From NCBI GenBank assembly GCA_016771945.1, contig QZLF01000002.1:868001-932000 (forward strand): a stretch of 64,000 nucleotides of DNA, given 5' to 3'. Positions 1-64,000 of the stretch are shown in pieces. The notes beneath the pieces were generated by a model, which was given only the letters and a program-made list of their open reading frames with translations, was not told the DNA's origin and did not search any database. The stretch comes from Candidatus Leucobacter sulfamidivorax. GTDB lineage: Bacteria; Actinomycetota; Actinomycetes; Actinomycetales; Microbacteriaceae. The position numbers and the translations under genes were made by a program. Each line of letters starts with the position of its first letter. Position 1 is the stretch's first letter.

Positions 1-1
1 G

Positions 2-733
2 GAAGAGCGCCGGGGCGTTCCGCACCACCTCTTCGACGCGGTCGAGCCGAGCGAGGAGGCGACCGTCGCCTGGTACCAGCCGCGGGCGCGCGCCGTCGTC
101 GACGAGATCCGGGCCCGGGGGAACGATGCGATCCTCGTCGGCGGATCGGGCCTCTACGTCTCGAGCGTCGTCTTCGACTTCCGCTTCCCCCCGCGCGACG
201 AGCGGCTGCGTGCCGGGCTTGAGCGCGAGGCCGAGGAGCACGGCGCGGCCCCGCTGCTCGAGCGCCTGCGCGCCCTCGACCCCGCCGCCGCGGCGGCAGT
301 CGACGCCCGCAACCCGCGCCGCGTGGTGCGCGCGCTCGAGGTGGCGATGCTCGGCGGCGAGGCGCAGGTGGTCCTGCCCGAGACGCCCGAGCTCTGGTGG
401 CCTGCGACGCGCATCCTCGGCGTCGGCGCGCCCCGCGCCGAGCTCGTCGAGCGCCTCGAGGCCAGAGTCGAGAACATGTGGGCCGCCGGGCTCCTGGAAG
501 AGGTCGAGGCCCTGATCGCTCGTGGCATCGAACGCGGCCGCACCGCGAGCCGGGCCATCGGCTACGCGCAGGCGCTCGCGCAGCTGCGCGGCGAGCTGGG
601 CGAGGCCGAGGCGATCGCCGAGACGCAGTCCCTCACGCGACGCTACGCCCGCCGCCAGGTCAGCTGGTTCAAGCGCTATCCGGCTGTCGAATGGCTGGGT
701 GCGGGCGAGCTCTCCGCGATCCGCCCCGCGTGA
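2..733 (+). CDS. miaA: tRNA dimethylallyltransferase MiaA, 5' truncated by window edge
   Basis: MiaA transfers a dimethylallyl group to adenosine 37 of tRNAs that read codons starting with U. The reading frame is open from the first bases of the window, so the N-terminal P-loop lies outside. Visible family blocks are VPHHLFDAVEPSE and WYQ near the start, GGSGLYV (about residue 50 of the fragment), NPRRVVRALEV, the AIGYAQ block and the C-terminal TRRYARRQVSWF motif. It ends 25 bases before the P-type ATPase. In many actinobacteria miaA sits directly before dapF; here about 2.8 kb separates them. Assignment is firm; only the start is missing. Confidence 0.95.
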   Translation, partial: EERRGVPHHLFDAVEPSEEATVAWYQPRARAVVDEIRARGNDAILVGGSGLYVSSVVFDFRFPPRDERLRAGLEREAEEHGAAPLLERLRALDPAAAAAVDARNPRRVVRALEVAMLGGEAQVVLPETPELWWPATRILGVGAPRAELVERLEARVENMWAAGLLEEVEALIARGIERGRTASRAIGYAQALAQLRGELGEAEAIAETQSLTRRYARRQVSWFKRYPAVEWLGAGELSAIRPA

Positions 734-758
734 GCTGAGAAGCGTGCGAACTGAGAGG

Positions 759-3233
759 ATGGAGCCCATGGACCCGAGCCCCTCCCAGCCCGGCACCGAC
801 TCCGCACCGCGCTGGCACCCGCTGACCGCGGACGAGGTCGCCGAGCGGATCGCGCGCGGCGAGACGAACGCGGTCGAGGCGAAGACCAGCCGCAGCTTCG
901 GCGAGATCCTCCGCGCGAACGCCCTGACCCGGGTGAACGCGATCTACGCGGTGCTCTTCCTCATGATCCTCGGCACCGGCTACTTCATCGACGGGATCTT
1001 CGGCCTGCTGATCGTCGTGAACACGGTCGTCGGCATGGTGCAGGAGGTACGGGCGAAGCGCACGCTCGACCGCCTCGCGCTGCTCAGCAAAGCGCCCGCC
1101 CGCGTCGAGCGGGCCGAGGGCGTGATCGAGATCGAGCCCGAGCGGATCGTGCTGGACGACATCGTGCTCGTTGCCGCGGGCGACCAGCTGCCGGTCGACG
1201 GCGAGGTCGTGGAGGCGGTCGGCTTCGAGGCCGACGAGTCGCTGCTCACGGGCGAGTCGGAGCCGGTGCTCCCGGGCATCGGCGACCGGGTGATGTCGGG
1301 CAGCTTCGTGGCCGCCGGATCCGCCCGCTACCGCGCCACCGCGGTCGGCGAGCACGCGTACGCCGCCCGGCTCGCCAAGGAGGCCTCCGAGTTCCGCAAG
1401 CCCTCCTCGCAGCTGCGGGCGGGCATCGACCAGATCCTCAAGTACGTGACGTGGCTGCTGATCCCCGTGGGCGCCCTCACGATCTGGAACCAGGTCTCCG
1501 GCGGCCAGGAGTGGCAGGACGCCGTGCGAGGCCTCGTCGCCGCGCTCGTGCCGATGGTGCCCGAGGGACTGGTGCTCATGACGAGCGTCGCGATGGCGGT
1601 CGGCGTGATCCGGCTCGGCCGGCGCGACTGCCTGGTGCAGGATCTGCCGGCCATCGAGCAGCTGGCGCGCGTCGACACGGTCTGCACCGACAAGACCGGC
1701 ACGCTCACCGAGGACGGCATGCGGGTGAGCGGCATCGAGGTCTACGGAGGGGCGGATCGGGCAGCGGCGGATCCGGCCGCGCCGCCCGCGGGCCCCGCGA
1801 TCGAGGCGGTGCTCGCCACCATCGGCCGGGCCGAGGGCAAGCCGAACGGCAGCATGCTCGCGATCCTGGAGCACGTGGGGAAGACCTCGGAGCTCGCGGC
1901 GGATCGGCGCGTCGCCTTCTCCTCCGCCCGCAAATGGGCCGCCGTGCAGCTGCCGGGCGGCGAGTCGTGGGTGCTCGGCGCCCCCGATGTCCTGCTCGAC
2001 GCCGGGGACGCGGCCCGGATCCGCTCGGACGAGCTCGCGACCACCGGCATGCGGGTGCTCGCGCTCGCGCGCTCGGACGCCGCGCTGCCGGAGGAGGGGC
2101 TGCCCGCGGGTCTCGCGGCCGTCGCCCTCGTGGTGCTCGACCAGCGGCTGCGCGAGGAGGCGCCCGGCGCGATCGCCTACTTCGCCGAGCAGGGCGTGGG
2201 CATCAAGGTGATCTCGGGCGACAACTCGGCCGCGGTCGGCGCGATCGCGGAGCAGGTCGGGGTGCCCGACGGCCGGAACGCGATCGATGCGCGCTCCCTC
2301 GACGTCGACGCCCCCGATTTCGAGGAGCGGGTCGCGGCGCACACCGCCTTCGGCCGCGTCACCCCCTCGCAGAAGCGCGCGATGGTGCACGCGCTGCAGG
2401 CCGAGGGGCGCGTGGTGGCGATGACCGGCGACGGCGTCAACGACGTGCTCGCGCTCAAGGACGCCGACGTGGGCGTCGCGATGGGCTCCGGATCGCCGGC
2501 CGCCCGCGCGGTGTCGCGCATCGTGCTGCTCGACAACTCCTTCGCCACGCTGCCGCACGTCGTCGCCGAGGGGCGCCGCGTCATCGGCAACATCGAGCGC
2601 GTCGCGACCCTCTTCCTCACGAAGACGGCCTACTCGATCCTGCTCGCGTTCCTCGTCGCCGTCACGGCGGTGCCGTTCCCCTTCCTGCCGCGTCACGTCA
2701 CGCTGATCGCCTGGTTCACGATCGGCATCCCCGCGTTCTTCCTCGCGCTCGCGCCGAACGCCGCGCGCGCCCAGGACGGCTTCGTGCGCCGCGTGCTGGC
2801 CGAGGCGGTGCCCGGGGGAGTGGGCGCGGCATTCGCCTCCTACTGCGCCTACCTCGTCGCCCGCGGCGTGCTCGGAGCGGACGCGGCCGAGAAGGTCGCG
2901 ACCTCCTCCACGGCCTTCCTCGCGCTCATCATCGTCGCCTTCTTCGTGCTGTTCACGGTGGCCCGGCCGTTCCGGGTGTGGAAGGCGCTGCTCGTGGGCG
3001 CCATGGTCGGGGGCATGCTCGCCATCATCCTGACCCCGCTCGGCTCGGCGGTGTTCGACATCGATCTGCGCGACTGGCGCGCGATCGCGATCGCGTGCGC
3101 CTTCGGTCTTGCGGGGATCGGCCTGCGCTTCCTCGTGCGCTGGGCGATCCTCGCGGCGCAGGGCGCTCTGGCCCGCTCCCGCGCCCGCCGGGCGGCGCGT
3201 GCCGCGCGGGCCGCGCTTCCTCCCGCGCAATAG
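759..3233 (+). CDS. cation-translocating P-type ATPase (CtpE-like)
   Basis: An integral membrane ATPase of about 824 residues expected to export or import a cation using an aspartyl-phosphate intermediate. The sequence shows an actuator TGES motif near residue 164, a membrane PEGLVL motif in the fourth core helix, the phosphorylation motif DKTGTLT with the acceptor Asp near residue 311, and GDGVND near residue 557, followed by several C-terminal membrane segments. It lacks N-terminal CxxC heavy-metal domains. The PEGLVL helix and overall order resemble mycobacterial CtpE, a calcium transporter, but the ion cannot be settled here. Start is ATG 759 or ATG 768; GAGAGG at 753-758 is better spaced for 768. 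Confidence 0.9.
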   Translation: MEPMDPSPSQPGTDSAPRWHPLTADEVAERIARGETNAVEAKTSRSFGEILRANALTRVNAIYAVLFLMILGTGYFIDGIFGLLIVVNTVVGMVQEVRAKRTLDRLALLSKAPARVERAEGVIEIEPERIVLDDIVLVAAGDQLPVDGEVVEAVGFEADESLLTGESEPVLPGIGDRVMSGSFVAAGSARYRATAVGEHAYAARLAKEASEFRKPSSQLRAGIDQILKYVTWLLIPVGALTIWNQVSGGQEWQDAVRGLVAALVPMVPEGLVLMTSVAMAVGVIRLGRRDCLVQDLPAIEQLARVDTVCTDKTGTLTEDGMRVSGIEVYGGADRAAADPAAPPAGPAIEAVLATIGRAEGKPNGSMLAILEHVGKTSELAADRRVAFSSARKWAAVQLPGGESWVLGAPDVLLDAGDAARIRSDELATTGMRVLALARSDAALPEEGLPAGLAAVALVVLDQRLREEAPGAIAYFAEQGVGIKVISGDNSAAVGAIAEQVGVPDGRNAIDARSLDVDAPDFEERVAAHTAFGRVTPSQKRAMVHALQAEGRVVAMTGDGVNDVLALKDADVGVAMGSGSPAARAVSRIVLLDNSFATLPHVVAEGRRVIGNIERVATLFLTKTAYSILLAFLVAVTAVPFPFLPRHVTLIAWFTIGIPAFFLALAPNAARAQDGFVRRVLAEAVPGGVGAAFASYCAYLVARGVLGADAAEKVATSSTAFLALIIVAFFVLFTVARPFRVWKALLVGAMVGGMLAIILTPLGSAVFDIDLRDWRAIAIACAFGLAGIGLRFLVRWAILAAQGALARSRARRAARAARAALPPAQ

Positions 3234-3340
3234 TGCGCCAGGTGCTGCTCGGAGCCGGCCCGGACAGCAACGGCTGCACCATTGCGGGACGCGAGAGGCG
3301 CATCGCGCGTGATCGACCAAGTCCAGTGGTCTCAGGGCGA

Positions 3341-3457
3341 GGACGGGTGACGCGACTGCTGCTCGCGCAGGCGCGCCATGAGGGTTTCGTCCTGCTCGCA
3401 GCCGATCGACGACTCGCCGCCCACGACAGCCCGGTCCGTCTGGTCCGGGAGGCCTGA
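3341..3457 (+). pseudogene. remnant of a VapC-type PIN-domain toxin (C-terminal end only)
   Basis: The 286-base gap between the P-type ATPase and dapF holds no intact gene. About 37 codons ending at the TGA at 3455-3457 read RLLLAQARHEGFVLLAADRR followed by LAAHDSPVRLV. That is the characteristic last strand and helix of PIN-domain toxins of the VapC family. The upstream part with the catalytic acidic residues is absent, and no VapB antitoxin gene is seen. I read it as a decayed toxin-antitoxin locus. A GTG at 3347 could formally start the fragment, but a functional product is unlikely. The rest of the gap shows nothing I recognise. Confidence 0.55.
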
Positions 3458-3519
3458 CGGCGCGTTCGGCGCCAGCGTGGATCAGGGAGTTCGCCTCCGT
3501 CCGTCCGTAGACTGGACCG

Positions 3520-4401
3520 ATGACCACTCTCTCCTTCACCAAGGGCCACGGCACGGGCAACGACTTCGTGCTGTTCACGGACCCCGAGGGGGAGACGTCG
3601 CTCACGCCCGAGCGGATCCGCTTCCTCTGCGACCGTCACTTCGGCGTGGGCGCCGACGGGGTGATCCGCGCCGTCCGCTCCCGCGCGATCCCCGAGGGCG
3701 AGGCGATCCTGGCCGAGGAGCCCGAGGCCGAGTGGTTCATGGACTACTGGAACGCCGACGGCACCCCGGCCGAGATGTGCGGCAACGGGATCCGCGTCTA
3801 CGCCCACTACCTGATCACCGAGGGACTCGTTGCCCCCGAGCGTCGCGACACCCTGCCGATCGGCACGCGCGCCGGCGTCAAGGACGTGCTCGCGGGGGCC
3901 TCGGGCTACACGGTCGATCTCGGCCGGTGGCGGCTCGACGGCGAGCGGCTCGTGCTCGCCGACGGGCTGCACGTGCCGCGCCCCGGTCTCGGCATCGACC
4001 TCGGCAACCCTCATGTCGTAGCCGCGCTCGCCGACGACGAGACCCTCGACGGGCTCGAGCTCGGCACCGCGCCGGCGCTCGATCCCGTGCCCGAGCACGG
4101 CGCCAACGTCGAGTTCGTCGTGCCCGAGGAGCCGCTGCTGAAGAACGGCGTCGCGCGCATCCGCATGCGGGTGCACGAGCGCGGATCGGGCGAGACGCTC
4201 TCGTGCGGCACCGGGGTGGCCGCGGCGGCGCTCGCGTTCCGCCACTGGGGCGGGGAGGACATGCCGAACAGCTGGAGCGTCGAAGTGCCCGGCGGGCGGC
4301 TGGCGGTGCGCATGTTCCCCACCGAGGAGGGGGAGCACGTGTCGCTCAGCGGACCCGCCGAGCTCGTCTACCGGGGGATCGTCGAGCTGCCCGACGTCTG
4401 A
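3520..4401 (+). CDS. dapF: diaminopimelate epimerase DapF
   Basis: Cytoplasmic, PLP-independent enzyme converting LL- to meso-diaminopimelate for lysine and peptidoglycan synthesis. The 293-residue protein has normal family length. The N-terminal half carries [15 protein letters not shown] with catalytic Cys87. The C-terminal half carries GNPHVV and the [10 protein letters not shown] block with the second catalytic Cys229. The ATG start gives the conserved [11 protein letters not shown] beginning, although no strong ribosome binding site is visible. Its usual partner miaA lies upstream across the P-type ATPase. Assignment is secure. Confidence 0.97.
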
Positions 4402-4522
4402 TCGGCGACCGACCCGCGACTGCGCGCTCGCTGCACAACCCGATGGCGCGCACAGGCAACATGCGCCGTGCGCGCTGGCCCACACTCGTACGTGTACGGA
4501 CACGCACGAAGGAGCGCACGAG

Positions 4523-5932
4523 ATGTCGAACGACACCCCCGAGACCCTGCCCGGCAGCTACGCGATCGTCGGAGGCGGCCCCGCCGGCCTCCTCGTCGCC
4601 CGCGCCATGCTGAAGCGCGACGTGCCGTTCGAGATCTTCGAGCGCCACGACGAGCTGGGCGGCATCTGGAACATCGAGCAGCCCGGGTCGCCGATGTACG
4701 AGAGCTGCAACTTCATCTCGAGCCGCGACTACGGCGGCTTCATCGGCTACCCCATGCCGGCCGACTACCCGATGTATCCGAAGTGGCATCAGATGCGCGC
4801 CTATGTGCGCGCCTTCGCGTGCGACTACGGCATCGACCGGTACGCGCACACGGGGGTTGCCGTGGAGCACGCCGCTCCCGTGGACGGACCCGCGGGCCGC
4901 TTCTGGCGGATCCGCCTCTCCGACGGCACGACCCGCGACTTCCGCGGCGTCGTCATCGCGACGGGGGCGCAGTGGTACCCCGTGATCCCCGACTACCCGG
5001 GGCTCGACACCTTCGCCGGCCGGGCGATCCACAGCTCCGAGTACCACTCGACCGCCGAGTTCGCAGGCCGACGCGTGCTCGTCGTGGGCGCGGGCAACAG
5101 CGGCGTCGACATCGTCGCCGACGCGGCCTTCTTCGCGGATGCGGCGCGGCTGTCGACCCGGCGCGGCTACTACTTCTTCCCGAAGTTCACGCACGGCATC
5201 CCCACACCGGACCTGCTCGCGGGCAACATCCCCGACGAGGAGCTGCCGGCCGAGCTGCAGGGCAAGACCTTCGAGGAGAAGCTGCAGGCCGTCGTCGAGG
5301 GCGTCGGCGACCTCACGAACTTCGGCCTGCCCGTGCCGGATCACGCCTTCGGGCAGACGCACCCGATCATGAACTCGCAGGTGCTGCACGCCCTCGCGCA
5401 CGGCCTGCTCGAGCACCGCCCCGACATCGCGAACGTCTCTGGCAGCACCGTCACCTTCGCCGACGGCCGCGCCGAGGACTACGATGTCATCGTCTTCGCC
5501 ACCGGCTACGACGTCTCCGTGCCCTGGCTCGACGAGGGCGTGCTGCGCTACGACAACGGCCACCCCGAGGGGGTGCTCGGCGCCTTCTTCGAGGATCAGC
5601 CGGGGCTCTACCAGGCGGGCGCCCTGCACTTCGCCGGCAACACCTTCTCGATCTTCGACCAGGAGGCGCAGTTCATCGCGGCCGAGGCGGATGCCGTGCT
5701 GCACGGCACGAACGCCGAGAACGTGCGGCGCCTGCGCGAGTCCTACCGCCCGAACCTGCGCGAGGGCGCCGACTTCCTCGACACGCGCCGCAATGGCAAC
5801 CAGGTGCACATCCCGGCGCTCGAGGCCGCGTGGCACGCGCTCGAGACCGAGTACGGCATCCCGATCCCGCGCATGGGCGACGACGCGTTCTATGCGGGCC
5901 TGCGCGTGGACGCGGCGACCGCGGCCGGCTGA
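4523..5932 (+). CDS. flavin-containing monooxygenase (FMO/group B type)
   Basis: A 469-residue FAD- and NADPH-dependent monooxygenase likely to oxygenate a soft nucleophile (N or S) or act as a Baeyer-Villiger enzyme. The FAD Rossmann motif GGGPAG is at residues 17-22. The FMO fingerprint FAGRAIHSSEYH starts near residue 164, and a second NADPH-binding GAGNSG is near residues 189-194. ATGYD near the C-terminal third is also typical. GAAGGAG at 4508-4514, eight bases before ATG, fixes the start. It is convergent with the methyltransferase gene, only seven bases apart. Substrate unknown; the sulfur-rich setting makes a sulfur compound plausible but unproven. Confidence 0.88.
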   Translation: MSNDTPETLPGSYAIVGGGPAGLLVARAMLKRDVPFEIFERHDELGGIWNIEQPGSPMYESCNFISSRDYGGFIGYPMPADYPMYPKWHQMRAYVRAFACDYGIDRYAHTGVAVEHAAPVDGPAGRFWRIRLSDGTTRDFRGVVIATGAQWYPVIPDYPGLDTFAGRAIHSSEYHSTAEFAGRRVLVVGAGNSGVDIVADAAFFADAARLSTRRGYYFFPKFTHGIPTPDLLAGNIPDEELPAELQGKTFEEKLQAVVEGVGDLTNFGLPVPDHAFGQTHPIMNSQVLHALAHGLLEHRPDIANVSGSTVTFADGRAEDYDVIVFATGYDVSVPWLDEGVLRYDNGHPEGVLGAFFEDQPGLYQAGALHFAGNTFSIFDQEAQFIAAEADAVLHGTNAENVRRLRESYRPNLREGADFLDTRRNGNQVHIPALEAAWHALETEYGIPIPRMGDDAFYAGLRVDAATAAG

Positions 5933-5939
5933 CCGGGGG

Positions 5940-6575
5940 CTACCGCGGGTCCCGCGCCTCGATGACGTGGAACCCCTTGTCGCGGGCCACGCGGGAGACC
6001 CGGAGGTCGGGGAACTCGGCGGCGATCCACCGCTGCAGCGACTCCGCGCCCAGGTGCTTCGCCACGACGAGGCTCGCGGATCCGCCCTCCGCGAGCCTTC
6101 CGAGCCATGCGCGCAGCAGCTCGTGCAGGGCGGCCTTGCCGATGCGGATCGGCGGGTTCGAGCGGATCTCGGCGAAGCGGAGCTCCGCCGGCACCTCCTC
6201 GGGGGCGGCCGTGCGCACGTTCGGGAGGCCGAGCCGCTCGGCGTTCATCTCGGTGAGGCGCCGCGCCCGCTCGTTCACGTCGACCGCCCACACCCCGGCC
6301 TCCGGGCGCTCGAGCGCCGCCGAGAGCGCGATGGCCCCCCAGCCGCAGCCGAGGTCGAGGAGAGGGCCGCGATCCGGCGCTTCCTCTTCCTGCGTCGCAC
6401 CCGTGCCCGCTCGCTCGAGCGTGCGCAGCAGCACCCGCGTGCCCTCGTCGAGGTGCTCGGGGCTGAACACGCCGCCGGCCGTGACGAGCCGCCGCGGCGC
6501 TCCCGCGAGCTCGACCTCGATCTCCCGCGGGGCGAGATCGCCCGCCGGCGCCTCGCTGAAGTAGTGCTGCGTCAC
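5940..6575 (-). CDS. class I SAM-dependent methyltransferase, RsmC/YjjT-like
   Basis: About 211 residues, a single methyltransferase domain. Motif I LDLGCGWG binds SAM, and SNPPIRIGK is the catalytic NPP(Y/F/I)-type motif found in RsmC-like 16S rRNA guanine-N2 methyltransferases. The GTG at 6575 (VTQHYFSE) with GGGAAG just upstream is chosen as start, because the open frame farther upstream crosses the hflX promoter region and shows no family similarity. It is divergent from hflX, and actinobacterial neighbours of hflX often include this gene. rRNA is the likely substrate by family; which guanine is not determinable. Confidence 0.82.
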   Translation of the reverse strand: MTQHYFSEAPAGDLAPREIEVELAGAPRRLVTAGGVFSPEHLDEGTRVLLRTLERAGTGATQEEEAPDRGPLLDLGCGWGAIALSAALERPEAGVWAVDVNERARRLTEMNAERLGLPNVRTAAPEEVPAELRFAEIRSNPPIRIGKAALHELLRAWLGRLAEGGSASLVVAKHLGAESLQRWIAAEFPDLRVSRVARDKGFHVIEARDPR

Positions 6576-6654
6576 CTTCCCAGTATTCCAGGGCTCTGCG
6601 CTGTGGGTGAACACCCGTGCCGGTGCCGGAGACCGCACGTACACTGGAATCCAG

Positions 6655-8250
6655 ATGACAGAACCAACGGTTTCTCAGGAAACACAGGAAACGACGGATC
6701 GGCCGACGCAGGAGGATCCGCTCGAGCGAGTGCTCGCCCGCACCGAAGGGGCGAGCCGGGCGACGGTGATCCGCGATCTCGGAGAAGCCGCTTCGAGCAG
6801 CAAGCTGCTCGAACGAGGTGCTCAAGCCCTCGGCGACGAGACCCACGACACGCTCGCCGACGACCTCGACGCGATCCGCCTCGAGCGCGAGGAGCGCGCT
6901 GCCCTGCGCCGCGTCGCGGGCCTCTCCACCGAGCTCGAGGACGTCACCGAGGTCGAGTACCGTCAGCTGCGGCTCGAGAAGGTCGTGCTCATCGGCGTCT
7001 ACACGGGCTCGGCGAAGCACGGGCTCGAAGACGCCGAGAACTCGCTGCGCGAGCTCGCCGCGCTCGCCGAGACCGCGGGTGCCGAGGTGCTCGACGGGCT
7101 GCTGCAGCGCCGGGCCAACCCCGACCCCGCGACCTATCTCGGCAAGGGCAAGGCGGCCGAGCTCGCCGATCTCGTGGCCTCGCTCGGGGCCGACACCGTC
7201 GTCGCGGACACCGAGCTCGCGCCATCCCAGAGAAGAGCGCTCGAGGACGTCGTGAAGGTCAAGGTCATCGACCGCACGGCGGTGATCCTCGACATCTTCA
7301 GCCAGCACGCCAAGAGCCGCGAGGGCAAGGCCCAGGTCGAGCTCGCGCAGCTCGAGTACCTGCTGCCGCGCCTGCGCGGCTGGGGCGAGTCGATGTCGCG
7401 TCAGGCGGGCGGGCAGGTGGGCGCGGGCGGCGCCGGCGGTGCGGGCATGGGCTCGCGCGGTCCCGGTGAGACGAAGATCGAGCTGGATCGCCGCCGCATC
7501 AACACCCGCATGGCGAAGCTGCGGCAGCAGATCAAGGGCTTCGCCCCCGCGCGCGAGGCGAAGCGGGCGAACCGCAAGCGCGGCGAGGTGCCCTCGGTCG
7601 CGATCGCGGGGTACACGAACGCCGGGAAATCGAGCCTGCTGAACCGTCTCACGGGCGCCGAGGCGCTCGTGCAGAACCAGCTCTTCGCGACCCTCGACAC
7701 GACCGTGCGGCACGCCGAGACGGCCGACGGGCGCCGCTTCACCTACGCCGACACCGTCGGCTTCGTGCGCAATCTGCCGCACCAGCTGGTCGAGGCCTTC
7801 CGCTCGACGTTCGAGGAGGTGGCGGAGTCCGACGTCATCGTGCACGTCGTCGACGCCTCGCATCCGGACCCCGCGGCGCAGCTGCAGACCGTGCGCGACG
7901 TCATCGCCGAGGTCGACGCGCTCGGCATCCCCGAGATCGTGGCCTTCAACAAGGCCGACCTCATCGACGATACCCAGCGGCTCGTGCTGCACGGCCTCGC
8001 GCCCGACGCGGTCTTCGTCTCGGCGCGCACGGGGGAGGGCATCGACGAGCTGAAGCGGCGGATCGACGCCGCGCTCCCGGTGCCCGATCGCGAGGTCACG
8101 GTCGTCGTGCCCTACGAGCGGGGCGACCTCGTGGCCGAGCTGCACGAGCGCAATCGGGTGCTGGGCGTCGACTACGAGGAGGGCGGCACCCGCGTGCACG
8201 CCTACGTCGGCGGGGAGACGCTCGCGAAGCTCGAGCCCTTCCTGGTCTGA
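6655..8250 (+). CDS. hflX: GTPase HflX
   Basis: Ribosome-associated GTPase that splits or rescues stalled ribosomes under stress. The 531-residue protein has the N-terminal HflX domain (YLGKGKAAEL, DTELAPSQRR, FSQHAKSREGKAQVELAQL, GSRGPGETK). The G domain carries G1 GYTNAGKS at about 319-326, G3 DTVGF, G4 NKAD and G5 SART. An in-frame ATG lies 48 bases upstream, but it falls inside the divergent promoter region, where TACACT at 6640-6645 resembles a -10. I therefore prefer ATG 6655. Family identity is very secure. Confidence 0.95.
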   Translation: MTEPTVSQETQETTDRPTQEDPLERVLARTEGASRATVIRDLGEAASSSKLLERGAQALGDETHDTLADDLDAIRLEREERAALRRVAGLSTELEDVTEVEYRQLRLEKVVLIGVYTGSAKHGLEDAENSLRELAALAETAGAEVLDGLLQRRANPDPATYLGKGKAAELADLVASLGADTVVADTELAPSQRRALEDVVKVKVIDRTAVILDIFSQHAKSREGKAQVELAQLEYLLPRLRGWGESMSRQAGGQVGAGGAGGAGMGSRGPGETKIELDRRRINTRMAKLRQQIKGFAPAREAKRANRKRGEVPSVAIAGYTNAGKSSLLNRLTGAEALVQNQLFATLDTTVRHAETADGRRFTYADTVGFVRNLPHQLVEAFRSTFEEVAESDVIVHVVDASHPDPAAQLQTVRDVIAEVDALGIPEIVAFNKADLIDDTQRLVLHGLAPDAVFVSARTGEGIDELKRRIDAALPVPDREVTVVVPYERGDLVAELHERNRVLGVDYEEGGTRVHAYVGGETLAKLEPFLV

Positions 8251-8257
8251 TTCATCA

Positions 8258-8302
8258 CCTCAACTTATGATTGAGGCGATTCACCCTCGCCTGGCGTAAT
8301 AT
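8258..8302 (+). promoter_or_regulatory. two overlapping dyads and a -10-like box upstream of metE
   Basis: Between hflX and metE, CCTCAA (8258-8263) pairs with TTGAGG (8271-8276) around seven bases. AGGCGA (8274-8279) pairs with TCGCCT (8287-8292), again around seven bases. The arms overlap, so the two structures are mutually exclusive. TAATAT at 8297-8302 is a good -10 match. This could be an operator pair for a methionine/sulfur repressor. No cobalamin or SAM riboswitch signature was recognised in the rest of the leader up to 8417. Confidence 0.4.
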
Positions 8303-8417
8303 TTCGTCGCACTCGGGCGGAGGCGGCGGCTTCGCGCATAGCCTCGAAGGGTTCCACGGGGAGAGGCGCGCCATCCGGCGCCGTCTCGATCCTTGAGTTC
8401 CGACCCTGAAGGACGTC

Positions 8418-10766
8418 ATGTCGACCCAGCCCAGCACCACGCCCGCCGCGCTCCCGAGCGCCACCATCCTCGGCTACCCCCGCCTCGGCCGCCGCCGCGA
8501 GCTCAAGCGAGCCGTCGAGCCGTTCTGGAAGGGGTCCATCGACGAGGCCGAGCTGCAGCGCGTCGCCCGCGAGCTGCGCGCCGCGACCCGCGCGCGCCTC
8601 GTCGAGCTCGGCCTGCCCGCCGCGGGCGGAGCCGTGCCCGAGAGCTTCAGTTTCTACGACCAGGTGCTCGACGCCACGCTCGCGCTCGGGGCGATCCCCG
8701 GCCGCTTCGCCGATGTCGCGGGCCGCGAGGGAGCGAGCGATCTCGACGTCTACTTCGCGCTCGCCCGCGGCGACGAGAGCCACCAGCCGCTCGAGATGAC
8801 CAAGTGGTTCGACACGAACTACCACTACAGCGTGCCCGAGATCGACGAGCGCACCCCCTTCGCCGCGAACCCCGCGGCCCTCGTCGCGCAGATCGGCGAG
8901 GCGGCGGATCAGGGCGTCGAGTCCCGTCCCGTGCTCGTGGGCCCCGTCACCTATCTGCTGCTCGCGAAGGCCTCCGATGACGCGGGCGAGGGCTTCCGGC
9001 CGATCGACCGCCTCGACGAGGTCGTCGCCGTCTACGCCGAACTGCTCGGCGTGCTCGCCGCGGCCGGTGCCGGCTGGGTGCAGCTCGACGAGCCCGCGCT
9101 CGTCTCCGACTCGCTCGCGGTGCCGCGCGAGGAGATCGTCGCGCTCGTCGAGCGGGCCTACACCGCGCTCGGCGGTGCGGAGAACCGGCCGGCGATCCTG
9201 CTCACGGCGCCCTACGGCGACTCCTCCCGGGCCCTCGCGCGTCTCGGCGCGCTGCCGGTCGAGGCCGTGCAGGCCGATCTCGTGCGCGGCTCGCTGCCCG
9301 AGGCCGCCGACGCGCTCGGCGAGCTCGCCGCGGCCTTCGCGGGCACCCGCCTCGTCGCGGGCCTCGTCGACGGCCGCAACATCTGGCGCACCGATCTGCG
9401 CTCCGCGCTGGAGACGGCCGAACGCCTGCGCGACGCGGGGATCCAGGTCTCGATCGGCACCTCGAACAGCCTGCAGCACGTGCCCCACGACGTGGACGAC
9501 GAGTCCAAGCTCGACGCGCGCCTGAAGTCGTGGCTCGCCTTCGCGGACCAGAAGGTCGCGCAGGCCGTGACCCTCGCCCGCGGCCTCGAGGCGGGCGCCG
9601 AGGCCGTCGAGGCCGAGCTCGCCGGCACCGAGCGCGCGCTCGCCGACCGGGCCGCCGCCCCTGGCGTGCGGGTCGACGCGATCCGTGCGCGCGCCGCGGC
9701 CGTCACCGAGGCGGATCGGGCCCGCGCCGATGAGACGGCACGCCGCGAGGCGCAGCGCGCCCTCGGCCTCCCCTCCCTCGCGACGACCACCATCGGCTCC
9801 TTCCCCCAGACGCCCGAGATCCGAAAGGCCCGCGCCGCCTTCGGCAAGGGCGAGATCGACGAGGCCGCCTACGACGGATTCCTGCGCGAAGAGATCGAGC
9901 GGGTGATCCGCCTCCAGGAGCGGATCGGCCTCGACGTGCTCGTGCACGGCGAGGCCGAGCGCAACGACATGGTGCAGTACTTCGCCGAGCACCTCGACGG
10001 CTTCGCGGTGACGGAGAACGGCTGGGTGCAGTCCTACGGCACCCGTGCGACCCGGCCCTCGATCCTCTGGGGCGACGTCTCGCGCCCCGCGCCGATCACG
10101 GTCGCCTGGTCCTCGTACGCCCAGTCGCTCACCGAGAAGCCGGTGAAGGGCATGCTCACGGGCCCGGTCACGATCCTCGCCTGGTCCTTCGTGCGCGACG
10201 ACCAGCCGCTCGCCGACTCGGCGACGCAGCTCGCGCTCGCCCTGCGCGACGAGATCGACGACCTCGTCGAGGCCGGCATCAAGCTCGTGCAGGTCGACGA
10301 GCCGGCGCTGCGCGAGCTGCTGCCGCTCGACGGCGATCGCCAGCCGGCCTACCTCGACTGGTCGGTCGGGGCGTTCCGCCTCGCGACGGGCGGAGCCGCG
10401 CCGGAGGTGCAGATCCACACCCACCTCTGCTACTCCGAGTTCGGACAGATCATCGACGCCGTCGACGGGCTCGACGCCGACGTCACGAGCATCGAGGCCG
10501 CGCGCAGCCGCATGGACGTCGTCGAGCCGCTCGGCGAGCACGGCTACTCCCGCGGCATCGGCCCCGGCGTCTACGACATCCACTCGCCCCGCGTGCCTTC
10601 GGCCGCCGAGCAGGAGGAGCTGATCCGGATCGCCGCCGCCCGCATCCCGGGCGAGCAGCTCTGGGTGAACCCCGACTGCGGCCTCAAGACGCGCGGCTAC
10701 GACGAGACCGTCGCGAGCCTCGAGAACCTCGTGCGCGCCGCCGGGGCAGTGCGCCAGACCGTATAG
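8418..10766 (+). CDS. metE: cobalamin-independent methionine synthase MetE
   Basis: Transfers the methyl group of 5-methyltetrahydropteroyl-triglutamate to homocysteine, the last step of methionine synthesis. The 782-residue length is normal, with an N-terminal folate-binding barrel (LGYPRLGRRRELKRAVEPFWKG) and a catalytic C-terminal barrel. Zinc/homocysteine ligands are visible: His669 and Cys671 in HTHLCYSEF, and Cys754 in NPDCGLKTRG. A GAAGGA box precedes ATG 8418. It heads a tight operon with a MetE-like gene (one-base gap) and metF, which supplies its methyl donor. Vitamin B12 is not required. Confidence 0.97.
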   Translation: MSTQPSTTPAALPSATILGYPRLGRRRELKRAVEPFWKGSIDEAELQRVARELRAATRARLVELGLPAAGGAVPESFSFYDQVLDATLALGAIPGRFADVAGREGASDLDVYFALARGDESHQPLEMTKWFDTNYHYSVPEIDERTPFAANPAALVAQIGEAADQGVESRPVLVGPVTYLLLAKASDDAGEGFRPIDRLDEVVAVYAELLGVLAAAGAGWVQLDEPALVSDSLAVPREEIVALVERAYTALGGAENRPAILLTAPYGDSSRALARLGALPVEAVQADLVRGSLPEAADALGELAAAFAGTRLVAGLVDGRNIWRTDLRSALETAERLRDAGIQVSIGTSNSLQHVPHDVDDESKLDARLKSWLAFADQKVAQAVTLARGLEAGAEAVEAELAGTERALADRAAAPGVRVDAIRARAAAVTEADRARADETARREAQRALGLPSLATTTIGSFPQTPEIRKARAAFGKGEIDEAAYDGFLREEIERVIRLQERIGLDVLVHGEAERNDMVQYFAEHLDGFAVTENGWVQSYGTRATRPSILWGDVSRPAPITVAWSSYAQSLTEKPVKGMLTGPVTILAWSFVRDDQPLADSATQLALALRDEIDDLVEAGIKLVQVDEPALRELLPLDGDRQPAYLDWSVGAFRLATGGAAPEVQIHTHLCYSEFGQIIDAVDGLDADVTSIEAARSRMDVVEPLGEHGYSRGIGPGVYDIHSPRVPSAAEQEELIRIAAARIPGEQLWVNPDCGLKTRGYDETVASLENLVRAAGAVRQTV

Positions 10767-10767
10767 G

Positions 10768-11928
10768 GTGTCCTCTGTGAACGAGCGGATCGAGCCGGCG
10801 GGCTGGGGGCCATTGCCCACCGAGCCCGTCGGCTCGATCCCCCGTACCGCCCGCCTGCAGCACGCGGTGCTGCAGGCGGAGGCAGGGCTGCTCGATCCCG
10901 CCGAGCTCGCCGCGGAGCAGGAAGAGGCCGTGCGCGACACGCTCGACCGGCTCGCCGAGACCGGCTCGCCGATCCTGAGCGACGGCGAGCAGCGCCGCTC
11001 GAGCTTCGCGACCTATCCGCTGGGCCGCGGCGACGCCGAGGCCGGCGCGGTGTTCGCCGTCTTCGCCGACGGGCACCACCGGGTGATGCCGCGGCTCGTG
11101 CGCGCCCCGTTCCGCTTCCAGCGCTGGGCCGCCGACGACGTGACGGCCGCCCGCGTGCTCACCGATGCGCCGCTCAAGCAGGCCGTCGTCTCGCCCTCGA
11201 TGCTCTCGCTCATGGTGCCTGACGAGGGCATCGGCGAGCACTCGCGGGACGAGCTGCTGGACGACGTGGTCGCGGGCTGCGCGGAGGACATCGCGCGCTG
11301 CTTCGCCGCCGGCGCCGCGCGCGTGTCGATCGACTTCACCGAGGGGCGGCTCGCCCTGCGCCGCGACCTCCGCGCGCCCTGGGCGGGGCCGGAGGCCCTC
11401 GGCGGGTTCATCGAGCTCGTGAACCGCGTGCTCGACCGGGTCGATCCCGCGCTGCGGGACCGGATCGGCGTGCACACCTGCCCCGGCAACGACCGCGACT
11501 CGGCGCACAGCGCGGACGTCGACTACGCCGAGCTGATCCCCGAGCTGCTGCAGATCGAGGCCGGCTACTTCCTCGTGCAGACGGCGAGCGAGAAGGATCC
11601 GCTGCGCGTGTCGCGGCTCATCGGCACCGAGCTCGCGAGACGCGGCTCCGCCGGGCGCCCGGCCCGGGTGCTCATCGGCGTCACCGATCCCCGCAGCCCG
11701 CGGCTCGAGACCGCGGAGCAGGTGCGCGACCGGCTCGTCGCGGCCGCCCGCTTCATCCCGCCCGAGCTGCTCGGATCCACCGACGACTGCGGCTTCTCGC
11801 CCTATCTCGTCGACGACAAGCCGAAGCACGGCTCGCCCGACCACGCCCGGGACGTCGCCTTCGCGAAGATCGCCGCCCGCGTGCGCGGCACCGCCCTCGC
11901 CGCAGAGGAGCTGGGGGGACGGGCGTGA
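10768..11928 (+). CDS. stand-alone MetE C-terminal-like methyltransferase
   Basis: A 386-residue single barrel of the UROD/MetE-like superfamily, related to the catalytic half of MetE but without the N-terminal half. It keeps the putative zinc ligands His236 and Cys238 in HTCPGND and Cys341 in DDCGF, so it could activate homocysteine or another thiol. GTG 10768 is one base after the metE stop; GTG 10777 is an alternative. The metF start overlaps its stop by four bases, so it is translationally embedded in the metE-metF operon. Its methyl donor and acceptor are unknown; redundancy with MetE or use of an alternative donor are both possible. Confidence 0.8.
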   Translation: MSSVNERIEPAGWGPLPTEPVGSIPRTARLQHAVLQAEAGLLDPAELAAEQEEAVRDTLDRLAETGSPILSDGEQRRSSFATYPLGRGDAEAGAVFAVFADGHHRVMPRLVRAPFRFQRWAADDVTAARVLTDAPLKQAVVSPSMLSLMVPDEGIGEHSRDELLDDVVAGCAEDIARCFAAGAARVSIDFTEGRLALRRDLRAPWAGPEALGGFIELVNRVLDRVDPALRDRIGVHTCPGNDRDSAHSADVDYAELIPELLQIEAGYFLVQTASEKDPLRVSRLIGTELARRGSAGRPARVLIGVTDPRSPRLETAEQVRDRLVAAARFIPPELLGSTDDCGFSPYLVDDKPKHGSPDHARDVAFAKIAARVRGTALAAEELGGRA

Positions 11929-12830
11929 GCGATCCGCTGCTGACCGGGAGCGAGCCGACGCGGGTGCGCTTCTCCTTCGAGGTCTTCCCCGCCCGCAGCC
12001 AGGCGGCCGCGCTCGCGCTCGGCCACGCCGTGCAGCACCTCGCCGCCGCCGAGCCCGACTTCATCTCGGTCACCTACGGGGCGAGCGGATCCAACCGCGA
12101 CGCCTCCCTCGAGCTGCTCAAGTACCTGCGCGGCGCCACGGAGGTGCTGCCGATGGCGCACCTGACGACCGTGGGCCAGACGCGCGAGCAGCTGCGCGCC
12201 GAGATCCTCGGGATGATGGACGCAGGGATCCACGACTTCCTCGCCCTGCGCGGCGACGCGCCTCGCGGGGTCGAAGAGGACGACCCCCTCGTCGCGGGGT
12301 CGCTGAGCGCGGCCGAGCTCATCCCGCTCATCGCCGAGGTGCGTGCCGAGCGGCCGCCGCTCACGAGCGTGGGGCGCACCGCCATCGCCGTCTATCCGAA
12401 CGGGCACCCGCAGTCCCGGTCGCGCGCGGCCGACATCGACTGGCTGATCGCCAAGCAGGAGGCGGGGGCCCAGCTCGGCATCACGCAGCTGTTCTTCTAC
12501 GCCGAGGAGTATCTCGTCTTCGTCGAGGAGGCGCGGCGGGCCGGGCTCACGATGCCCGTGCTGCCTGGCCTCATGCCGGTGTCGACGAGCGCGCAGCTGC
12601 GCCGCGTGGCCTCGCTCGCGGGACGCCCGGCGCCGCCCGGGTTGGAACGCGCGCTCGAGGCCGCGGGAGGAACCGCGCCCGAGCTGGGCGTCGCCCACAC
12701 CGTCGAGTTGGCCCGCGAGCTGCTCGCCGGCGGAGCCCCCTCGATCCACCTCTACACCTTCAACCGCCACGAGCAGGTGCTGGCCGTGCTGCGCGAGCTC
12801 GGACTGCTCGCGTTCGATCCGCTGGCCTGA
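11925..12830 (+). CDS. metF: 5,10-methylenetetrahydrofolate reductase MetF
   Basis: FAD-dependent reduction of methylene-THF to methyl-THF, the methyl donor used by MetE. The 301-residue protein shows the family blocks FSFEVFPAR (catalytic Glu region), FISVTYGASGS, LALRGDAPRG and the AQLGITQLFFYAEEY strand typical of the MTHFR barrel. The GTG start overlaps the preceding stop in a GTGA arrangement, indicating coupled translation as the third gene of the metE operon. It is convergent with lipA; 33 bases separate them. Confidence 0.95.
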   Translation: MSDPLLTGSEPTRVRFSFEVFPARSQAAALALGHAVQHLAAAEPDFISVTYGASGSNRDASLELLKYLRGATEVLPMAHLTTVGQTREQLRAEILGMMDAGIHDFLALRGDAPRGVEEDDPLVAGSLSAAELIPLIAEVRAERPPLTSVGRTAIAVYPNGHPQSRSRAADIDWLIAKQEAGAQLGITQLFFYAEEYLVFVEEARRAGLTMPVLPGLMPVSTSAQLRRVASLAGRPAPPGLERALEAAGGTAPELGVAHTVELARELLAGGAPSIHLYTFNRHEQVLAVLRELGLLAFDPLA

Positions 12831-12863
12831 GGCGCTGCGGCCCGTGCAGGCCGAGGACGGGCT

Positions 12864-13997
12864 CTACACCGCCTGCGGGAAGGCGTCGGCCCCGCGCTCG
12901 GCCAGGTGGCCGAGCGCCTCGGGGATCGTGCGGCCCTTCGCCCGCATCACCTGCGCCCAGAGCCGGCCGGCGCGGTAGGAGGAGCGCACGAGCGGCCCCG
13001 CGAGCACTCCGGAGAAGCCCATCGCCTCGGCCTCCGCCTTCAGCTCGACGAACTCCTCGGGCCGCACCCAGCGCTCGACCGGATGGTGCAGCTTCGAGGG
13101 GCGCAGGTACTGGGTGAGGGTGATGATGTCGCAGCCGGCGTGCTGGAGGTCGTGCAGGGACTCCGAGATCTCCTGCCGGGTCTCGCCCATGCCGAGGATC
13201 AGGTTCGACTTCGTGATCATGCCGGCCGCGCGCGCCTGCCGGATCACGTCGAGGGACCGCTCGTAGCGGAAGCCGGGGCGGATGCGGCGGAAGATCCGCG
13301 ACACGGTCTCGAGGTTGTGCGCGAAGACCTCCGGAGCGGCGTCGAACACGAGGGCCAGATGCTCCGGACGCCCGCCGAGGTCGTCGGCGAGCACCTCGAT
13401 GCCCGCGCCCGGGTTGAGCTCCCGGATGCTGCGGATCGTCTCGGCGTAGAGCCACGCCCCCGTATCGGGCAGGTCGTCGCGCGTGACCCCGGTGATGGTC
13501 GCGTAGCGCAGCCCCATGGTGCGCACGGACTCGGCGACGCGGCGCGGCTCGTCGAGATCGAGGGGGAGGGGCTTGCCCGAGGTGATCATGCAGAAGTCGC
13601 AGCGCCTCGTGCAGATCGAGCCGCCGATGAGGAACGTCGCCTCGCGGTCCTCCCAGCACTCGTAGATGTTGGGACAGCCCGCCTCCTGGCAGACGGTGTG
13701 CAGACCCTCCCGCTGCACGAGCGACTGCACGTCGCGGTACTCGGGGCCCTGGCGCGCGCGGGTCTTGATCCACTCCGGCTTCTTCCCGGCGGGCACCGCG
13801 GCGTTGCGGGCCTCGATCCTGAGCAGGCGCCGCCCCTCGATCCGGGGCGGATCCGCCTGCCCCGCCGGCAGGGGATCCTGGACCGCGGCCTCGGGCTCGG
13901 ACGGCGTCTCCCGCGCTGCCGTCGTGTCTCGCTCAGCCGGCGCGTCCCGCTCCGCCAGTATCTCTGCGAGAGGGCGCCCGAGGTTCACGGCGCTCAT
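12864..13997 (-). CDS. lipA: lipoyl synthase LipA with N-terminal extension
   Basis: Radical-SAM enzyme inserting two sulfurs into protein-bound octanoyl groups. The auxiliary cluster cysteines are C103, C108 and C114 ([12 protein letters not shown]), and the radical-SAM cluster is C129, C133, C136 (CTRRCDFC). The usual actinobacterial start region ([11 protein letters not shown]) begins only near residue 55. The first ~50 residues are a charged, Ala/Glu-rich extension, retained because the ATG at 13997 overlaps the lipB stop in an ATGA arrangement. Expressed as lipB-lipA from the dyad-covered promoter upstream of lipB. Confidence 0.95.
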
Positions 13998-14659
13998 GCG
14001 GCGGTCTCCGCGACCAGCTCGGCGAGGTGCCGCTGCAGTGCCGGCGCCGCGTCGCCCGGGGCGATCCGCCGTCCCGCGATGCCGCTGAGCGTCGCGACCC
14101 CCGCATCCGTGATGCCGCAGGGGACGAAGCTCCCGAAGGGGGCGAGATCGTTGTCGCAGTTCAGGGCGAGGCCGTGCGTCACGATGCCGTCCCGGGTGTG
14201 GATCCCGATCTGCGCGAACTTCGAGGGGGCGATGCCGCCCGCGTCGGCCCAGACCCCGGGTCGTCCCCGCACCCGGAACCCCGTCACGTCGAACTCCGCC
14301 GCGGTCTCGATGATCGCCTGCTCGAGTCCGCGCACGAAGTCGACCGGGCCGATTCCCTGCCGCAGCCGGATCACCGGGTAGGCGACGAGCTGGCCCGGGC
14401 CGTGCCAGGTGACCTTGCCGCCGCGGTCCACGGGCACCACCGGCGTCCCGTCGCGAGGGTACTCCTCGGGGAGGGAGCGGCGGCCGGCGGTGTACACCGC
14501 CTCGTGCTCGACGAGGAGCACGGTGCCGCGGTCCTCGCCCGCGTCGATGCGAGCGACCGCGGCCTGCTGCAGCTCGAGTCCGAGGGGGTAGGGGACGAGC
14601 CCCGGCGCGAGTCGCGTGTCGAAGGGGATCGGCGGGGCGGAGAGCTGTGAGAGCGGCAT
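13994..14659 (-). CDS. lipB: octanoyltransferase LipB
   Basis: Moves octanoate from acyl carrier protein onto lipoyl domains, ahead of LipA. The 221-residue protein carries the signature [12 protein letters not shown], the catalytic Lys147 in PSKFAQIG and the acyl-thioester Cys181 in VPCGITD. The ATG at 14659 follows GGGAGG by a single base, poor spacing for a ribosome binding site. A TATTCT -10 box ends seven bases before the ATG, so the message may be leaderless. First gene of lipB-lipA. Confidence 0.95.
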
Positions 14660-14666
14660 GCCTCCC

Positions 14667-14696
14667 AGAATATTTGCACTCGGTACAAATATTCAA
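14667..14696 (-). promoter_or_regulatory. lipB promoter embedded in a long inverted repeat
   Basis: On the minus strand TTGAAT (14691-14696) and TATTCT (14667-14672), 18 bases apart, form a plausible -35/-10 pair. Both hexamers overlap a perfect 9-base inverted repeat, GAATATTTG (14668-14676) and CAAATATTC (14686-14694), with a nine-base centre. The predicted transcription start falls at or within a base or two of the lipB ATG. An operator in this position would shut lipB-lipA off when occupied. The binding protein is unknown. Confidence 0.55.
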
Positions 14697-14800
14697 TTCA
14701 GGCGCGGAAATCGGCGCGAAGAGGCCGCCGCGGCGGGGTTCCGCGGATGTCTCGCGCGCTCTCTGCGGTCAGCTCGGGCGGATCGTCGGGCGGACCGGCG

Positions 14801-15466
14801 TCACACGGAGCGGAAGACCGCGACCACCTTGCCGAGCACTTCGGCGTGGTCGCCGAGGATGGGCTCGAATGCGCTGTTGCGGGGCAGCAGCCAGGTGTGG
14901 CCGTCGCGGCGGCGGAAGACCTTCACCGTCGCCTCGCCGTCGAGCATGGCCGCGACGATGTCGCCGTTCTCGGCGTCGCGCTGCTGACGCACCACCACGA
15001 AGTCTCCGTCGCAGATCGCGGCGTCGATCATCGAGTCGCCGTAGACCTTGAGCATGAACAGCTGGCCGTCGCCGACGAGCTGGCGGGGGAGCGGCACCAG
15101 CTCCTCCACCTGCTGCTCCGCGGTGATGGGCACGCCGGCGGCGATGCGGCCGACGAGCGGCACGTAGGCGGTCTCCTCCGGCTGCACCTGCGGGGCGTCG
15201 GCGACGGCCTGGCTGGTACTCGCGAGCTCGACCAGCACCTCGAGCGCGCGCGGCCGGTTCGGGTCGCGCCGCAGATACCCCGCGAGCTCGAGGCGGGTGA
15301 GCTGGTGGGTGACGCTGGAGAGCGAGGAGAGACCGACCGCGTCGCCGATCTCGCGCATCGACGGGGGATAGCCCCGGCTCTCCACCGAGCGCGCGATGAA
15401 CTCGAGGATCGCCTGCTGCTTCTCGGTGAGCGGCTTCGTGCCGCGTTCGGGCTCGCTGCTGGTCAT
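14801..15466 (-). CDS. lexA: SOS repressor LexA
   Basis: Represses the SOS regulon until RecA-stimulated self-cleavage. The 221-residue protein has an N-terminal winged helix ([22 protein letters not shown]). The cleavage site is Ala110-Gly111 in GRIAAG, with catalytic Ser145 (GDSM) and Lys182 (ATVKVF). The ATG at 15466 is preceded by GAGAAGAGG on the coding strand. A likely SOS box lies about 170 bases upstream, so LexA probably represses itself together with the divergent LysM gene. 141 bases between lexA and lipB hold the lipB promoter. Confidence 0.97.
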
Positions 15467-15794
15467 CTGCGCCTCTTCTCCGCCTGCTTCATCCGGTGTC
15501 GGGCCCCTCGCCCCTCCGGTCCGCCGCTCTCGCGGGCGGCCGGATCCGCGGAATTCCGCGGCGGAGCCTGAATGTCGGTGGTTGCTGATTCAGTGGTGCC
15601 GTTAGCGAAACCCTAGCCGCAACGATCGAAAACGGGCAAACATGTGTTCGAGTGTCGCTCGAAAATCATCGCTCAGAATTTCGAACATACGGCTTGCGGT
15701 TTCGAAAGATCGAAGATACATTCGAAACAGGTGTTCGAGCGACCCGGGTCAAGCGGCCCCGGTCGCGCAGCACCGAGAGCGAAGGGAAGCGGCC
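15467..15794. promoter_or_regulatory. lexA/LysM divergent control region with SOS boxes
   Basis: This 328-base gene-free stretch carries several TTCGAA-like half sites. The best match to the actinobacterial consensus CGAAC-N4-GTTCG is CAAACATGTGTTCG at 15637-15650, one mismatch. A second, weaker site, GAAACAGGTGTTCG at 15724-15737, lies about 57 bases before the LysM start. A further half site TTCGAACATAC lies near 15680. The lexA-proximal part, 15467 to about 15600, shows nothing else I recognise. Confidence 0.6.
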
Positions 15795-16226
15795 ATGAGC
15801 GCACCAGTCATCACCATTCCGACGGTTCTCGCCCAGGAGAGCCCGCAGGGCCGCGACGCGGGGCAGGCCCAGCTTCGATTGCGTTTGACGCGCCGGGGGC
15901 GGGTCGTGCTCGGCACGCTGGGCGTGCTGCTGGTGGGCGCCCTGCTCGGGCTCGCGGCGATGCTCGGCTCCCCGGGCGCCGTCGCTTCCGAGGCGGCGGG
16001 CGACGGGCAGTTCGGCTACGTCATCGTGCAGCCGGGCGAGTCGCTCTGGGGCGTCGCCACCTCGCTCGACCCCTCCGCCGACCCTCGCGACGTCATCGCC
16101 GAGATCGTGCGCCTCAACCAGCTCGGCGGCTCCGAGGTGCAGGCCGGGCAGCCGATCGCGGTGCCGATGCGCTACGCGGAGGCTCCCGGCGTCGTCACGG
16201 CGGAGGAGCTCGGGCTCGACACCTGA
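15795..16226 (+). CDS. LysM-domain membrane protein, probable SOS cell-division suppressor
   Basis: 143 residues: a cytoplasmic N-terminus, one membrane helix (about 37-57) and an extracytoplasmic LysM domain (about 75-123, YVIVQPGESLWGVA and the NQLGG-Q-AGQ block). Gene order and architecture match Rv2719c (ChiZ) of Mycobacterium tuberculosis and DivS of Corynebacterium glutamicum, SOS-induced proteins divergent from lexA that halt division. ATG 15795 is preceded by GAAGGGA. LysM should bind peptidoglycan; the short sequence has no obvious hydrolase domain. Function is inferred from context. Confidence 0.75.
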   Translation: MSAPVITIPTVLAQESPQGRDAGQAQLRLRLTRRGRVVLGTLGVLLVGALLGLAAMLGSPGAVASEAAGDGQFGYVIVQPGESLWGVATSLDPSADPRDVIAEIVRLNQLGGSEVQAGQPIAVPMRYAEAPGVVTAEELGLDT

Positions 16227-16293
16227 ACTGATGATCGTCGAGCCCAAGGGCCCGACGCATGAGCCGATGATCGCCGAGCCCTAGACTGGATCG

Positions 16294-17391
16294 GTGACCA
16301 GCCTGAGCGACCTGCCCCTTCGCGCCAACCTCGTCGGCAAGACGCCGTACGGAGCACCGCAGGATCCGGTGCCGATCAGCCTGAACGTCAACGAGAACAC
16401 GCACCCGCTTCCCGAAGAGGTCGTCGCCGACATCGCGGCCTCGCTGGCCGAGGCCGTGCGCGGGGTGAACCGCTACCCCGATCGCGACTTCGTCCGGCTC
16501 CGCGAGGCGCTCGCCGGCTACCTCGGTCACGGGCTCACCGCCGATCGGGTGTGGGCGGCCAACGGCTCCAACGAGGTGCTGCAGCAGGTGCTGCAGGCCT
16601 TCGGCGGCCCCGGGCGCAGCCTGCTGAGCTTCACCCCCACCTACTCCATGTATCCGCTGCTCGCCGACGGCACCGACACCGCCTGGGTGCCCGTGCCTCG
16701 CCCGGACGACTACACGCTCGCCCCCGAGGCCACCGCGCGGGCGCTCGCCGAGCACGCCCCCGACATCGCCATCCTCTGCGGGCCGAACAACCCCACCGGC
16801 ACGACCTTCGGGCTCGACACGGTGGTCGCGGCCTACGACGCCTTCGACGGCATCCTCGTCGTGGACGAGGCCTACCACGAGTTCGACGCCGAGCACGAGA
16901 GCGCCGTCAGCCTGCTCGAGGGGCGCCCCCGTCTGCTCGTCTCGCGCACCATGAGCAAGGCCTTCGCCTTCGCCGGAGTGCGGCTCGGGTACCTGGCCGC
17001 CGACCCGGCGGTCATCGATGCGCTGCGCCTCGTGCGGCTGCCGTACCACCTCTCCGCATTGACGCAGGCCGCGGCCGAGGCGGCGCTGCGCCACTCGGCG
17101 GCGATGCTCGCCACCGTCGCCGACATCCGCGCGCAGCGCGACCGCCTCGCGGCCGCGCTCGAGGGGATGGGGTATCTCGTGCACCCCTCGGGCGCCAACT
17201 TCCTGCTCGTGGGCGGCTTCGCCGACCCCACGGCCACCTTCGAGGCACTGCGCGCCCAGGGGATCCTGATCCGCGACCTCGGCATCCCCGGCCACCTGCG
17301 CCTGACCGCCGGCACGGAGGCCGAGACCACGGTGCTCATCGACGCCCTGCGCGCCCTCGGGCCGGGCGGCGCCGCAGCCGCGTCGCGGTAG
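16294..17391 (+). CDS. hisC: histidinol-phosphate aminotransferase HisC
   Basis: PLP-dependent conversion of imidazole-acetol phosphate to L-histidinol phosphate. The 365-residue protein has [39 protein letters not shown] (Asp191) and the PLP lysine Lys222 in [16 protein letters not shown]. Start is GTG 16294. It begins a histidine operon continuing with hisB, ten bases downstream. The short gap after the LysM gene holds two copies of a near-identical GATGATCG(T/C)CGAGCC sequence of unknown meaning. Confidence 0.95.
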
Positions 17392-17401
17392 GCTGGACCC
17401 C

Positions 17402-18007
17402 ATGAGCACCAGCCGCACCGCCTCGCTCGACCGCAGCACGAGCGAGTCGCAGATCAGCCTGAGCGTCGACCTCGACGGCACGGGCGAAGCCGACGTCCGG
17501 ACCGGCGTGCCCTTCTTCGATCACATGCTCACGGCCTTCGCCCGCCACTCGCTCACCGACCTCGTGGTGCGCGCCGAGGGCGACGTGCACATCGACGTCC
17601 ACCACACGGTGGAGGACACGGGCATCCTGCTCGGCCAGGCGCTGCTCGCGGCGCTCGGCGACAAGCGGGGCATCAGCCGCTACGGCGACGCCCTCGTGCC
17701 GCTCGACGAGGCCCTCGCGCAGGCGGTCGTCGACATCTCGGGGCGCCCCTACCTCGTGCACGGCGGCGAGCCCGCCGGCTTCGAGTACCACCTCATCGGT
17801 GGGCACTTCACGGGCAGCATGGTGCGGCACTTCTTCGAGGCGCTCGTGCTCAACGCGCGTCTCACCGTGCACCTGCGCCTCATCGAGGGGCGCGATCCGC
17901 ACCACATCGCCGAGGCCGAGTTCAAGGCCTTCGCGCGCGCGTTCCGCCAGGCGAAGGCCCTCGACCCGCTCGTGGCCGGCGTGCCGAGCACCAAGGGCGC
18001 GCTGTGA
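17402..18007 (+). CDS. hisB: imidazoleglycerol-phosphate dehydratase HisB
   Basis: Manganese-dependent dehydration in histidine synthesis. The 201-residue monofunctional form, usual in actinobacteria, shows GVPFFDHML, the metal-binding [10 protein letters not shown] and [16 protein letters not shown] motifs. Second gene of the his operon; its TGA overlaps the GTG of hisH by four bases. No fused phosphatase domain. Confidence 0.96.
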
Positions 18008-18696
18008 GCGAAGGCTCGCGCCGGAAGACGGTGGCGGTGCTCGACGGCGTCGATGGTGCCGAGCACCGCCGGAAGACGGTGGCGGTGCTCGACTACGGCT
18101 CCGGCAACGTGCACTCCGCGGTGAAGGCGCTCGAGCGCGCCGGCGCCGAGGTCGTGCTCACCCGCGACCCGGCGCGGGTCTTCGCCGCCGACGGCCTGCT
18201 GGTGCCCGGCGTCGGCGCCTTCGACGCCGTCATGCGGCAGCTGCGCGAGGTGCGCGGCGACGAGCTGATCGACCGTCGGCTCGCGGGTGGGCGCCCGGTG
18301 CTCGGCATCTGCGTCGGCGAGCAGATCATGTTCGCGCGCGGCGTCGAGCACGGCATCGAGAGCGAGGGACTCGGCCAGTGGCCGGGCACCGTGCGCGAGC
18401 TGCGGGCCGAGCGGCTGCCGCACATGGGCTGGGACACGGTCGAGGCCGCCCCCGGCTCCGTGCTCTTCGCGGGTGTCGAGCACGAGCGCTTCTACTTCGT
18501 GCACAGCTACGCGGCCACCGAGTGGACCCTCGAGGGTCGCTCCGCGGCGACTGCGCCGAAGGTGACCTGGGCCGAGCACGGAGAGCGCTTCGTCGCCGCC
18601 GTCGAGAACGGCCCGCTCAGCGCCACCCAGTTCCACCCCGAGAAGTCGGGGGAGGCGGGCATCCGGCTGCTGCGCAACTGGATCGAGAGTCTGTAG
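18004..18696 (+). CDS. hisH: imidazole glycerol phosphate synthase glutaminase subunit HisH, with duplicated N-terminus
   Basis: Class I glutamine amidotransferase feeding ammonia to HisF. Catalytic residues are Cys103 (GICVGEQ), His211 and Glu213 (FHPEKSG). The N-terminal strand RRKTVAVLD occurs twice, at residues 6-14 and 22-30, because of a 48-base in-frame duplication. Only the second copy continues into the family sequence [17 protein letters not shown] 18004 overlaps the hisB stop and is favoured. An internal start at the second copy would restore the usual length. hisF is not in the window. Confidence 0.93.
18019..18093 (+). repeat. 48-base in-frame duplication with hairpin inside hisH
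   Basis: A 27-base exact direct repeat occupies 18019-18045 and 18067-18093, offset by 48 bases. Between and overlapping the copies, GGCGGTGCTCG (18033-18043) and CGAGCACCGCC (18060-18070) form an 11-bp perfect stem with a 16-base loop. It adds 16 codons to the start of hisH without breaking the frame. Confidence 0.9.
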
Positions 18697-18708
18697 AGAG
18701 AGAACGAG

Positions 18709-19455
18709 ATGACCGAACTGAACCACCTCCCGAAGCTCGAGCTGCTGCCCGCGGTCGACGTGGCCGACGGCAAGGCGGTGCGACTCACCCAGGGCGAGGC
18801 CGGCACCGAGACCAGCTACGGCAGCCCGGTCGACGCCGCGCTCGACTGGATCGAGCAGGGCGCGGAGTGGATCCACCTCGTCGACCTCGACGCGGCCTTC
18901 GGGCGCGGCAGCAACGCGGCCGTGCTGCGCAAGGTCGTGAAACAGTCGAAGCACGTCAAGATCGAGCTCTCGGGCGGCATCCGCGACGATGCCAGCCTCG
19001 AGACCGCGCTCGAGCTCGGCGTGAAGCGCGTGAACCTCGGAACCGCGGCCCTCGAGAACCCCGAGTGGACCCGCGCGGTCATCGCCCGCTACGGCGAGCA
19101 GATCGCGGTCGGCCTCGACGTGCGCGGCGAGACGCTCGCCGCCCGCGGCTGGACGCAGGAGGGCGGCAACCTCTGGGAGGTGCTCGAGCGCCTCGAGAAG
19201 GCGGGGTGCCCGCGCTACGTGGTGACGGACGTCACCAAGGACGGCACGCTGCGCGGCCCGAACGTCGAGCTGCTGCGGCAGGTCTGCGAGCGCACCGCCC
19301 GGCCCGTCGTGGCCTCCGGCGGGGTCTCGAGCCTCGACGACATCGCCGCGCTGCGCGAGCTGGTGCCGAACGGCGTCGAGGGCGCCATCGTCGGCAAGGC
19401 GCTGTACGCCGGGGCCTTCACGCTGCCCGCCGCCCTGGACGTCGCCGGCAGGTAG
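18709..19455 (+). CDS. priA: bifunctional phosphoribosyl isomerase PriA (HisA/TrpF)
   Basis: A (beta/alpha)8 isomerase. In actinobacteria PriA serves both histidine (ProFAR) and tryptophan (PRA) synthesis. The 248-residue protein has general acid/base candidates Asp17 ([12 protein letters not shown]) and Asp174 ([11 protein letters not shown]). The RGWTQEGG loop with Arg146 and Trp148 distinguishes PriA from plain HisA. ATG 18709 follows GAGAGAGAACGAG. Bifunctionality is inferred from the motif and lineage; whether a separate trpF exists cannot be seen here. Confidence 0.92.
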
Positions 19456-19470
19456 CAGCCGACCGCCGCG

Positions 19471-20328
19471 ATGGCCATCGAGAGACTGCCCGCCACCGGC
19501 GACGCCCCGCGCTCGACCGGGGTCCCGGCGAGCCTCGTGCCCGGCGGCGAGGCCGATTCGGCGGGCTTCCCGTGGGAGGGCCGCACCTTCGACCATCACG
19601 GCACGGCCTTCGCCGATGACGACGGCCGCACCCCCGCGGAGCTGCTCGCCGCGGTCGATGCCGTGCGGGCCGCGGCGGATCCGGCGGTCGACCCGCGGGA
19701 CCTCGCGGAGGCCGTCGCCGCGGCCGTCGTCGCGCTCTCGGGCTGCCGGCTGCTCGTCCCGCTGCTCGCGGAGGCCGGCGACCTCGGCCTGACCCCCGAG
19801 GGGCGGACGGTGGAGAAGACGCAGGAGCTGTCGATCGTCACGGTCGGCGGTCCCGATGGGCGTCGGGTCATGCCGGTGTTCTCCTCCGTCGAGACCATGC
19901 GGCGCTGGAACCCCGAGGCCCGGCCCATCCCCGTGCCCGGGCCGCAGGCGGCCGTCGCCGCCGCGCAGGAGGGCACCGATCTCATCATCGTCGACCCGGG
20001 CACCCCCGAGCGGGAGTTCGGGGTGCGACGCACCCAGCTCGAGGCCATGGCGCTCGGCCGCCGGGTGCTGCCGGCGTGGGCGGATCCCGAGGTGGAGGCC
20101 GTGTTCCGGGCCTCGCTCGCGGGCGAGCCCCGCGCGCTCGACATCCGCCTCGCGCCCGGCGATGCCGAGGCGCGCCTGCTCGCGCCCGAGACCGAGGTCA
20201 TCCTCTCGCTGCGTCCCGGCCTCGACCGGGAGGAGCTGCAGGAGCTGCTCGGGCGGCTGCAGCGGCGCTGGGCGGCCAGCGAGGTCGTCGCCGAGCGGGT
20301 CGACTCGCTGCGCGTCGCGCTCCGCTAG
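19471..20328 (+). CDS. SseB-family protein
   Basis: A 285-residue protein of the SseB family, named after enhanced serine sensitivity in E. coli; biochemical role unknown. It has the typical actinobacterial position immediately after hisA/priA. Family features include LVPLLAEAG, SIVTVGGPDGRRVMPVFSS, and the alternating hydrophobic C-terminal half with LIIVDPGTP. No signal peptide or membrane helix. It is likely co-transcribed with the his operon, 15 bases from priA. No function is offered. Confidence 0.8.
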   Translation: MAIERLPATGDAPRSTGVPASLVPGGEADSAGFPWEGRTFDHHGTAFADDDGRTPAELLAAVDAVRAAADPAVDPRDLAEAVAAAVVALSGCRLLVPLLAEAGDLGLTPEGRTVEKTQELSIVTVGGPDGRRVMPVFSSVETMRRWNPEARPIPVPGPQAAVAAAQEGTDLIIVDPGTPEREFGVRRTQLEAMALGRRVLPAWADPEVEAVFRASLAGEPRALDIRLAPGDAEARLLAPETEVILSLRPGLDREELQELLGRLQRRWAASEVVAERVDSLRVALR

Positions 20329-20378
20329 GCTCGCAGCGACGGACGGACAGCGGTGTCCGAGAAAGACGGAGGTACGCG

Positions 20379-21947
20379 TTGGCGACGCAGACGGCACCGG
20401 TGAGCACCGCTCCTCCCCGCGCCCAGTGGACGGGGCAGATCGGTTTCATCCTCTCGGCGATCGGCTCGGCGGTCGGGCTCGGCAACATCTGGCGCTTCCC
20501 CGGAGTCGCCTACGAGAACGGCGGGGGAGCCTTCCTCATCCCCTACATCATCGCCCTGCTCACCGCGGGCATCCCGATCCTCTTCCTCGACTACGTCATC
20601 GGGCACCGATTCCGAGGATCGGCCCCGCTCGCCCTGCGACGCATCGCCGGGCGATTCGGCGAGGGCATCGGCTGGTTCCAGGTCATGATCTGCGTCTTCA
20701 TCGCGATCTACTACACCGCCGTGCTCGCCTGGGCGGCCAGCTTCTTCGTCTTCTCCTTCGACTTGCGCTGGGGCGACGACGCGGCGGGGTTCTTCGTCGG
20801 CGACTACCTGCGCGTTGCAGAGCAGCCCTTCACGCTCGAATTCGTGCCCTCCGTCCTCATCCCGCTCGTCCTCATGTGGGTGGTCGCGCTGGTCGTGCTC
20901 GGCGCCGGAGTAGTGAAGGGCGTGCAGCGGCTCAACGTCATCGCGATCCCGCTCCTCGTCGCAGGCTTCCTGATCCTCGTGATCCGGGCACTCTTCCTGC
21001 CCGGAGCGGGTGAGGGGCTGAACGCGCTCTTCACCCCCGACTTCGCCGCGCTCGCCGATCCGGGGGTGTGGATCGCGGCCTACGGCCAGATCTTCTTCTC
21101 GCTCTCGGTGGCCTTCGGCATCATGATGACCTACTCCTCGTACCGCAGGCGCAGGTCGAACCTCACCACACCGGGACTGGTGGTCGCTTTCGGCAATTCG
21201 TCGTTCGAGATCCTCGCGGGTATCGGCGTGTTCGCGACGCTCGGCTTCTTCGCCTTCCAGCAAGGCGTGACGGTCAGCGAGCTCGACGGCCTCACCGGCG
21301 TCGGCCTGGCCTTCATGACCTTCCCGGCGCTCGTGGCCGAGATGCCGGGCGGCCCGTTCTTCGGGGTGCTCTTCTTCGGTTCGCTGGTGCTGGCCGGGCT
21401 CACCTCCTTGATCTCGGTCATGGAGGTGATTCTCGCGGCGGTCATGGACAAGTTCGGGCTCACGCGCGCGCAGGCCGCCTACGGCCTCGGCGGCGCGCTC
21501 GCAGTTGTCTCGATCGTGCTCTTCGGCACCACCTCGGGTCTCACCGCCCTCGACACCATCGACAACTGGGCGAATAACATCGGCATCGTCGCCTCCGCTG
21601 TGGTGATGACGGTCACGGTGCTCTGGGTGCGCCGCTCCGGCGGCGTCCTGGCCCGGCATCTCAGCGCCCTCTCCACTTTCAAGGTCGGGCGTATCTGGCG
21701 CTTCCTGGTCGCGGTGGTCGCGCCGCTCGTGCTCGGCTACATGCTCGTGCAGACCGTCATCGGGCTCATCCGAGAGCCCTACTCGGGCTATGACTCCGGC
21801 TATCTGCTGTTCGTCGGCTGGGGGTCGATCGTGGTCATGGTGCTCGCCTCGGTGCTGCTGACCATGAGCCGCTGGCGAGACGACCCCGACCGCTTCGTCC
21901 CCTGGCCCGAACTCTCCGTCGCCTCGGAAAGGGGGGATGCGCGATGA
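20379..21947 (+). CDS. metP: Na+-dependent methionine/alanine symporter MetP (NSS family)
   Basis: A 522-residue sodium-coupled amino acid importer with about 12 membrane helices. The N-terminal NSS signature GSAVGLGNIWRFP and YENGGGAFLIPY is intact. TTG 20379 is chosen: GACGGAGG sits six bases before it, and the hydrophobic core starts soon after. The overlapping downstream gene encodes a MetS-type small subunit. This pairing defines the methionine/alanine uptake system MetPS of Corynebacterium glutamicum. Substrate is therefore inferred mainly from the MetS partner. Confidence 0.85.
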   Translation: MATQTAPVSTAPPRAQWTGQIGFILSAIGSAVGLGNIWRFPGVAYENGGGAFLIPYIIALLTAGIPILFLDYVIGHRFRGSAPLALRRIAGRFGEGIGWFQVMICVFIAIYYTAVLAWAASFFVFSFDLRWGDDAAGFFVGDYLRVAEQPFTLEFVPSVLIPLVLMWVVALVVLGAGVVKGVQRLNVIAIPLLVAGFLILVIRALFLPGAGEGLNALFTPDFAALADPGVWIAAYGQIFFSLSVAFGIMMTYSSYRRRRSNLTTPGLVVAFGNSSFEILAGIGVFATLGFFAFQQGVTVSELDGLTGVGLAFMTFPALVAEMPGGPFFGVLFFGSLVLAGLTSLISVMEVILAAVMDKFGLTRAQAAYGLGGALAVVSIVLFGTTSGLTALDTIDNWANNIGIVASAVVMTVTVLWVRRSGGVLARHLSALSTFKVGRIWRFLVAVVAPLVLGYMLVQTVIGLIREPYSGYDSGYLLFVGWGSIVVMVLASVLLTMSRWRDDPDRFVPWPELSVASERGDAR

Positions 21948-22117
21948 CTCCGATCGCGATCGTATTCCTCGTCCTCGCGCTCGTCATCCTCTGGGGCGGG
22001 CTGATCGGCAGCACCGTGCTCCTCGCCCGGCGCTCGGAGGTGGCCCAGTATCCGCCGGACGGCGAGGACCCCGTCGAGGAGCATCTCGAGGATCGCCCGA
22101 TGATCCGCGATACCTGA
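21944..22117 (+). CDS. metS: MetS small subunit of the methionine/alanine importer
   Basis: 57 codons, overlapping the metP stop by four bases (ATGA). The product has one N-terminal membrane helix (about residues 4-28, IAIVFLVLALVILWGGLIGS) and a short acidic cytoplasmic tail ending RPMIRDT. Small single-helix partners of this type are required for MetP activity in Corynebacterium. It is easily missed because of its size. It is convergent with azlD, 15 bases apart. Confidence 0.8.
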   Translation: MTPIAIVFLVLALVILWGGLIGSTVLLARRSEVAQYPPDGEDPVEEHLEDRPMIRDT

Positions 22118-22132
22118 GCCCACTCCCAGCCG

Positions 22133-22459
22133 TCAGAAGAGGGCGAGCAGCAGCACGTAGACCCCGGTGCCGGCGAAGATGCTCAGCAGCGCGCGGCGCC
22201 CCGCGAAGAGGTGCACGAGCACCGTGGTCGCGGAGGCCGCCGCCACGATCCAGAGCTGTCCGGGCCGGGCCGCGATCTCGCCGGCGAGCATGACGACGGC
22301 CAGGATCAGCAGGAGGCCCGCCGGCATCCAGCGCCCGACGGCCTGCACGAACCGCGACTTCCGCAGCGGCTTCAGCACCGCGAAGGGCAGGGCCCGCAGC
22401 AGCACGGTGATGACGCCGCCGATCGCGACCGCGGCGATCATGTAGCCGGTGTCAGGCAT
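22133..22459 (-). CDS. AzlD/BrnE-type small subunit of amino acid exporter
   Basis: 108 residues, four predicted membrane helices, AzlD family. It forms a two-component exporter with the AzlC-type protein encoded just upstream; the genes overlap by eight bases. In Corynebacterium the equivalent BrnFE pair exports branched-chain amino acids and methionine. The start RGGVITVLLRALPF-like segment (here GGVITVLLRALPF) is typical. Specificity here is inferred from gene order with a divergent Lrp regulator. Confidence 0.85.
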   Translation of the reverse strand: MPDTGYMIAAVAIGGVITVLLRALPFAVLKPLRKSRFVQAVGRWMPAGLLLILAVVMLAGEIAARPGQLWIVAAASATTVLVHLFAGRRALLSIFAGTGVYVLLLALF

Positions 22460-23216
22460 CGGGATCCGCCCCCTCGTCCGGTAGAGGCTCGCTCGCGCCG
22501 GCGCCGCGTCCGCGATCCCAGAGGTAGCGGATCACGAGCAGCACGGTGAAGATGACGAGCGCGGCGAGCACGGCCGCGCCGGGGAAGGCGAGCATGGCCG
22601 CCGCGACCGAGAGTCCCGCGAGCACGACAGAGGGGATCTCGCGCTTCGAGCGCGCGGCGTCGAGGGCCATCACGATGAAGAGCGCCACGAGCGCGAACTC
22701 GAAGCCCTCGATCGGCTCGGGCAGCATCGACGCGAGCCCCACCCCGACGAGCCCGCCGCCGACCCAGTAGGCCTGCATGAGCAGCTGCCCGGTGAGCATG
22801 CGCGCTGAGGAGAGCTTCTCGGGCGGCATGAGCACGTAGGTGGCGTAGGCCTCGTCGATCATCGCGTAGACCGAGTAGGCGCGGCCGAGTCCGGGCTTCA
22901 CCGCGTGCAGCGGGAACGACAGCGGGTAGAAGACGTGCCGGAAGTTCACGGCGAGCACCGTCACCGCGATGGTGAGGAGCGGCGTCGCGGCGGCGATCAT
23001 GCCGACCAGGAGCAGCTCGACCGATCCGGCGAAGATGCCGATCGAGAGCGCGGGCGCGAGCCACCACGGCAGCCCGGCCTGGATCACGAGCACCCCGAGC
23101 GCGATGCCGAGGGGGAAGATGCCGAGCCCGACGCCCAGGGAGTCGACGGCGCCCCGGCGGATCTGCGCGCCGCGGCGGGCGGATCCCTCGCGCTGCTCGG
23201 GGGAGGGTGGATGCAT
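22452..23216 (-). CDS. AzlC/BrnF-type amino acid exporter large subunit
   Basis: 254-residue membrane protein of the AzlC family, with hydrophobic segments beginning near residue 27 and the signature VNFRHVFYPLSFPL plus DEAYATY. A short charged N-terminus and acidic C-terminal tail flank the core. It is divergent from the Lrp gene with about 80 bases between the starts, the arrangement of brnFE-lrp, where Lrp activates the exporter when intracellular branched-chain amino acids or methionine rise. Start chosen at ATG 23216; other starts within 20 codons are possible. Confidence 0.87.
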   Translation of the reverse strand: MHPPSPEQREGSARRGAQIRRGAVDSLGVGLGIFPLGIALGVLVIQAGLPWWLAPALSIGIFAGSVELLLVGMIAAATPLLTIAVTVLAVNFRHVFYPLSFPLHAVKPGLGRAYSVYAMIDEAYATYVLMPPEKLSSARMLTGQLLMQAYWVGGGLVGVGLASMLPEPIEGFEFALVALFIVMALDAARSKREIPSVVLAGLSVAAAMLAFPGAAVLAALVIFTVLLVIRYLWDRGRGAGASEPLPDEGADPDA

Positions 23217-23274
23217 TCCTCAATCGTGCCCGATTCCGCGCGCAATATGGATGCGGAACAGCGCCCATTACCCG

Positions 23275-23290
23275 GATATCTGGCAATATC
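23275..23290 (+). promoter_or_regulatory. dyad between azlC and lrp
   Basis: GATAT (23275-23279) and ATATC (23286-23290) flank six bases just before the lrp start, and GCAATAT occurs twice nearby. A further pair, TTCCGC and GCGGAA, lies in the same 80-base divergent region. These are plausible sites for Lrp autoregulation and azlCD control. Confidence 0.35.
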
Positions 23291-23296
23291 GTGTTC

Positions 23297-23740
23297 ATGG
23301 ATGCGCTGGATCGAGCAATCATCGATGAGCTCGCCCGGGACGGGCGGATGAGCAATATCGCCCTCGCCGCGCGCGTGGGGCTGACGCCGGGGCCGTGCCT
23401 GCGCCGGGTGCAGCGGCTCGAGCGGGACGGCGTGATCCGCGGCTACCGGGCGGTCGTCGATCCGGGCGCGATCCACCGCGGTTTCGAGGTGCTGCTGCAC
23501 ATCGACCTGAACACGCAGGAGGCAGGCGTCGTCGCCGCCTTCGAGCGGGCCGTGTCGCAGCTGGAGGAGGTGACCGAGTTCAAGCGACTGTTCGGCACGC
23601 CCGACTACTTCGTGCGGGTGGCGGTCGCCGACCTCGAGAGCTACGAGGCGTTCCTCACGGGGCGGATCATGCCGCTGCCGGGGCTCGGCAAGGCGAGCTC
23701 GCACTTCGCGATGAAGAACATCCTTCCCGGGGCGCCGTAG
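23297..23740 (+). CDS. Lrp/AsnC-family transcriptional regulator
   Basis: 147 residues: an N-terminal winged helix (about 5-50, LARDGRMSNIALAARVGLTPGPCLRRVQRLE) and a C-terminal RAM/AsnC ligand domain (RGFEVLLHIDL and the FGTPDYFVRVAV block). ATG 23297 gives the usual family start MDALDRAIIDEL; an in-frame ATG 90 bases upstream would reach into azlC and is rejected. By position it should control the divergent azlC-azlD exporter in response to amino acids. Confidence 0.88.
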   Translation: MDALDRAIIDELARDGRMSNIALAARVGLTPGPCLRRVQRLERDGVIRGYRAVVDPGAIHRGFEVLLHIDLNTQEAGVVAAFERAVSQLEEVTEFKRLFGTPDYFVRVAVADLESYEAFLTGRIMPLPGLGKASSHFAMKNILPGAP

Positions 23741-23774
23741 GACGTCGCGCCGCTGGGGAGGGCTCGGGAGCCGC

Positions 23775-24152
23775 TCAGATCACCGAGCCGGTGTACTTCT
23801 CGCCGGGTCCCTTCCCCGGCTCGTCGGGGATGGCCGAGGCCTCGCGGAAGGCGAGCTGCACCGAGCGCAGCCCGTCGCGCAGGCTGCGGGCGTGGGAGTC
23901 GCTGATCTCGGGAGCCCCCGCCGTGATGAGCCCGGCGAGCGCGTTGATGAGCTTGCGCGCCTCGTCGAGATCGGTCTGGCTCTCCGGATCGTCGGCGAGC
24001 CCGCACTTCACCGCGGCGGCGCTGAGCAGGTGCACGGCCGCCGTCGTGATGACCTCGACGGCGGGCACTTCGGCGATGTCGCGCGCGGCCTGCTGGGCGG
24101 CGGGGTCGGGGGTGTTCTCGGCTGAGAAGTTCGGGGTGTTGTGCACGGGCAC
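23775..24152 (-). CDS. DUF1844-family protein
   Basis: 125 residues, no membrane segment. The DUF1844 core runs from about residue 28 ([22 protein letters not shown]) through [16 protein letters not shown], ending with an Asp/Gly-rich tail. In actinobacteria it commonly lies divergent from infC, as here. GTG 24152 is the chosen start. Function unknown; conserved proximity to translation genes is the only clue. Confidence 0.78.
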
Positions 24153-24229
24153 CAGTCTATCCGGGATCGGCCGGCGGCGATCGGCGGGTCGGCGGATCGG
24201 CCGGCGGAAGGCGATCCGATCCGCGGCGA

Positions 24230-24258
24230 TTGGCGGGACGGCCGCGATCTGCTAAGAT
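24230..24258 (+). promoter_or_regulatory. infC operon promoter
   Basis: TTGGCG (24230-24235) and TAAGAT (24253-24258) are separated by 17 bases, a good primary sigma factor promoter. The predicted start near 24265 leaves a leader of about 185 bases before infC. Confidence 0.65.
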
Positions 24259-24264
24259 TTTCAA

Positions 24265-24449
24265 GGTTCGCGGCATTCTGCCGTGAACTCGCAAGTGGAG
24301 ATACTCCCACCCGCGGCCGCTTACAGGCTACCGGGTTGTTGGCACCCCGTCGTGACAGCGACAGCATTCAAGGGTGCGGGCCGCGCGTGCGCGCCCTCTG
24401 CTTGCGAGGACCCTCAGGGTCCGCCGCAACGAGAACAGAGGAGCATGCG
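24265..24449 (+). ncRNA. structured 5' leader of the infC-rpmI-rplT operon (candidate)
   Basis: The ~185-base untranslated leader contains a perfect hairpin GGACCCT-C-AGGGTCC at 24408-24422 and several GC-rich segments able to pair, ending in GAGGAG (24438-24443) before the infC start. infC-rpmI-rplT operons are autoregulated through mRNA structure in other bacteria (IF3 at the start codon, L20 in the leader). I cannot match this leader to a named RNA family. Confidence 0.35.
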
Positions 24450-25103
<654 letters not shown>

Positions 25104-25171
25104 GACTTACGACCCCAGGGTCGCACCCGACGCAGTCGCCCAGGCGGCGCGCACCACAACAAGGAGAAGAG

Positions 25172-25366
25172 ATGCCCAAGCAGAAGACCCACTCGGGGGC
25201 CAAGAAGCGCTTCAAGGTGACCGGCAGCGGCAAGCTGATGAAGCAGCAGGCCGGCATGCGCCACAACCTCGAGGTGAAGGCCTCGAAGCGCAAGCGCCGC
25301 CTGAACGCGGAGCAGGTGCTCTCGGCCGGCGACGTGAAGCAGGCCAAGAAGCTGCTCGGCATCTGA
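25172..25366 (+). CDS. rpmI: 50S ribosomal protein L35
   Basis: 64-residue basic protein with the L35 signature [23 protein letters not shown] 25172 follows AAGGAGAAGAG. Middle gene of infC-rpmI-rplT. Confidence 0.98.
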
Positions 25367-25407
25367 GCCCGGCACCCCAGGTTTACAACTCGTAAGGAAG
25401 AACTGAA

Positions 25408-25791
25408 ATGGCAAGAGTCAAGCGGGCCGTCAACGCCCACAAGAAGCGTCGCGTCATCCTCGAGCGCGCCGAGGGCTACCGCGGGCAGCGTTCGCGCCTG
25501 TACCGCAAGGCGAAGGAGCAGGTCACCCACTCGCTCGTCTACGCCTACAACGATCGCCGCAAGAAGAAGGGCGACTTCCGTCGCCTGTGGATCCAGCGGA
25601 TCAACGCCGGCGCCCGCGCCAACGGCCTCACCTACAACCGCTTCATCCAGGGCCTCGGCCTCGCGGGTGTCGAGGTCGACCGCCGCATGCTCGCCGAGCT
25701 CGCCGTGAACGAGCCCACCGCCTTCGCGGCGCTCGTCGAGGTCGCCAAGGGCGCCCTGCCCGAGGACACCTCGGCGCCGAAGGCCGCCTGA
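25408..25791 (+). CDS. rplT: 50S ribosomal protein L20
   Basis: 127 residues; binds 23S rRNA early in assembly. The L20 sequence [20 protein letters not shown] and [20 protein letters not shown] are canonical. A short acidic/Ala C-terminal extension follows the core. AAGGAAG lies upstream of ATG 25408. Last gene of the operon, followed by a terminator. Confidence 0.98.
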
Positions 25792-25806
25792 GCCTCGCTC
25801 TCCCGA

Positions 25807-25843
25807 GAACCCCGTCGCCGGTCCGCCCGGTGGCGGGGTTCTT
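25807..25843 (+). terminator. terminator after rplT
   Basis: GAACCCCGTCGCCGG and CCGGTGGCGGGGTTC form a ~15-bp stem with two non-Watson-Crick positions and a five-base loop, followed by TTCG. It sits 15 bases after the L20 stop. Confidence 0.7.
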
Positions 25844-25905
25844 CGTCTCCCGGAGCTTCTCCGGGGTGCTCTCACCGCGCCGATCGGTGGGGATAGGCTG
25901 TTCGG

Positions 25906-26697
25906 GTGATCGAGAACCCGAAGAGCGCGCGCGTGAAGCGGGTGGCCGCGCTCGCGCGGAAGAAGGATCGCCTCGCCGCGGGACGCTTCCTCGTCGAGGG
26001 GCCGCAGGCCGTGCGCGAGCTGCTCGCGCATCGCCCCGATCTCGCCGAGACCGTCTACGCGACGACAGGCACCGAGGCGTGGCAGCACGAGGTGGATCGC
26101 CTCGCCTCGGAGCACGGCGTCCCGATCGAGCGGGTGACGGATCCGGTGCTCGCCGCGATGGCCGAGACGGTGCACCCCCAGGGCGTGCTCGCCGTGGCCC
26201 GGGTCGAGGCGGTGCCGCTCGCCGAGGCGCTCGGGGGCGCGCGGCTCGTGGCCGTGCTGCACGAGGTGCGCGATCCCGGCAACGCGGGCACGGTGCTGCG
26301 CGCGGCCGACGCCGCGGGCGCCGACGCGGTCGTCTTCTCGGGGGACTGCGTCGATCCGTGGCACCCGAAGGTCGTGCGCTCGACCACGGGCTCGCTCTTC
26401 CACCTGCCGGTCGCGCTCGCCGACTCGCTCGAGGACGCCGCAGGGGCGGCCCGCGCGGCCGGCCTCGCCGTCATCGCCGCGGACGTGCGGGGCGACGAGC
26501 TGAGTCCCGCCGAGCGGGCGCTCACCGCCCCGGTGGCCTGGGTGTTCGGCAACGAGGCGCGCGGCCTGGGCGAGGCGGATCGCGCCCTCGCCGACCGGGC
26601 CCTGCGCCTGCCGATCTACGGCCGGGCCGAGTCCCTCAACCTCGCGGTCGCGGCGAGCGTCTGCCTGTACACGACGGCGTTCGCCCAGCGCGGCTGA
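25906..26697 (+). CDS. SpoU/TrmH-family RNA 2'-O-methyltransferase
   Basis: 263-residue SPOUT methyltransferase. An N-terminal substrate-binding domain (about 1-95, [14 protein letters not shown]) is followed by the knotted SAM domain with motif 1 [17 protein letters not shown], motif 2 VFGNEARGL and motif 3 [18 protein letters not shown]. Family members next to infC-rplT (TsnR/RlmB-like) methylate ribose in 23S rRNA. GTG 25906 is the start. The exact nucleotide modified is unknown. Confidence 0.9.
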
Positions 26698-26705
26698 GGC
26701 GATCC

Positions 26706-26730
26706 GCTCATCTCGACAAGCTCGATGAGC
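26706..26730. terminator. hairpin between convergent genes
   Basis: GCTCATC (26706-26712) pairs with GATGAGC (26724-26730) around an eleven-base loop, between the convergent RNA methyltransferase and the DszC-like gene. No T run follows, so terminator activity is only plausible. Confidence 0.35.
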
Positions 26731-26743
26731 AGATCAGGCCACC

Positions 26744-28027
26744 TCAGCTGTACCAGGTGGGCTCGGGGATCTCGCCGAGCAGCGTGTACCGGCCGACCTC
26801 GTGCTTCTTGTAGGGCACGGGGTCGTGCAGGCTGTGGGTGCGGAGGTTCCGCCAGTAGATGTCGAGACCCACGGAGTTCGCGCTGGCGCGGGCGCCCGTC
26901 AGCTCGAAGATCTTCGTGGCGATCTCGAGCCCGTCCTCGATGATACGGAGCTTGCCCGCGGCCACCTTGACGGCGATCTCCCCGCGGCGGCGCTCGGTGA
27001 GCTCCTCGCGCGGGGCGTGCAGGATCTTGCTGATCTCGAGGTCGATCTGCTCGATCAGCGCGGCGTCGGCCCACAGCTTCGACGCGAGCTCGCCGTAGCC
27101 CTCGAGCACGTAGAACTCCTCGCTGCCGTGCCGCTTGTTCTCGCCCCCGTAGGGCCAGGCGCGGGTGTACTCGCGGGTGTAGGCGGTGGCGCTGCGCAGC
27201 GCGCCCTCCGCGATGCCGAGGTAGAGATTGTTGAAGACGGCCTGCAGCGCGGGCACGTTCAGCGTGTTGTAGACGAGCGGCTGGTAGACCCGGTCGACGA
27301 AGCCTGCGGCCCCGGCCCAGTCGACGCGGACGTCGCGGATCTCGACCGAGCCCGACTCGGTCAGGCGCTGGCCGAGGTTGTCCCAGTCGCCCGCGAAGAC
27401 GATGCCGGGCTGATCGGTGGGCACGATCGCGAAGATGTGGGTGTCGGTGCCCTGCAGCACGCCCTCGAGCACGGTGAGGTCGGCGACCCGGCCGCCGGTC
27501 GAGAACGACTTGGCGCCGTTGAAGACGAGCTCGTCGCCGTCCTCGGTGATCACGAGGTCGCCGTCGCGGGGGTTCACGGCGCCGCCGAAGAAGAGGTCAT
27601 TCGCGGTATAGAGCTCCTCGACCGCCGCGATCTGCGCCTCGGTGCCGACGAGCCGCACGGCCCAGGCCCAGAGGTAGTGGTAGCCGAGCAGCTGCCCGAT
27701 CGAGCCGTCGGCGCGCGAGATGATCCGCACGATCCGGTTCACCACGTGCCAGGGCAGCTCGGCGCCGCCGTGAGCCTTCGGGCCGAGCACGGTGACGAGC
27801 CCCGCGCTCTTGAGCAGCTGCACCTCGGCGTGGGGCGCGAGGTTCGCGCGGTCGCGCTCGACCGCGTCGACGGCGAGGATGTCGGCGACCTCCTCGGCGC
27901 GCGCGAGCCACTGCTCGGCGGTCTCGGGGCGGGGCAGTCCGGCCCAGCGGTCGATGAGGGGTCGGGTCGTCGTCTGCGTCTCGGCGGTGCCGGCTTCGGC
28001 GGTGCCGGTTTCGACGGTGGTGCTCAT
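26744..28027 (-). CDS. DszC-type flavin-dependent monooxygenase (acyl-CoA dehydrogenase fold)
   Basis: 427 residues with acyl-CoA dehydrogenase N-terminal, middle and C-terminal domains. The sequence belongs to the DszC/SfnB branch that uses FMNH2 and oxygen rather than dehydrogenating acyl-CoA: NGAKSFSTGG, WDNLGQRLTESGSVEI and YWRNLRTHSLHDPV. DszC oxidises dibenzothiophene sulfur; the substrate here is likely another organosulfur compound. ATG 28027 is preceded by AAGGAGAACGAAC. A low-complexity Thr/Ala/Glu N-terminus (residues 2-21) arises from short DNA repeats. Divergent from a second DszC-like gene. Confidence 0.82.
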   Translation of the reverse strand: MSTTVETGTAEAGTAETQTTTRPLIDRWAGLPRPETAEQWLARAEEVADILAVDAVERDRANLAPHAEVQLLKSAGLVTVLGPKAHGGAELPWHVVNRIVRIISRADGSIGQLLGYHYLWAWAVRLVGTEAQIAAVEELYTANDLFFGGAVNPRDGDLVITEDGDELVFNGAKSFSTGGRVADLTVLEGVLQGTDTHIFAIVPTDQPGIVFAGDWDNLGQRLTESGSVEIRDVRVDWAGAAGFVDRVYQPLVYNTLNVPALQAVFNNLYLGIAEGALRSATAYTREYTRAWPYGGENKRHGSEEFYVLEGYGELASKLWADAALIEQIDLEISKILHAPREELTERRRGEIAVKVAAGKLRIIEDGLEIATKIFELTGARASANSVGLDIYWRNLRTHSLHDPVPYKKHEVGRYTLLGEIPEPTWYS

Positions 28028-28074
28028 GTTCGTTCTCCTTGCGTTCGGGGCGTTCGGGTGGCTGATCGAGGTGC

Positions 28075-28100
28075 TGTTCCGTCGATCCTGATTCGGAACA
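28075..28100. promoter_or_regulatory. inverted repeat proximal to the minus-strand DszC-like gene
   Basis: TGTTCCG (28075-28081) and CGGAACA (28094-28100) form a perfect 7-base dyad with a twelve-base centre, about 50 bases upstream of the minus-strand start. A candidate operator. Confidence 0.4.
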
Positions 28101-28142
28101 CTACGAGCGGTCGGGCGCCCTTCCAAGCGCGGACTCCCGGAA

Positions 28143-28199
28143 TGACGCGGGATTTCCCTCTGTGACGCGAACGGTGAAACGCGGCGTCACGCGGCGTCA
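28143..28199. promoter_or_regulatory. cluster of four TGACGC half sites
   Basis: TGACGCG occurs at 28143-28149 and 28163-28169, 20 bases apart. The opposite orientation GCGGCGTCA occurs at 28181-28189 and 28191-28199. The array lies between two divergent monooxygenase genes and looks like a multi-site operator. Confidence 0.45.
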
Positions 28200-28295
28200 A
28201 ATTCGCCCCGCGGTCGGCCGCGGCGTGCCTACACTTCCGGGGCACGGCACACCCACCGACACGACAACGACAAGCCCTACCGCCAGGAGCCTCCG

Positions 28296-29639
28296 ATGAC
28301 CCAGACGCAGACCCACACCGACGAGCCCCGGCTCGGCGCCGATGGCACCGACGAGCGCCAGCTCGGCGCCGACAGCGCCGATGAGCCCCGGCTCGGCGCC
28401 GACAGCGCCGACGAGCTCTCGCTCGGCACCGACTACGAGGCGCTCGCCGAGCGGTTCCGCCCGCTGTTCGCACGGATCGCCGAGGGCGCGCTGCTGCGCG
28501 AGCAGGACCGCGCGCTGCCCCGCGAGGAGATCGCGCTCCTGGCCGAGGCCGGCTTCGGCGCCGTCCGTGTGCCGCGCAAGTACGGGGGCGCCGGCGCCTC
28601 CCTGCCGCAGCTGATCGAGCTGCTCGCCGAGCTCGCCGCGGCCGACTCCAACATCCCGCAGGCGCTGCGCGGCCACTTCGCCTACGTCGAGGACCGCCTG
28701 AACCAGCATGCGACGGCGGATCAGTCGGCCTGGTTCGCCCGCTTCGTCTCCGGCGAGATCGCCGGCAACGCCTGGACCGAGATCGGCGACGTGCTCGTCG
28801 GCGAGGTGAACACGAAGGTGCGCGGGACGGGCGACGGGCTCGTGGTCGACGGGACCAAGTACTACAGCACCGGCAGCATCTTCGCCGACTGGCTCGACGT
28901 GTACGCCGAGCGGGAGGAGGACGGCGTCCCCGTCATCGCCATCGTCAAGGCGGATCAGCCGGGCGTCACCATCCTCGACGACTGGGACGGCTTCGGCCAG
29001 AAGACCACCGGCAGCGGCACCGCGGTGCTCGAGGGCGCGCGCGTCGAGGCGGAGAACGTCACGGTGTTCGCGGATCGCTTCCGCTACCAGACCGCCTTCT
29101 ACCAGCTGGTGCACCTCGCGACCCTCGCGGGCATCGTCACCGCCGCGGCCCGCGAGGTCGCGGGGGAGGCCCACGCCCGCACGCGCGTGTTCAGCCACGG
29201 CTCGGCCCCGCGCTGGCGGGACGATCCGCTCGTGCAGCAGACCGTCGGCGTCGCCACCGCGCAGGGCTTCGCCGCGCGCGCCATCGCGGTGCGCGCCGCG
29301 GAGTCGAGCCAGGACGCCTACCTCGCCAGGTTCGCCGTCGCCGCGGGGAGCGCCGATCCGGAGGCGGAGCAGCGCGCGAACCAGCGCGCCGAGCTCGACT
29401 CGGCCCAGGGGCAGATCGTGCTCGTCGACCTCTCGCTCCGGGCGACGAGCGACGTGCTGAACGCGCTGAGCGCCTCCGCGGCCTCGGACGCGAAGAAGCT
29501 CGACCGCTTCTGGCGCAACGCGCGCACGGTCTCCTCGCACAACCCGGTGGTCTTCAAGCAGCGCATCGTCGGCGACTGGGCGGTGAACGGCACGCCCGTG
29601 CCCTACGAGTGGGCGATCGGCGCGCAGAAGCCGGCCTGA
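28296..29639 (+). CDS. DszC-like flavin-dependent monooxygenase with repeated N-terminus
   Basis: 447 residues, acyl-CoA dehydrogenase fold, DszC/SfnB branch: DGTKYYSTGSIFADW, WDGFGQKTTGSGTAVLEGA and FWRNARTVSSHNPV. It probably hydroxylates or desulfurises an organosulfur substrate with externally supplied FMNH2. Residues 9-46 are a tandem repeat of a ten-residue unit (DEPRLGADSA-like) encoded by 30-base repeats, absent from the family core, which starts near residue 49. AGGAGC precedes ATG 28296. First of a plus-strand series with sfnB and an NtaA-like gene. Confidence 0.82.
   Translation: MTQTQTHTDEPRLGADGTDERQLGADSADEPRLGADSADELSLGTDYEALAERFRPLFARIAEGALLREQDRALPREEIALLAEAGFGAVRVPRKYGGAGASLPQLIELLAELAAADSNIPQALRGHFAYVEDRLNQHATADQSAWFARFVSGEIAGNAWTEIGDVLVGEVNTKVRGTGDGLVVDGTKYYSTGSIFADWLDVYAEREEDGVPVIAIVKADQPGVTILDDWDGFGQKTTGSGTAVLEGARVEAENVTVFADRFRYQTAFYQLVHLATLAGIVTAAAREVAGEAHARTRVFSHGSAPRWRDDPLVQQTVGVATAQGFAARAIAVRAAESSQDAYLARFAVAAGSADPEAEQRANQRAELDSAQGQIVLVDLSLRATSDVLNALSASAASDAKKLDRFWRNARTVSSHNPVVFKQRIVGDWAVNGTPVPYEWAIGAQKPA
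28320..28433 (+). repeat. 30-base tandem repeats in the DszC-like gene
   Basis: Three full units at 28320-28349, 28350-28379, 28380-28409 and a partial fourth to 28433, each encoding DE(P/R)(R/Q)LGAD(G/S)(T/A) or a variant. Units 2 and 3 are nearly identical, suggesting recent slippage. Confidence 0.9.
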
Positions 29640-29671
29640 GCCGGGCGGGGCGGGCGGATCGCGCCGGCCGT

Positions 29672-29687
29672 AACAAACGGTCTTGTT
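29672..29687 (+). promoter_or_regulatory. AACAA/TTGTT dyad upstream of sfnB
   Basis: AACAA (29672-29676) and TTGTT (29683-29687) flank six bases about 80 bases before the SfnB-like start. A possible operator; weak on its own. Confidence 0.25.
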
Positions 29688-29764
29688 CCCGGGAGCGTCG
29701 TCGTCTCGCCATAGGCTGATTGTGGCTATTCCTGCCATCCGCCGAACCCAGGGAGTACCGCCGC

Positions 29765-30994
29765 ATGTCTGCGCCTGTCCAATCGACGCCTGTCCAACCG
29801 ACGCCTGTCGAAACGACGCAAGCCCACGTGATCCGCTCGGACGCCGAGGCGCTCGAGCAGGCCGCGGAGTTCCGCGACGCCGTGCTCGCACGCGCCGCGC
29901 AGATCGACGCGGATCGGCTGATCCCGCAGGACATCGTGGAGGAGTTCTCCCGGCGCGGGCTCTGGGCCATCACGATCCCGGCGGCCTTCGGCGGCGCCGA
30001 CGTCTCCACCGAGACGCTCGCCGAGGTGATCGCGATCGTGGCCGAGGCCGACGCCTCGCTCGCGCAGATCCCGCAGAACCACTTCTGCCTCGTGGAGGAC
30101 ATCCGGCTGAGCGGCACCCCCGAGCAGCAGGAGTTCTTCTTCGGGCTGGTGCTCTCCGGCCTGCGCTTCGCGAACGCCTTCAGCGAGTTCGGCGGCAAGA
30201 ACGTCGGCGAGCTGGAGACCCGTCTGCGGTACGAGGGCGACGAGGTCGTGGTGAACGGGCGCAAGTTCTACTCGACCGGCTCGCTCTACGCCGACTGGAT
30301 CCCGGTGCTCGCGGTCGACGACGCGGGCCTCGAGCTGCTGGTGTTCGCCGAGAAGGACGCCCCGGGTCTCACGGTCGTGAACGACTGGTCGAGCTTCGGG
30401 CAGCGGGCCACCTCGAGCGGCACCGTGCTCGTCGAGGAGCTGCGTCTGCCGGCGAGCCGCGTCTTCCCGATGTACAAGGAGTACGAGAACCCCACGCTGG
30501 CCGGGCCCTTCGCCCAGATCACCACGGCTGCGATCGACCTCGGCATCGCCCGCGGGGCGTTCCGGGAGACGCTCGAGGCCACCCGCAATTCGCGACCCTG
30601 GATCGATGCGAACGTCGAATCGGCGACGCAGGACCCGCTGTCGCTCTCGATCATCGGACGGCTCGACATCGACATCCGCGCGGCCGAGGCGCTGCTGCGC
30701 GAGTCGGCGCACGCGATCGACGCGGCGAAGCCCGAGCCCGACGCGGAGAACGTCGCCGCGGCGTCGATCGCGGTCGCACGCGCGAAGGTGCTCACGACGG
30801 AGGTCTCGCTGGAGGCCTCCAGCCGCCTGCTCGAGCTCGGCGGCACCCGCTCGACGCTCGGCGAGCGCGGCCTCGACCGCTTCTGGCGCAACGCCCGCGT
30901 GCACACCCTGCACGATCCCGTGCGCTGGAAGTTCCACGCCATCGGCGACTACGTGCTCAACGGCACGCTGCCCCCGCGGCACTCGTGGCTGTGA
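29765..30994 (+). CDS. SfnB-family sulfur acquisition oxidoreductase
   Basis: 409 residues, acyl-CoA dehydrogenase fold of the SfnB type used for sulfur scavenging from sulfones and related compounds. Visible blocks are NGRKFYSTGSLYADWIPV, WSSFGQRATSSGTVLVEEL and FWRNARVHTLHDPVRWK. Residues 2-17 come from three 15-base repeats. It lies 23 bases before the NtaA-like monooxygenase, probably in one transcript. It should depend on FMNH2 from an unlinked reductase. Precise substrate unknown. Confidence 0.85.
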   Translation: MSAPVQSTPVQPTPVETTQAHVIRSDAEALEQAAEFRDAVLARAAQIDADRLIPQDIVEEFSRRGLWAITIPAAFGGADVSTETLAEVIAIVAEADASLAQIPQNHFCLVEDIRLSGTPEQQEFFFGLVLSGLRFANAFSEFGGKNVGELETRLRYEGDEVVVNGRKFYSTGSLYADWIPVLAVDDAGLELLVFAEKDAPGLTVVNDWSSFGQRATSSGTVLVEELRLPASRVFPMYKEYENPTLAGPFAQITTAAIDLGIARGAFRETLEATRNSRPWIDANVESATQDPLSLSIIGRLDIDIRAAEALLRESAHAIDAAKPEPDAENVAAASIAVARAKVLTTEVSLEASSRLLELGGTRSTLGERGLDRFWRNARVHTLHDPVRWKFHAIGDYVLNGTLPPRHSWL

Positions 30995-31017
30995 GGCCGG
31001 ATCCTGCAGGTCCTGCG

Positions 31018-32412
31018 ATGAGCGAGGCCGGGCGCATCCACCTCAACCTGTTCACGATGAACACGGTGGGGCACCTCTCTCCGGGCATGTGGCGGCATCG
31101 GCGCGACCGCAGCCGGCGGTACACCGAGCTCGACTACTGGCTGGATCTCGCCCGCACCGCGGAGGAGGGACGACTCGACGCGATCTTCTTCGCCGACGTG
31201 CTCGGCAGCTACGACGTGTACCGGGGCGGGCCCGAGTCCGCGATCTCCGGCGGGGTGCAGATCCCCGCGAACGATCCGCTGCAGCTGGTGCCCGCGCTCG
31301 CCGCCGTGACCGAGCACCTGGGCTTCGGAGTGACCGCCTCGACCTCCTTCGAGCACCCCTTCCCCTTCGCGCGGCGCATGTCGACCCTCGACCATCTCAC
31401 CGGCGGCCGGGTCGGCTGGAACGTCGTCACCTCCTACCTCGGCTCGGGCGCCCGCAACCTCGGCCTCGACGGTCAGGTCTCGCACGACCGCAGGTACGAC
31501 ATCGCCGAGGAGTACCTCGAGGTCTGCTACAAGCTGTGGCAGCGCAGCTGGGAGGATGACGCCGTGGTGGCGGATCGCGAGAGCGGAGTCTTCGCGGATC
31601 CCGCGCGCGTGCACCCGATCGCCCACCGGGGCGAGTTCTTCGCCGTGCCCGGGTTCCACATGGCGGAGCCCTCGCCCCAGCGCACCCCCGTGCTCTACCA
31701 GGCGGGAGCCTCGCCCCGGGGCGTCGCCTTCGCGGCGCGCCACGCGGAGCACGTCTTCGTCGCCGCTCCCAGCACGGCGGTGCTCGGCAGGCAGGTGCGG
31801 GCGGTGAACGAGGCGGCGTTCGCGGCGGGCCGATCCGCCCCGCCGCCCGTGCTGAACCAGCAGACCGTGATCGTCGCGGCCACCGACGCAGAGGCGAAGC
31901 GTCGCTTCGAGGAGTACCTCGAGATCGCCTCCACGGAGGGGGCGCTCACGCTCATGTCGGGGTGGACCGGCATCGACTTCGCGACGCTCGACCCGGACGC
32001 GCCGCTCGCGGGGCTCGAGAGCGACGCGATCCAGTCGGCGCTCGCGGCCTTCAGCGACGCGGATCCGAACCGGGTGTGGACGCCCCGCGAGATCGCGGAT
32101 TACGCCCGCATCGGGGGAGACGGCCCCGTGCTCGTGGGCTCGGCCGCGACCGTGGCCGACGCGCTGGAGTCGATCGTCGAGGAGACCGGCGTCGCCGGCT
32201 TCAACCTCGCGATGGCGGTGCAGCCCGAGACCCTCGAGGGGGTCGTCGAGCATCTCGTGCCCGAGCTGCAGCGCCGCGGCCGCTTCAAGCGCGAGTACGC
32301 GCCCGGCACGCTGCGCGAGAAGCTGGGCGGCGCCTCGCCGAGGGTCGCCGCGGATCACCCCGCGGCGTCCGTGCGGATCGAGTCGGCACCGATCGAGTCG
32401 GCGGAGATCTAG
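31018..32412 (+). CDS. NtaA/SnaA/DszA-family FMN-dependent monooxygenase
   Basis: 464-residue luciferase-like (LLM) barrel. Family blocks are LNLFTMNTVGH-LSPGMWRH, AIFFADVLGSYDVY, GRVGWNVVTSYL and PSPQRTPVLYQAGASPRG. Relatives cleave C-N or C-S bonds (nitrilotriacetate, dibenzothiophene sulfone). Following SfnB and next to MetNIQ, a role in desulfurising organosulfur compounds is most likely. The C-terminal tail is extended with an IESAPIESAEI repeat. Its stop abuts the convergent metI gene with no gap. Confidence 0.88.
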   Translation: MSEAGRIHLNLFTMNTVGHLSPGMWRHRRDRSRRYTELDYWLDLARTAEEGRLDAIFFADVLGSYDVYRGGPESAISGGVQIPANDPLQLVPALAAVTEHLGFGVTASTSFEHPFPFARRMSTLDHLTGGRVGWNVVTSYLGSGARNLGLDGQVSHDRRYDIAEEYLEVCYKLWQRSWEDDAVVADRESGVFADPARVHPIAHRGEFFAVPGFHMAEPSPQRTPVLYQAGASPRGVAFAARHAEHVFVAAPSTAVLGRQVRAVNEAAFAAGRSAPPPVLNQQTVIVAATDAEAKRRFEEYLEIASTEGALTLMSGWTGIDFATLDPDAPLAGLESDAIQSALAAFSDADPNRVWTPREIADYARIGGDGPVLVGSAATVADALESIVEETGVAGFNLAMAVQPETLEGVVEHLVPELQRRGRFKREYAPGTLREKLGGASPRVAADHPAASVRIESAPIESAEI

Positions 32413-33099
32413 TCAGCCCCGCCGCGAGCGGCTGAAGCGCAGCACCGCGCGATCGCCGAGGTACTGGATCGCCTGTACCAGCAGGATCTGGATCGCGATC
32501 GTGATGACCATGACGTCGGTCTGGAAGCGCTGATAGCCGTAGCGGATCGCGAGGTCGCCGAGGCCGCCGCCGCCGAGCACGCCCGACATCGCCGTGTAGT
32601 CGACGAGCGCGATGGCCGTCACCGTGATCGCCGCGAAGAGCGCCGGTCGCGCCTCGGGCAGCAGGATGTGGATCACGGTCTGCCGGGTGGTCGCGGCCAT
32701 GGACTGCCCGAGCTCGATCAGCCCGTGGTCGACCTCGCGCAGCGCGATCTCGACGAGCCGCGCCAGGAACGGGGTGGCCGCGATGATCATGGGCGGCAGG
32801 GCGCCCGCGACGCCGATCGTGGTGCCCATGATGAGGCCCGTGAACGGCAGCACGGCGATCATCAGGATGATGAACGGCACGGAGCGGATGATGTTCACGA
32901 TGAAGGCCACGATGCCGTAGACGAAGGGGTTCGCCCGCAGCTGCCCCTTGCCGGTCAGGTACATGAGGATGCCGAGCGGCACCGCGAGGAGGACGGCGAA
33001 GACGAGGGCGACCGACATCATCGCGAGCGTCTCGCCCAGTGCCTTGAAGATCTCGCCCCAGTGCACGTTGGGCAGCAGTCCGTCCATGGGATCCATCAT
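32413..33099 (-). CDS. metI: methionine ABC transporter permease MetI (copy 1)
   Basis: 228-residue inner-membrane permease with five to six helices and the MetI cytoplasmic loop ELGQSMAATTRQTVIHILLPEA (EAA-type coupling loop). It should assemble with MetN and MetQ for D/L-methionine or a sulfur analogue. Oddly it is transcribed away from metQ and metN, which lie on the other strand. Start is ATG 33099, with ATG 33096 or 33087 as alternatives. Longer in-frame starts lie in the divergent promoter region. Confidence 0.88.
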   Translation of the reverse strand: MMDPMDGLLPNVHWGEIFKALGETLAMMSVALVFAVLLAVPLGILMYLTGKGQLRANPFVYGIVAFIVNIIRSVPFIILMIAVLPFTGLIMGTTIGVAGALPPMIIAATPFLARLVEIALREVDHGLIELGQSMAATTRQTVIHILLPEARPALFAAITVTAIALVDYTAMSGVLGGGGLGDLAIRYGYQRFQTDVMVITIAIQILLVQAIQYLGDRAVLRFSRSRRG

Positions 33100-33116
33100 C
33101 CCGAGTCGCGGGGGAT

Positions 33117-33163
33117 CGAACCGCGAATGTTTCCTTGCATGACCTCGCCGCCTGCGCGGTTCG
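33117..33163. promoter_or_regulatory. long-spaced inverted repeat between metI and metQ
   Basis: CGAACCGCG (33117-33125) and CGCGGTTCG (33155-33163) are perfect 9-base complements 29 bases apart in the divergent promoter region. TAGCAT at 33175-33180 may be the metQ -10. This could be a shared operator or a leader hairpin. Confidence 0.4.
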
Positions 33164-33215
33164 CGCCGCTCGCCTAGCATTCAGACGACTTGTGAACGAT
33201 CGAGAGGACCCAACC

Positions 33216-34151
33216 ATGTCGAACGACGCAGCCGGCGGACCGGCGACGCCCGACGATGCCGCACAGGGCGATGGCTCGGCATCGCCCGATCAGCAGGCGC
33301 AGGCGCTGATCGCGGAATCCGAGCAGCGCCGGGCGAAGGGCCGGAAGCGGGGCGTCACGATCGCCGTCGTCGTGGTCGCGCTCCTCGCCGTCGTCGCGGT
33401 CGTCGTCGCCTTCCTCATCCCGCGCGGAGGCGAGGCGAACAAGCTCGTCGTCGGAGCCACCCCGGTTCCCCACGCCGAGGTGCTCGAAGTGGTGAAGCCG
33501 ATCCTCGCGGAGCAGGGCATCGAGCTCGAGATCGTGGTCTTCCAGGACTTCATCCAGCCGAACGCCCAGCTCGCATCGGGCGAGCTCGACGCCAACTACT
33601 ACCAGTACCTGCCGTTCCTCGACAACTTCAACGCCGAGACCGGTAACGACCTCGTGCCGACCGTGCCGGTGCACATCGAGCCCTTCGGCGCGTTCTCCGA
33701 GAAGTTCGACAGCCTCGACGAGGTGGCCGACGGCTCGAAGATCGCGATCCCGAACGACCCCGTGAACGCCGGTCGTGCGCTCACGCTGCTCGAGCAGGAG
33801 GGCCTCATCACCCTCGCGAAGCCGGGCGACCCGGCCTCCACGGTCAACGACGTGGCGGACAACCCGCGCGATCTCGACATCGTCGAGCTCGAGGGCGCGC
33901 AGCTCGCCCGCTCGATCGACCAGGTCGATGTCGCCTTCGTCTTCGCGAACTACGCGCTCGACGTGGGGATCGACCCGCTCAGCGCCATCTTCACCGACAA
34001 GGGCAACCCGCTCTACGCCGAGTACCTGGTGACCCGGCCCGAGCTCGTGGACGACCCCCGCATCGTCGCGCTGGGCGAGGCGCTGAACTCCGACGCGGTA
34101 CGCCAGTTCATCCTCGAGGAGTACCAGGGCAGCATCGATGTCGCCTTCTGA
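33216..34151 (+). CDS. metQ: membrane-anchored methionine-binding protein MetQ (copy 1)
   Basis: 311 residues. A ~45-residue polar cytoplasmic N-terminus and one membrane helix (about 48-70, rich in Val/Ala) precede an NlpA/MetQ binding domain (KLVVGATPVPHAEVLE, NYYQYLPFL, IAIPNDPVNAGRAL, FANYALDVG). There is no lipobox cysteine, so it is anchored by a helix rather than lipid. GAGAGGA precedes ATG 33216. MetN follows on the same strand. Confidence 0.9.
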   Translation: MSNDAAGGPATPDDAAQGDGSASPDQQAQALIAESEQRRAKGRKRGVTIAVVVVALLAVVAVVVAFLIPRGGEANKLVVGATPVPHAEVLEVVKPILAEQGIELEIVVFQDFIQPNAQLASGELDANYYQYLPFLDNFNAETGNDLVPTVPVHIEPFGAFSEKFDSLDEVADGSKIAIPNDPVNAGRALTLLEQEGLITLAKPGDPASTVNDVADNPRDLDIVELEGAQLARSIDQVDVAFVFANYALDVGIDPLSAIFTDKGNPLYAEYLVTRPELVDDPRIVALGEALNSDAVRQFILEEYQGSIDVAF

Positions 34152-34169
34152 GCCGGCGGTGCCCGAGGC

Positions 34170-34216
34170 GGGCGCCCCGAGCCTTCGGCCGCTGAGCCGT
34201 CGGCCGCGGGGCGCCC
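34170..34216 (+). promoter_or_regulatory. GC-rich stem-loop between metQ and metN
   Basis: GGGCGCCCC (34170-34178) and GGGGCGCCC (34208-34216) are perfect 9-base complements enclosing 29 bases. Located just after the metQ stop and before metN, it may stabilise metQ mRNA or reduce read-through into metN, keeping the binding protein in excess. Confidence 0.5.
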
Positions 34217-34243
34217 GCCCGCGGCACCATCCGGCTCGAGGGG

Positions 34244-35248
34244 GTGCGCAAGACCTTCCGCCGCACGCGGGGCGGGCCCGAGCACGCCGCGCTGGACGGC
34301 ATCGACCTCGACATCCCCGGCGGCTGCATCTACGGCATCATCGGGCGCAGCGGAGCGGGCAAGTCCACGCTGCTGCGCACGATCAACCTGCTCGCGGCGC
34401 CCGACGAGGGCCGGCTGCTGATCGACGGCGAGGCCGTCGACGGCGGCCGGCGCACGGAGCTCGCGGGCCTGCGCCGGCGCACGGGCATGATCTTCCAGCA
34501 CTTCAGCCTGCTCTCCTCGAAGACGGTCTGGCAGAACATCGCGCTGCCGCTGCGCCTCGCCGGCACCCCGGCGGCCGAGATCGATCGCCGCGTCGCCGAG
34601 CTCGTCTCGCTCGTCGGCCTCGCCGAGCTCGCGCACGCCTATCCCGCGGGCCTCTCCGGCGGGCAGAAGCAGCGCGTGGCGATCGCCCGCGCGCTCGTGC
34701 ACGACCCCGAGATCCTGCTCTCCGACGAGGCGACCTCGGCGCTCGACCCCGAGACGACCCGCTCGATCCTCGACCTCATCCGGCGCATCAACCGCGAGCG
34801 CGGCGTGACCGTGGTGCTGATCACCCACGAGATGTCCGTCGTCGAGGCGGTGGCCGATTCCGTCGCCATCGTCGAGGCGGGCCGCATCGTGGAGCAGGGA
34901 CCGACCTGGCGCATCTTCAGCGACCCCCGGCACCCGGTCACAGCGGAGCTCGTGCGCGCTGCCCGGCACGACAGCCGCAGCGACATCGAGGCGTCGATCG
35001 CCCATATCCCGCAGCTCGCCGCGCACCGCTACGTGGCCCGCTTCGACGGGACGACCTCCGTCGAGCTCGCGGCGCTCGCCCCCGACGCCCGCGTGCTGAC
35101 GAGCTCGATCCGTCCCGTGCAGGGACGATCGCAGGGCTACGCGGTCTTCGAGAGCGACGAGGGGGAGGGCGCGGTCTCGGACCGCGCCGGGCGCCTGGGC
35201 GTCACCGTCGAGGGGCTCGATCCGGTGCCCGCGGCCGGGGAGCGGTGA
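34244..35248 (+). CDS. metN: methionine ABC transporter ATP-binding protein MetN (copy 1)
   Basis: ATPase of the MetNIQ importer. Walker A GRSGAGKS (34-41), Q-loop IFQHF, signature LSGGQKQ, Walker B ILLSDEATS, H-loop THE, and a C-terminal NIL/ACT-like methionine-sensing domain. GTG 34244 is the first canonical start. However, the usual first strand (TIRLEGV) is encoded just upstream without ATG, GTG or TTG; ATC 34229 or a frameshift from ATG 34138 could supply it. 334 residues from GTG. Confidence 0.88.
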   Translation: MRKTFRRTRGGPEHAALDGIDLDIPGGCIYGIIGRSGAGKSTLLRTINLLAAPDEGRLLIDGEAVDGGRRTELAGLRRRTGMIFQHFSLLSSKTVWQNIALPLRLAGTPAAEIDRRVAELVSLVGLAELAHAYPAGLSGGQKQRVAIARALVHDPEILLSDEATSALDPETTRSILDLIRRINRERGVTVVLITHEMSVVEAVADSVAIVEAGRIVEQGPTWRIFSDPRHPVTAELVRAARHDSRSDIEASIAHIPQLAAHRYVARFDGTTSVELAALAPDARVLTSSIRPVQGRSQGYAVFESDEGEGAVSDRAGRLGVTVEGLDPVPAAGER

Positions 35249-35263
35249 TCCGCCTCTCATTAC

Positions 35264-35290
35264 TTGAAATTATGCGAGGGATCATATAGC
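35264..35290 (+). promoter_or_regulatory. putative promoter of the CBS-CGS operon
   Basis: TTGAAA (35264-35269) and TATAGC (35285-35290) are 15 bases apart in an AT-rich pocket between metN and the CBS-like gene. Short dyads such as ATCA-N7-TGAT overlap the -10. Moderately convincing. Confidence 0.45.
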
Positions 35291-35382
35291 GTGATGTCTT
35301 GTGATTCGCATCAGATGGTGTTGTCGGCGCTGAGCGCGCCCCCTCCGACCATCCGATCGCTTTCCCGAAAGGCCGCGAATCC

Positions 35383-36357
35383 ATGCCCGTCTACGACCAT
35401 GTCACCGATCTGATCGGTGAAACCCCTCTGCTGCGCCTGCACAGCATCACCGCCGGGCTCGCGCCCGAGATCCTGGTGAAGCCCGAATATCTGAACCCCG
35501 GCGGCTCCGTGAAGGATCGCATCGCGCGCCGCATCATCGATGCCGCGGAGCAAAGCGGCGAGCTCGGCCCGGGCGGCACCATCGTCGAGCCCACGAGCGG
35601 CAACACGGGGGTCGGTCTCGCGCTCCACGCCCAGCGGCGCGGCTACCGCTGCATCTTCGTCGTGCCCGACAAAGTGGGGGAGGACAAGCGCGCGGTGCTG
35701 CGCGCCTACGGCGCCGAGGTGGTGGTGACCCCGACCGCGGTCCCGCCCGATCACCCCGACTCGTACTACAGCGTCTCCGACCGACTGGTCGCCGAGATCC
35801 CCGGCGCCTACAAGCCGAACCAGTTCTTCAACGAGAACGGGCCGCTCAGCCACTACGGCTCCACCGGCCCCGAGATCTGGCGCGACGCGGGCGAGGGGCT
35901 GACGCACTTCGTGGCGGGCATCGGCACGGGCGGCACGATCACCGGAACCGGCAGGTACCTCAAGGAGGTCTCCGGCGGGCGGGTGCGGGTCGTCGGAGCG
36001 GATCCCGAGGGCTCGATCTACGCGGCGGGCGGCCCGATCCACTCCTATCACGTGGAGGGAGTGGGGGAGGACTTCATCCCCGGCATCTACGACCCGAGCG
36101 TGATCGACGAGATCATCGCCGTCTCCGACGCCGACTCCTTCGCGATGACGAGGCGGCTCGCCCGCGAGGAGGGACTCTTCGTCGGCGGATCGAGCGGCAT
36201 GGCCCTCGCCGCGGCGGTGCGCCTCGCCGAGCGGCTGCCGGAGCGTGCGGCCGAGTCCGCCCGGATCGTGGTGCTGCTGCCCGACGGCGGGCGCGGCTAC
36301 CTCGGCAAGATCTTCGACGACGAGTGGATGCGCGAGCACGGCTTCGCCGTGAGCTGA
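35383..36357 (+). CDS. cystathionine beta-synthase-like PLP enzyme
   Basis: 324 residues, fold-type II PLP enzyme. Lys44 (LNPGGSVKDR) binds PLP, TSGNTG is the substrate loop and GIGTGGTITGTG the phosphate loop. The block EGVGEDFIPGIYDPSVIDE is typical of cystathionine beta-synthase rather than plain cysteine synthase. Regulatory CBS domains are absent. With the CGS/CGL-like gene 53 bases downstream it forms a reverse-transsulfuration pair, making cysteine from homocysteine. O-acetylserine sulfhydrylase activity remains possible. Confidence 0.85.
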   Translation: MPVYDHVTDLIGETPLLRLHSITAGLAPEILVKPEYLNPGGSVKDRIARRIIDAAEQSGELGPGGTIVEPTSGNTGVGLALHAQRRGYRCIFVVPDKVGEDKRAVLRAYGAEVVVTPTAVPPDHPDSYYSVSDRLVAEIPGAYKPNQFFNENGPLSHYGSTGPEIWRDAGEGLTHFVAGIGTGGTITGTGRYLKEVSGGRVRVVGADPEGSIYAAGGPIHSYHVEGVGEDFIPGIYDPSVIDEIIAVSDADSFAMTRRLAREEGLFVGGSSGMALAAAVRLAERLPERAAESARIVVLLPDGGRGYLGKIFDDEWMREHGFAVS

Positions 36358-36410
36358 GCGCCCGCCGTCCGCTTCCCGCAGCAGCATCCCGAACAGCAGA
36401 CAGGACACGC

Positions 36411-37610
36411 ATGACCACGTCAGATCACGGCTCCGATCACGTCTCCGACCACGTGGAGAGCTTCGACAGCCTGGTGATCCACGCCGGACAGCACTTCGAC
36501 CCCATCACGGGGGCCGTCGTGCCGCCGCTGCACCTCACCTCGACCTTCGTGCAGGACGGCCTCGGCGGGCTGCGCGGCGGCTACGAGTACAGCCGCAGCG
36601 CGAACCCGACCCGCACCGCCCTCGAGCAGCAGCTCGCGGCCATCGAGGGCGGCCGTCACGGGCTCTCCTTCGCGTCGGGCCTCGCCGCCGAGGACGTGCT
36701 GCTGCGCACCCTGCTGCGTCCCGGCGACCGCATCGTCGTCGGCAACGACGCCTACGGCGGCAGCTACCGCCTCATCGCCCGCGTGCTCGGCGAGTGGGGG
36801 ATCGAGCACACCGTGGTCGACATCACCGACACCGCGGCCGTGCGGGTCGCGCTCGAGGCGGGTCCGGCGAAGGCGCTCTGGGTCGAGACCCCGAGCAATC
36901 CGCTGCTAAACATCAGCGACATCGCAGCGCTCGCCGAGATCGCGCACGCGCACGGCGTCACCGTCGTGGTCGACAACACCTTCGCCTCGCCGGCGCTGCA
37001 GCGCCCGCTCGCCCTCGGCGCCGACGTCGTGGTGCACTCCACGACGAAGTACCTCGGGGGTCACTCCGACGTGGTCGGCGGCGCGCTGGTGCTGAACGAC
37101 GACGAGCTCGCCGAGCGGCTGCGCTTCCTGCACAACGCCGCGGGTGCGGTCTCGGGACCCCTCGACGCCTGGCTCACGACGCGCGGCATCAAGACCCTCG
37201 CGATCCGCATGCAGCGGCACAGCGAGAACGCGCAGCGGATCGCCGAGTACCTGCGCGAGCACCCCGCAGTGGCGAGCGTCCACTACCCGGGGCTCGCCGA
37301 GCACCCGGGCCATGAGATCGCCGCCCGCCAGATGAGCGGCGGCTTCGGCGGCATGGTCTCCTTCGCGCCGAAGGGCGGCGAGGCGGCCGCCCGGCGCGTC
37401 GCCGAGAACACCCGGCTGTTCCAGCTCGCCGAGTCCCTGGGCGGGGTCGAGTCGCTGCTCAACCACCCGGCCTCCATGACGCACGCCTCGGTGAGCGGCA
37501 CGCAGCTCGAGGTGCCGGCCGACGTGCTGCGCCTGTCGGTGGGCATCGAGTCGGTCGACGACCAGCTCGCCGACCTCGAGCGCGCGCTCGGGCAGGCGAC
37601 AGTCGGCTGA
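36411..37610 (+). CDS. cystathionine gamma-synthase/gamma-lyase family protein
   Basis: 399 residues, Cys/Met-metabolism PLP enzyme. YSRSANPTRTALE (substrate/PLP phosphate region), DNTFASP and the PLP Lys213 in HSTTKYLGGHSD are visible. A His/Asp-rich N-terminus precedes the core, which starts near residue 18. Pairing with a CBS-like gene suggests gamma-lyase function (cystathionine to cysteine), but gamma-synthase cannot be excluded from sequence. Ends before a strong shared hairpin terminator. Confidence 0.88.
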   Translation: MTTSDHGSDHVSDHVESFDSLVIHAGQHFDPITGAVVPPLHLTSTFVQDGLGGLRGGYEYSRSANPTRTALEQQLAAIEGGRHGLSFASGLAAEDVLLRTLLRPGDRIVVGNDAYGGSYRLIARVLGEWGIEHTVVDITDTAAVRVALEAGPAKALWVETPSNPLLNISDIAALAEIAHAHGVTVVVDNTFASPALQRPLALGADVVVHSTTKYLGGHSDVVGGALVLNDDELAERLRFLHNAAGAVSGPLDAWLTTRGIKTLAIRMQRHSENAQRIAEYLREHPAVASVHYPGLAEHPGHEIAARQMSGGFGGMVSFAPKGGEAAARRVAENTRLFQLAESLGGVESLLNHPASMTHASVSGTQLEVPADVLRLSVGIESVDDQLADLERALGQATVG

Positions 37611-37640
37611 GCCGAGTCGCACGGCCTCTCCTCCGAGAAC

Positions 37641-37681
37641 GAAGGCCCGGCCCCGGGGGCACACTCCGAGACCGGGCCTTC
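37641..37681. terminator. bidirectional terminator between CGS and nitrilase genes
   Basis: GAAGGCCCGG and CCGGGCCTTC form a perfect 10-bp stem with a 21-base loop between two convergent genes, and it marks the left edge of the nitrilase island. Confidence 0.65.
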
Positions 37682-37697
37682 GGCATGGTGCTCCGGC

Positions 37698-38735
37698 CTA
37701 GCTCGCGTTCTCGCTCGGCCCCAGCGCCACGACCGCGGGATCCGCGATCGCGGCGGCATGGCCCGGAGCGTCGCCGTGACCGGCGTCCGCCGGCGCGGAC
37801 ACGGGGCGCTGCGGGGAGGCGTCGAACACCAACCGGGTCACGTCCGGGCGCGCGTAGTGGCCGGCCGGATCGACGATGTTCTTCGCGATCGCGATGTCGT
37901 CGAGCGAGATGTCCGCGTACACGATCCCTTCCACCGTCGGATCGAGCGGTTCGGTCAGCAGCTGACCCATCGGACCGTACACGCGAGCGTATCCGCCGCC
38001 TCCCGTGTAGACGAGGCACGGACCGCCGTCGGCGTCGGGGAACGCCAGGGCGCCCTCGTCGCTCATGATCTGCGTGCTCATCAGCGTGAACCCGCCGCCT
38101 TCGAGGGAATAGGTCTGCGAGGCTGAGATCAGCGCCTCCGGGCTGAGAGCGGGGACGTTCGCGAGGATGCCGAGGCAGGGCCAGCCGGCGACGTGGATCT
38201 GCTCGTTCTGCGCGTACATGGCGTACTTCGTGAGCGGCTGGATGTGCTCGAAGCAGTTGAGCGCGCCCAAACGGCCGAACGGGGTGTCGACGACCCTGAT
38301 GCCGCTGCCGTCGCTCTCGCCGAAGAGGCTGCGCTCCGCGTGCGTCGGCTTCAGCTTGCGGCGGTGGAGCGCGATCTCGCCCTCGTCGTCGATGATGACC
38401 TGCGACATGTAGAGCGAGCCGTGGTCCTTCTCGGAGAGGCCGAGGACGACCCAGATGCCGGCCTCGCGGGCGGCCTTGCGGATCGCGGCGACCTCCGGCC
38501 CGTCGATGGTGGGGGAGTTCGCGTGGTAGCGGGCGACATAGGGAACCTGGAACGGGACGGGATAGCTCCAGAGGAACACCGGGTACCCCGGGATCCAGGT
38601 CTCGGGGAAGGCGACGAGCTCTGCTCCTTCGGCCGCCGCCTCCTTGATGAGCGCGATCGTCTTCTCTGTCGTCGCCGCCATATCGAGCCAGACCGGCTCT
38701 GCCTGAACGGTTGCGACGCGAACGTTCTTCTCCAT
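37698..38735 (-). CDS. nitrilase (island copy 1)
   Basis: 345 residues, carbon-nitrogen hydrolase. Catalytic triad candidates are Glu45 (FPETWIPGYP), a Lys in RRKLKPTHAER (127 or 129) and Cys161 in GALNCFEHIQPL. True nitrilases carry CWEH at this site; Phe replaces Trp here. It should convert an organic nitrile to acid and ammonia. ATG 38735 follows GGAAGGAAC. A low-complexity Ala/Gly/Asp C-terminus follows the core. Divergent from the RbsABC-like operon. Confidence 0.88.
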   Translation of the reverse strand: MEKNVRVATVQAEPVWLDMAATTEKTIALIKEAAAEGAELVAFPETWIPGYPVFLWSYPVPFQVPYVARYHANSPTIDGPEVAAIRKAAREAGIWVVLGLSEKDHGSLYMSQVIIDDEGEIALHRRKLKPTHAERSLFGESDGSGIRVVDTPFGRLGALNCFEHIQPLTKYAMYAQNEQIHVAGWPCLGILANVPALSPEALISASQTYSLEGGGFTLMSTQIMSDEGALAFPDADGGPCLVYTGGGGYARVYGPMGQLLTEPLDPTVEGIVYADISLDDIAIAKNIVDPAGHYARPDVTRLVFDASPQRPVSAPADAGHGDAPGHAAAIADPAVVALGPSENAS

Positions 38736-38804
38736 GTGGATCTGTTCCTTCCGGGTCTCGGTCGCCTCATCCTCGGTCCTGCCGGGGGCGCGCGCAAGGC
38801 CGCC

Positions 38805-38856
38805 ACAACCGTTCGTTGTATCCCCATTGCCGAGCCGATGGCGCGCAGGACATCGT
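38805..38856 (+). promoter_or_regulatory. conserved island regulatory element, copy 1
   Basis: Dyad ACAAC-CGTTC-GTTGT (38805-38819) followed by ATCCCC and, 38 bases from the dyad start, GCGCAGGACATCGT (38843-38856). It lies ~50 bases before the RbsA-like start. The same element with the same spacing recurs at 42863-42914. Confidence 0.65.
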
Positions 38857-38906
38857 TGGCTCCGCACGCACCTCCGATACGCACTCCCGCGAAAGGCGAC
38901 GTCTCC

Positions 38907-40571
38907 ATGGCCGACCCCACTCCACGCCGCTCGGCCGGGTTCTCTCCCGGTACGGAGGAGGGGCACGGCCGTCCCCCGCGGCTGGAGGTGCGGAACCTGT
39001 CGAAGACGTTCGCCGGCGTGACCGTCCTGGAGCGGGCCGGCCTGACGATCGAGTCTGGGGAGATCCACGCCCTGGTCGGGCAGAACGGCTCCGGCAAATC
39101 GACGCTGATCAAGCTGATCTCGGGCGTGCACAGCCCCGACGCCGGTGGCGAGATCCGGCTCGACGGCGAACGCATCGGGCCTCCGGTCGACCCGAAGGCG
39201 CTGCACGCCCAGGGCCTCTCCTTCGTCCATCAGGATCTCGGACTCGTGCCCGACCTGACGGTCCGCGAGAACGTGCGTGTCGGGCGTCATGCGATGAACC
39301 GGTTGACGCGCCGCATCGATGTCCGGAGGGACGCCGAGGCCGTGCGCGCGACCTTCGAATTCCTGGGGATCGAGGACATCGACCCGTCCGCCCGGGTCTC
39401 GACGCTTCCCCCCAGTGCCAGAGTGGCCGTCGCGATCGCCCGCGCTCTTCAGGACCGGCGGCCGGGCAGCGGTGTTGTCGTCTTCGACGAGTCCTCTCGC
39501 GCGGTCCCGCGTGAGGCGCTGCCGGGCTTCTACCGGATGATCCGACTCCTCGCCGGGCAGGGCACCGCGGTGCTGATGGTGAGCCACGACCTCAAGGAGG
39601 TGCTCGACATCGCGGATCGCGCGACAGCGCTCCGCAATGGTCGGGTGGTCGAGACGGGCATCCCCACGAGCGAGCTCGACGAAGCGCGGCTGACGAGTCT
39701 CGTGCTCGGCCGGGCCGCGGATCTCGGCGACATCATGCGGGAGGTGGTCACGGCGCCCCGGGGGGAGTCCGTGGAACTCGCCGGGGTCGCCGGCGGACGC
39801 ATCGCGGGCGTCGACGCCGTCGTCCGCAGGGGAGAGGTCGTCGGGTTCACCGGCACCGTGGACTCCGGGCTCTCGGATCTCGGGCCGCTCCTGGGAGGAG
39901 ACCGTCGCGGCTCCGGCACGGTCGGGCTCCCTCGCCGTTCGCTCGACCTCGCCCGCTGCAAGGCGATCGATCTGCTCTCCGCCGGCGTGGCCTTCATACC
40001 CGCGGATCGTCATGGCAAGGGGCTCGCGCTCGAACTCTCGGTCGAGGAGAACTCGACCCTGCCGCGCATCCGCACGCGCGGAAAGCCATGGTGGACGGGA
40101 GTGCGTTGGCGCCGGGAGGAGACGGATGAGATCATCGACCGCTTCGATATCCGTCCGCGAAGCCGGAGCATCCCCATCGCCTCGCTGTCGGGCGGCAACC
40201 AGCAGAAGGTGCTCCTTGGCAAATGGCTCTTGGGCGACCCCGTCCTGCTCGTGCTCGACGACCCCACGCAGGCCGTCGACGTCGGAGCCCGCCACGCGAT
40301 CCTGACGGAGACCCGGAGGGCGGCCACCGCCGGCGCGGCGGTCGTCGTGTGCTCCGCCGAGGTCGACGACCTCGCAGCGGTCTGCGACCGCGTGCTCGTC
40401 CTCGAGGACGGCGTCGTCGCCCGTGAGGTCGTGCGCCCCTTCGACCCTGATTCCCTGCTCGCCGCGATCTTCGACGCGGACGCCGTCCCGACCGTCGGAG
40501 TCGGTGCCGGGAAGACGGCAACAGCGGGAACCGGTTCCAACGACACTCCGCGAATGAGGCTCGACGAATGA
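38907..40571 (+). CDS. RbsA-like dual ABC ATPase
   Basis: 554 residues, two tandem ATPase domains as in sugar importers. The first has Walker A GQNGSGKST (58-66), but its signature is degenerate (LPPSARVAVA in place of LSxGxxQ) and its Walker B reads VVVFDESS. The second has the usual degenerate Walker A (GFTGTVDSG) and an intact LSGGNQQ. Catalysis probably uses one composite site. GAAAGG precedes ATG 38907; the permease start overlaps its stop by four bases. Family suggests a sugar or sugar-like ligand, but the context suggests otherwise. Confidence 0.88.
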   Translation: MADPTPRRSAGFSPGTEEGHGRPPRLEVRNLSKTFAGVTVLERAGLTIESGEIHALVGQNGSGKSTLIKLISGVHSPDAGGEIRLDGERIGPPVDPKALHAQGLSFVHQDLGLVPDLTVRENVRVGRHAMNRLTRRIDVRRDAEAVRATFEFLGIEDIDPSARVSTLPPSARVAVAIARALQDRRPGSGVVVFDESSRAVPREALPGFYRMIRLLAGQGTAVLMVSHDLKEVLDIADRATALRNGRVVETGIPTSELDEARLTSLVLGRAADLGDIMREVVTAPRGESVELAGVAGGRIAGVDAVVRRGEVVGFTGTVDSGLSDLGPLLGGDRRGSGTVGLPRRSLDLARCKAIDLLSAGVAFIPADRHGKGLALELSVEENSTLPRIRTRGKPWWTGVRWRREETDEIIDRFDIRPRSRSIPIASLSGGNQQKVLLGKWLLGDPVLLVLDDPTQAVDVGARHAILTETRRAATAGAAVVVCSAEVDDLAAVCDRVLVLEDGVVAREVVRPFDPDSLLAAIFDADAVPTVGVGAGKTATAGTGSNDTPRMRLDE

Positions 40572-41602
40572 ACACGACATCCCGGACCGACACGACGACA
40601 TCGGACACGGTCTCCTCCCGCGTCCCGGTCGGTCGACCGCGCCGAAGCACCTGGGCGCGGTCGGGATCGTACGTCCTGCAGCGCTACAGCCTGGTGGTCC
40701 TGTGGGCGCTGATGGTCGCCCTCTTCGCATTGCTCCTGCCTCAGGGGCTGGATCTCGGACAGGCCGGTCGCGCGGTGCTCGGTCAGCAGACGCCGGTGGT
40801 CTTCCTCGGCCTCGCGACGGTGATCACCCTCGCGGTCGGAGAATTCGATCTGTCCTTCGTCTGGATCTACGGTCTCGCCGGCACGCTCTTCTCCTCGCTC
40901 GTCGTGCTCCACGGCTGGCCGGTGCTCGCGGCGGTGCTCGCGGCGCTCGCCGCGGCGGTGGTCGTGGGGCTGCTCAACGCGGTGTTCGTGGTGCTGATCG
41001 GCGTCAACTCGATCGTGGTCACTCTGGGAACCGGCAGCGTCGCCTACGGCGCCGCGCTGCTGGTCTCGAATCAGGCCAACGTCTCCGGCCTCGATCCCGC
41101 GCTCTCGCAGATCTCCGTCGCACCGATCCTCGGTCTGCCCGCGGTCTTCTGGTACGGGGTGATCCTCGTCGCCCTGACCGCGTACATCATGAGCGCGACA
41201 CCTCTCGGGCGGGCGATGCTGTTCGTCGGGGCCAACCGCGGCGTGGCCCGCCTCGCCGGCATCTCGGTGACGCGCGTCCGCTTCGGGGCCTACCTCGTAT
41301 CGGCGCTGCTGTGCGGTCTCATCGGCGTCATCCTCGCCTGCGGCATCGGCGGCTTCCAGGTCTCCACCTCCCAGGTGCAGCTGCTGCCGGTGTTCGCGGC
41401 GGTGTTCCTCGGAACCGTGGCGGTGGTCCCCGGCCGTTTCAACCCGGTCGGCATGATCATCGCGGCGTACTTCCTGCTCACCGGAGTCTTCGGGCTGCAG
41501 CTGTTCGGTGCGACGGGCTGGGTGACCAACATCTTCTACGGCTGTGTTCTGGTCGCCGCCGTGACGATCTCCCTGGTCGCGCAGCGCCGTTCGCGCGGCT
41601 GA
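40568..41602 (+). CDS. RbsC-like ABC permease
   Basis: 344-residue membrane permease of the ribose/AI-2 family with about ten helices. It has the coupling region GRAMLFVGANRGVARLAGISV typical of RbsC. ATGA overlap with the ATPase gene shows coupled translation. The first ~35 residues are polar. It forms the membrane channel for the adjacent binding protein. Confidence 0.88.
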   Translation: MNTTSRTDTTTSDTVSSRVPVGRPRRSTWARSGSYVLQRYSLVVLWALMVALFALLLPQGLDLGQAGRAVLGQQTPVVFLGLATVITLAVGEFDLSFVWIYGLAGTLFSSLVVLHGWPVLAAVLAALAAAVVVGLLNAVFVVLIGVNSIVVTLGTGSVAYGAALLVSNQANVSGLDPALSQISVAPILGLPAVFWYGVILVALTAYIMSATPLGRAMLFVGANRGVARLAGISVTRVRFGAYLVSALLCGLIGVILACGIGGFQVSTSQVQLLPVFAAVFLGTVAVVPGRFNPVGMIIAAYFLLTGVFGLQLFGATGWVTNIFYGCVLVAAVTISLVAQRRSRG

Positions 41603-41655
41603 CCGGCTGAACGACTTCTCGAACCCCCACTCACCACGATGAACGGAGAACCCGC

Positions 41656-42831
41656 ATGAACAAGAGACTACGGCTGACGCTGGGCAGTGCGGCCCTCGTG
41701 GCCGCCCTCATCACCGCCGGCTGCTCGGGAGGCGCGTCGCCCGACGACGACGGTCCCGCCGCGACACCGGGGGACGATACCGCTGCGGCGGAGACGGCGG
41801 CGGCCCAAGCGGTGGTGGACGAGGCGACGCAGCCCGTCGCGGGCTTCACCGCGCCCGGGCCCGCCTTCGACACCTCCGGGATCCAGGGCGGCACGGTCTA
41901 CTACGTCATTCCGGCCCTCGAAGCGGCGGTGTTCCAGACCTACGCGGAGGAGCTCGAGGAGAGCTTCCGCCCCTTCGACATCGGAATCCAGCAGTGCGGC
42001 ACGAACGGCGGCAGCCCGGACGGCATCGCCAACTGCCTGCAGCAGGCGGTCGACTCGGGCGCCAGCGCGGTCATCGCGCTGGGAATCCCCTACGTGCTCT
42101 CGCCGACCGGTTTCGACAAGGTGGGGGAGGCCGGCATCCCGGTGCTCTACGGCCTGACCGGATCGGACGGCGAAGGCGAGCCGGAGCGCGTGGCCTACTT
42201 CTCCCCGAACTTCTTCGAACTGCAGGCGTGGAACGCCCAGTGGGTGATCGCCGACTCGGGCGCGAGCGCGAACGTGCTCGTCATCGAGGAGACGGACAAC
42301 CCCGCCGTCCAGGCCTGGACGCTTCAGGGGTCGATGCCCGCGTACGAGAACGGCTGCAGCGCCTGCGTCGTCAAGAAGATCACCGCCTCGACCGCGCAGC
42401 TCGACAAGCTCACCACCGACGTCACCGCCGCCCTCGTCGCGAACCCGGATATCGCGTACGTGCAGGCGCCCGCGGGTGCCTACGTCTCGGCGATCATCGC
42501 CGGGCTGCAGGGGGCGGGGAAATCTCCGAACGAGGTGAATGTCGGCTCCATGGACATGAACCTCGCCGAGCTGAACCAGCTGCAGCAGGGCCAGTGGCTC
42601 ACGAACGTGGGCGGCACCGACTTCGGCGCGAGCGCCTGGTACATGACCGATCAGGTTCTCCGGATGCTGGCCGGCGAGCCGTCGCTGAGGGGCGTGGAGT
42701 TCCCGTACCAGCGGCTCTTCACCCGTGACAACACGGCCGATCTCGAGTCGAGCGAGGCCGCGTGGAAGAGCGGGGCATGGTTCGGGTCGACGGATTATCG
42801 CGAGGGGTTCACGGAGCTCTGGGGCCGCTAG
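41656..42831 (+). CDS. substrate-binding lipoprotein of the RbsABC-like importer
   Basis: 391 residues with a lipoprotein signal (lipobox LITAGC, Cys near residue 23), a Ser/Asp/Ala linker and a type I periplasmic-binding fold like RbsB. ACGGAGAACC lies before ATG 41656. Several extra Cys residues (CGTNGG, NCLQQ, CSACVV) occur in the mature domain. The ligand is not identifiable; the gene completes the three-component importer. Confidence 0.87.
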   Translation: MNKRLRLTLGSAALVAALITAGCSGGASPDDDGPAATPGDDTAAAETAAAQAVVDEATQPVAGFTAPGPAFDTSGIQGGTVYYVIPALEAAVFQTYAEELEESFRPFDIGIQQCGTNGGSPDGIANCLQQAVDSGASAVIALGIPYVLSPTGFDKVGEAGIPVLYGLTGSDGEGEPERVAYFSPNFFELQAWNAQWVIADSGASANVLVIEETDNPAVQAWTLQGSMPAYENGCSACVVKKITASTAQLDKLTTDVTAALVANPDIAYVQAPAGAYVSAIIAGLQGAGKSPNEVNVGSMDMNLAELNQLQQGQWLTNVGGTDFGASAWYMTDQVLRMLAGEPSLRGVEFPYQRLFTRDNTADLESSEAAWKSGAWFGSTDYREGFTELWGR

Positions 42832-42862
42832 ATGCGCGCCGCGTCCGCCCGCAAGGGCCACC

Positions 42863-42914
42863 ACAACGGTTCGTTGTATCCCCGTTGTCGCGCAGGGGAG
42901 GCGCAGGACATCGT
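42863..42914 (+). promoter_or_regulatory. conserved island regulatory element, copy 2
   Basis: ACAAC-GGTTC-GTTGT (42863-42877), ATCCCC, then GCGCAGGACATCGT (42901-42914) 38 bases from the dyad start, exactly as in copy 1. It lies ~40 bases before the serine hydrolase gene that heads the second operon. Confidence 0.65.
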
Positions 42915-42952
42915 GGGGTCGGAGCTCACTTCCACACATATGAAAGGTAGCT

Positions 42953-44125
42953 ATGTCTGACACACAGGAGACATCGGTCTTCTCTTCGAAGCAGGCCGCG
43001 CGGATCGCGGAGACGATCGAGGCCGAGATCGCGGGGGGCGCCTACTTCGGTGCCGCCCTCTCGATCAGGCTTCGCGGCGAGTCGGTCTTCGAGACCGCGT
43101 TCGGTTCGCGTGCCCCCGGGCAGGCCGCGCTCGAATTCGACGACGTGTTCCGCGTCCTCTCGCTGACGAAGCTGTTCACCAACGTGCTGGTCCTGCAGTG
43201 CATCGGGCGGGGAACCCTCTCCTTCAACACCCCGGTGGTCGAGATCATCCCCGAGTTCCTCGGCGAGGACCGCTTCCGCGCGGCGAAGAAGGATCTCGTG
43301 ACGATCGCCCACCTGCTCAACCACACCGCGGGGCTCCCGGTCACGCCGACCCCGCTGCCGTACGAGCGCTTGGGCTCGCTGCCCGATGTCATCGGCGCGA
43401 TCTGCGGCATGGACGTGGTCTCGACGCCCGGCGAGGACCTGATATACTCCCCGGCCGTCAACCACGCGCTGCTCGGAGAGATCGTGCGTCGGGTGCACGG
43501 AGCCTCCCGATTCGGCGACGTGCTCACCCGCGAGCTGATCGAGCCGCTCCGGCTGACCTCCACGCAACTGGGCAACCCGGGCGGGCGCGACGTCGTCCCG
43601 CTCATCGCGAACTTCGGCAGCGTGGCCTGGCTGAAGGCGGATGACATCGAGATCCTCAACGAGGTCGTCGACGGCGACAACGAGCTGCCGTGGGTCGGCA
43701 TCACGACCTCGGTCGCCGACGTCATGAAGCTCGCGGAGGGGCTGCGTCGCGCAGGGCTCGGCGAGGCCGATCCGATCATCCCGTCGGCCGTGCTGGACAA
43801 GGCCACGCGGAACACCACGGGAGACCAGCCGAACGATCTCCTCCGTCGCGTCGCCGAGGGCCGCGGCTGGGAGATCCGCCCCGGATATCTCGGGCTGGGG
43901 TTCCCGCTCGCCGGCGAGGGCACGGCCCCGAACATGTTCGGCACGCTCACCTCTCCGCGCACCTACGGGGCGTTCGGGGCCGGCTCCAGCCTGGTCTGGG
44001 TCGATCCCGAGCGGCAGCTCAGCTTCGCCTGCCTGACGAGCGGCGTGATGGCGGAGGATGCGAACATCCTGCGCTTCCAGAGACTGTCGGACATGGCCGT
44101 CGCCGGCCTCGAAGGGAGCCGCTGA
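42953..44125 (+). CDS. beta-lactamase-fold serine hydrolase
   Basis: 390 residues of the class C beta-lactamase/esterase family. The SxxK motif is Ser70-Leu-Thr-Lys73 (LSLTK), and the tyrosine motif is Tyr164 in YSPAVNH (a variant of YxN). HLLNHTAGLP is family-typical. No signal peptide, so it is cytoplasmic, fitting an amide, lactam or ester hydrolase in a catabolic pathway rather than antibiotic resistance. GAAAGG lies upstream. One base separates it from the monooxygenase gene. Confidence 0.85.
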   Translation: MSDTQETSVFSSKQAARIAETIEAEIAGGAYFGAALSIRLRGESVFETAFGSRAPGQAALEFDDVFRVLSLTKLFTNVLVLQCIGRGTLSFNTPVVEIIPEFLGEDRFRAAKKDLVTIAHLLNHTAGLPVTPTPLPYERLGSLPDVIGAICGMDVVSTPGEDLIYSPAVNHALLGEIVRRVHGASRFGDVLTRELIEPLRLTSTQLGNPGGRDVVPLIANFGSVAWLKADDIEILNEVVDGDNELPWVGITTSVADVMKLAEGLRRAGLGEADPIIPSAVLDKATRNTTGDQPNDLLRRVAEGRGWEIRPGYLGLGFPLAGEGTAPNMFGTLTSPRTYGAFGAGSSLVWVDPERQLSFACLTSGVMAEDANILRFQRLSDMAVAGLEGSR

Positions 44126-44126
44126 G

Positions 44127-45239
44127 ATGCTGCGCGAGAGTATTCAGGGGAAGTTCCACGTCGGGTGCTTCTTTCCGAACGGGAAGACGGGCGCCGTCTT
44201 CTCCGACTACCTGCTCGAGGTGAACCCCGAGCCGAACGCCCAGTCGCTTCTCGGCCTGGCCCGATCCTGCGAGAGCATCGGGCTGGACTGGGTGCTGATC
44301 GCCGACGGGTGGGTCGGCCTCGACCGACTCTCGGAGTCGCTGCAGCACGCTTCGCCGATGCTGCACGCGCCGACCCTCGGAGCGGTGCTGCTCGCGGGCA
44401 CCGAGCGGATCGGCGTCGTGACCACCATGCACACCGACATCCACAAGCCGGCTCACGTGGCCCGCATCGGGGCCTCGCTGGACGCGATCGGCGGAGGCCG
44501 CTGGGGCTGGAACATCGTCACCGATCAGCCGAACCAGGCGCCCCTCTTCGGGCAGACGCCCCTTCCCCACGACGATCGCTACGAGATCGCCCAGGAGTTC
44601 ACCGACCACGTCAAGGAGCTCTGGCACAACGAGGAGCCGATCGACGTTCGCGGCGAGTACTACACGGTGAGGGGGCGACTCAAGACTCCCCACATCGTGC
44701 AGCGCCCGCATCCGCTGCTGGTGAACGCGGCCGCGTCGCCCGCGGGCATGAGGTTCGCCGCCCGCCACTGCGATGTCCTGATGACCTCCGCGCCGACCGT
44801 CGAGCACGCCGCCCAGGTGCGGGCGACGATGGACGAGCTGCTGGTCGAGGCCGGCCGGGAGCCCCATGAGCTCGATGTCGTCGTGACCGGGAAGTGCCTC
44901 GTGCGACCGACCCAGGCCGAGGCCGAGGACGAGTGGGCGCGGATCGTCGATCGCCTCAACATCGACGTGGCGCTCGATCAGCTGGGCACCATGTACAGCG
45001 GCGATGCCGCGATGCCTGCGCGGGAGGCGGATCGCGAACTGCTCGAGGCCGCGCGTCGCGTCGGCGAGGGGGCCTGGTTCAACGACATGGTCGGATCGCC
45101 GGAGACGGTCGCCGAGCGGTTGATCGCCCTGCGGGAGGTCGGCATCGCCGGCATCGCCATGCAGTTCCTGCGGTGGAGCGACAGTGACGTCCGTCAGCTC
45201 GCCCCCGCGCTGGAGATCTTCCGGCGGGAGAGCGCGTAG
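44127..45239 (+). CDS. SsuD/RutA-like FMN-dependent monooxygenase
   Basis: 370-residue LLM barrel. LDAIGGGRWGWNIVT, HDDRYEIAQEFTDHVKELW and VNAAASPAGMRFAARHCDV place it with alkanesulfonate/pyrimidine/sulfone monooxygenases (SsuD, RutA, SfnG group). RutA opens the uracil ring at an amide bond, which would fit the adjacent hydrolase and nitrilases; SsuD-like desulfonation is the alternative. GAAGGGAG precedes ATG 44127. Needs FMNH2 from elsewhere. Confidence 0.85.
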   Translation: MLRESIQGKFHVGCFFPNGKTGAVFSDYLLEVNPEPNAQSLLGLARSCESIGLDWVLIADGWVGLDRLSESLQHASPMLHAPTLGAVLLAGTERIGVVTTMHTDIHKPAHVARIGASLDAIGGGRWGWNIVTDQPNQAPLFGQTPLPHDDRYEIAQEFTDHVKELWHNEEPIDVRGEYYTVRGRLKTPHIVQRPHPLLVNAAASPAGMRFAARHCDVLMTSAPTVEHAAQVRATMDELLVEAGREPHELDVVVTGKCLVRPTQAEAEDEWARIVDRLNIDVALDQLGTMYSGDAAMPAREADRELLEAARRVGEGAWFNDMVGSPETVAERLIALREVGIAGIAMQFLRWSDSDVRQLAPALEIFRRESA

Positions 45240-45295
45240 GCGCGGACGCGGCGCCCCCGCACGACAGAAGAAACATCCGATTGAGGAGGAAGACA

Positions 45296-46552
45296 ATGAA
45301 ACACGGAACATCGATGGCGCGACGCGGCGCCGTCTCCGCGATCGCGGTGGTCTCTGCCGTCGCGCTCATCACCGGCTGCGCCGGCGGAACCGGCGGATCC
45401 GGCGGATCCGAGGACGGATCGGGTGGCGAATCCGGCGGCGTGATCAAGGTCGGGGCGATCCTCGGCGAGACCGGCGGGTTCCCCTACGGCCAGGTCGCCC
45501 CGGGCGTGAAGGCCTACTTCGACAAGGTGAACGAGGACGGCGGCGCGGGCGGCTACACCTTCGAGCTCATCACAGCCGATGACAAGAACGATTCCGGCGA
45601 GGCGGCCCAGGCGGCGCGCAAGCTCGTGCAGCAGGACGGCGTCGTCGGCATGGTCGGCACGACCAGCAACGTGGACTGCGACGCCAACAAGGCCTTCTAC
45701 GAGGCCCAGTCCATCGGAACGGTGGGGCTCGGCACCGGCCCGACCTGCTTCAACAGTCCCAACTGGATGCCGGTGAATCCCGGCCCGTTCGTCGGGCAGG
45801 TCGCTCAGATGACCTACGCCTTCGACACGCTCGGGGCCACCCGCGTCTGCGCCGCCTTCAACGACGACCCGACGGCGCGGGACTACGTCATCGCGCTGGC
45901 GGACTGGTTCGCCGAGACCACCGGTAACGAGATGACCTACGTCGACGTCAACATCGACCCGTCCGCGAGCCCCGTTCCCGCGGTCACGAAGGCCAAGAAC
46001 GAGGGGTGCGAGGCGCTTCTGCTCTCCACTCCGGGACCGAGCGTCGTGGCGTTCATGCAAGCGGCCCAGTCGATCGGGTTCGAGGGCACGATCCTCGCCG
46101 CGGCCTCGGCCATGGACCCGAGCGTCCCCGAGACGCTGGGCGGACTCGCCGAAGCCGGAGCGAGAGGCGAGGCGGATGCCGGACTCATCGTGGTGTCGGA
46201 GGTCGCTTCGGTGACCAGCACCTCGCCGGACGTCGTCGAGGCGATCGAGGCGCTCGATGCCGCGGGCGTCAGCCCGAGCTTCTGGAACTTCGTCGGCTGG
46301 TTGAGCGCAGCCGTCTTCGTGAACGCCATCGAGAGCGACGGCGGGGAGCACGATCCGATGACGAGCGAAGGCGTGCTGGAGATCCTGCGCGGCATGCCGG
46401 CGTTCGAGTCGGGCTTCACCGGCTCGCCGCTGCGATTCGGCGAGCCGAACCTCGGCGTGCAGATGATGCACGTCGTGGGCGGGGTGTTCGAGCCGGCGCC
46501 GGGTCAGGACGCCTCCGGCTGGACGGTCGTGCCTCCGCTGCCGACACTGTAG
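45296..46552 (+). CDS. Liv-type ABC substrate-binding lipoprotein
   Basis: 418 residues; lipobox LITGC (Cys near residue 29), a Gly/Ser-rich linker, then a leucine-binding-protein fold (IKVGAILGETGGFPYG, QDGVVGMVGTTSN). This family binds branched-chain amino acids, amides, urea or aromatic acids. GAGGAGGA six bases before ATG 45296 is a strong ribosome binding site. First of four transport genes. Confidence 0.88.
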   Translation: MKHGTSMARRGAVSAIAVVSAVALITGCAGGTGGSGGSEDGSGGESGGVIKVGAILGETGGFPYGQVAPGVKAYFDKVNEDGGAGGYTFELITADDKNDSGEAAQAARKLVQQDGVVGMVGTTSNVDCDANKAFYEAQSIGTVGLGTGPTCFNSPNWMPVNPGPFVGQVAQMTYAFDTLGATRVCAAFNDDPTARDYVIALADWFAETTGNEMTYVDVNIDPSASPVPAVTKAKNEGCEALLLSTPGPSVVAFMQAAQSIGFEGTILAAASAMDPSVPETLGGLAEAGARGEADAGLIVVSEVASVTSTSPDVVEAIEALDAAGVSPSFWNFVGWLSAAVFVNAIESDGGEHDPMTSEGVLEILRGMPAFESGFTGSPLRFGEPNLGVQMMHVVGGVFEPAPGQDASGWTVVPPLPTL

Positions 46553-46567
46553 GACCGGGAGTTCTCG

Positions 46568-47425
46568 ATGCTCGAACTGGCCATCAACGGGGTGGTGCTC
46601 GGCGGCGTGTACGCGGCGATCGCGATCTGCATCGTCCTGATGTTCCAGACGCTGGGCACCGTCAACTTCGCGGCCACGACGATCGGCGGGCTGGGCGCGG
46701 TCGCCACCATCCTCGTGATGGAGGCGGGCGCGCCCCCGGCGGTCTCGCTCATCGCCGGGGCGCTCGCCGCGGCCGCCCTCGGCGCCGCGGTGGGCGGTCT
46801 CATGCTGTGGCGTTTCGGGTCGGCCGACACCACCACCCGCTCGACCGTGACCATCGTGCTGCTCGTCGGCGGGATGGCGCTCGGCACCAGGCTGCTCGGC
46901 AGCGACGCGCACAGCTTCCCGGACGCCTTCGGCGGCGGCGCCGTCTCGCTGCCGGGCATCTCGGTACCGGTCGCGACGATCGTCGAGGTCGTCGCCGTGC
47001 TGCTGCTCGCCTTCGGGGCGAGGGCCTTCCTGCGGCGAGCCCGCACCGGCGTGCAGCTGCGGGCCCTGTCCATGCGCCCCGTGACCGCCAGGCTCGTCGG
47101 CATCAAGGTCGGTGCCCTCACCGTCGGAGTCTGGGTGTTCACGAGCGTGGTCTCCGCGCTCGCCGTGTTCTTCGTCCTGCCGACGAGCACGTTCTCGTTC
47201 GCGACCACGACGACACTGCTGATCGGTGCGCTCGCCGCCGCGCTCATCGGCATGCTGAGGAGCCTGCCGCTCGCCGCGTTCGGCGGCCTCGCACTCGGCA
47301 TCCTCCAGTCGATCTCCGTCACCTGGCCGATGATGGTCAATCTCAACCAGATGGTCCCGTTCGTCGTGATCATCGTGATCCTGCTGTGGTGGAGGCGCAA
47401 AGATGCGTGGTCTGAGTCCCGGTAG
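46568..47425 (+). CDS. Liv-type permease (LivH-like)
   Basis: 285-residue membrane permease with about eight helices. NGVVLGGVYAAIAI and LRALSMRPVTARLVGIKVGAL (EAA-like loop) are typical of LivH. It overlaps the next gene by 23 bases, implying translational coupling. Confidence 0.87.
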   Translation: MLELAINGVVLGGVYAAIAICIVLMFQTLGTVNFAATTIGGLGAVATILVMEAGAPPAVSLIAGALAAAALGAAVGGLMLWRFGSADTTTRSTVTIVLLVGGMALGTRLLGSDAHSFPDAFGGGAVSLPGISVPVATIVEVVAVLLLAFGARAFLRRARTGVQLRALSMRPVTARLVGIKVGALTVGVWVFTSVVSALAVFFVLPTSTFSFATTTTLLIGALAAALIGMLRSLPLAAFGGLALGILQSISVTWPMMVNLNQMVPFVVIIVILLWWRRKDAWSESR

Positions 47426-49184
47426 CCGGATGGTCCGCGCCGCGGCGGCCCCCCTGATCGCGGGGGGCGTCATGCTGCTGCTCGGCCTGGTCCTGCCGCC
47501 CTACTTCCAGTTCGTGGGAGCGCTCGCGGCCCAGCAGGCGATCATCGGCCTCAGCATCGGGGTCGTCTACAACCTCGCCGGCATGGTCTCGCTCGCGCAG
47601 GTGTCGCTCAGCGCGATCGGCGCGTGGACCGCGATCGCGGTGTCGCAGTCGCTGCTTCCCGACGCCTATCCCTGGACGGCCCTGATCGCGGGCGCGGTCG
47701 CCGTGCCGGTCGGGATCCTCGTCGGGCTGCCCGCGCTCCGACTGCGCGGCATCAGCCTCGCGATCGTCACGCTCGGCTTCGTCGTCATCATCTATCAGCT
47801 CTCCTCGCTCGGGTTCATCCCCGGCAGCTCGCCTCTCGACTTCCTGAGCGCACCCGCGTGGACCATGACGAATGCGGGCTTCTACGTCATCGCCTGGACG
47901 AGCTTCACCGTGCTCGCCGTGCTGTTCGCGATCGTGAAGCGCACGCGGATGGGCCTGGGCTGGACCGCCGTCGCCTCGAGCGAACGGGCAGCGGCGTCGC
48001 TCGGCGTGGGCATTCTCACCGCGAAGCTGACCGCCTTCGGATTCTCCGCCTTCATCGCCGGGTGGGGAGGCGCGGTGCTCGTAGCGGCCTTCGGCACCAC
48101 GAATGTGGAATCGTTCTCGGCGATAACGGCGATGACCATGTTCGTGCTCGCGGTCATGGTCGGCGCGGGCCACTGGGAAGGGGCGCTGATCCTCGGGCTG
48201 CTGGGCGCGATCGTGGGCGCCGTGCTGCGCCAGTTCGACCTGCCCGCGGATCTCAGCGCGCTGATCTTCGCCGTCGGCGCCATCGACGTGCTCAGCCGCG
48301 GGAAGGGAGGGATCTCGGTGCTGCTGCGTCGCGCGGCGCGGCGCCTGCGCGGCCCCCGGAAGGCGGCGTCCGATACCAGCGGTGCGCCGCCCGGGTCCGC
48401 CGCCGCGGGCGCCGAACCGCCGGGCCCGGACGGCATCGGCGGCATCGATTTCGAGACCGCGGCGCTGGAGGTCGATGGGCTGGCCGTCGCCTACGGCACC
48501 GTCAAGGCGCTCGACGGGGTGTCGATCGCGATCGCACGGGGCGAGGTGCACGGCATCGTCGGGCCGAACGGGGCCGGCAAGTCGACCTTCGTGGACGCCG
48601 TGACCGGCTTCATCGCCGGCTGCGCCGGTCACGTGCGCGTCGGAGGATGCCCGCTCGACGCGCAGACCCCGCAGGCGCGGAGCCGGTTGGTGAGACGGAC
48701 GTTCCAGCAGGACCGCGCCATCGCGGCCCTCGCACCGTTCGACTATCTGCGGCTGGCGGGTCAGGGACGCAGTTCCGACCAGGAGATCCGGGAGCTGCTC
48801 CGATGGATCGGCTGCTCCGAATCCGCTCTGCAGGTCGAGGATCTCGACACTCGGCAGCGGCGGAACCTCATGATCGCCGCGGCGCTCGCCGGGAAGCCCG
48901 AGGTCGTGCTGCTCGACGAGCCGGCGGCCGGGCTCACCGAGGAGGAATCGGTGCACCTGACGGAGCTCGTGAGCGAGATGCCCGGGCGCTTCGGGGTGTC
49001 GGTGGGGATCATCGAGCACGACCTCGACCTCGTGCGGGCCGTATGCCATCGCGTCACGGTGCTGGACTTCGGCCGGGTTCTCTCGACAGGTCCCACCGCG
49101 GCGGTTCTCGAAGAGCCGGCCGTCGTGCGCGCCTACATGGGCGACCTGGACATCGAGCCGGCGGACGGGGGAGCGAATGCCTGA
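47403..49184 (+). CDS. Liv-type permease-ATPase fusion (LivM-LivG)
   Basis: 593 residues: a LivM permease (about 1-310, VYNLAGMVSLAQVSLSAIGAW; EAA-like SSERAAASLGVG), a Gly/Ala/Pro linker (about 320-355), and a LivG ATPase with Walker A GPNGAGKS and Walker B VVLLDEPAAGL. The ABC signature reads LDTRQRRNL instead of LSxGxQ. LivM-LivG fusions are known in actinobacteria. It overlaps LivF by eight bases. Confidence 0.9.
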   Translation: MRGLSPGSRMVRAAAAPLIAGGVMLLLGLVLPPYFQFVGALAAQQAIIGLSIGVVYNLAGMVSLAQVSLSAIGAWTAIAVSQSLLPDAYPWTALIAGAVAVPVGILVGLPALRLRGISLAIVTLGFVVIIYQLSSLGFIPGSSPLDFLSAPAWTMTNAGFYVIAWTSFTVLAVLFAIVKRTRMGLGWTAVASSERAAASLGVGILTAKLTAFGFSAFIAGWGGAVLVAAFGTTNVESFSAITAMTMFVLAVMVGAGHWEGALILGLLGAIVGAVLRQFDLPADLSALIFAVGAIDVLSRGKGGISVLLRRAARRLRGPRKAASDTSGAPPGSAAAGAEPPGPDGIGGIDFETAALEVDGLAVAYGTVKALDGVSIAIARGEVHGIVGPNGAGKSTFVDAVTGFIAGCAGHVRVGGCPLDAQTPQARSRLVRRTFQQDRAIAALAPFDYLRLAGQGRSSDQEIRELLRWIGCSESALQVEDLDTRQRRNLMIAAALAGKPEVVLLDEPAAGLTEEESVHLTELVSEMPGRFGVSVGIIEHDLDLVRAVCHRVTVLDFGRVLSTGPTAAVLEEPAVVRAYMGDLDIEPADGGANA

Positions 49185-49878
49185 TGCGCTGGAAGTGTCC
49201 CGCGTGAGCATCGACCGCGGCGGCACCGGGGTGGTGAGGGATGTCTCGCTCCGGTGCCCGCGCGGAGAGGTGACCGTGCTGCTCGGCGCCAACGGCGCGG
49301 GGAAGACGACCCTGCTCGACGGGATCGCCGGTGTCGTCCCCCTGCGGTCGGGGATGGTCCGCCTGGACGGTCGGGAGTTGACCGGCGCGCGCCGCGGGAT
49401 CGTGGGGTCGAAGCTCGCCTACGTGGAGCAGGGCCGTACGGTCTTCGCGGAGCTGAGCGTGATCGACAATCTCAGAGCGGTCTCCGCGGACTCGTCCATC
49501 ATGGATCGGGTGCTCGGCCTCTTCCCCGAGCTCCGCGCCCGGCTGGATGTCGAAGTGGGGCTGCTCTCCGGCGGCGAGCAGCAGATGGTGGTGCTCGCGC
49601 GGGCGATCTGCGCCGATCCGGAGATCATCCTCATCGATGAGATGTCTCAGGGGTTGGCGCCGGTCGTCGTCCGGCGGCTCATGCCGATCATCCGCGAACT
49701 CGCCGACGCCGGCACCGCGGTGCTGCTCGTCGAGCAGTTCGCGAACCTCGCGCTTCGCGTGGGAGACCGGGCCTATGTGATGTACGTGGGCGGCGTCGTG
49801 CTGGAAGCCGAGTGCGCGCAGCTGATCGCGGAGCCGGAGGTGCTGAGGGACGCGTACCTCCGCGGTCACCGATCCTGA
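49177..49878 (+). CDS. Liv-type ATP-binding protein LivF
   Basis: 233-residue ABC ATPase, LivF type. Walker A GANGAGKT, signature LLSGGEQQ and Walker B IILIDEMSQGL are all intact, unlike the fused LivG domain. The family phrase YVEQGRTVFAELSV is present. Last gene of the island's second operon; its end overlaps the convergent LysR gene by 13 bases. Confidence 0.92.
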   Translation: MPDALEVSRVSIDRGGTGVVRDVSLRCPRGEVTVLLGANGAGKTTLLDGIAGVVPLRSGMVRLDGRELTGARRGIVGSKLAYVEQGRTVFAELSVIDNLRAVSADSSIMDRVLGLFPELRARLDVEVGLLSGGEQQMVVLARAICADPEIILIDEMSQGLAPVVVRRLMPIIRELADAGTAVLLVEQFANLALRVGDRAYVMYVGGVVLEAECAQLIAEPEVLRDAYLRGHRS

Positions 49879-50798
49879 GCGCCTCGGCTCGCCTTCGGGA
49901 TCGCCCTGGCACCGGCCAGCCCGCTGAGGAAGGAGATCACGGTGTCGGCGACGCTCCGCTTCACCCGATCCTCCTCGTTCACGCCGTCGAGCACGATCAC
50001 CTCGCTCATCGGATCGCCGTCGAGGGGGACGAGCGTGACGAGCGGGTGCGGGAAGAAGTCCGCATGGCTCATCGGGGCGGTCACGAGCGCGAGGCGAGCC
50101 GCGACCATCTCGTTCGCCTCGGCGGGATTGCGCACGTCGGTGAGCTGAGGATCGCCGAGCCGTGCGAGCGCGCCGCCGCGGAACGAGTCGAGCCGTCCCA
50201 CCTGCGGCCATGCGCTCGGCAGGCTGCGGCCCGCGAGGAAGACCTCGCCGAGCACCTGCTCGGGATGGATGCTGCGCGCAGGGGCGAGCCGGTGCGAGCG
50301 GGGGAGGAGCACTCCGAGCCGTTCGGTGTAGAGCGAGACCGAGGCCCATCCGGGCACGGTCAGCGGACCGAAGGTGATGACGAGGTCGGCGAGGCCGTAG
50401 GCGAGCGTGCGGTCGAGCTGATCGAAGTTGAGCTGACGGATCCGGATCCTGGTCTTCGGGAGCCGATGCCGCAGGATGCCGATCGAGCCGACCGCGGCGG
50501 GGCTCGTGACGCCGATGACGAGGCTGCCGTCGTCCCACGGCTCCTGCGAGGCCAGGCGAGCCGCATCCGCGTTGCTCACGATCTCCGACAGCGCCTCGTA
50601 GATCGCCTTGCCGTGCCGATTGAGCCGGATGCCGCCGGGGGACCGGTCGAGCAGCTCGCGACCGACATTCGCCTCCACCCGACGTATCGCCGCGCTGATG
50701 CCCTGCTGGGTGATGAAGGAGCTCTGTGCCGCGCGCGACATGCTGCCGGCCTCCACTGCTGCGAGCAGAAGTCGGATGTCGTCCACTCGAAGGGTCAT
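49866..50798 (-). CDS. LysR-family transcriptional regulator
   Basis: 310 residues: N-terminal winged helix (about 5-62, AAVEAGSMSRAAQSSFITQQ) and a C-terminal effector domain (LVIGVTSPAAVGSIGI). ATG 50798 overlaps the stop of the upstream AraC-type gene (ATGA), so the two regulators are co-expressed. Likely controls the nitrilase island; the effector is unknown. The first helix-turn-helix residues are slightly unusual (ISAAIRRVEANVG) but in range. Confidence 0.87.
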   Translation of the reverse strand: MTLRVDDIRLLLAAVEAGSMSRAAQSSFITQQGISAAIRRVEANVGRELLDRSPGGIRLNRHGKAIYEALSEIVSNADAARLASQEPWDDGSLVIGVTSPAAVGSIGILRHRLPKTRIRIRQLNFDQLDRTLAYGLADLVITFGPLTVPGWASVSLYTERLGVLLPRSHRLAPARSIHPEQVLGEVFLAGRSLPSAWPQVGRLDSFRGGALARLGDPQLTDVRNPAEANEMVAARLALVTAPMSHADFFPHPLVTLVPLDGDPMSEVIVLDGVNEEDRVKRSVADTVISFLSGLAGARAIPKASRGAQDR

Positions 50799-51760
50799 CG
50801 AGGCACCTCCCCGGACCGGTCCTCCCCGGCCGCGGCCCGACCCCCGGCGGCCTGCCTCCTCCACTCGCTCGGGGTCATCCCGAAGTGGGAGGCGAACAGC
50901 CTGGAGAAGTGTGCGGCGTCGTTGAAGCCCCGTCTCGATCCGATGGCGGCGACGGTCCAGTGTCGGAGCTTCTCATCGTGGAGGTCGGCAGCCGCCCGGT
51001 CCAGACGCACATGCCTCACCAGGGTGTTGACGGTGGCATCCGAGCGGCGGAATGTCCGATGCAGGTGTGCGAGAGACACGTGGAGCCCCCTCGCGATGCG
51101 GCCCGGGTTCAACCCGGGATCGTCGGCGTGCGCCTCGATGTAGGCGCGTGCGCGGTCGAGCAGCTCCGCGGCCCGGTCGGGTCTGGTTCCACTCGAGAAG
51201 GAGAGCGAGAGGAGGTCCAGCGCGGACTGGGCCAGCCGCTCGGCGTGGACCACCTCCGCGTCGTGAATCGAATCCGGGATGGCGGTCAGGAGAGCTCCCA
51301 CCGCCGGGCCGATGCCGTTCCTCCCGGGGATTCGCACGGCGGTCCGGCGGAGCAACGAGGTCGTCACGGACGAGTCGGCGGGCGCCGCCTGCAGGACGGC
51401 CTGTCGGTGGTCGCCGCTGGGGAAGATCAGATCGTAGGGTCGACTCGCGTCGTAGAGCGCCATGTCTCCGGGCTGGAGCACGGCCTCCCGGCCGTCCTGC
51501 TTCACCACGCAGTTCCCGCGGAGCTGCACCGAGACCAGCAGGCTGCCGTCCTCGTCGCCGGAGCGCGACCGGCGCACCAGGTGGGGCTCTCCGAGCACCT
51601 CCACCGTCGCGGCCCGCACTCGTCCCCTCGTCTCGCTGCACATCTTCGCGCGCAGGTAGGCCGTGGACCCCAGGGGTTCGACGTCGAGGTTGAAGAACGA
51701 GCTGCAGAGGCGCTCCCGCCACCCGGCGAGGTCGACCTGCTCCTGCACCTCTGGCGTCAT
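50795..51760 (-). CDS. AraC-family transcriptional regulator
   Basis: 321 residues: an N-terminal AraC-binding-like domain (LQPGDMALYDASRPYDLIF) and a C-terminal double helix-turn-helix (RGLHVSLAHLHRTFRR, then RGFNDAAHFSRLFASHFGMTPSEWRR). This FeaR/NbaR-like layout often controls catabolic operons. ATG 51760 with AGGGAG upstream is preferred; GTG 51766 is possible. Divergent from nitrilase 2, which it probably activates. Confidence 0.88.
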   Translation of the reverse strand: MTPEVQEQVDLAGWRERLCSSFFNLDVEPLGSTAYLRAKMCSETRGRVRAATVEVLGEPHLVRRSRSGDEDGSLLVSVQLRGNCVVKQDGREAVLQPGDMALYDASRPYDLIFPSGDHRQAVLQAAPADSSVTTSLLRRTAVRIPGRNGIGPAVGALLTAIPDSIHDAEVVHAERLAQSALDLLSLSFSSGTRPDRAAELLDRARAYIEAHADDPGLNPGRIARGLHVSLAHLHRTFRRSDATVNTLVRHVRLDRAAADLHDEKLRHWTVAAIGSRRGFNDAAHFSRLFASHFGMTPSEWRRQAAGGRAAAGEDRSGEVPR

Positions 51761-51886
51761 GATCACTCCCTGATCGGAGACTGCTGGTCAATCATTATGA
51801 CACTGTCGCGCATGAGAATCCCTTCCCGCCCTTGGAATGATGATCGGGAGGCGAGCGAATCGCCGAAGGTCATCGAAGGAGAGGCA

Positions 51887-52933
51887 ATGTCCGACGTTCT
51901 TCCATTCACAGCAGCCGCAGTCCAGGCCGAGCCCGCCTGGCTCGACGTCAAGGCCGGCGTCGAGAAGGCCGAGAGCCTCATCGCGGAGGCGTCCCGCAAG
52001 GGCGCCCGGCTCATCGCCTTCCCGGAGACCTGGATCCCCGGGTATCCGCATTTCCTGTGGCTCGGCCCGCAGGCCGCCGGCATGCGGTTCGTCCCCGCTT
52101 ACCACCAGAACTCGATCGTCGTCGGAGACGAGCACTACGAGCGCCTGGCCGCCGCTGCGGCGAAGCACGGCATCACCGTCGTGATGGGCGCGAGCGAGCG
52201 CGACCAGGGGTCGCTCTTCATGTCCCAGTTCGTCTTCGGCGCCGACGGCTCCACCGTCGCCAACCGTCGGAAGCTCAAGCCCACCCATGTGGAGCGCGCA
52301 CTCTTCGGAGAGGCGGACGGCAGCAATATCGCAGTCCACGACGTCGAGGGGATCGGCAGACTGGGCGCTCTGAACTGCTGGGAGCACCTGCAGCCGCTGA
52401 CCAAGTACGCGATGTATGGCCTCGGCGAGCAGGTCCATGTCGCCTCTTGGCCGTCGTTCTGCCTCTACCGAGGAGGTGCGCACGCGCTGGGCGCGGAGGT
52501 GAACATGGCGGCGAGCCAGGTCTATGCAGTCGAGGGCGGCTGCTTCGTACTCGCCGCCACCACGGTGACGGGTGAGGCCGGGATGGAACTGTTCGCCGCG
52601 ACCGAGGAGCAGCGCGCCCTGCTCGGAGGCGGAGGAGGGGGTTCGAGCCGCATCTACGGCCCCGACGGACGTCTGCTCACCGATCCCATCCCCGAGGACG
52701 AGGAAGGGATCGTCTACGCCGAGATCGATCTGTCGATGATCTCTCTCGCCAAGATGGCGGCGGATCCGACGGGCCATTACTCCCGCCCCGACGTCACGCG
52801 GCTGATCGTCGACCGCACCGTCCGCCGCCCTGTCGAATACCTCGACGAGGGGAGCCGCCCCCGGCCCGATGCGGGTGCGCGCGAGGGTTCCACCGAGAGC
52901 GTCGATAATGCGTCGGAGAATCCGGCGAACTGA
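51887..52933 (+). CDS. nitrilase (island copy 2)
   Basis: 348 residues. Glu47 (FPETWIPGYP), a Lys in RRKLKPTHVER (129/131) and Cys164 in GALNCWEHLQP form the nitrilase triad. The CWEH motif is canonical, unlike copy 1. Spacing matches characterised aromatic/arylaliphatic nitrilases. AAGGAGAGG precedes ATG 51887. The OsmC gene follows 13 bases on. Divergent from the AraC-type regulator. Substrate class (aryl versus alkyl nitrile) is open. Confidence 0.92.
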   Translation: MSDVLPFTAAAVQAEPAWLDVKAGVEKAESLIAEASRKGARLIAFPETWIPGYPHFLWLGPQAAGMRFVPAYHQNSIVVGDEHYERLAAAAAKHGITVVMGASERDQGSLFMSQFVFGADGSTVANRRKLKPTHVERALFGEADGSNIAVHDVEGIGRLGALNCWEHLQPLTKYAMYGLGEQVHVASWPSFCLYRGGAHALGAEVNMAASQVYAVEGGCFVLAATTVTGEAGMELFAATEEQRALLGGGGGGSSRIYGPDGRLLTDPIPEDEEGIVYAEIDLSMISLAKMAADPTGHYSRPDVTRLIVDRTVRRPVEYLDEGSRPRPDAGAREGSTESVDNASENPAN

Positions 52934-52946
52934 AAGGAGAAGGCCA

Positions 52947-53408
52947 GTGAGAGAAGTGAAGACCGCCACCGCGACCGCGACGTCCGGGCTCAAGATGGAA
53001 TGCGTGACCGCCCATCACGAGTTCGTCATCAGCGGGGCGCCCACCATGGGAGGGAATGGGCGCGGAGTCGATCCGGCGGAGACGCTGATCGCCGCTCTGG
53101 GCGCATGCGCTCTGGTCATCGCGAAGTCCTTCGCGCCGTTGAAGGGCATCGATCTGACCTCGATCAGCGTCGATGTCGTCGGGGAGTTCGACGACTACGG
53201 CTTCGAGTTCCTGCAGCAGGAGGTCAAGTCTTCCCGGGTCGGCTATTCCCGGATCTCCAGCACCTATCGCATCGAGTCGAAGAACTCGGCGGAGGAGGTC
53301 GAGGAATTCATCAGGTTCGTCGAGGGGAACTGCCCCGTCAGGGACACGCTCGAAGCTGCTCCGGAGTTCGCGACCTCCGTGGTCCACACGGCGGCCGCCG
53401 CGAGCTGA
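52947..53408 (+). CDS. OsmC-family protein
   Basis: 153 residues, OsmC/Ohr fold with both redox cysteines, Cys54 (LGACALVIAKSFA) and Cys129 (GNCPVRDTLE). These proteins reduce organic hydroperoxides. Behind a nitrilase and ahead of a monooxygenase it may remove peroxides leaked by flavin chemistry. GTG 52947 with GAAAGGAGAAGG upstream is the start. Confidence 0.85.
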   Translation: MREVKTATATATSGLKMECVTAHHEFVISGAPTMGGNGRGVDPAETLIAALGACALVIAKSFAPLKGIDLTSISVDVVGEFDDYGFEFLQQEVKSSRVGYSRISSTYRIESKNSAEEVEEFIRFVEGNCPVRDTLEAAPEFATSVVHTAAAAS

Positions 53409-53429
53409 GAGTCGGGGGTCCGGTGCTCG

Positions 53430-53457
53430 TGCGCCCGGTGCTGATGCGCCGGGCGCA
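53430..53457 (+). terminator. stem-loop between OsmC and monooxygenase genes
   Basis: TGCGCCCGG (53430-53438) and CCGGGCGCA (53449-53457) form a perfect 9-bp stem with a ten-base loop 21 bases after the OsmC stop. No T run; may terminate or stabilise the transcript. Confidence 0.45.
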
Positions 53458-53553
53458 TGAGCGTCGACGAAGTCGGCATTGGAGGCGCCCCGCACGCCGG
53501 CCCTACCATCGCAAGTGCCGATCGGCAAGAACTCGAAAGTCGGAGGTCGTGTA

Positions 53554-54933
53554 ATGAGTATCGTCCTGGGTGCATTCTTCAATCTGAACCCCAACGGCCT
53601 GGTCGGCACGAGCTGGAGGCATCCCTCGAACACCTCGCTGGAATACCTGACGATCGACTACTGGACCGACATCGCGCGGGAGCTCGAGTCGGGCGGATTC
53701 GACATCATGTTCTTCGCCGACAACTACGGGTACCCCACGGACCGCGAAGGGAACCTCATCGCGCGAGCGGTGACCGATGCCACGCACTTCCCCATGGGCG
53801 ATCCGATCACGCTGGTCTCGGCGGTCGCCGCGGCGACCACGACCCTCGGCGTCGTCGTGACCTCGTCGACCACGGTCGAGCGCGCTCCCGCGGTCGCCCG
53901 TCGGTACGGAACCCTGGATCACCTTACTCGAGGGCGCATCGGCTGGAACATCGTGACGGGCGCTGCGCAGGCAGCCGTCGGAGACCTCTTCGGGGAGGAG
54001 CCGCTGCCGCACGACGCGCGATACGAGCAGGCCGAGGAGCATCTCGCAGTGTGCCTGCGGCTCTGGGAGCAGTCCTGGGAGGCCGGTGCGCTCCGCGAGG
54101 ACAAGGCGGCGAGCGTCTTTGCCGACGGCGACGCGGTGCACCGGGTCGAGTTTGAGGGCCGTTACGTGCGTACGCGCGGGGCGTTCCCGCTCCCGCCCTC
54201 GCCGCAGCGGACCCCGTTCCTCGTGCAGGCGGGAACCTCCGAAGCGGGCAAGAACTTCGCGGCGAAGTATGCCGAGCTCGTCTTCGTCGCGGGCGTGGAC
54301 GCTCCGACCATCGCCGGGCACGTCACCGACCTGCGCGCGCGAGCAGTCGAGAACGGTCGTCCGGCGGACGGCATCAAGATGCTCGCGGGTGCCTACTTCG
54401 TGCTCGACTCGGATGACGAGGGCGCCCGCGCGAAGTATCAGGACATGATGAGCTACACGAACATCGAACAGGCCGCGACCTATTTCGCGTGGGCGACGGG
54501 CATCGATCTCGCCGGATACCCCCTCGACGAGCCGATGCCAGACCTGGGGACGAACGAGGGGCAGTCGATCCTGGCGGGCTTCCAGAATCTGGCGGAGGGC
54601 CGCAACGCGACGCCGCGCGAGATTCTGGAGCGCATCCGCGACCAGGGGATCAACGGCATGGTGTTCGTCGGCGGGCCCGAGACCGTCGCCGACGAGGTCG
54701 AGAAGTTCCTCGACGAGACGGAGATCGACGGCTTCCTCCTGCAGCCGTTCATCAGCCCTCAGACCTATCGCGACTTCATCGAGCACCTGGTGCCGATGCT
54801 GCGCAGCCGCGGCATCATGTCGGAGGAGAAGGAGCCGACCACGCTGCGGCGGAAGGTGTTCCCCGACGGCGGCGACCTGCTTCCTGCCGAGCACCCGGGG
54901 GCGCAGCTTCGTGCCCGGGTCCGACAGGCCTGA
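53554..54933 (+). CDS. NtaA-family FMN-dependent monooxygenase (island)
   Basis: 459-residue LLM barrel of the NtaA/SnaA/DszA branch: GFDIMFFADNYGY, LDHLTRGRIGWNIVTG, PSPQRTPFLVQAGTSEAGKNFAA. Members cleave C-N or C-S bonds. It is the last plus-strand island gene. CGGAGG lies before ATG 53554. About 145 bases separate it from OsmC, so it may have its own promoter. Convergent with metQ copy 2. Confidence 0.87.
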   Translation: MSIVLGAFFNLNPNGLVGTSWRHPSNTSLEYLTIDYWTDIARELESGGFDIMFFADNYGYPTDREGNLIARAVTDATHFPMGDPITLVSAVAAATTTLGVVVTSSTTVERAPAVARRYGTLDHLTRGRIGWNIVTGAAQAAVGDLFGEEPLPHDARYEQAEEHLAVCLRLWEQSWEAGALREDKAASVFADGDAVHRVEFEGRYVRTRGAFPLPPSPQRTPFLVQAGTSEAGKNFAAKYAELVFVAGVDAPTIAGHVTDLRARAVENGRPADGIKMLAGAYFVLDSDDEGARAKYQDMMSYTNIEQAATYFAWATGIDLAGYPLDEPMPDLGTNEGQSILAGFQNLAEGRNATPREILERIRDQGINGMVFVGGPETVADEVEKFLDETEIDGFLLQPFISPQTYRDFIEHLVPMLRSRGIMSEEKEPTTLRRKVFPDGGDLLPAEHPGAQLRARVRQA

Positions 54934-54960
54934 GGCCGGGCCCGGGCCGAACCACGATGC

Positions 54961-55884
54961 TCAGCCGTCGAGCGGGAGCAGGATGTTCGACGGCACCGGG
55001 TTCTCCGCGAGCCACTGCTGCACGGCCGAATCCTGGAACGCGGCCACGAGCTTCTTGATGTTCTCCGTGTCCTTCCAGCGGCTGCCGATGGTCAGCTGCC
55101 CGGCGAACTCGTCGGGGGTCCGCGGCGCGAAGATCTGCCGCTCGATCGGGATGTCGGCCGAGAGGTAGTACTCGGTGTAGCCGACGGCGGCGTCGAGGTC
55201 GGGCAGGGCGCGGGACTGGGCCGCGAAGTCGAGCAGCTTGAACTGCAGGTTCTTCGGGTTCTTCACGATGTCGTCGACCGAGGCCTCGTAGTAGGGGATG
55301 CTCGGGTCGACCTCGATGAGGCCGGCCTGCTGCAGCACCCAGAGCCCCTGGGCCTCGTTCGCGGGGTCGGAGTACAGCGAGATCGTGGCGCCGTCGGGCA
55401 GCTCCTCGACCGAGTCGTACTTGTCGGACCAGAGCGCGAAGCCCCAGCGGAACACCGGCGTCGCCGCCTCGAGCTGGAAGTCCGGGTTGGCCTCGAGCAC
55501 CTGTCCCAGCCAGAGCTTGTGCTGGTAGATGGTGCCGGCGACCTCGCCCTCGCTGACGGCCCGGTTCAGCGTCGTACTGTCCGCGAGCCCCTTGAAGGCG
55601 ATCGTGATGCCGTACTTCGGCGCGACCTCCTCGGCGACGAACTCGATCAGCGCGGTCTCGGTCGGCTGGCCCTCGACCGTGGTGATGAGGAGCGTCGCGC
55701 CCTCGGTCTCGTTCGCGGTGCGGGCGTCGCCGAGCCGCGGTACGACGATCGCCGCGGCGATCGCCAGCGCGGCGACGCCGGCCCCGACGATCCAGGGCCA
55801 CTTGCGCCGTTTCTTCAGCTCGAACTCGTCGGTCGGCCCGGCCGTCTCATTCGACGGCGCCTCGTTCGATGTCGTCTCGCTCAT
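54961..55884 (-). CDS. metQ: membrane-anchored MetQ/NlpA-type binding protein (copy 2)
   Basis: 307 residues: a polar N-terminus, one membrane helix (about 30-50, WPWIVGAGVAALAIAAAIVV) and an NlpA-type binding domain (LLITTVEGQPTETALIEF, YQHKLWLGQVLEANPDF, ISLYSDPANEAQGL). Like copy 1 it lacks a lipobox. AAGGAAGAAC precedes the ATG at 55884. It originally followed metN-metI but is now separated from them by an insertion sequence, so its expression may be altered. Confidence 0.87.
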   Translation of the reverse strand: MSETTSNEAPSNETAGPTDEFELKKRRKWPWIVGAGVAALAIAAAIVVPRLGDARTANETEGATLLITTVEGQPTETALIEFVAEEVAPKYGITIAFKGLADSTTLNRAVSEGEVAGTIYQHKLWLGQVLEANPDFQLEAATPVFRWGFALWSDKYDSVEELPDGATISLYSDPANEAQGLWVLQQAGLIEVDPSIPYYEASVDDIVKNPKNLQFKLLDFAAQSRALPDLDAAVGYTEYYLSADIPIERQIFAPRTPDEFAGQLTIGSRWKDTENIKKLVAAFQDSAVQQWLAENPVPSNILLPLDG

Positions 55885-56013
55885 GATGTTCTTCCTTGCT
55901 TTCTGATGGTGGTCTCGATGGTGGGAGTCGCTCGGGTTCCGGGCGCGCGGGCATGGCGGATCGGGCCCGGGATCGCGCCGGGACCGGATCCTGGGATCTC
56001 GACGGTGCAGCTA

Positions 56014-56938
56014 GGGCGTGTCTCGTAAAGTTTCTTGATGGGGGGCTGGGATCGTGGAACTATGTCACGATTCCAGCTCCTTTCGGATGATCAATGGGCC
56101 CTCATCTCGGGCCTCATGCCTGGCCCTACTGGGAAACAGGGACGCCCGTTCGCAGACGCTCGCACAATGGTCGAGGGCATCATCTACCGGTATCGGTGCG
56201 GGATCGCCTGGCGGGATCTCCCGGAAGTGTTCGGCCCCTGGCAGACCGTCTGGCGATGGCATCGCCGGATGGCTGGTGACGGCACCTGGGATCAGGCGCA
56301 GCGCCTGCTTCACGAACTTGCAGACCGGAACGGCTTGGTCGACTGGTCGGTGTCGGTGGATTCCACGATCGCGCGTGCGCATCAGCACGCAACCAATGTC
56401 ACGCGCCTAAAAAAGGGATTCATCGAATTACAAGAATCTGCTGACCGAGCCGCTTGACCACGCGGTTGGCCGTTCTCGTGGTGGTCTCTCGACGAAGACG
56501 CACCAGTTGGTCGATGGGCAGGGCCTGCCGCTCGTGACGCTCTGCACCGCAGGTCAAGATGGGGACTCGCCGATGTTCGTCCCGCTCATGGAGCACGTGC
56601 AGATCGGCCGCCGCACCAGACCCGATGCGGTCTTGGGCGACAAGGCGTACTCGTCACGCAAGAACCGCGAGTATCTTCGAGAGCATCGCGTCGAGGCGGT
56701 CATTCCTGAGCCCCGCGACCAGCAAGCACACCGAAAGCGCCGCGGCCGTACCGGTGGCAGACCACCGAAGTTCGATGCCGAGAAATACCGGGGTAGGAAC
56801 GTGATCGAGCGTGGCTATTGTCGGCTCAAGCAGTGGCGCGGGCTCGCAACCCGATACGACAAGCTCGCGGTCGTGTACCGGGCCGCGGTCGTCCTGAACG
56901 GGGTCGTAGCCTGGCTCAACTATTTACGAGACACGCCC
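56014..56938 (+). mobile_element. IS5-family (IS427-group) insertion sequence
   Basis: A 925-base element bounded by perfect 16-base terminal inverted repeats (GGGCGTGTCTCGTAAA at 56014-56029 and its complement at 56923-56938). It is flanked by TA at 56012-56013 and 56939-56940, the duplication expected from insertion into CTAG by IS427-type elements. It encodes a DDE transposase in two frames. It lies between metI and metQ of the second methionine-type transporter, on the strand opposite to their transcription. Confidence 0.92.
56062..56457 (+). CDS. IS5/IS427 transposase, N-terminal part (orfA)
   Basis: 131 codons. Begins MSRFQLLSDDQWALISGLMP, then GIIYRYRCGIAWRDLPE, and the first catalytic Asp in SVSVDSTIARAH. 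The frame leaves the family sequence at the A6 run 56409-56414 and stops at 56457. ATG 56062 is the usual start; ATG 56035 is in frame upstream. Confidence 0.88.
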   Translation: MSRFQLLSDDQWALISGLMPGPTGKQGRPFADARTMVEGIIYRYRCGIAWRDLPEVFGPWQTVWRWHRRMAGDGTWDQAQRLLHELADRNGLVDWSVSVDSTIARAHQHATNVTRLKKGFIELQESADRAA

Positions 56939-56941
56939 TAG
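56414..56941 (+). CDS. IS5/IS427 transposase, C-terminal part (orfB)
   Basis: After a +1 (or -2) shift at the A6 run, the family sequence continues as GDSSNYKNLLTEPLDHAVG and THQLVDGQGLPLVTLCTAG. It carries the second Asp (LGDKAYSSRKNREYL) and the catalytic Glu in NVIERGYCRLKQWRGLATRY. The DDE triad is complete across the two frames. Its TAG stop (56939-56941) is formed by the target-site duplication, just outside the element. Confidence 0.85.
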   Translation, partial: RDSSNYKNLLTEPLDHAVGRSRGGLSTKTHQLVDGQGLPLVTLCTAGQDGDSPMFVPLMEHVQIGRRTRPDAVLGDKAYSSRKNREYLREHRVEAVIPEPRDQQAHRKRRGRTGGRPPKFDAEKYRGRNVIERGYCRLKQWRGLATRYDKLAVVYRAAVVLNGVVAWLNYLRDTP

Positions 56942-57702
56942 CCGATGCGGGGCTTCGCCAGCTGCGGGGTGGTCTTCTTGACGATGAGGTCGCCGATCAG
57001 CTGCACCGCCCCGACGAGCAGCACGAGCGTGATCACGGTCGCGAGCATCACGTTCTGGTCGAAGCGCTGATACCCGTAGACCACGGCCACGTAGCCCAGC
57101 CCGCCGGCGCCGATCGTGCCCGCGATAGCGGAGTAGTCGACCATCGCGATCGAGTTGATGGTGAGGCCGCCGAGCAGGATCGGGACCGCCTCGTGCAGCT
57201 GCACGCTGCGGACGACCTGCAGCTTCGAGGCCCCCGAGGCGCGCGCCACCCGGACCTGCAGCGGCGGGATGGTGCGCACCGCGTTCTCGACGAGCCGGGC
57301 GAAGAAGGCCGTGCCCGCGATGGACATCGGCACGACGGCCGCCGCGATGCCGATGCTCGTGCCGACGATGAGCCGCGTGAAGGGGATGATCGCGGCCATG
57401 AGCACGAGGAAGGGGAGGGAGCGCCCGATGCTGATCACCCAGCTCAGGATCGTGTGGAGCGTGCGGTTCGGGAAGAGGCCGCCCTCGGAGAGGTTGAAGA
57501 CCAGCAGTCCGAGCGGGGTGCCGAGCAGCACGACGACGGCCATGACGATGCCGACCATCGCGACGGTCTCGCCGATCGCGGGGAGCAGGAGTCCGAGGAT
57601 GCGCATCAGCTCGTCCGTGCCCTGCAGCTCCCCGGAGGCCGCGAACGAGGTTCCGGGCGCGGTCGTCAGCGCAGCCGGCAGCGCCGTCGCGAGGGCGCTC
57701 AT
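56938..57702 (-). CDS. metI: MetI-type ABC permease (copy 2)
   Basis: 254-residue permease, MetI family, with GRSLPFLVLMAAIIPFTRL and the coupling loop RVARASGASKLQVVRSVQLHEA. Its TAG stop (complement of CTA 56938-56940) uses the duplicated TA, so the insertion landed exactly at the stop without changing the protein. It overlaps metN by four bases. An N-terminal ~30 residues are not family-conserved. Confidence 0.87.
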   Translation of the reverse strand: MSALATALPAALTTAPGTSFAASGELQGTDELMRILGLLLPAIGETVAMVGIVMAVVVLLGTPLGLLVFNLSEGGLFPNRTLHTILSWVISIGRSLPFLVLMAAIIPFTRLIVGTSIGIAAAVVPMSIAGTAFFARLVENAVRTIPPLQVRVARASGASKLQVVRSVQLHEAVPILLGGLTINSIAMVDYSAIAGTIGAGGLGYVAVVYGYQRFDQNVMLATVITLVLLVGAVQLIGDLIVKKTTPQLAKPRIG

Positions 57703-58754
57703 GCGTTCGCTCCGCTCAGCGCCAGTGCCTCGTCGCGGAACGGTGCGGTATCGGCGGAGAGCGTATCCTCCACCCGCTCGGGCAGGAGCCCGCAGCGGAG
57801 CACGCTCTCGGCGAAGGCCCGTGCCCGATCCGCCTCCACCTGCAGCAGGACGTAGCCGACGCGGGAGCCGTGGACCACGCGCACGTCGGCCTCCAGCACG
57901 CCGATCGGCGCGCCGATCTCGGCGCCCACGAGCGAGATCCAGTCGGGGCGGATGTCCTGCGCCCGATAGGAGACGCGCCAGAGCTCGTGCCCCGCCGCCG
58001 CGCGCAGCTCGGAGACCTCGGAGTCGCTGGAGATGAGCGCCGAGCCGACCTGGGAGGATCCGTCGACCAGTAGATCGGAGAGGCGCCCGTACTCGGCGAT
58101 GCGGCCGGCCTCGATCCGCGCCACGGTGTCGGCGACCTCGATGACGGTCTCCATCTCGTGCGTGATGAACAGCACCGAGAGGTTCAGGTCGGCGCGCAGC
58201 TCCTTGAGCAGCCGGACGATCGACCGCGTGGTCTCGGGATCGAGGCCCGAGGTGGCCTCGTCGGAGAGCAGCACCGTCGGCCGCAGGGCGAGCGCCCGGG
58301 CGATGCCCACGCGCTGGCGCCGGCCGCCGGAGAGCTGGTGCGGGTAGTAGTCGGCGCGGTGCGCGAGCCCCACGCGGTCGAGCAGCTCGGCGACGCGCTG
58401 CCTGCGGGCCCGGTCCGTGAGGCCGAGGTAGCGCAGGGGCAGGGCGATGTTCTCGGCGGCGGTGCGGCGGCTCTGCAGCCCGTCGGACTGGAAGATCGTG
58501 CCGATCCCGCGGCGCGCGATGCGCAGCTCGCGCTCCTTCAGGCTGGAGAGGTCTCGCCCGTTCACGCGCACGCTGCCGGAGGTCGGGCGCTCGAGCAGGT
58601 TGATGCAGGCGGCGAGCGTGCTCTTGCCTGCGCCGCTCGGGCCCACCACCGCGAGGATCTCGCCCTCCTGCACGGTGAGGTCGACGTCGTCGAGCACCCT
58701 CACCGCTCCCTGTCTGGTCGGATACTCCTTGACGAGATGCTCGAGCGCGATCAC
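57699..58754 (-). CDS. metN: MetN-type ABC ATPase (copy 2)
   Basis: 351 residues: Walker A GPSGAGKS, signature LSGGRRQR, Walker B VLLSDEATSGL, H-loop THE, and a C-terminal NIL domain (GAPIGVLEADVRVVHGSRVGY). GTG 58754, nine bases after GAGGAG, starts the family sequence IALEHLVKEYPTRQGAV. The frame is open further upstream to ATG 58844, but that region contains the operator-like dyad. First gene of metN-metI-(IS)-metQ. Confidence 0.88.
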   Translation of the reverse strand: MIALEHLVKEYPTRQGAVRVLDDVDLTVQEGEILAVVGPSGAGKSTLAACINLLERPTSGSVRVNGRDLSSLKERELRIARRGIGTIFQSDGLQSRRTAAENIALPLRYLGLTDRARRQRVAELLDRVGLAHRADYYPHQLSGGRRQRVGIARALALRPTVLLSDEATSGLDPETTRSIVRLLKELRADLNLSVLFITHEMETVIEVADTVARIEAGRIAEYGRLSDLLVDGSSQVGSALISSDSEVSELRAAAGHELWRVSYRAQDIRPDWISLVGAEIGAPIGVLEADVRVVHGSRVGYVLLQVEADRARAFAESVLRCGLLPERVEDTLSADTAPFRDEALALSGANA

Positions 58755-58837
58755 TGTCCGGTTCTCCTCTGCTGGGGCCTGCCTCGGGGAGCCGTCGGTC
58801 GCGGTCTCCTCAGGAAAAGCTACAGAGTTTCCGGCGC

Positions 58838-58886
58838 GAATCATTCTTTATGATTCTTTATTGCATAACGTTACATTATGTTTCAA
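58838..58886 (-). promoter_or_regulatory. metN2 control region with perfect 19-base dyad
   Basis: GAATCAT-TCTTT-ATGATTC (58838-58856) is a perfect 7-base inverted repeat about 85 bases before metN. Next to it CATAA-N7-TTATG (58864-58880) is a second dyad, and TTGAAA on the minus strand (58881-58886) may be a -35. The AT-rich patch stands out from its GC-rich surroundings. Confidence 0.55.
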
Positions 58887-58978
58887 GCGGGGTGCGCAAA
58901 GCTGCGCGAGAGGGTAAGGGAGGTCTGCCGGCGAGCCTGCTGGATGCGTGTCGCCGGGTGCGGCGAGGCTCCGCCCCC

Positions 58979-60064
58979 TCAGCCCCGCGCCTCCAGCTCG
59001 CGCACGAGCGGGATCACCTGTTCGGCGAAGCGCTGCTGCTCGGCGAGGTGCGGCGAGAACTGCAGCAGGAACACCTCGACGCCCACGCGGGTGTAGGCGT
59101 GGATCCGCTCGGCCACCTGCTCGGGCGTGCCGATGAACTCGGGGCGGAGCCCCCGGTTCGACACCGAGTAGTCGCGCAGATTCACCTCGGTGTCGAGCTG
59201 CGACTTGCTGATGAAGTCCTGGTACGAGCCGTAGCCGGCGGACCCCTCGGACACGTCGGTGATGCGCCGCAGCTCCTCCTGCGCCTCCTCCTCGGTGTCG
59301 CGGACGATCGCGTAGCCGGCCATGCCGAAGGAGTCGAACGGCTTCCCCGCGATCCGCTCGCGGCGGGCGTTGAGATCCCGCACCTTCGCGGCCAGCTCCT
59401 CGACCGTGCCGCCGTGGGTGAGGTAGGCGTCGGCGAAGCCCGCGATCGACTCGCGCCCGGCCTCGCTCTCCCCGCCGGCGTAGATGCGGGGGAGCGCCGC
59501 CGGCTTCGGCTCGAAGTGGGTGCCGTCGAAGTCGTAGTAGTCGCCCGAGAAGGTGAAGGGGTTCTCCTGCCACAGCCCGCGCAGCACCCGGGTGAACTCG
59601 GTGCTGCGCTGGTAGCGGTCGTCGTGCTCGGAGAAGATCGCGCCGTACTGCCGGGCCTCCTCGGCCCACCAGGCCGAGACGACGTTGAGCGAGAAGCGGT
59701 CGCCCGAGATGTCGGCGATCGTCGCCGAGCGCTTCGCGATGAGGGCCGGGTTGTAGTAGCCGGGGCGGATCGCCGCGATGATCTCGAGCTTCTCGGTGAC
59801 CGCGGCGATGGCCGTCGCGATGGTCCAGGCGTCGAGGCTCGGGCCGTCCTCGCCCTTGATGTCGTTGAGGTTGAGCTCCGGCACCAGGGTGAGGTCGAAG
59901 CCCGAGGCCTCTGCGGAACGGGCGATCTCGGCGATGTGACGCCAGGTCGCGGGTGTCTCCTCGTCCTCGATGTTGCGCAGCCAGCCGCCCCAGATCGGCG
60001 TCCAGTAGCCGAAGCGCGCGCGCGCTCCGGCGCTCGGCTCGGCGTTCAACCCGGCGGCGCTCAC
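58979..60064 (-). CDS. SfnG-like dimethylsulfone-type monooxygenase
   Basis: 361-residue LLM barrel. FGYWTPIWGGWLRN (18-31) is characteristic of SfnG, which converts dimethylsulfone to methanesulfinate. Other blocks are ATIADISGDRFSLNVVSAWW and LPRIYAGGESEAGRESIA. GTG 60064 overlaps the stop of the ATP-grasp gene (GTGA), so the two are translated together. Substrate may be a sulfone or another organosulfur compound. The 120 bases before metN2 hold only the control region and GC-rich filler. Confidence 0.88.
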   Translation of the reverse strand: MSAAGLNAEPSAGARARFGYWTPIWGGWLRNIEDEETPATWRHIAEIARSAEASGFDLTLVPELNLNDIKGEDGPSLDAWTIATAIAAVTEKLEIIAAIRPGYYNPALIAKRSATIADISGDRFSLNVVSAWWAEEARQYGAIFSEHDDRYQRSTEFTRVLRGLWQENPFTFSGDYYDFDGTHFEPKPAALPRIYAGGESEAGRESIAGFADAYLTHGGTVEELAAKVRDLNARRERIAGKPFDSFGMAGYAIVRDTEEEAQEELRRITDVSEGSAGYGSYQDFISKSQLDTEVNLRDYSVSNRGLRPEFIGTPEQVAERIHAYTRVGVEVFLLQFSPHLAEQQRFAEQVIPLVRELEARG

Positions 60065-61077
60065 TCGCCGGCCCCGGCGAGCAGCCGGCCGAACCAGCGG
60101 GCGTTCTCGCGCGCCCCGCTGCGCGGGGCCGTGGCCTCGACCGCGGGGTTGTAGTTCGTGTTCGTGTTGATGTCGTAGGTGACGAGGCGCCCGTCGGCGG
60201 TCTCGATGAACTCGATCCCTGCCACGGTGACGCCGTTCTCCGCCAGGAACCTCCGGTAGAGCTCGAGGATCGGGTACGCGTCGACCTCGGTCCGCAGGGT
60301 GAAGAGGGAGGGGGCGGTGGTCGCCTCGGCCGCGGTGCCGGGCACCTCGCAGGCCGCGGGCGCCGGCGCGAAGGCCGGGACCTCGCACGCGGCCTGGGCC
60401 GGCACGAAGGCGGGCAGCTCGCAGGCCTCGGCCGGGCAGAGCTCGAAGCTGCCGCTCGAGGTGTCGACCCGCACCGCGTACAGGTACTCGCCGCCGACGA
60501 ACTCGACGCGCGTGATGAAGGGCTCCTTCGCGGGCAGGTACTCCTGCACGAGAGTGATGCCGTCGGGCGAGGGCTCGAACTCGGGCGAGGCGATGTGGCG
60601 CTCGAAGTCCTCGTGCGAGTCGAAGCGGCGGACGCCGAGGCCCTTGCCGCCCTGGTTGTGCTTCACGATGAAGGGCGCCTCGTAGCGCCTCGCGGTCGCC
60701 GCGAGGTCGTCGACCCCGAAGACCGCCGAGGTGCGGGGCACCTCGATGCCGGCCGCCCGCAGGCGCAGGTACTGCGCGACCTTGCTCACCTCGAGCTCGA
60801 TCACGGGGCTGCCGTTGACGACCGTGCGCCCCCAGGACTCCAGCCACGCGAGCACGGCGCGCGCGTACTCCTTGGTCCGCTCGTTGCCGCGGGTGTGCGC
60901 CGAGGCGCTGATGCGCGACCAGAACACGCCCTCGGGCGGGGCCTCGGTGAGGTCGATCGAGCCGCTGGTGAGCAGCCATTCGCGAACCGGCACCCCTTCC
61001 TCGGAGAAGGCCTTCTCGATCGGGGCGTACCATTCGGGGTTCTCGTGCAGCACGTAGACGGCGGGAGTGACAGACAT
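60061..61077 (-). CDS. ATP-grasp ligase with Cys-containing tandem repeats
   Basis: 338 residues, RimK-like ATP-grasp fold: FIVKHNQGGKGLGVRRF (ATP lysine/glycine loop), LVQEYLP, and the metal-binding end GIEFIETADGRLVTYDINTNTNYN. It should form an amide or thioester bond using ATP. Residues 218-246 are a 12-residue tandem repeat (ACE(L/V)PAF(V/A)PA(Q/P)A) inside the fold. First gene of a pair with SfnG. The substrate, and why a ligase is coupled to a monooxygenase, are unknown. Confidence 0.82.
   Translation of the reverse strand: MSVTPAVYVLHENPEWYAPIEKAFSEEGVPVREWLLTSGSIDLTEAPPEGVFWSRISASAHTRGNERTKEYARAVLAWLESWGRTVVNGSPVIELEVSKVAQYLRLRAAGIEVPRTSAVFGVDDLAATARRYEAPFIVKHNQGGKGLGVRRFDSHEDFERHIASPEFEPSPDGITLVQEYLPAKEPFITRVEFVGGEYLYAVRVDTSSGSFELCPAEACELPAFVPAQAACEVPAFAPAPAACEVPGTAAEATTAPSLFTLRTEVDAYPILELYRRFLAENGVTVAGIEFIETADGRLVTYDINTNTNYNPAVEATAPRSGARENARWFGRLLAGAGE
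60343..60426 (-). repeat. 36-base tandem repeats in the ATP-grasp gene
   Basis: Two full 36-base units and a partial third encode ACE(L/V)PAF(V/A)PA(Q/P)A. Each unit adds a cysteine. Confidence 0.85.
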
Positions 61078-61132
61078 GAAGCCAAGGGTAGACGAGCGGC
61101 GCCCCGGCCCGCCGCCAGATGAATGAATATGA

Positions 61133-61170
61133 CGCTCCGGCTTGGAGCGGACCGGGGAAGTGCCTAGCCT
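61133..61170 (+). promoter_or_regulatory. promoter and dyad upstream of the sulfhydrylase gene
   Basis: TTGGAG (61142-61147) and TAGCCT (61165-61170) are 17 bases apart. CGCTCC (61133-61138) and GGAGCG (61144-61149) form a dyad that overlaps the -35, consistent with repression. The divergent ATP-grasp gene shares this 128-base region. Confidence 0.5.
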
Positions 61171-61205
61171 CGAAGGTGTCCGGTCCGGGTGAAGGAGAAG
61201 CAACG

Positions 61206-62552
61206 ATGAACGAGTTCGCGGCGGATCGCATTCCGCACGCTGTGGCCGAGCCCGAGACGCAGTGGGAGGGCTACGGCTTCAACACCCGCCAGGTGCGCGC
61301 GGGGGAGGCGCCGGAGGGCGCGGCGGTGCCGCCGATCGCGCTGAGCGCCGCCTACACGCTCGACTCGTACCAGAACGGCTTCGATCGCTTCACGGGCGCC
61401 GACCCGACCCAGTTCTACTCGCGCAGCGCGAACCCGACCAACGCGGTCGCGGAGAAGCGGATCGCCGCCCTCGAGGGCGGCATCGGCGCGCTCGTCGTCG
61501 CCTCGGGCCAGGCGGCCGTGAATACGACGGTGCTCACCCTCGCATCGCACGGTGAGCGGATCCTGTCGACCGCCAGCATCTACAGCGGCACGAAGTACCT
61601 CTTCGAGCGCACCCTGAAGCGCTGCGGGGTCGGCGTCGACTACGTCTGGGACCCGAACGACGAGGCCGAGTGGGACGCCGCGATCACCCCGGAGACGCGC
61701 GCCATCTTCACCGAGACCCTGCCGAATCCGAAGAACGACGTCACGGACCTGACCCTCGTGTCCCGCGTCGCGAAGCGGCACGGGCTGCCGCTCATCGTCG
61801 ACAACACGATCGCGAGCCCCTACCTGATCCGGCCGATCGAGCACGGCGCCGACATCGTCATCCACTCGGGCACGAAGTTCCTGGGCGGGCACGGCGCGGC
61901 GCTGTCCGGCGTCATCGTCGACGCGGGCACCTTCGACTGGGCCGGCGCCGAGCGGCACTACGCGCAGCTCGTGGACCCCCTGGTGCCGGGCGCGACGCCC
62001 TACGTCGAGAGCGCCGGCCGGGCCGCCTTCATCACCGCGGCGCGGCTGACCATCATGAACGACACCGGCCCCGCGCTCTCGCCCTTCAACGGCTTCCTGC
62101 TGCAGCAGGGCATGGAGACCCTCTCCCTGCGCATGGAGCAGCACCTCTCGAGCTCCCAGGAGATCGCGTGCTGGCTCGACGCGCATCCGCTCGTCGAGAG
62201 CGTCGACTACGCGGGGCTCCCCAGCCACCCCCAGCACGAGATCGCCGCCCGCCTCTACGGCGGCCGCAGCGGCTCGGTCTTCTCCTTCACCGTGCGCGGG
62301 GGAGAGGCCGCCGCCGAGCTCGTGATCGACAATCTGCGCGTGTTCCGGCGCATGACGAACATCGGCGACACCCGCTCGCTCGTGCTGCACCCGGCCACGA
62401 CCACGCACGTCAGCCTCACCGCGGAGGAGAACGCGCGGCTCGGGATCACGGGCGGGCTGATCCGCCTCTCCGTCGGCATCGAGACCACCGCCGACCTGAT
62501 CGCCGATCTCGAGCAGGCCCTCGCCGCCGCGCGGGACGCGCTCGGGCTCTGA
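61206..62552 (+). CDS. O-acetylhomoserine aminocarboxypropyltransferase/sulfhydrylase-like enzyme
   Basis: 448 residues, Cys/Met-metabolism PLP family, MetY type. GFNTRQVRAGE at the start, YSRSANPTNAVAEKRIAALEGG, LPNPKNDVTD and PLP Lys224 in HSGTKFLGGHG are visible. It would make homocysteine from O-acetylhomoserine and sulfide, assimilating sulfur released by the monooxygenases. GAAGGAGAAG precedes ATG 61206. O-acetylhomoserine use is by family; other activated homoserines are possible. Confidence 0.9.
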   Translation: MNEFAADRIPHAVAEPETQWEGYGFNTRQVRAGEAPEGAAVPPIALSAAYTLDSYQNGFDRFTGADPTQFYSRSANPTNAVAEKRIAALEGGIGALVVASGQAAVNTTVLTLASHGERILSTASIYSGTKYLFERTLKRCGVGVDYVWDPNDEAEWDAAITPETRAIFTETLPNPKNDVTDLTLVSRVAKRHGLPLIVDNTIASPYLIRPIEHGADIVIHSGTKFLGGHGAALSGVIVDAGTFDWAGAERHYAQLVDPLVPGATPYVESAGRAAFITAARLTIMNDTGPALSPFNGFLLQQGMETLSLRMEQHLSSSQEIACWLDAHPLVESVDYAGLPSHPQHEIAARLYGGRSGSVFSFTVRGGEAAAELVIDNLRVFRRMTNIGDTRSLVLHPATTTHVSLTAEENARLGITGGLIRLSVGIETTADLIADLEQALAAARDALGL

Positions 62553-62569
62553 CCCTCTCGTAACGCGAA

Positions 62570-62599
62570 GCGGCCCCGGGGAGATTCCCCGGAGCCGCC
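62570..62599. terminator. terminator between convergent genes
   Basis: GCGGC-C-CCGGGG and CCCCGG-A-GCCGC form a stem with one mismatch and an AGATT loop, followed by CTTT. It separates the sulfhydrylase gene from the convergent NtaA-like gene. Confidence 0.75.
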
Positions 62600-62615
62600 T
62601 TTCGCTATCCGCCGA

Positions 62616-64000
62616 CTACGCCTTCGACGCGCTGAGCAGCAGCTCCTCGGGCACGGGGCGCCCCGTGCCGGTGTAGTCGTCGATGGTCGAGAGCGGCCCG
62701 CCGACGCGGTAGAGCGAGCCGTGGTGCTCCTCGGGCAGGCGGTCGCCCTCTCCGAAGAGCTTGTTGCGCAGCGTGCCGGTCTCGTACTCGGTCGGGTAGA
62801 CCCCGCGCCGCTGCAGCTCGGGCACGATGTACTCGACGATGTCCTCGAAGGTGCCGGGCGTGATCGCGTAGGCGAGGTTGAAGCCGTCGATGCCGGTCTC
62901 CTCGACGATGGCCTCGAGCTGGTCGGCGATCGTCGAGGGCGAGCCGACATAGGTCGCGCCGAGGCCGCAGAGGGCGCCGAGGTTCGCGATGTCGCGCACC
63001 GTCCACTCGCGGCCGTCGTCCATCTCTTCCTGGAAGGAGGCCACGGTCGACTGGATCGCGTTGCTCTCGACGTTGCCGATCGGCTCGTCGAGGTCGTACT
63101 TCGAGAGGTCGACGCCCATCCACCCCGACATGAAGGTGAGGGATCCCTCGATGCTCGAGTAGCTCAGGTACTCCTGGTGCTTCGCCTCGGCGAGCTCGTC
63201 GGTCTCGGCCGTGACGATCGTCGCGAGCAGGTAGATCTTCGCCGAGTCGGGCTGTCGACCCGCCTTCACGAGCTCCTCGCGGATCGCCGCGACGGTCTTC
63301 TTCGCGACCGCGCGGGTCGGCGAGCCGATGAAGATCGCCTCGGCATGCTTCGCCGCGAAGCGCACGCCGCGGGGCGAGGATCCCGCCTGGTAGATGACCG
63401 GGGTGCGCTGGGGCGAGGGCTCCGAGAGGTGGATCCCCGGGACCTTGAAGTGCCGGCCCTCGTGGCCGATGTGGTGCACCTTGCCAGGCTCGGCGAAGAC
63501 GCCGCGCTCGGCGTCGCGCACGACCGCGTCGTCCTCCCACGAGCCCTCGAGCAGCTTGTAGACGACCTCCATGTACTCGTCGGCGTGGTCGTAGCGCTCG
63601 TCGTGCTCCATCTGATCCTGGTCGCCCATGTTGCGGGCGGCGGAGGGCAGGTAGCCGGTCACGACGTTCCAGCCGACGCGGCCCTTGGAGAGGTGGTCGA
63701 GGGTCGAGAGGCGCCGGGCGAAGGGCATCGGGTGCTCGAACGCGGTCGCCGCGGTGATCCCGAAGCCGATGTGCTCGGTGACCGCGGCCATGATCGCGGC
63801 GAGCTGCACCGGATCGTTCACGGGCACCTGGGCGCCGTTGCGGATTGCCGCCAGGTCGTTGCCGCCGAAGACGTCGTAGGTGCCGAGCACGTCCGCGACG
63901 AAGATGCCGTCGAAGATGCCGCGCTCGGCCGTGCGGGCGAGGTGGGTCCAGTACTCGATGTCCTTGTAGCGCCAGGCCTGATCCTCGGGGTGGCGCCAGA
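62616..64000 (-). CDS. NtaA/DszA-family FMN-dependent monooxygenase, 5' end beyond window
   Basis: LLM barrel, NtaA/SnaA/DszA branch. The frame stays open to the window edge, where it reads WRHPEDQAWRYKDIEYWTHL, the family's N-terminal region, so the start lies outside; an internal ATG at 63890 is not the true start. Further blocks are GRVGWNVVTGYLPSAARNMG and PSPQRTPVIYQAGSSPRG. At least 460 residues are in view. Likely organosulfur substrate, given the neighbouring sulfhydrylase and SfnG-like genes. Confidence 0.88.
   Translation of the reverse strand, partial: WRHPEDQAWRYKDIEYWTHLARTAERGIFDGIFVADVLGTYDVFGGNDLAAIRNGAQVPVNDPVQLAAIMAAVTEHIGFGITAATAFEHPMPFARRLSTLDHLSKGRVGWNVVTGYLPSAARNMGDQDQMEHDERYDHADEYMEVVYKLLEGSWEDDAVVRDAERGVFAEPGKVHHIGHEGRHFKVPGIHLSEPSPQRTPVIYQAGSSPRGVRFAAKHAEAIFIGSPTRAVAKKTVAAIREELVKAGRQPDSAKIYLLATIVTAETDELAEAKHQEYLSYSSIEGSLTFMSGWMGVDLSKYDLDEPIGNVESNAIQSTVASFQEEMDDGREWTVRDIANLGALCGLGATYVGSPSTIADQLEAIVEETGIDGFNLAYAITPGTFEDIVEYIVPELQRRGVYPTEYETGTLRNKLFGEGDRLPEEHHGSLYRVGGPLSTIDDYTGTGRPVPEELLLSASKA

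Follow-up and report, generated by a model that had tools for sequence, protein, structure and literature searches.

The genes between positions 37698 and 54933 of the analysed window (the whole 64,000-nt stretch of the Candidatus Leucobacter sulfamidivorax genome) raise the question of whether two nitrilases, two monooxygenases, a hydrolase and two ABC importers found side by side form one catabolic system. This had been proposed in a sequence-only reading, in which an N-rich, cyano- or amide-bearing compound would be imported, opened oxidatively and hydrolyzed. The answer toward which we lean is that the island consists of two adjoining units, one a co-regulated unit for import, oxidation and hydrolysis, the other a nitrile unit.

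Gene content and organization

The island genes are real and the names first given to them were mostly correct. Each named gene corresponded to an intact ORF that matched its family, and together they form 15 contiguous ORFs flanked on both sides, as had been stated, by sulfur-gene blocks (NlpA/MetN/MetI-type genes and Cys/Met PLP genes). The gene nit1 is divergent from rbsA-rbsC-rbsB, which is followed by bla-llm1-livK-livH-livMG-livF and then by lysR/araC facing nit2-osmC-ntaA. Intergenic spacing is short or overlapping within each proposed operon. The features are as follows:

37698..38735 (-), nit1, branch-1 nitrilase with CFEH; CN_hydrolase 171.7 bits (long frame)
38736..38906 (no strand), nit1-rbsA divergent gap, between gene models
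38798..38875 (+), 78-nt element copy 1, within the nit1-rbsA gap
38907..40571 (+), rbsA-like double ATPase, Rbs-type importer; ABC_tran in two stretches
40568..41602 (+), rbsC-like permease; BPD_transp_2
41656..42831 (+), rbsB-like binding protein; Peripla_BP_4, 43.2 bits
42856..42933 (+), 78-nt element copy 2, immediately upstream of bla
42953..44125 (+), bla, S12/beta-lactamase-fold hydrolase; PF00144 143.9 bits
44127..45239 (+), llm1, divergent luciferase-like monooxygenase (LLM); PF00296 174.4 bits (frame from 44058)
45296..46552 (+), livK-like binding protein; Peripla_BP_6 (frame from 45281)
46568..47425 (+), livH-like permease; BPD_transp_2
47403..49184 (+), livM-livG fusion, single ORF; BPD_transp_2 at 44-289, ABC_tran at 370-508
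49177..49878 (+), livF-like ATPase; ABC_tran
49866..50798 (-), lysR, LysR-family regulator; HTH_1 and LysR_substrate (frame to 50864)
50795..51760 (-), araC, AraC-family regulator, FeaR/NitR-like, divergent from nit2; FeaR model 131 bits, cut-off 199
51887..52933 (+), nit2, branch-1 nitrilase with CWEH; CN_hydrolase 190.4 bits (long frame)
52947..53408 (+), osmC, OsmC-family protein; OsmC 65.7 bits (longer frame from 52869), start codon picked by eye
53554..54933 (+), ntaA, NtaA/DmoA-family monooxygenase; TIGR03860 435.3 bits, cut-off 279.7

The predicted AraC-LysR pair was thus borne out by family matches. Two long frames, 37698-40730 (-) and 50726-52933 (+), were discarded as mostly spurious except for their nitrilase portions. 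An IS-like element lies just beyond the island.

Both importers are complete, as had been claimed: the Rbs-type system has its double ATPase, permease and binding protein, and the Liv-type system has LivK, LivH, LivM, LivG and LivF domains, LivM and LivG being fused in one 593-aa ORF. The best NCBIfam models for RbsA were of the AraG/YtfR/RbsA types, all below cut-off, and no sugar-specific equivalog cut-off was reached by the Rbs-type importer; RbsB had no PDB sequence relatives at E 0.001. A paralogue of the Rbs ATPase and permease (59-60% identical) adjoins an FAD monooxygenase, a glyoxalase/dioxygenase-fold protein and two alpha/beta hydrolases, neighbors that point to a non-sugar substrate.

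A repeated element that probably links the two importers

The two copies of the 78-nt element are identical at 61/78 positions, while the next best match in the window reaches 40/78. Compared without gaps, the nit1-rbsA and rbsB-bla spaces scored 44, against maxima of at most 15 in 100 shuffles and 14 in 200 shuffles. Genome-wide, the 18-nt core, allowing up to two mismatches, occurred only at the two copies (reversed control, 0), and it was found in 0/298 other genomes of the family. The core is better kept than the middle of the element, and copy 1 includes a 15-bp palindrome, ACAAC-N5-GTTGT, at 38805-38819, which does not follow the T-N11-A pattern of classical LysR boxes. No copy precedes nit2 or the flanking sulfur genes. 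That the element encodes a riboswitch or some other RNA was considered and rejected, as Rfam gave no match in 37500-56000 at E 1 and folding was ordinary (z 0.13 and -1.03).

Because the element is common to the regions before rbsA and bla, one regulator probably switches the Rbs importer together with bla-llm1-liv, and perhaps nit1, so that the anticipated co-regulation of both importers is predicted here as well; the repeat could also be a partial duplication and not a selected operator. The sequence-only reading had named two findings that would speak against its proposed system: homologues occurring only separately, which is what has been seen elsewhere so far, and a lack of co-regulation, which has not been seen.

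LLM1 and the BLA hydrolase

LLM1 had been described as SsuD/RutA-like. Its place in the luciferase-like family holds, but the RutA label fits poorly, as its 80.5 bits against the RutA model (TIGR03612, cut-off 498.3) fall below its scores for SfnG (116) and NtaA/DmoA (169.3), and none of the three cut-offs was reached. Judged by model score, LLM1 is also outside the NtaA/DmoA family TIGR03860 (169.3 bits against a cut-off of 279.7). Its predicted structure (pLDDT 92.7) matched BdsA first among PDB folds, then RcaE and HcbA1, and then SfnG. DszA/RcaE/SfnG-type enzymes suit LLM1 better than RutA. On the RutA model score and this fold ranking, RutA-style ring opening has weak support and was dropped as the main clue.

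The protein is also distant from everything in the collections searched, where its best relative is 44% identical; the closest match among 53 congeners is 42% identical, and no close relative was found by a single-protein search of genome contigs. It falls in a clade of 31 LLMs with support 96/89, a placement that carries a long-branch warning. LLM paralogues are numerous in the host genome. An esterase lies near the LLM in 13/54 scanned LLM1-family loci, and importer genes are present in some (Rbs-type 3/54, Liv-type 6/54, counts without a background control), adjoining the LLM or one gene off in L054, L092, L066 and L106. A nitrilase, BLA or OsmC match was present in 0/54.

BLA is a beta-lactamase-fold hydrolase, as first described, belonging to the S12 family, with S70-x-x-K73 and Y165 in place; with no obvious signal peptide by eye, it is probably cytoplasmic. 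The nearest plasmid relatives lie inside SDR/P450 clusters (contexts that exclude the weaker relatives H42, L181 and L182) and the best PDB relative is the carboxylesterase 8j5v, so that the amide substrate first expected is no likelier than an ester or a lactone.

Taken together, nit1, rbsA-rbsC-rbsB and bla-llm1-livK-livH-livMG-livF would make up the first unit. The two importers would take up an organic, probably non-sugar compound, or a compound and its by-product. LLM1 would then oxygenate it, in a Baeyer-Villiger-type or C-S/C-N-cleaving reaction, using reduced FMN from a reductase encoded elsewhere; the Pfam matches in the island include no flavin reductase. BLA might open the resulting ester, lactone or amide, and Nit1 might release ammonia if the compound or its product bears a nitrile. 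That these two importers, the LLM, the S12 esterase/amidase and the CFEH nitrilase form one previously undescribed inducible pathway, under a single regulator acting on a genome-unique operator pair, in which a nitrile compound is imported, oxygenated, hydrolyzed and stripped of nitrogen, is possible but doubtful.

The nitrilases and the nit2 unit

Branch-1 nitrilases have a Glu-Lys-Cys triad, and CWEH is their typical active-site motif. As had been observed, Nit1 carries CFEH and Nit2 CWEH; the triads (E45/K127/C161 in Nit1, E47/K129/C164 in Nit2) are present in both in FPETW, RRKLKP and C-x-E-H contexts. The closest solved chain to Nit1 is the nitrilase 8uxu (E 2.9e-97). Neither protein reached the Nit6803 equivalog TIGR04048 (232.1 and 222.5 bits, respectively; cut-off 502.6). 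CFEH was rejected as a sign of new activity, since it recurs in the closest Nit1 orthologue (72-73% identical) and in a distant nitrilase clade; a PMC search turned up no paper on a CFEH nitrilase.

The nitrilase-relative loci compared mostly had an AraC-family gene (10/11 Nit1-orthologue loci and 10/14 Nit2-relative loci), often with an aldoxime dehydratase, and none had BLA, LLM1, OsmC or NtaA. Rbs-type matches were found in L041 and L159 and Liv-type matches in L155 and L160. In L160 an amidase-like neighbor was also seen, judged by eye only. Plasmids yielded 30 records of Nit2 relatives, with gene context examined in 5, and no NtaA relatives at E 1e-100.

Both remaining members of the nit2 unit were correctly named: an OsmC family match was obtained, and NtaA, called an NtaA-like FMNH2 monooxygenase, exceeded the TIGR03860 cut-off, with DmoA (E 6.5e-98) and RcaE (E 7.7e-93) as its PDB matches. 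Among its relatives, of which L162 was left out of the context comparison, are riboflavin lyase and NTA/EDTA enzymes as well. On gene arrangement, this unit resembles known NitR-nitrilase pairs, with osmC and ntaA added; araC adjoins nit2, while nit1 has no AraC neighbor and may have its own promoter. The NitR-like araC, together with lysR, would control nit2-osmC-ntaA, in which a nitrilase is combined with a DmoA-like monooxygenase; small or sulfur-bearing nitriles are plausible substrates.

The leaders of nit1 and nit2 are weakly alike: the araC-nit2 and nit1-rbsA gaps scored 12 (17/22 nt), reached by 1/60 and 8/400 shuffles, which argues against a strict two-unit split. The araC-nit2 and rbsB-bla gaps scored 10, reached by 31/200 shuffles, and the region upstream of the closest Nit1 orthologue gave a best score of 10, without a shuffle baseline. 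GC3 was 0.854-0.885 in the nit2-unit genes (n=5), compared with 0.865-0.951 for unit 1 genes and 0.906-0.976 for the flanking genes (n=7), a weak hint that the nit2 unit has a separate origin.

Other readings of the island

The flanking sulfur genes could point to organosulfur scavenging, in which NtaA and LLM1 would cleave C-S bonds when the cell is starved of sulfur, with sulfur-bearing plant nitriles as substrates of the nitrilases. DmoA as best match of NtaA and BdsA as top fold match of LLM1 are consistent with this, as is the higher expression of two ntaA-type genes in Gordonia NB4-1Y on organosulfur sources than on sulfate, as reported in PMC7661421. However, the sulfur genes lack the element, the BLA relatives lie in SDR/P450 clusters, and those of NtaA extend to riboflavin lyase and NTA/EDTA enzymes; we regard this reading as possible but doubtful. 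It can overlap with the two-unit explanation.

That unrelated scavenging genes came together by chance in a variable region, with no common pathway, is unlikely. The genes are found apart elsewhere, congeners offer only a distant LLM1 match, LLM paralogues abound and an IS-like element is near, but the genome-unique duplicated element ties two blocks, and LLM-importer neighborhoods recur here and in other genomes, as counted without a background control. A single pathway over all 17 kb, involving both nitrilases and BLA, is quite improbable despite the contiguity of the 15 ORFs between the sulfur blocks, the likeness of the nitrilase leaders and the Liv-type (L160, L155) or Rbs-type (L159) genes near nitrilase relatives, as a separate AraC-family gene diverges from the nit2 unit, which has no element copy and a slightly distinct GC3, and the 54 scanned LLM1-family loci have no nitrilase, BLA or OsmC match. 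The idea of one catabolic system is partly supported, for unit 1 through its shared element and not for the whole island.

The two-unit reading offers a concrete unit open to testing, in which a single repeated control element precedes both importers and two enzymes. If true, a further route of compound utilization would be gained, and with it a new flavin monooxygenase branch adjoining the LLM-esterase-importer clusters of actinomycetes; otherwise, the island is a dissected case of co-located accessory genes.

Comparison with known systems

None of the other loci compared carried the full gene set, the island gene order was not found in another genome, and no report of the same set was recognized in PMC by titles and abstract openings. 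Its parts have closer counterparts. PMC8955678 describes a nitrilase gene with an AraC-family NitR next to it, and places NitR-nitrilase or nitrilase-aldoxime dehydratase clusters in Rhodococcus, Bacillus OxB-1 and Bradyrhizobium. The island likewise has an AraC-family gene beside the branch-1 nitrilase nit2, and such pairs occur on plasmids, divergent in some and on the same strand in another, and at G000:C2:513366. In contrast to those clusters, neither island nitrilase has an aldoxime dehydratase beside it (PF13816 matches in the genome are confined to C2:514565-515453), osmC and ntaA come after nit2, and nit1 lacks an adjacent AraC gene.

RutA of the Rut pyrimidine pathway shares the LLM superfamily and fold with LLM1 (TMq 0.78, ranks 39-43), but LLM1 falls below the RutA model and no other rut gene is among the island family matches. 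In the LLM-Liv operons of Micromonospora (L106) and of the host genome itself (L066), Liv-type genes directly follow the LLM, as in the island, but these LLMs are only 30-34% identical to LLM1, and L106 has no BLA or nitrilase match. In the LLM-esterase-Rbs clusters of actinomycetes (Streptomyces chartreusis plasmid NZ_CP108842, Amycolatopsis L092, Herbiconiux L089), a sister-clade LLM is accompanied by an esterase and Rbs-type importer genes; the island differs in that its LLM1 is only 40-44% identical, its esterase is S12-fold and not a type-B carboxylesterase, and it has an extra Liv importer. Diketocamphane monooxygenases are Type II Baeyer-Villiger LLMs, enzymes that turn ketones into esters with the help of reduced FMN. 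To this two-component type, represented also by the progesterone pdc LLM (PMC12239570), LLM1 may be likened by type, and the ester products of such enzymes would suit BLA.

Gene content and organization of the island

The window (G000:C2:868001-932000) lies in a genome of 3.84 Mb and 11 contigs that is 94.2% complete, with 4.8% contamination. With the gene models fixed from codon-position GC and Pfam, the island consists of 15 ORFs, and the gene content described in the sequence-only reading holds. From left to right, these are:

nit1 (-): nitrilase Nit1, motif CFEH
rbsA-rbsC-rbsB (+): Rbs-type importer
bla-llm1-livK-livH-livMG-livF (+): S12/beta-lactamase-fold hydrolase (BLA), divergent luciferase-like monooxygenase (LLM1), and Liv-type importer with livM and livG fused
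lysR and araC (-): overlapping by 4 nt
nit2-osmC-ntaA (+): nitrilase Nit2 (motif CWEH), OsmC, and an NtaA/DmoA-family monooxygenase, the second LLM of the island

The genes rbsA and rbsC overlap by 4 nt, and rbsC is followed by rbsB after 53 nt. Spacings of 121 nt (rbsB to bla), 1 nt (bla to llm1), 56 nt (llm1 to livK), and 15 nt (livK to livH) follow, while livH/livMG and livMG/livF overlap; nit2 and osmC are 13 nt apart, and osmC and ntaA 145 nt. NlpA/MetN/MetI and Cys/Met PLP genes flank the island.

The variable region extends beyond the island, as three acyl-CoA-dehydrogenase-type genes are located farther left (26744-30994) and two further LLM genes to the right (58979-61231 and 62616-63890, both on the - strand). 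An IS-like element at 56010-56942, bounded by perfect inverted ends of 20 bp and containing an ORF for a DDE transposase, separates the NlpA-type gene from the MetI-type gene, whose end falls within the right arm of the element; these two genes probably belonged together formerly.

A repeated 78-nt element

The gaps between nit1 and rbsA and between rbsB and bla have a 78-nt stretch in common:

38798-38875: copy 1, in the nit1|rbsA gap
42856-42933: copy 2, directly upstream of bla

The copies are identical, ungapped, at 61 of 78 positions: 30/34 in the left block, which contains the palindrome ACAAC-N5-GTTGT, 10/16 in the middle, 12/14 in the right block, and 9/14 in the last part. The two gaps gave an ungapped score of 44, against maxima of 15 (n=100) and 14 (n=200) in mononucleotide shuffles, and the second-best 78-nt match to copy 1 within the window reached 40/78. 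A 23-nt core occurred twice in the window at up to three mismatches and in none of 100 dinucleotide shuffles; genome-wide, an 18-nt core (up to two mismatches) was found only in the two copies, and its reversed control gave no match. An RNA element was looked for at the repeat, with no sign of one.

Judging from this sequence, we read the element as an operator/promoter module common to rbsACB and bla-llm1-liv, possibly also serving nit1 (start codon 62 nt past copy 1). The repeat could also be the trace of a partial duplication; among 299 family genomes, only the window's own had a 21-nt version (up to two mismatches), so no second genome confirms the element. Read as a shared module, it gives direct sequence support to the supposed co-regulation in the left two thirds of the island (rbsA through livF, perhaps nit1). 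This support does not extend to the right third (araC/lysR and nit2-osmC-ntaA), where the nit2 leader is without the element. Read in gene direction, the leaders of nit1 (about 38747-38768) and nit2 (about 51847-51869) agree at 17 of 22 positions immediately before the start codons, a likeness equalled by 8 of 400 shuffles, which weakly hints at a link between the nit2 unit and the rest of the island.

Relatives of the nitrilases

Nit1 had matches in 19 of 299 family genomes, its own counted (E 1e-60), with relatives of 57-73% identity in 11 others. The 11 loci compared (3.9-20 kb) contained an AraC match in 10 cases, aldoxime dehydratase in seven, a partial Rbs-type match in one (L041), and BLA, LLM1, OsmC, or NtaA in none. 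Nit2 was matched in 7 of 394 class genomes, its own counted (E 1e-80), and in 30 plasmid records, five of them examined for context. Its 14 loci (six from class genomes, five plasmids, and three from the Nit1 search) showed AraC in 10, divergent from the nitrilase unit in five of these, and aldoxime dehydratase in three; OsmC or NtaA was found in none, three of the 14 having flanks of only 1-1.5 kb. Elsewhere in the window's own genome (G000:C2:513366-515453; L002, L049, L080, L081), a nitrilase occurs with AraC and an aldoxime dehydratase whose family match is split between two frames, possibly through a frameshift or misassembly.

Relatives of LLM1

LLM1 was matched in 2 of 394 class genomes at E 1e-40 (its own and one at 42%) and in 7 of 54 genus genomes, including its own, at E 1e-30 (best other 42%). 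In this search its own genome gave 41 first-look LLM candidates, versus 2-29 in 53 congeners. Among the 54 LLM1-family loci in genome_contigs (27-43% identity), none matched Nit1, Nit2, BLA, or OsmC (E 1e-8); with the nitrilase loci likewise devoid of OsmC and NtaA, the gene set that the sequence-only reading joined into one pathway did not recur in the loci compared. As raw counts, Rbs-type importers (ATPase 200 bits, permease at least 100) were present in 3/54 loci, Liv-type importers in 6/54, and a type-B carboxylesterase in 13/54; in two of the last (L134, L135), the LLM is just a fragment at the end of a contig. LLM1 relatives adjoin importers, or lie one gene away, in L054 and L092 (Amycolatopsis) for the Rbs type and in L066 (own genome) and L106 (Micromonospora) for the Liv type; among the loci compared, both types surround one LLM only in the island.

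In the tree, LLM1 is a long branch joining a 31-member LLM clade in which esterase and Rbs-type genes occur nearby (support 96/89); the program cautions that the position of long branches may be wrong. Two LLM neighbourhoods of the window's genome have near-identical counterparts, with very similar proteins, in an uncultured Leucobacter MAG (L064/L086, L066/L133). This suggests that the genome belongs to Leucobacter or a close relative, in agreement with Microbacteriaceae. Esterase, reductase, and FAH match scores are equal in L088, L134, and L135 (Gordonia, Mycobacterium, and Tsukamurella contigs), a hint at recent transfer or assembly cross-contamination.

Possible substrates and comparison with known systems

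BLA was matched in 3 of 160 family genomes, its own counted (E 1e-60; best other 40%), and in seven plasmid records (28-52%). Six of these were examined; an SDR gene was near in all six and a P450 in five, with no LLM among the listed neighbours. A paralogue of the Rbs ATPase/permease (59-60% identical) is clustered with two alpha/beta hydrolases, of which one resembles FrsA, as well as an FAD monooxygenase and a protein of glyoxalase/dioxygenase fold, which makes a non-sugar substrate likely for the island's Rbs-type importer. By eye, the first ATPase half of RbsA (38907-40571) has LPPSAR instead of an LSGGQ-type signature, and three aligned RbsA-like proteins (L075:11251-12783, L054, L067) likewise deviate there.

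NtaA, a TIGR03860 member whose nearest solved chains are DmoA and RcaE, was matched in 2 of 394 class genomes (E 1e-105; the second at 44%), and nine times, itself included, in its own genome at E 1e-30. No described system with the island's gene set was recognised in the portions of PMC literature searched. For the AlphaFold model of LLM1 (pLDDT 92.7), the top fold matches were BdsA, RcaE, and HcbA1, followed by SfnG; RutA did not appear until rank 39. According to PMC12239570, LLMs can work as type II Baeyer-Villiger enzymes; such action by LLM1 would yield an ester for BLA, which has the S12-hydrolase SxxK and Tyr motifs and a carboxylesterase as its best PDB match. The substrate may be N-rich, S-bearing, or ester-forming. 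The right third, araC/lysR with nit2-osmC-ntaA, is best read as a separate nitrilase unit of the NitR kind.
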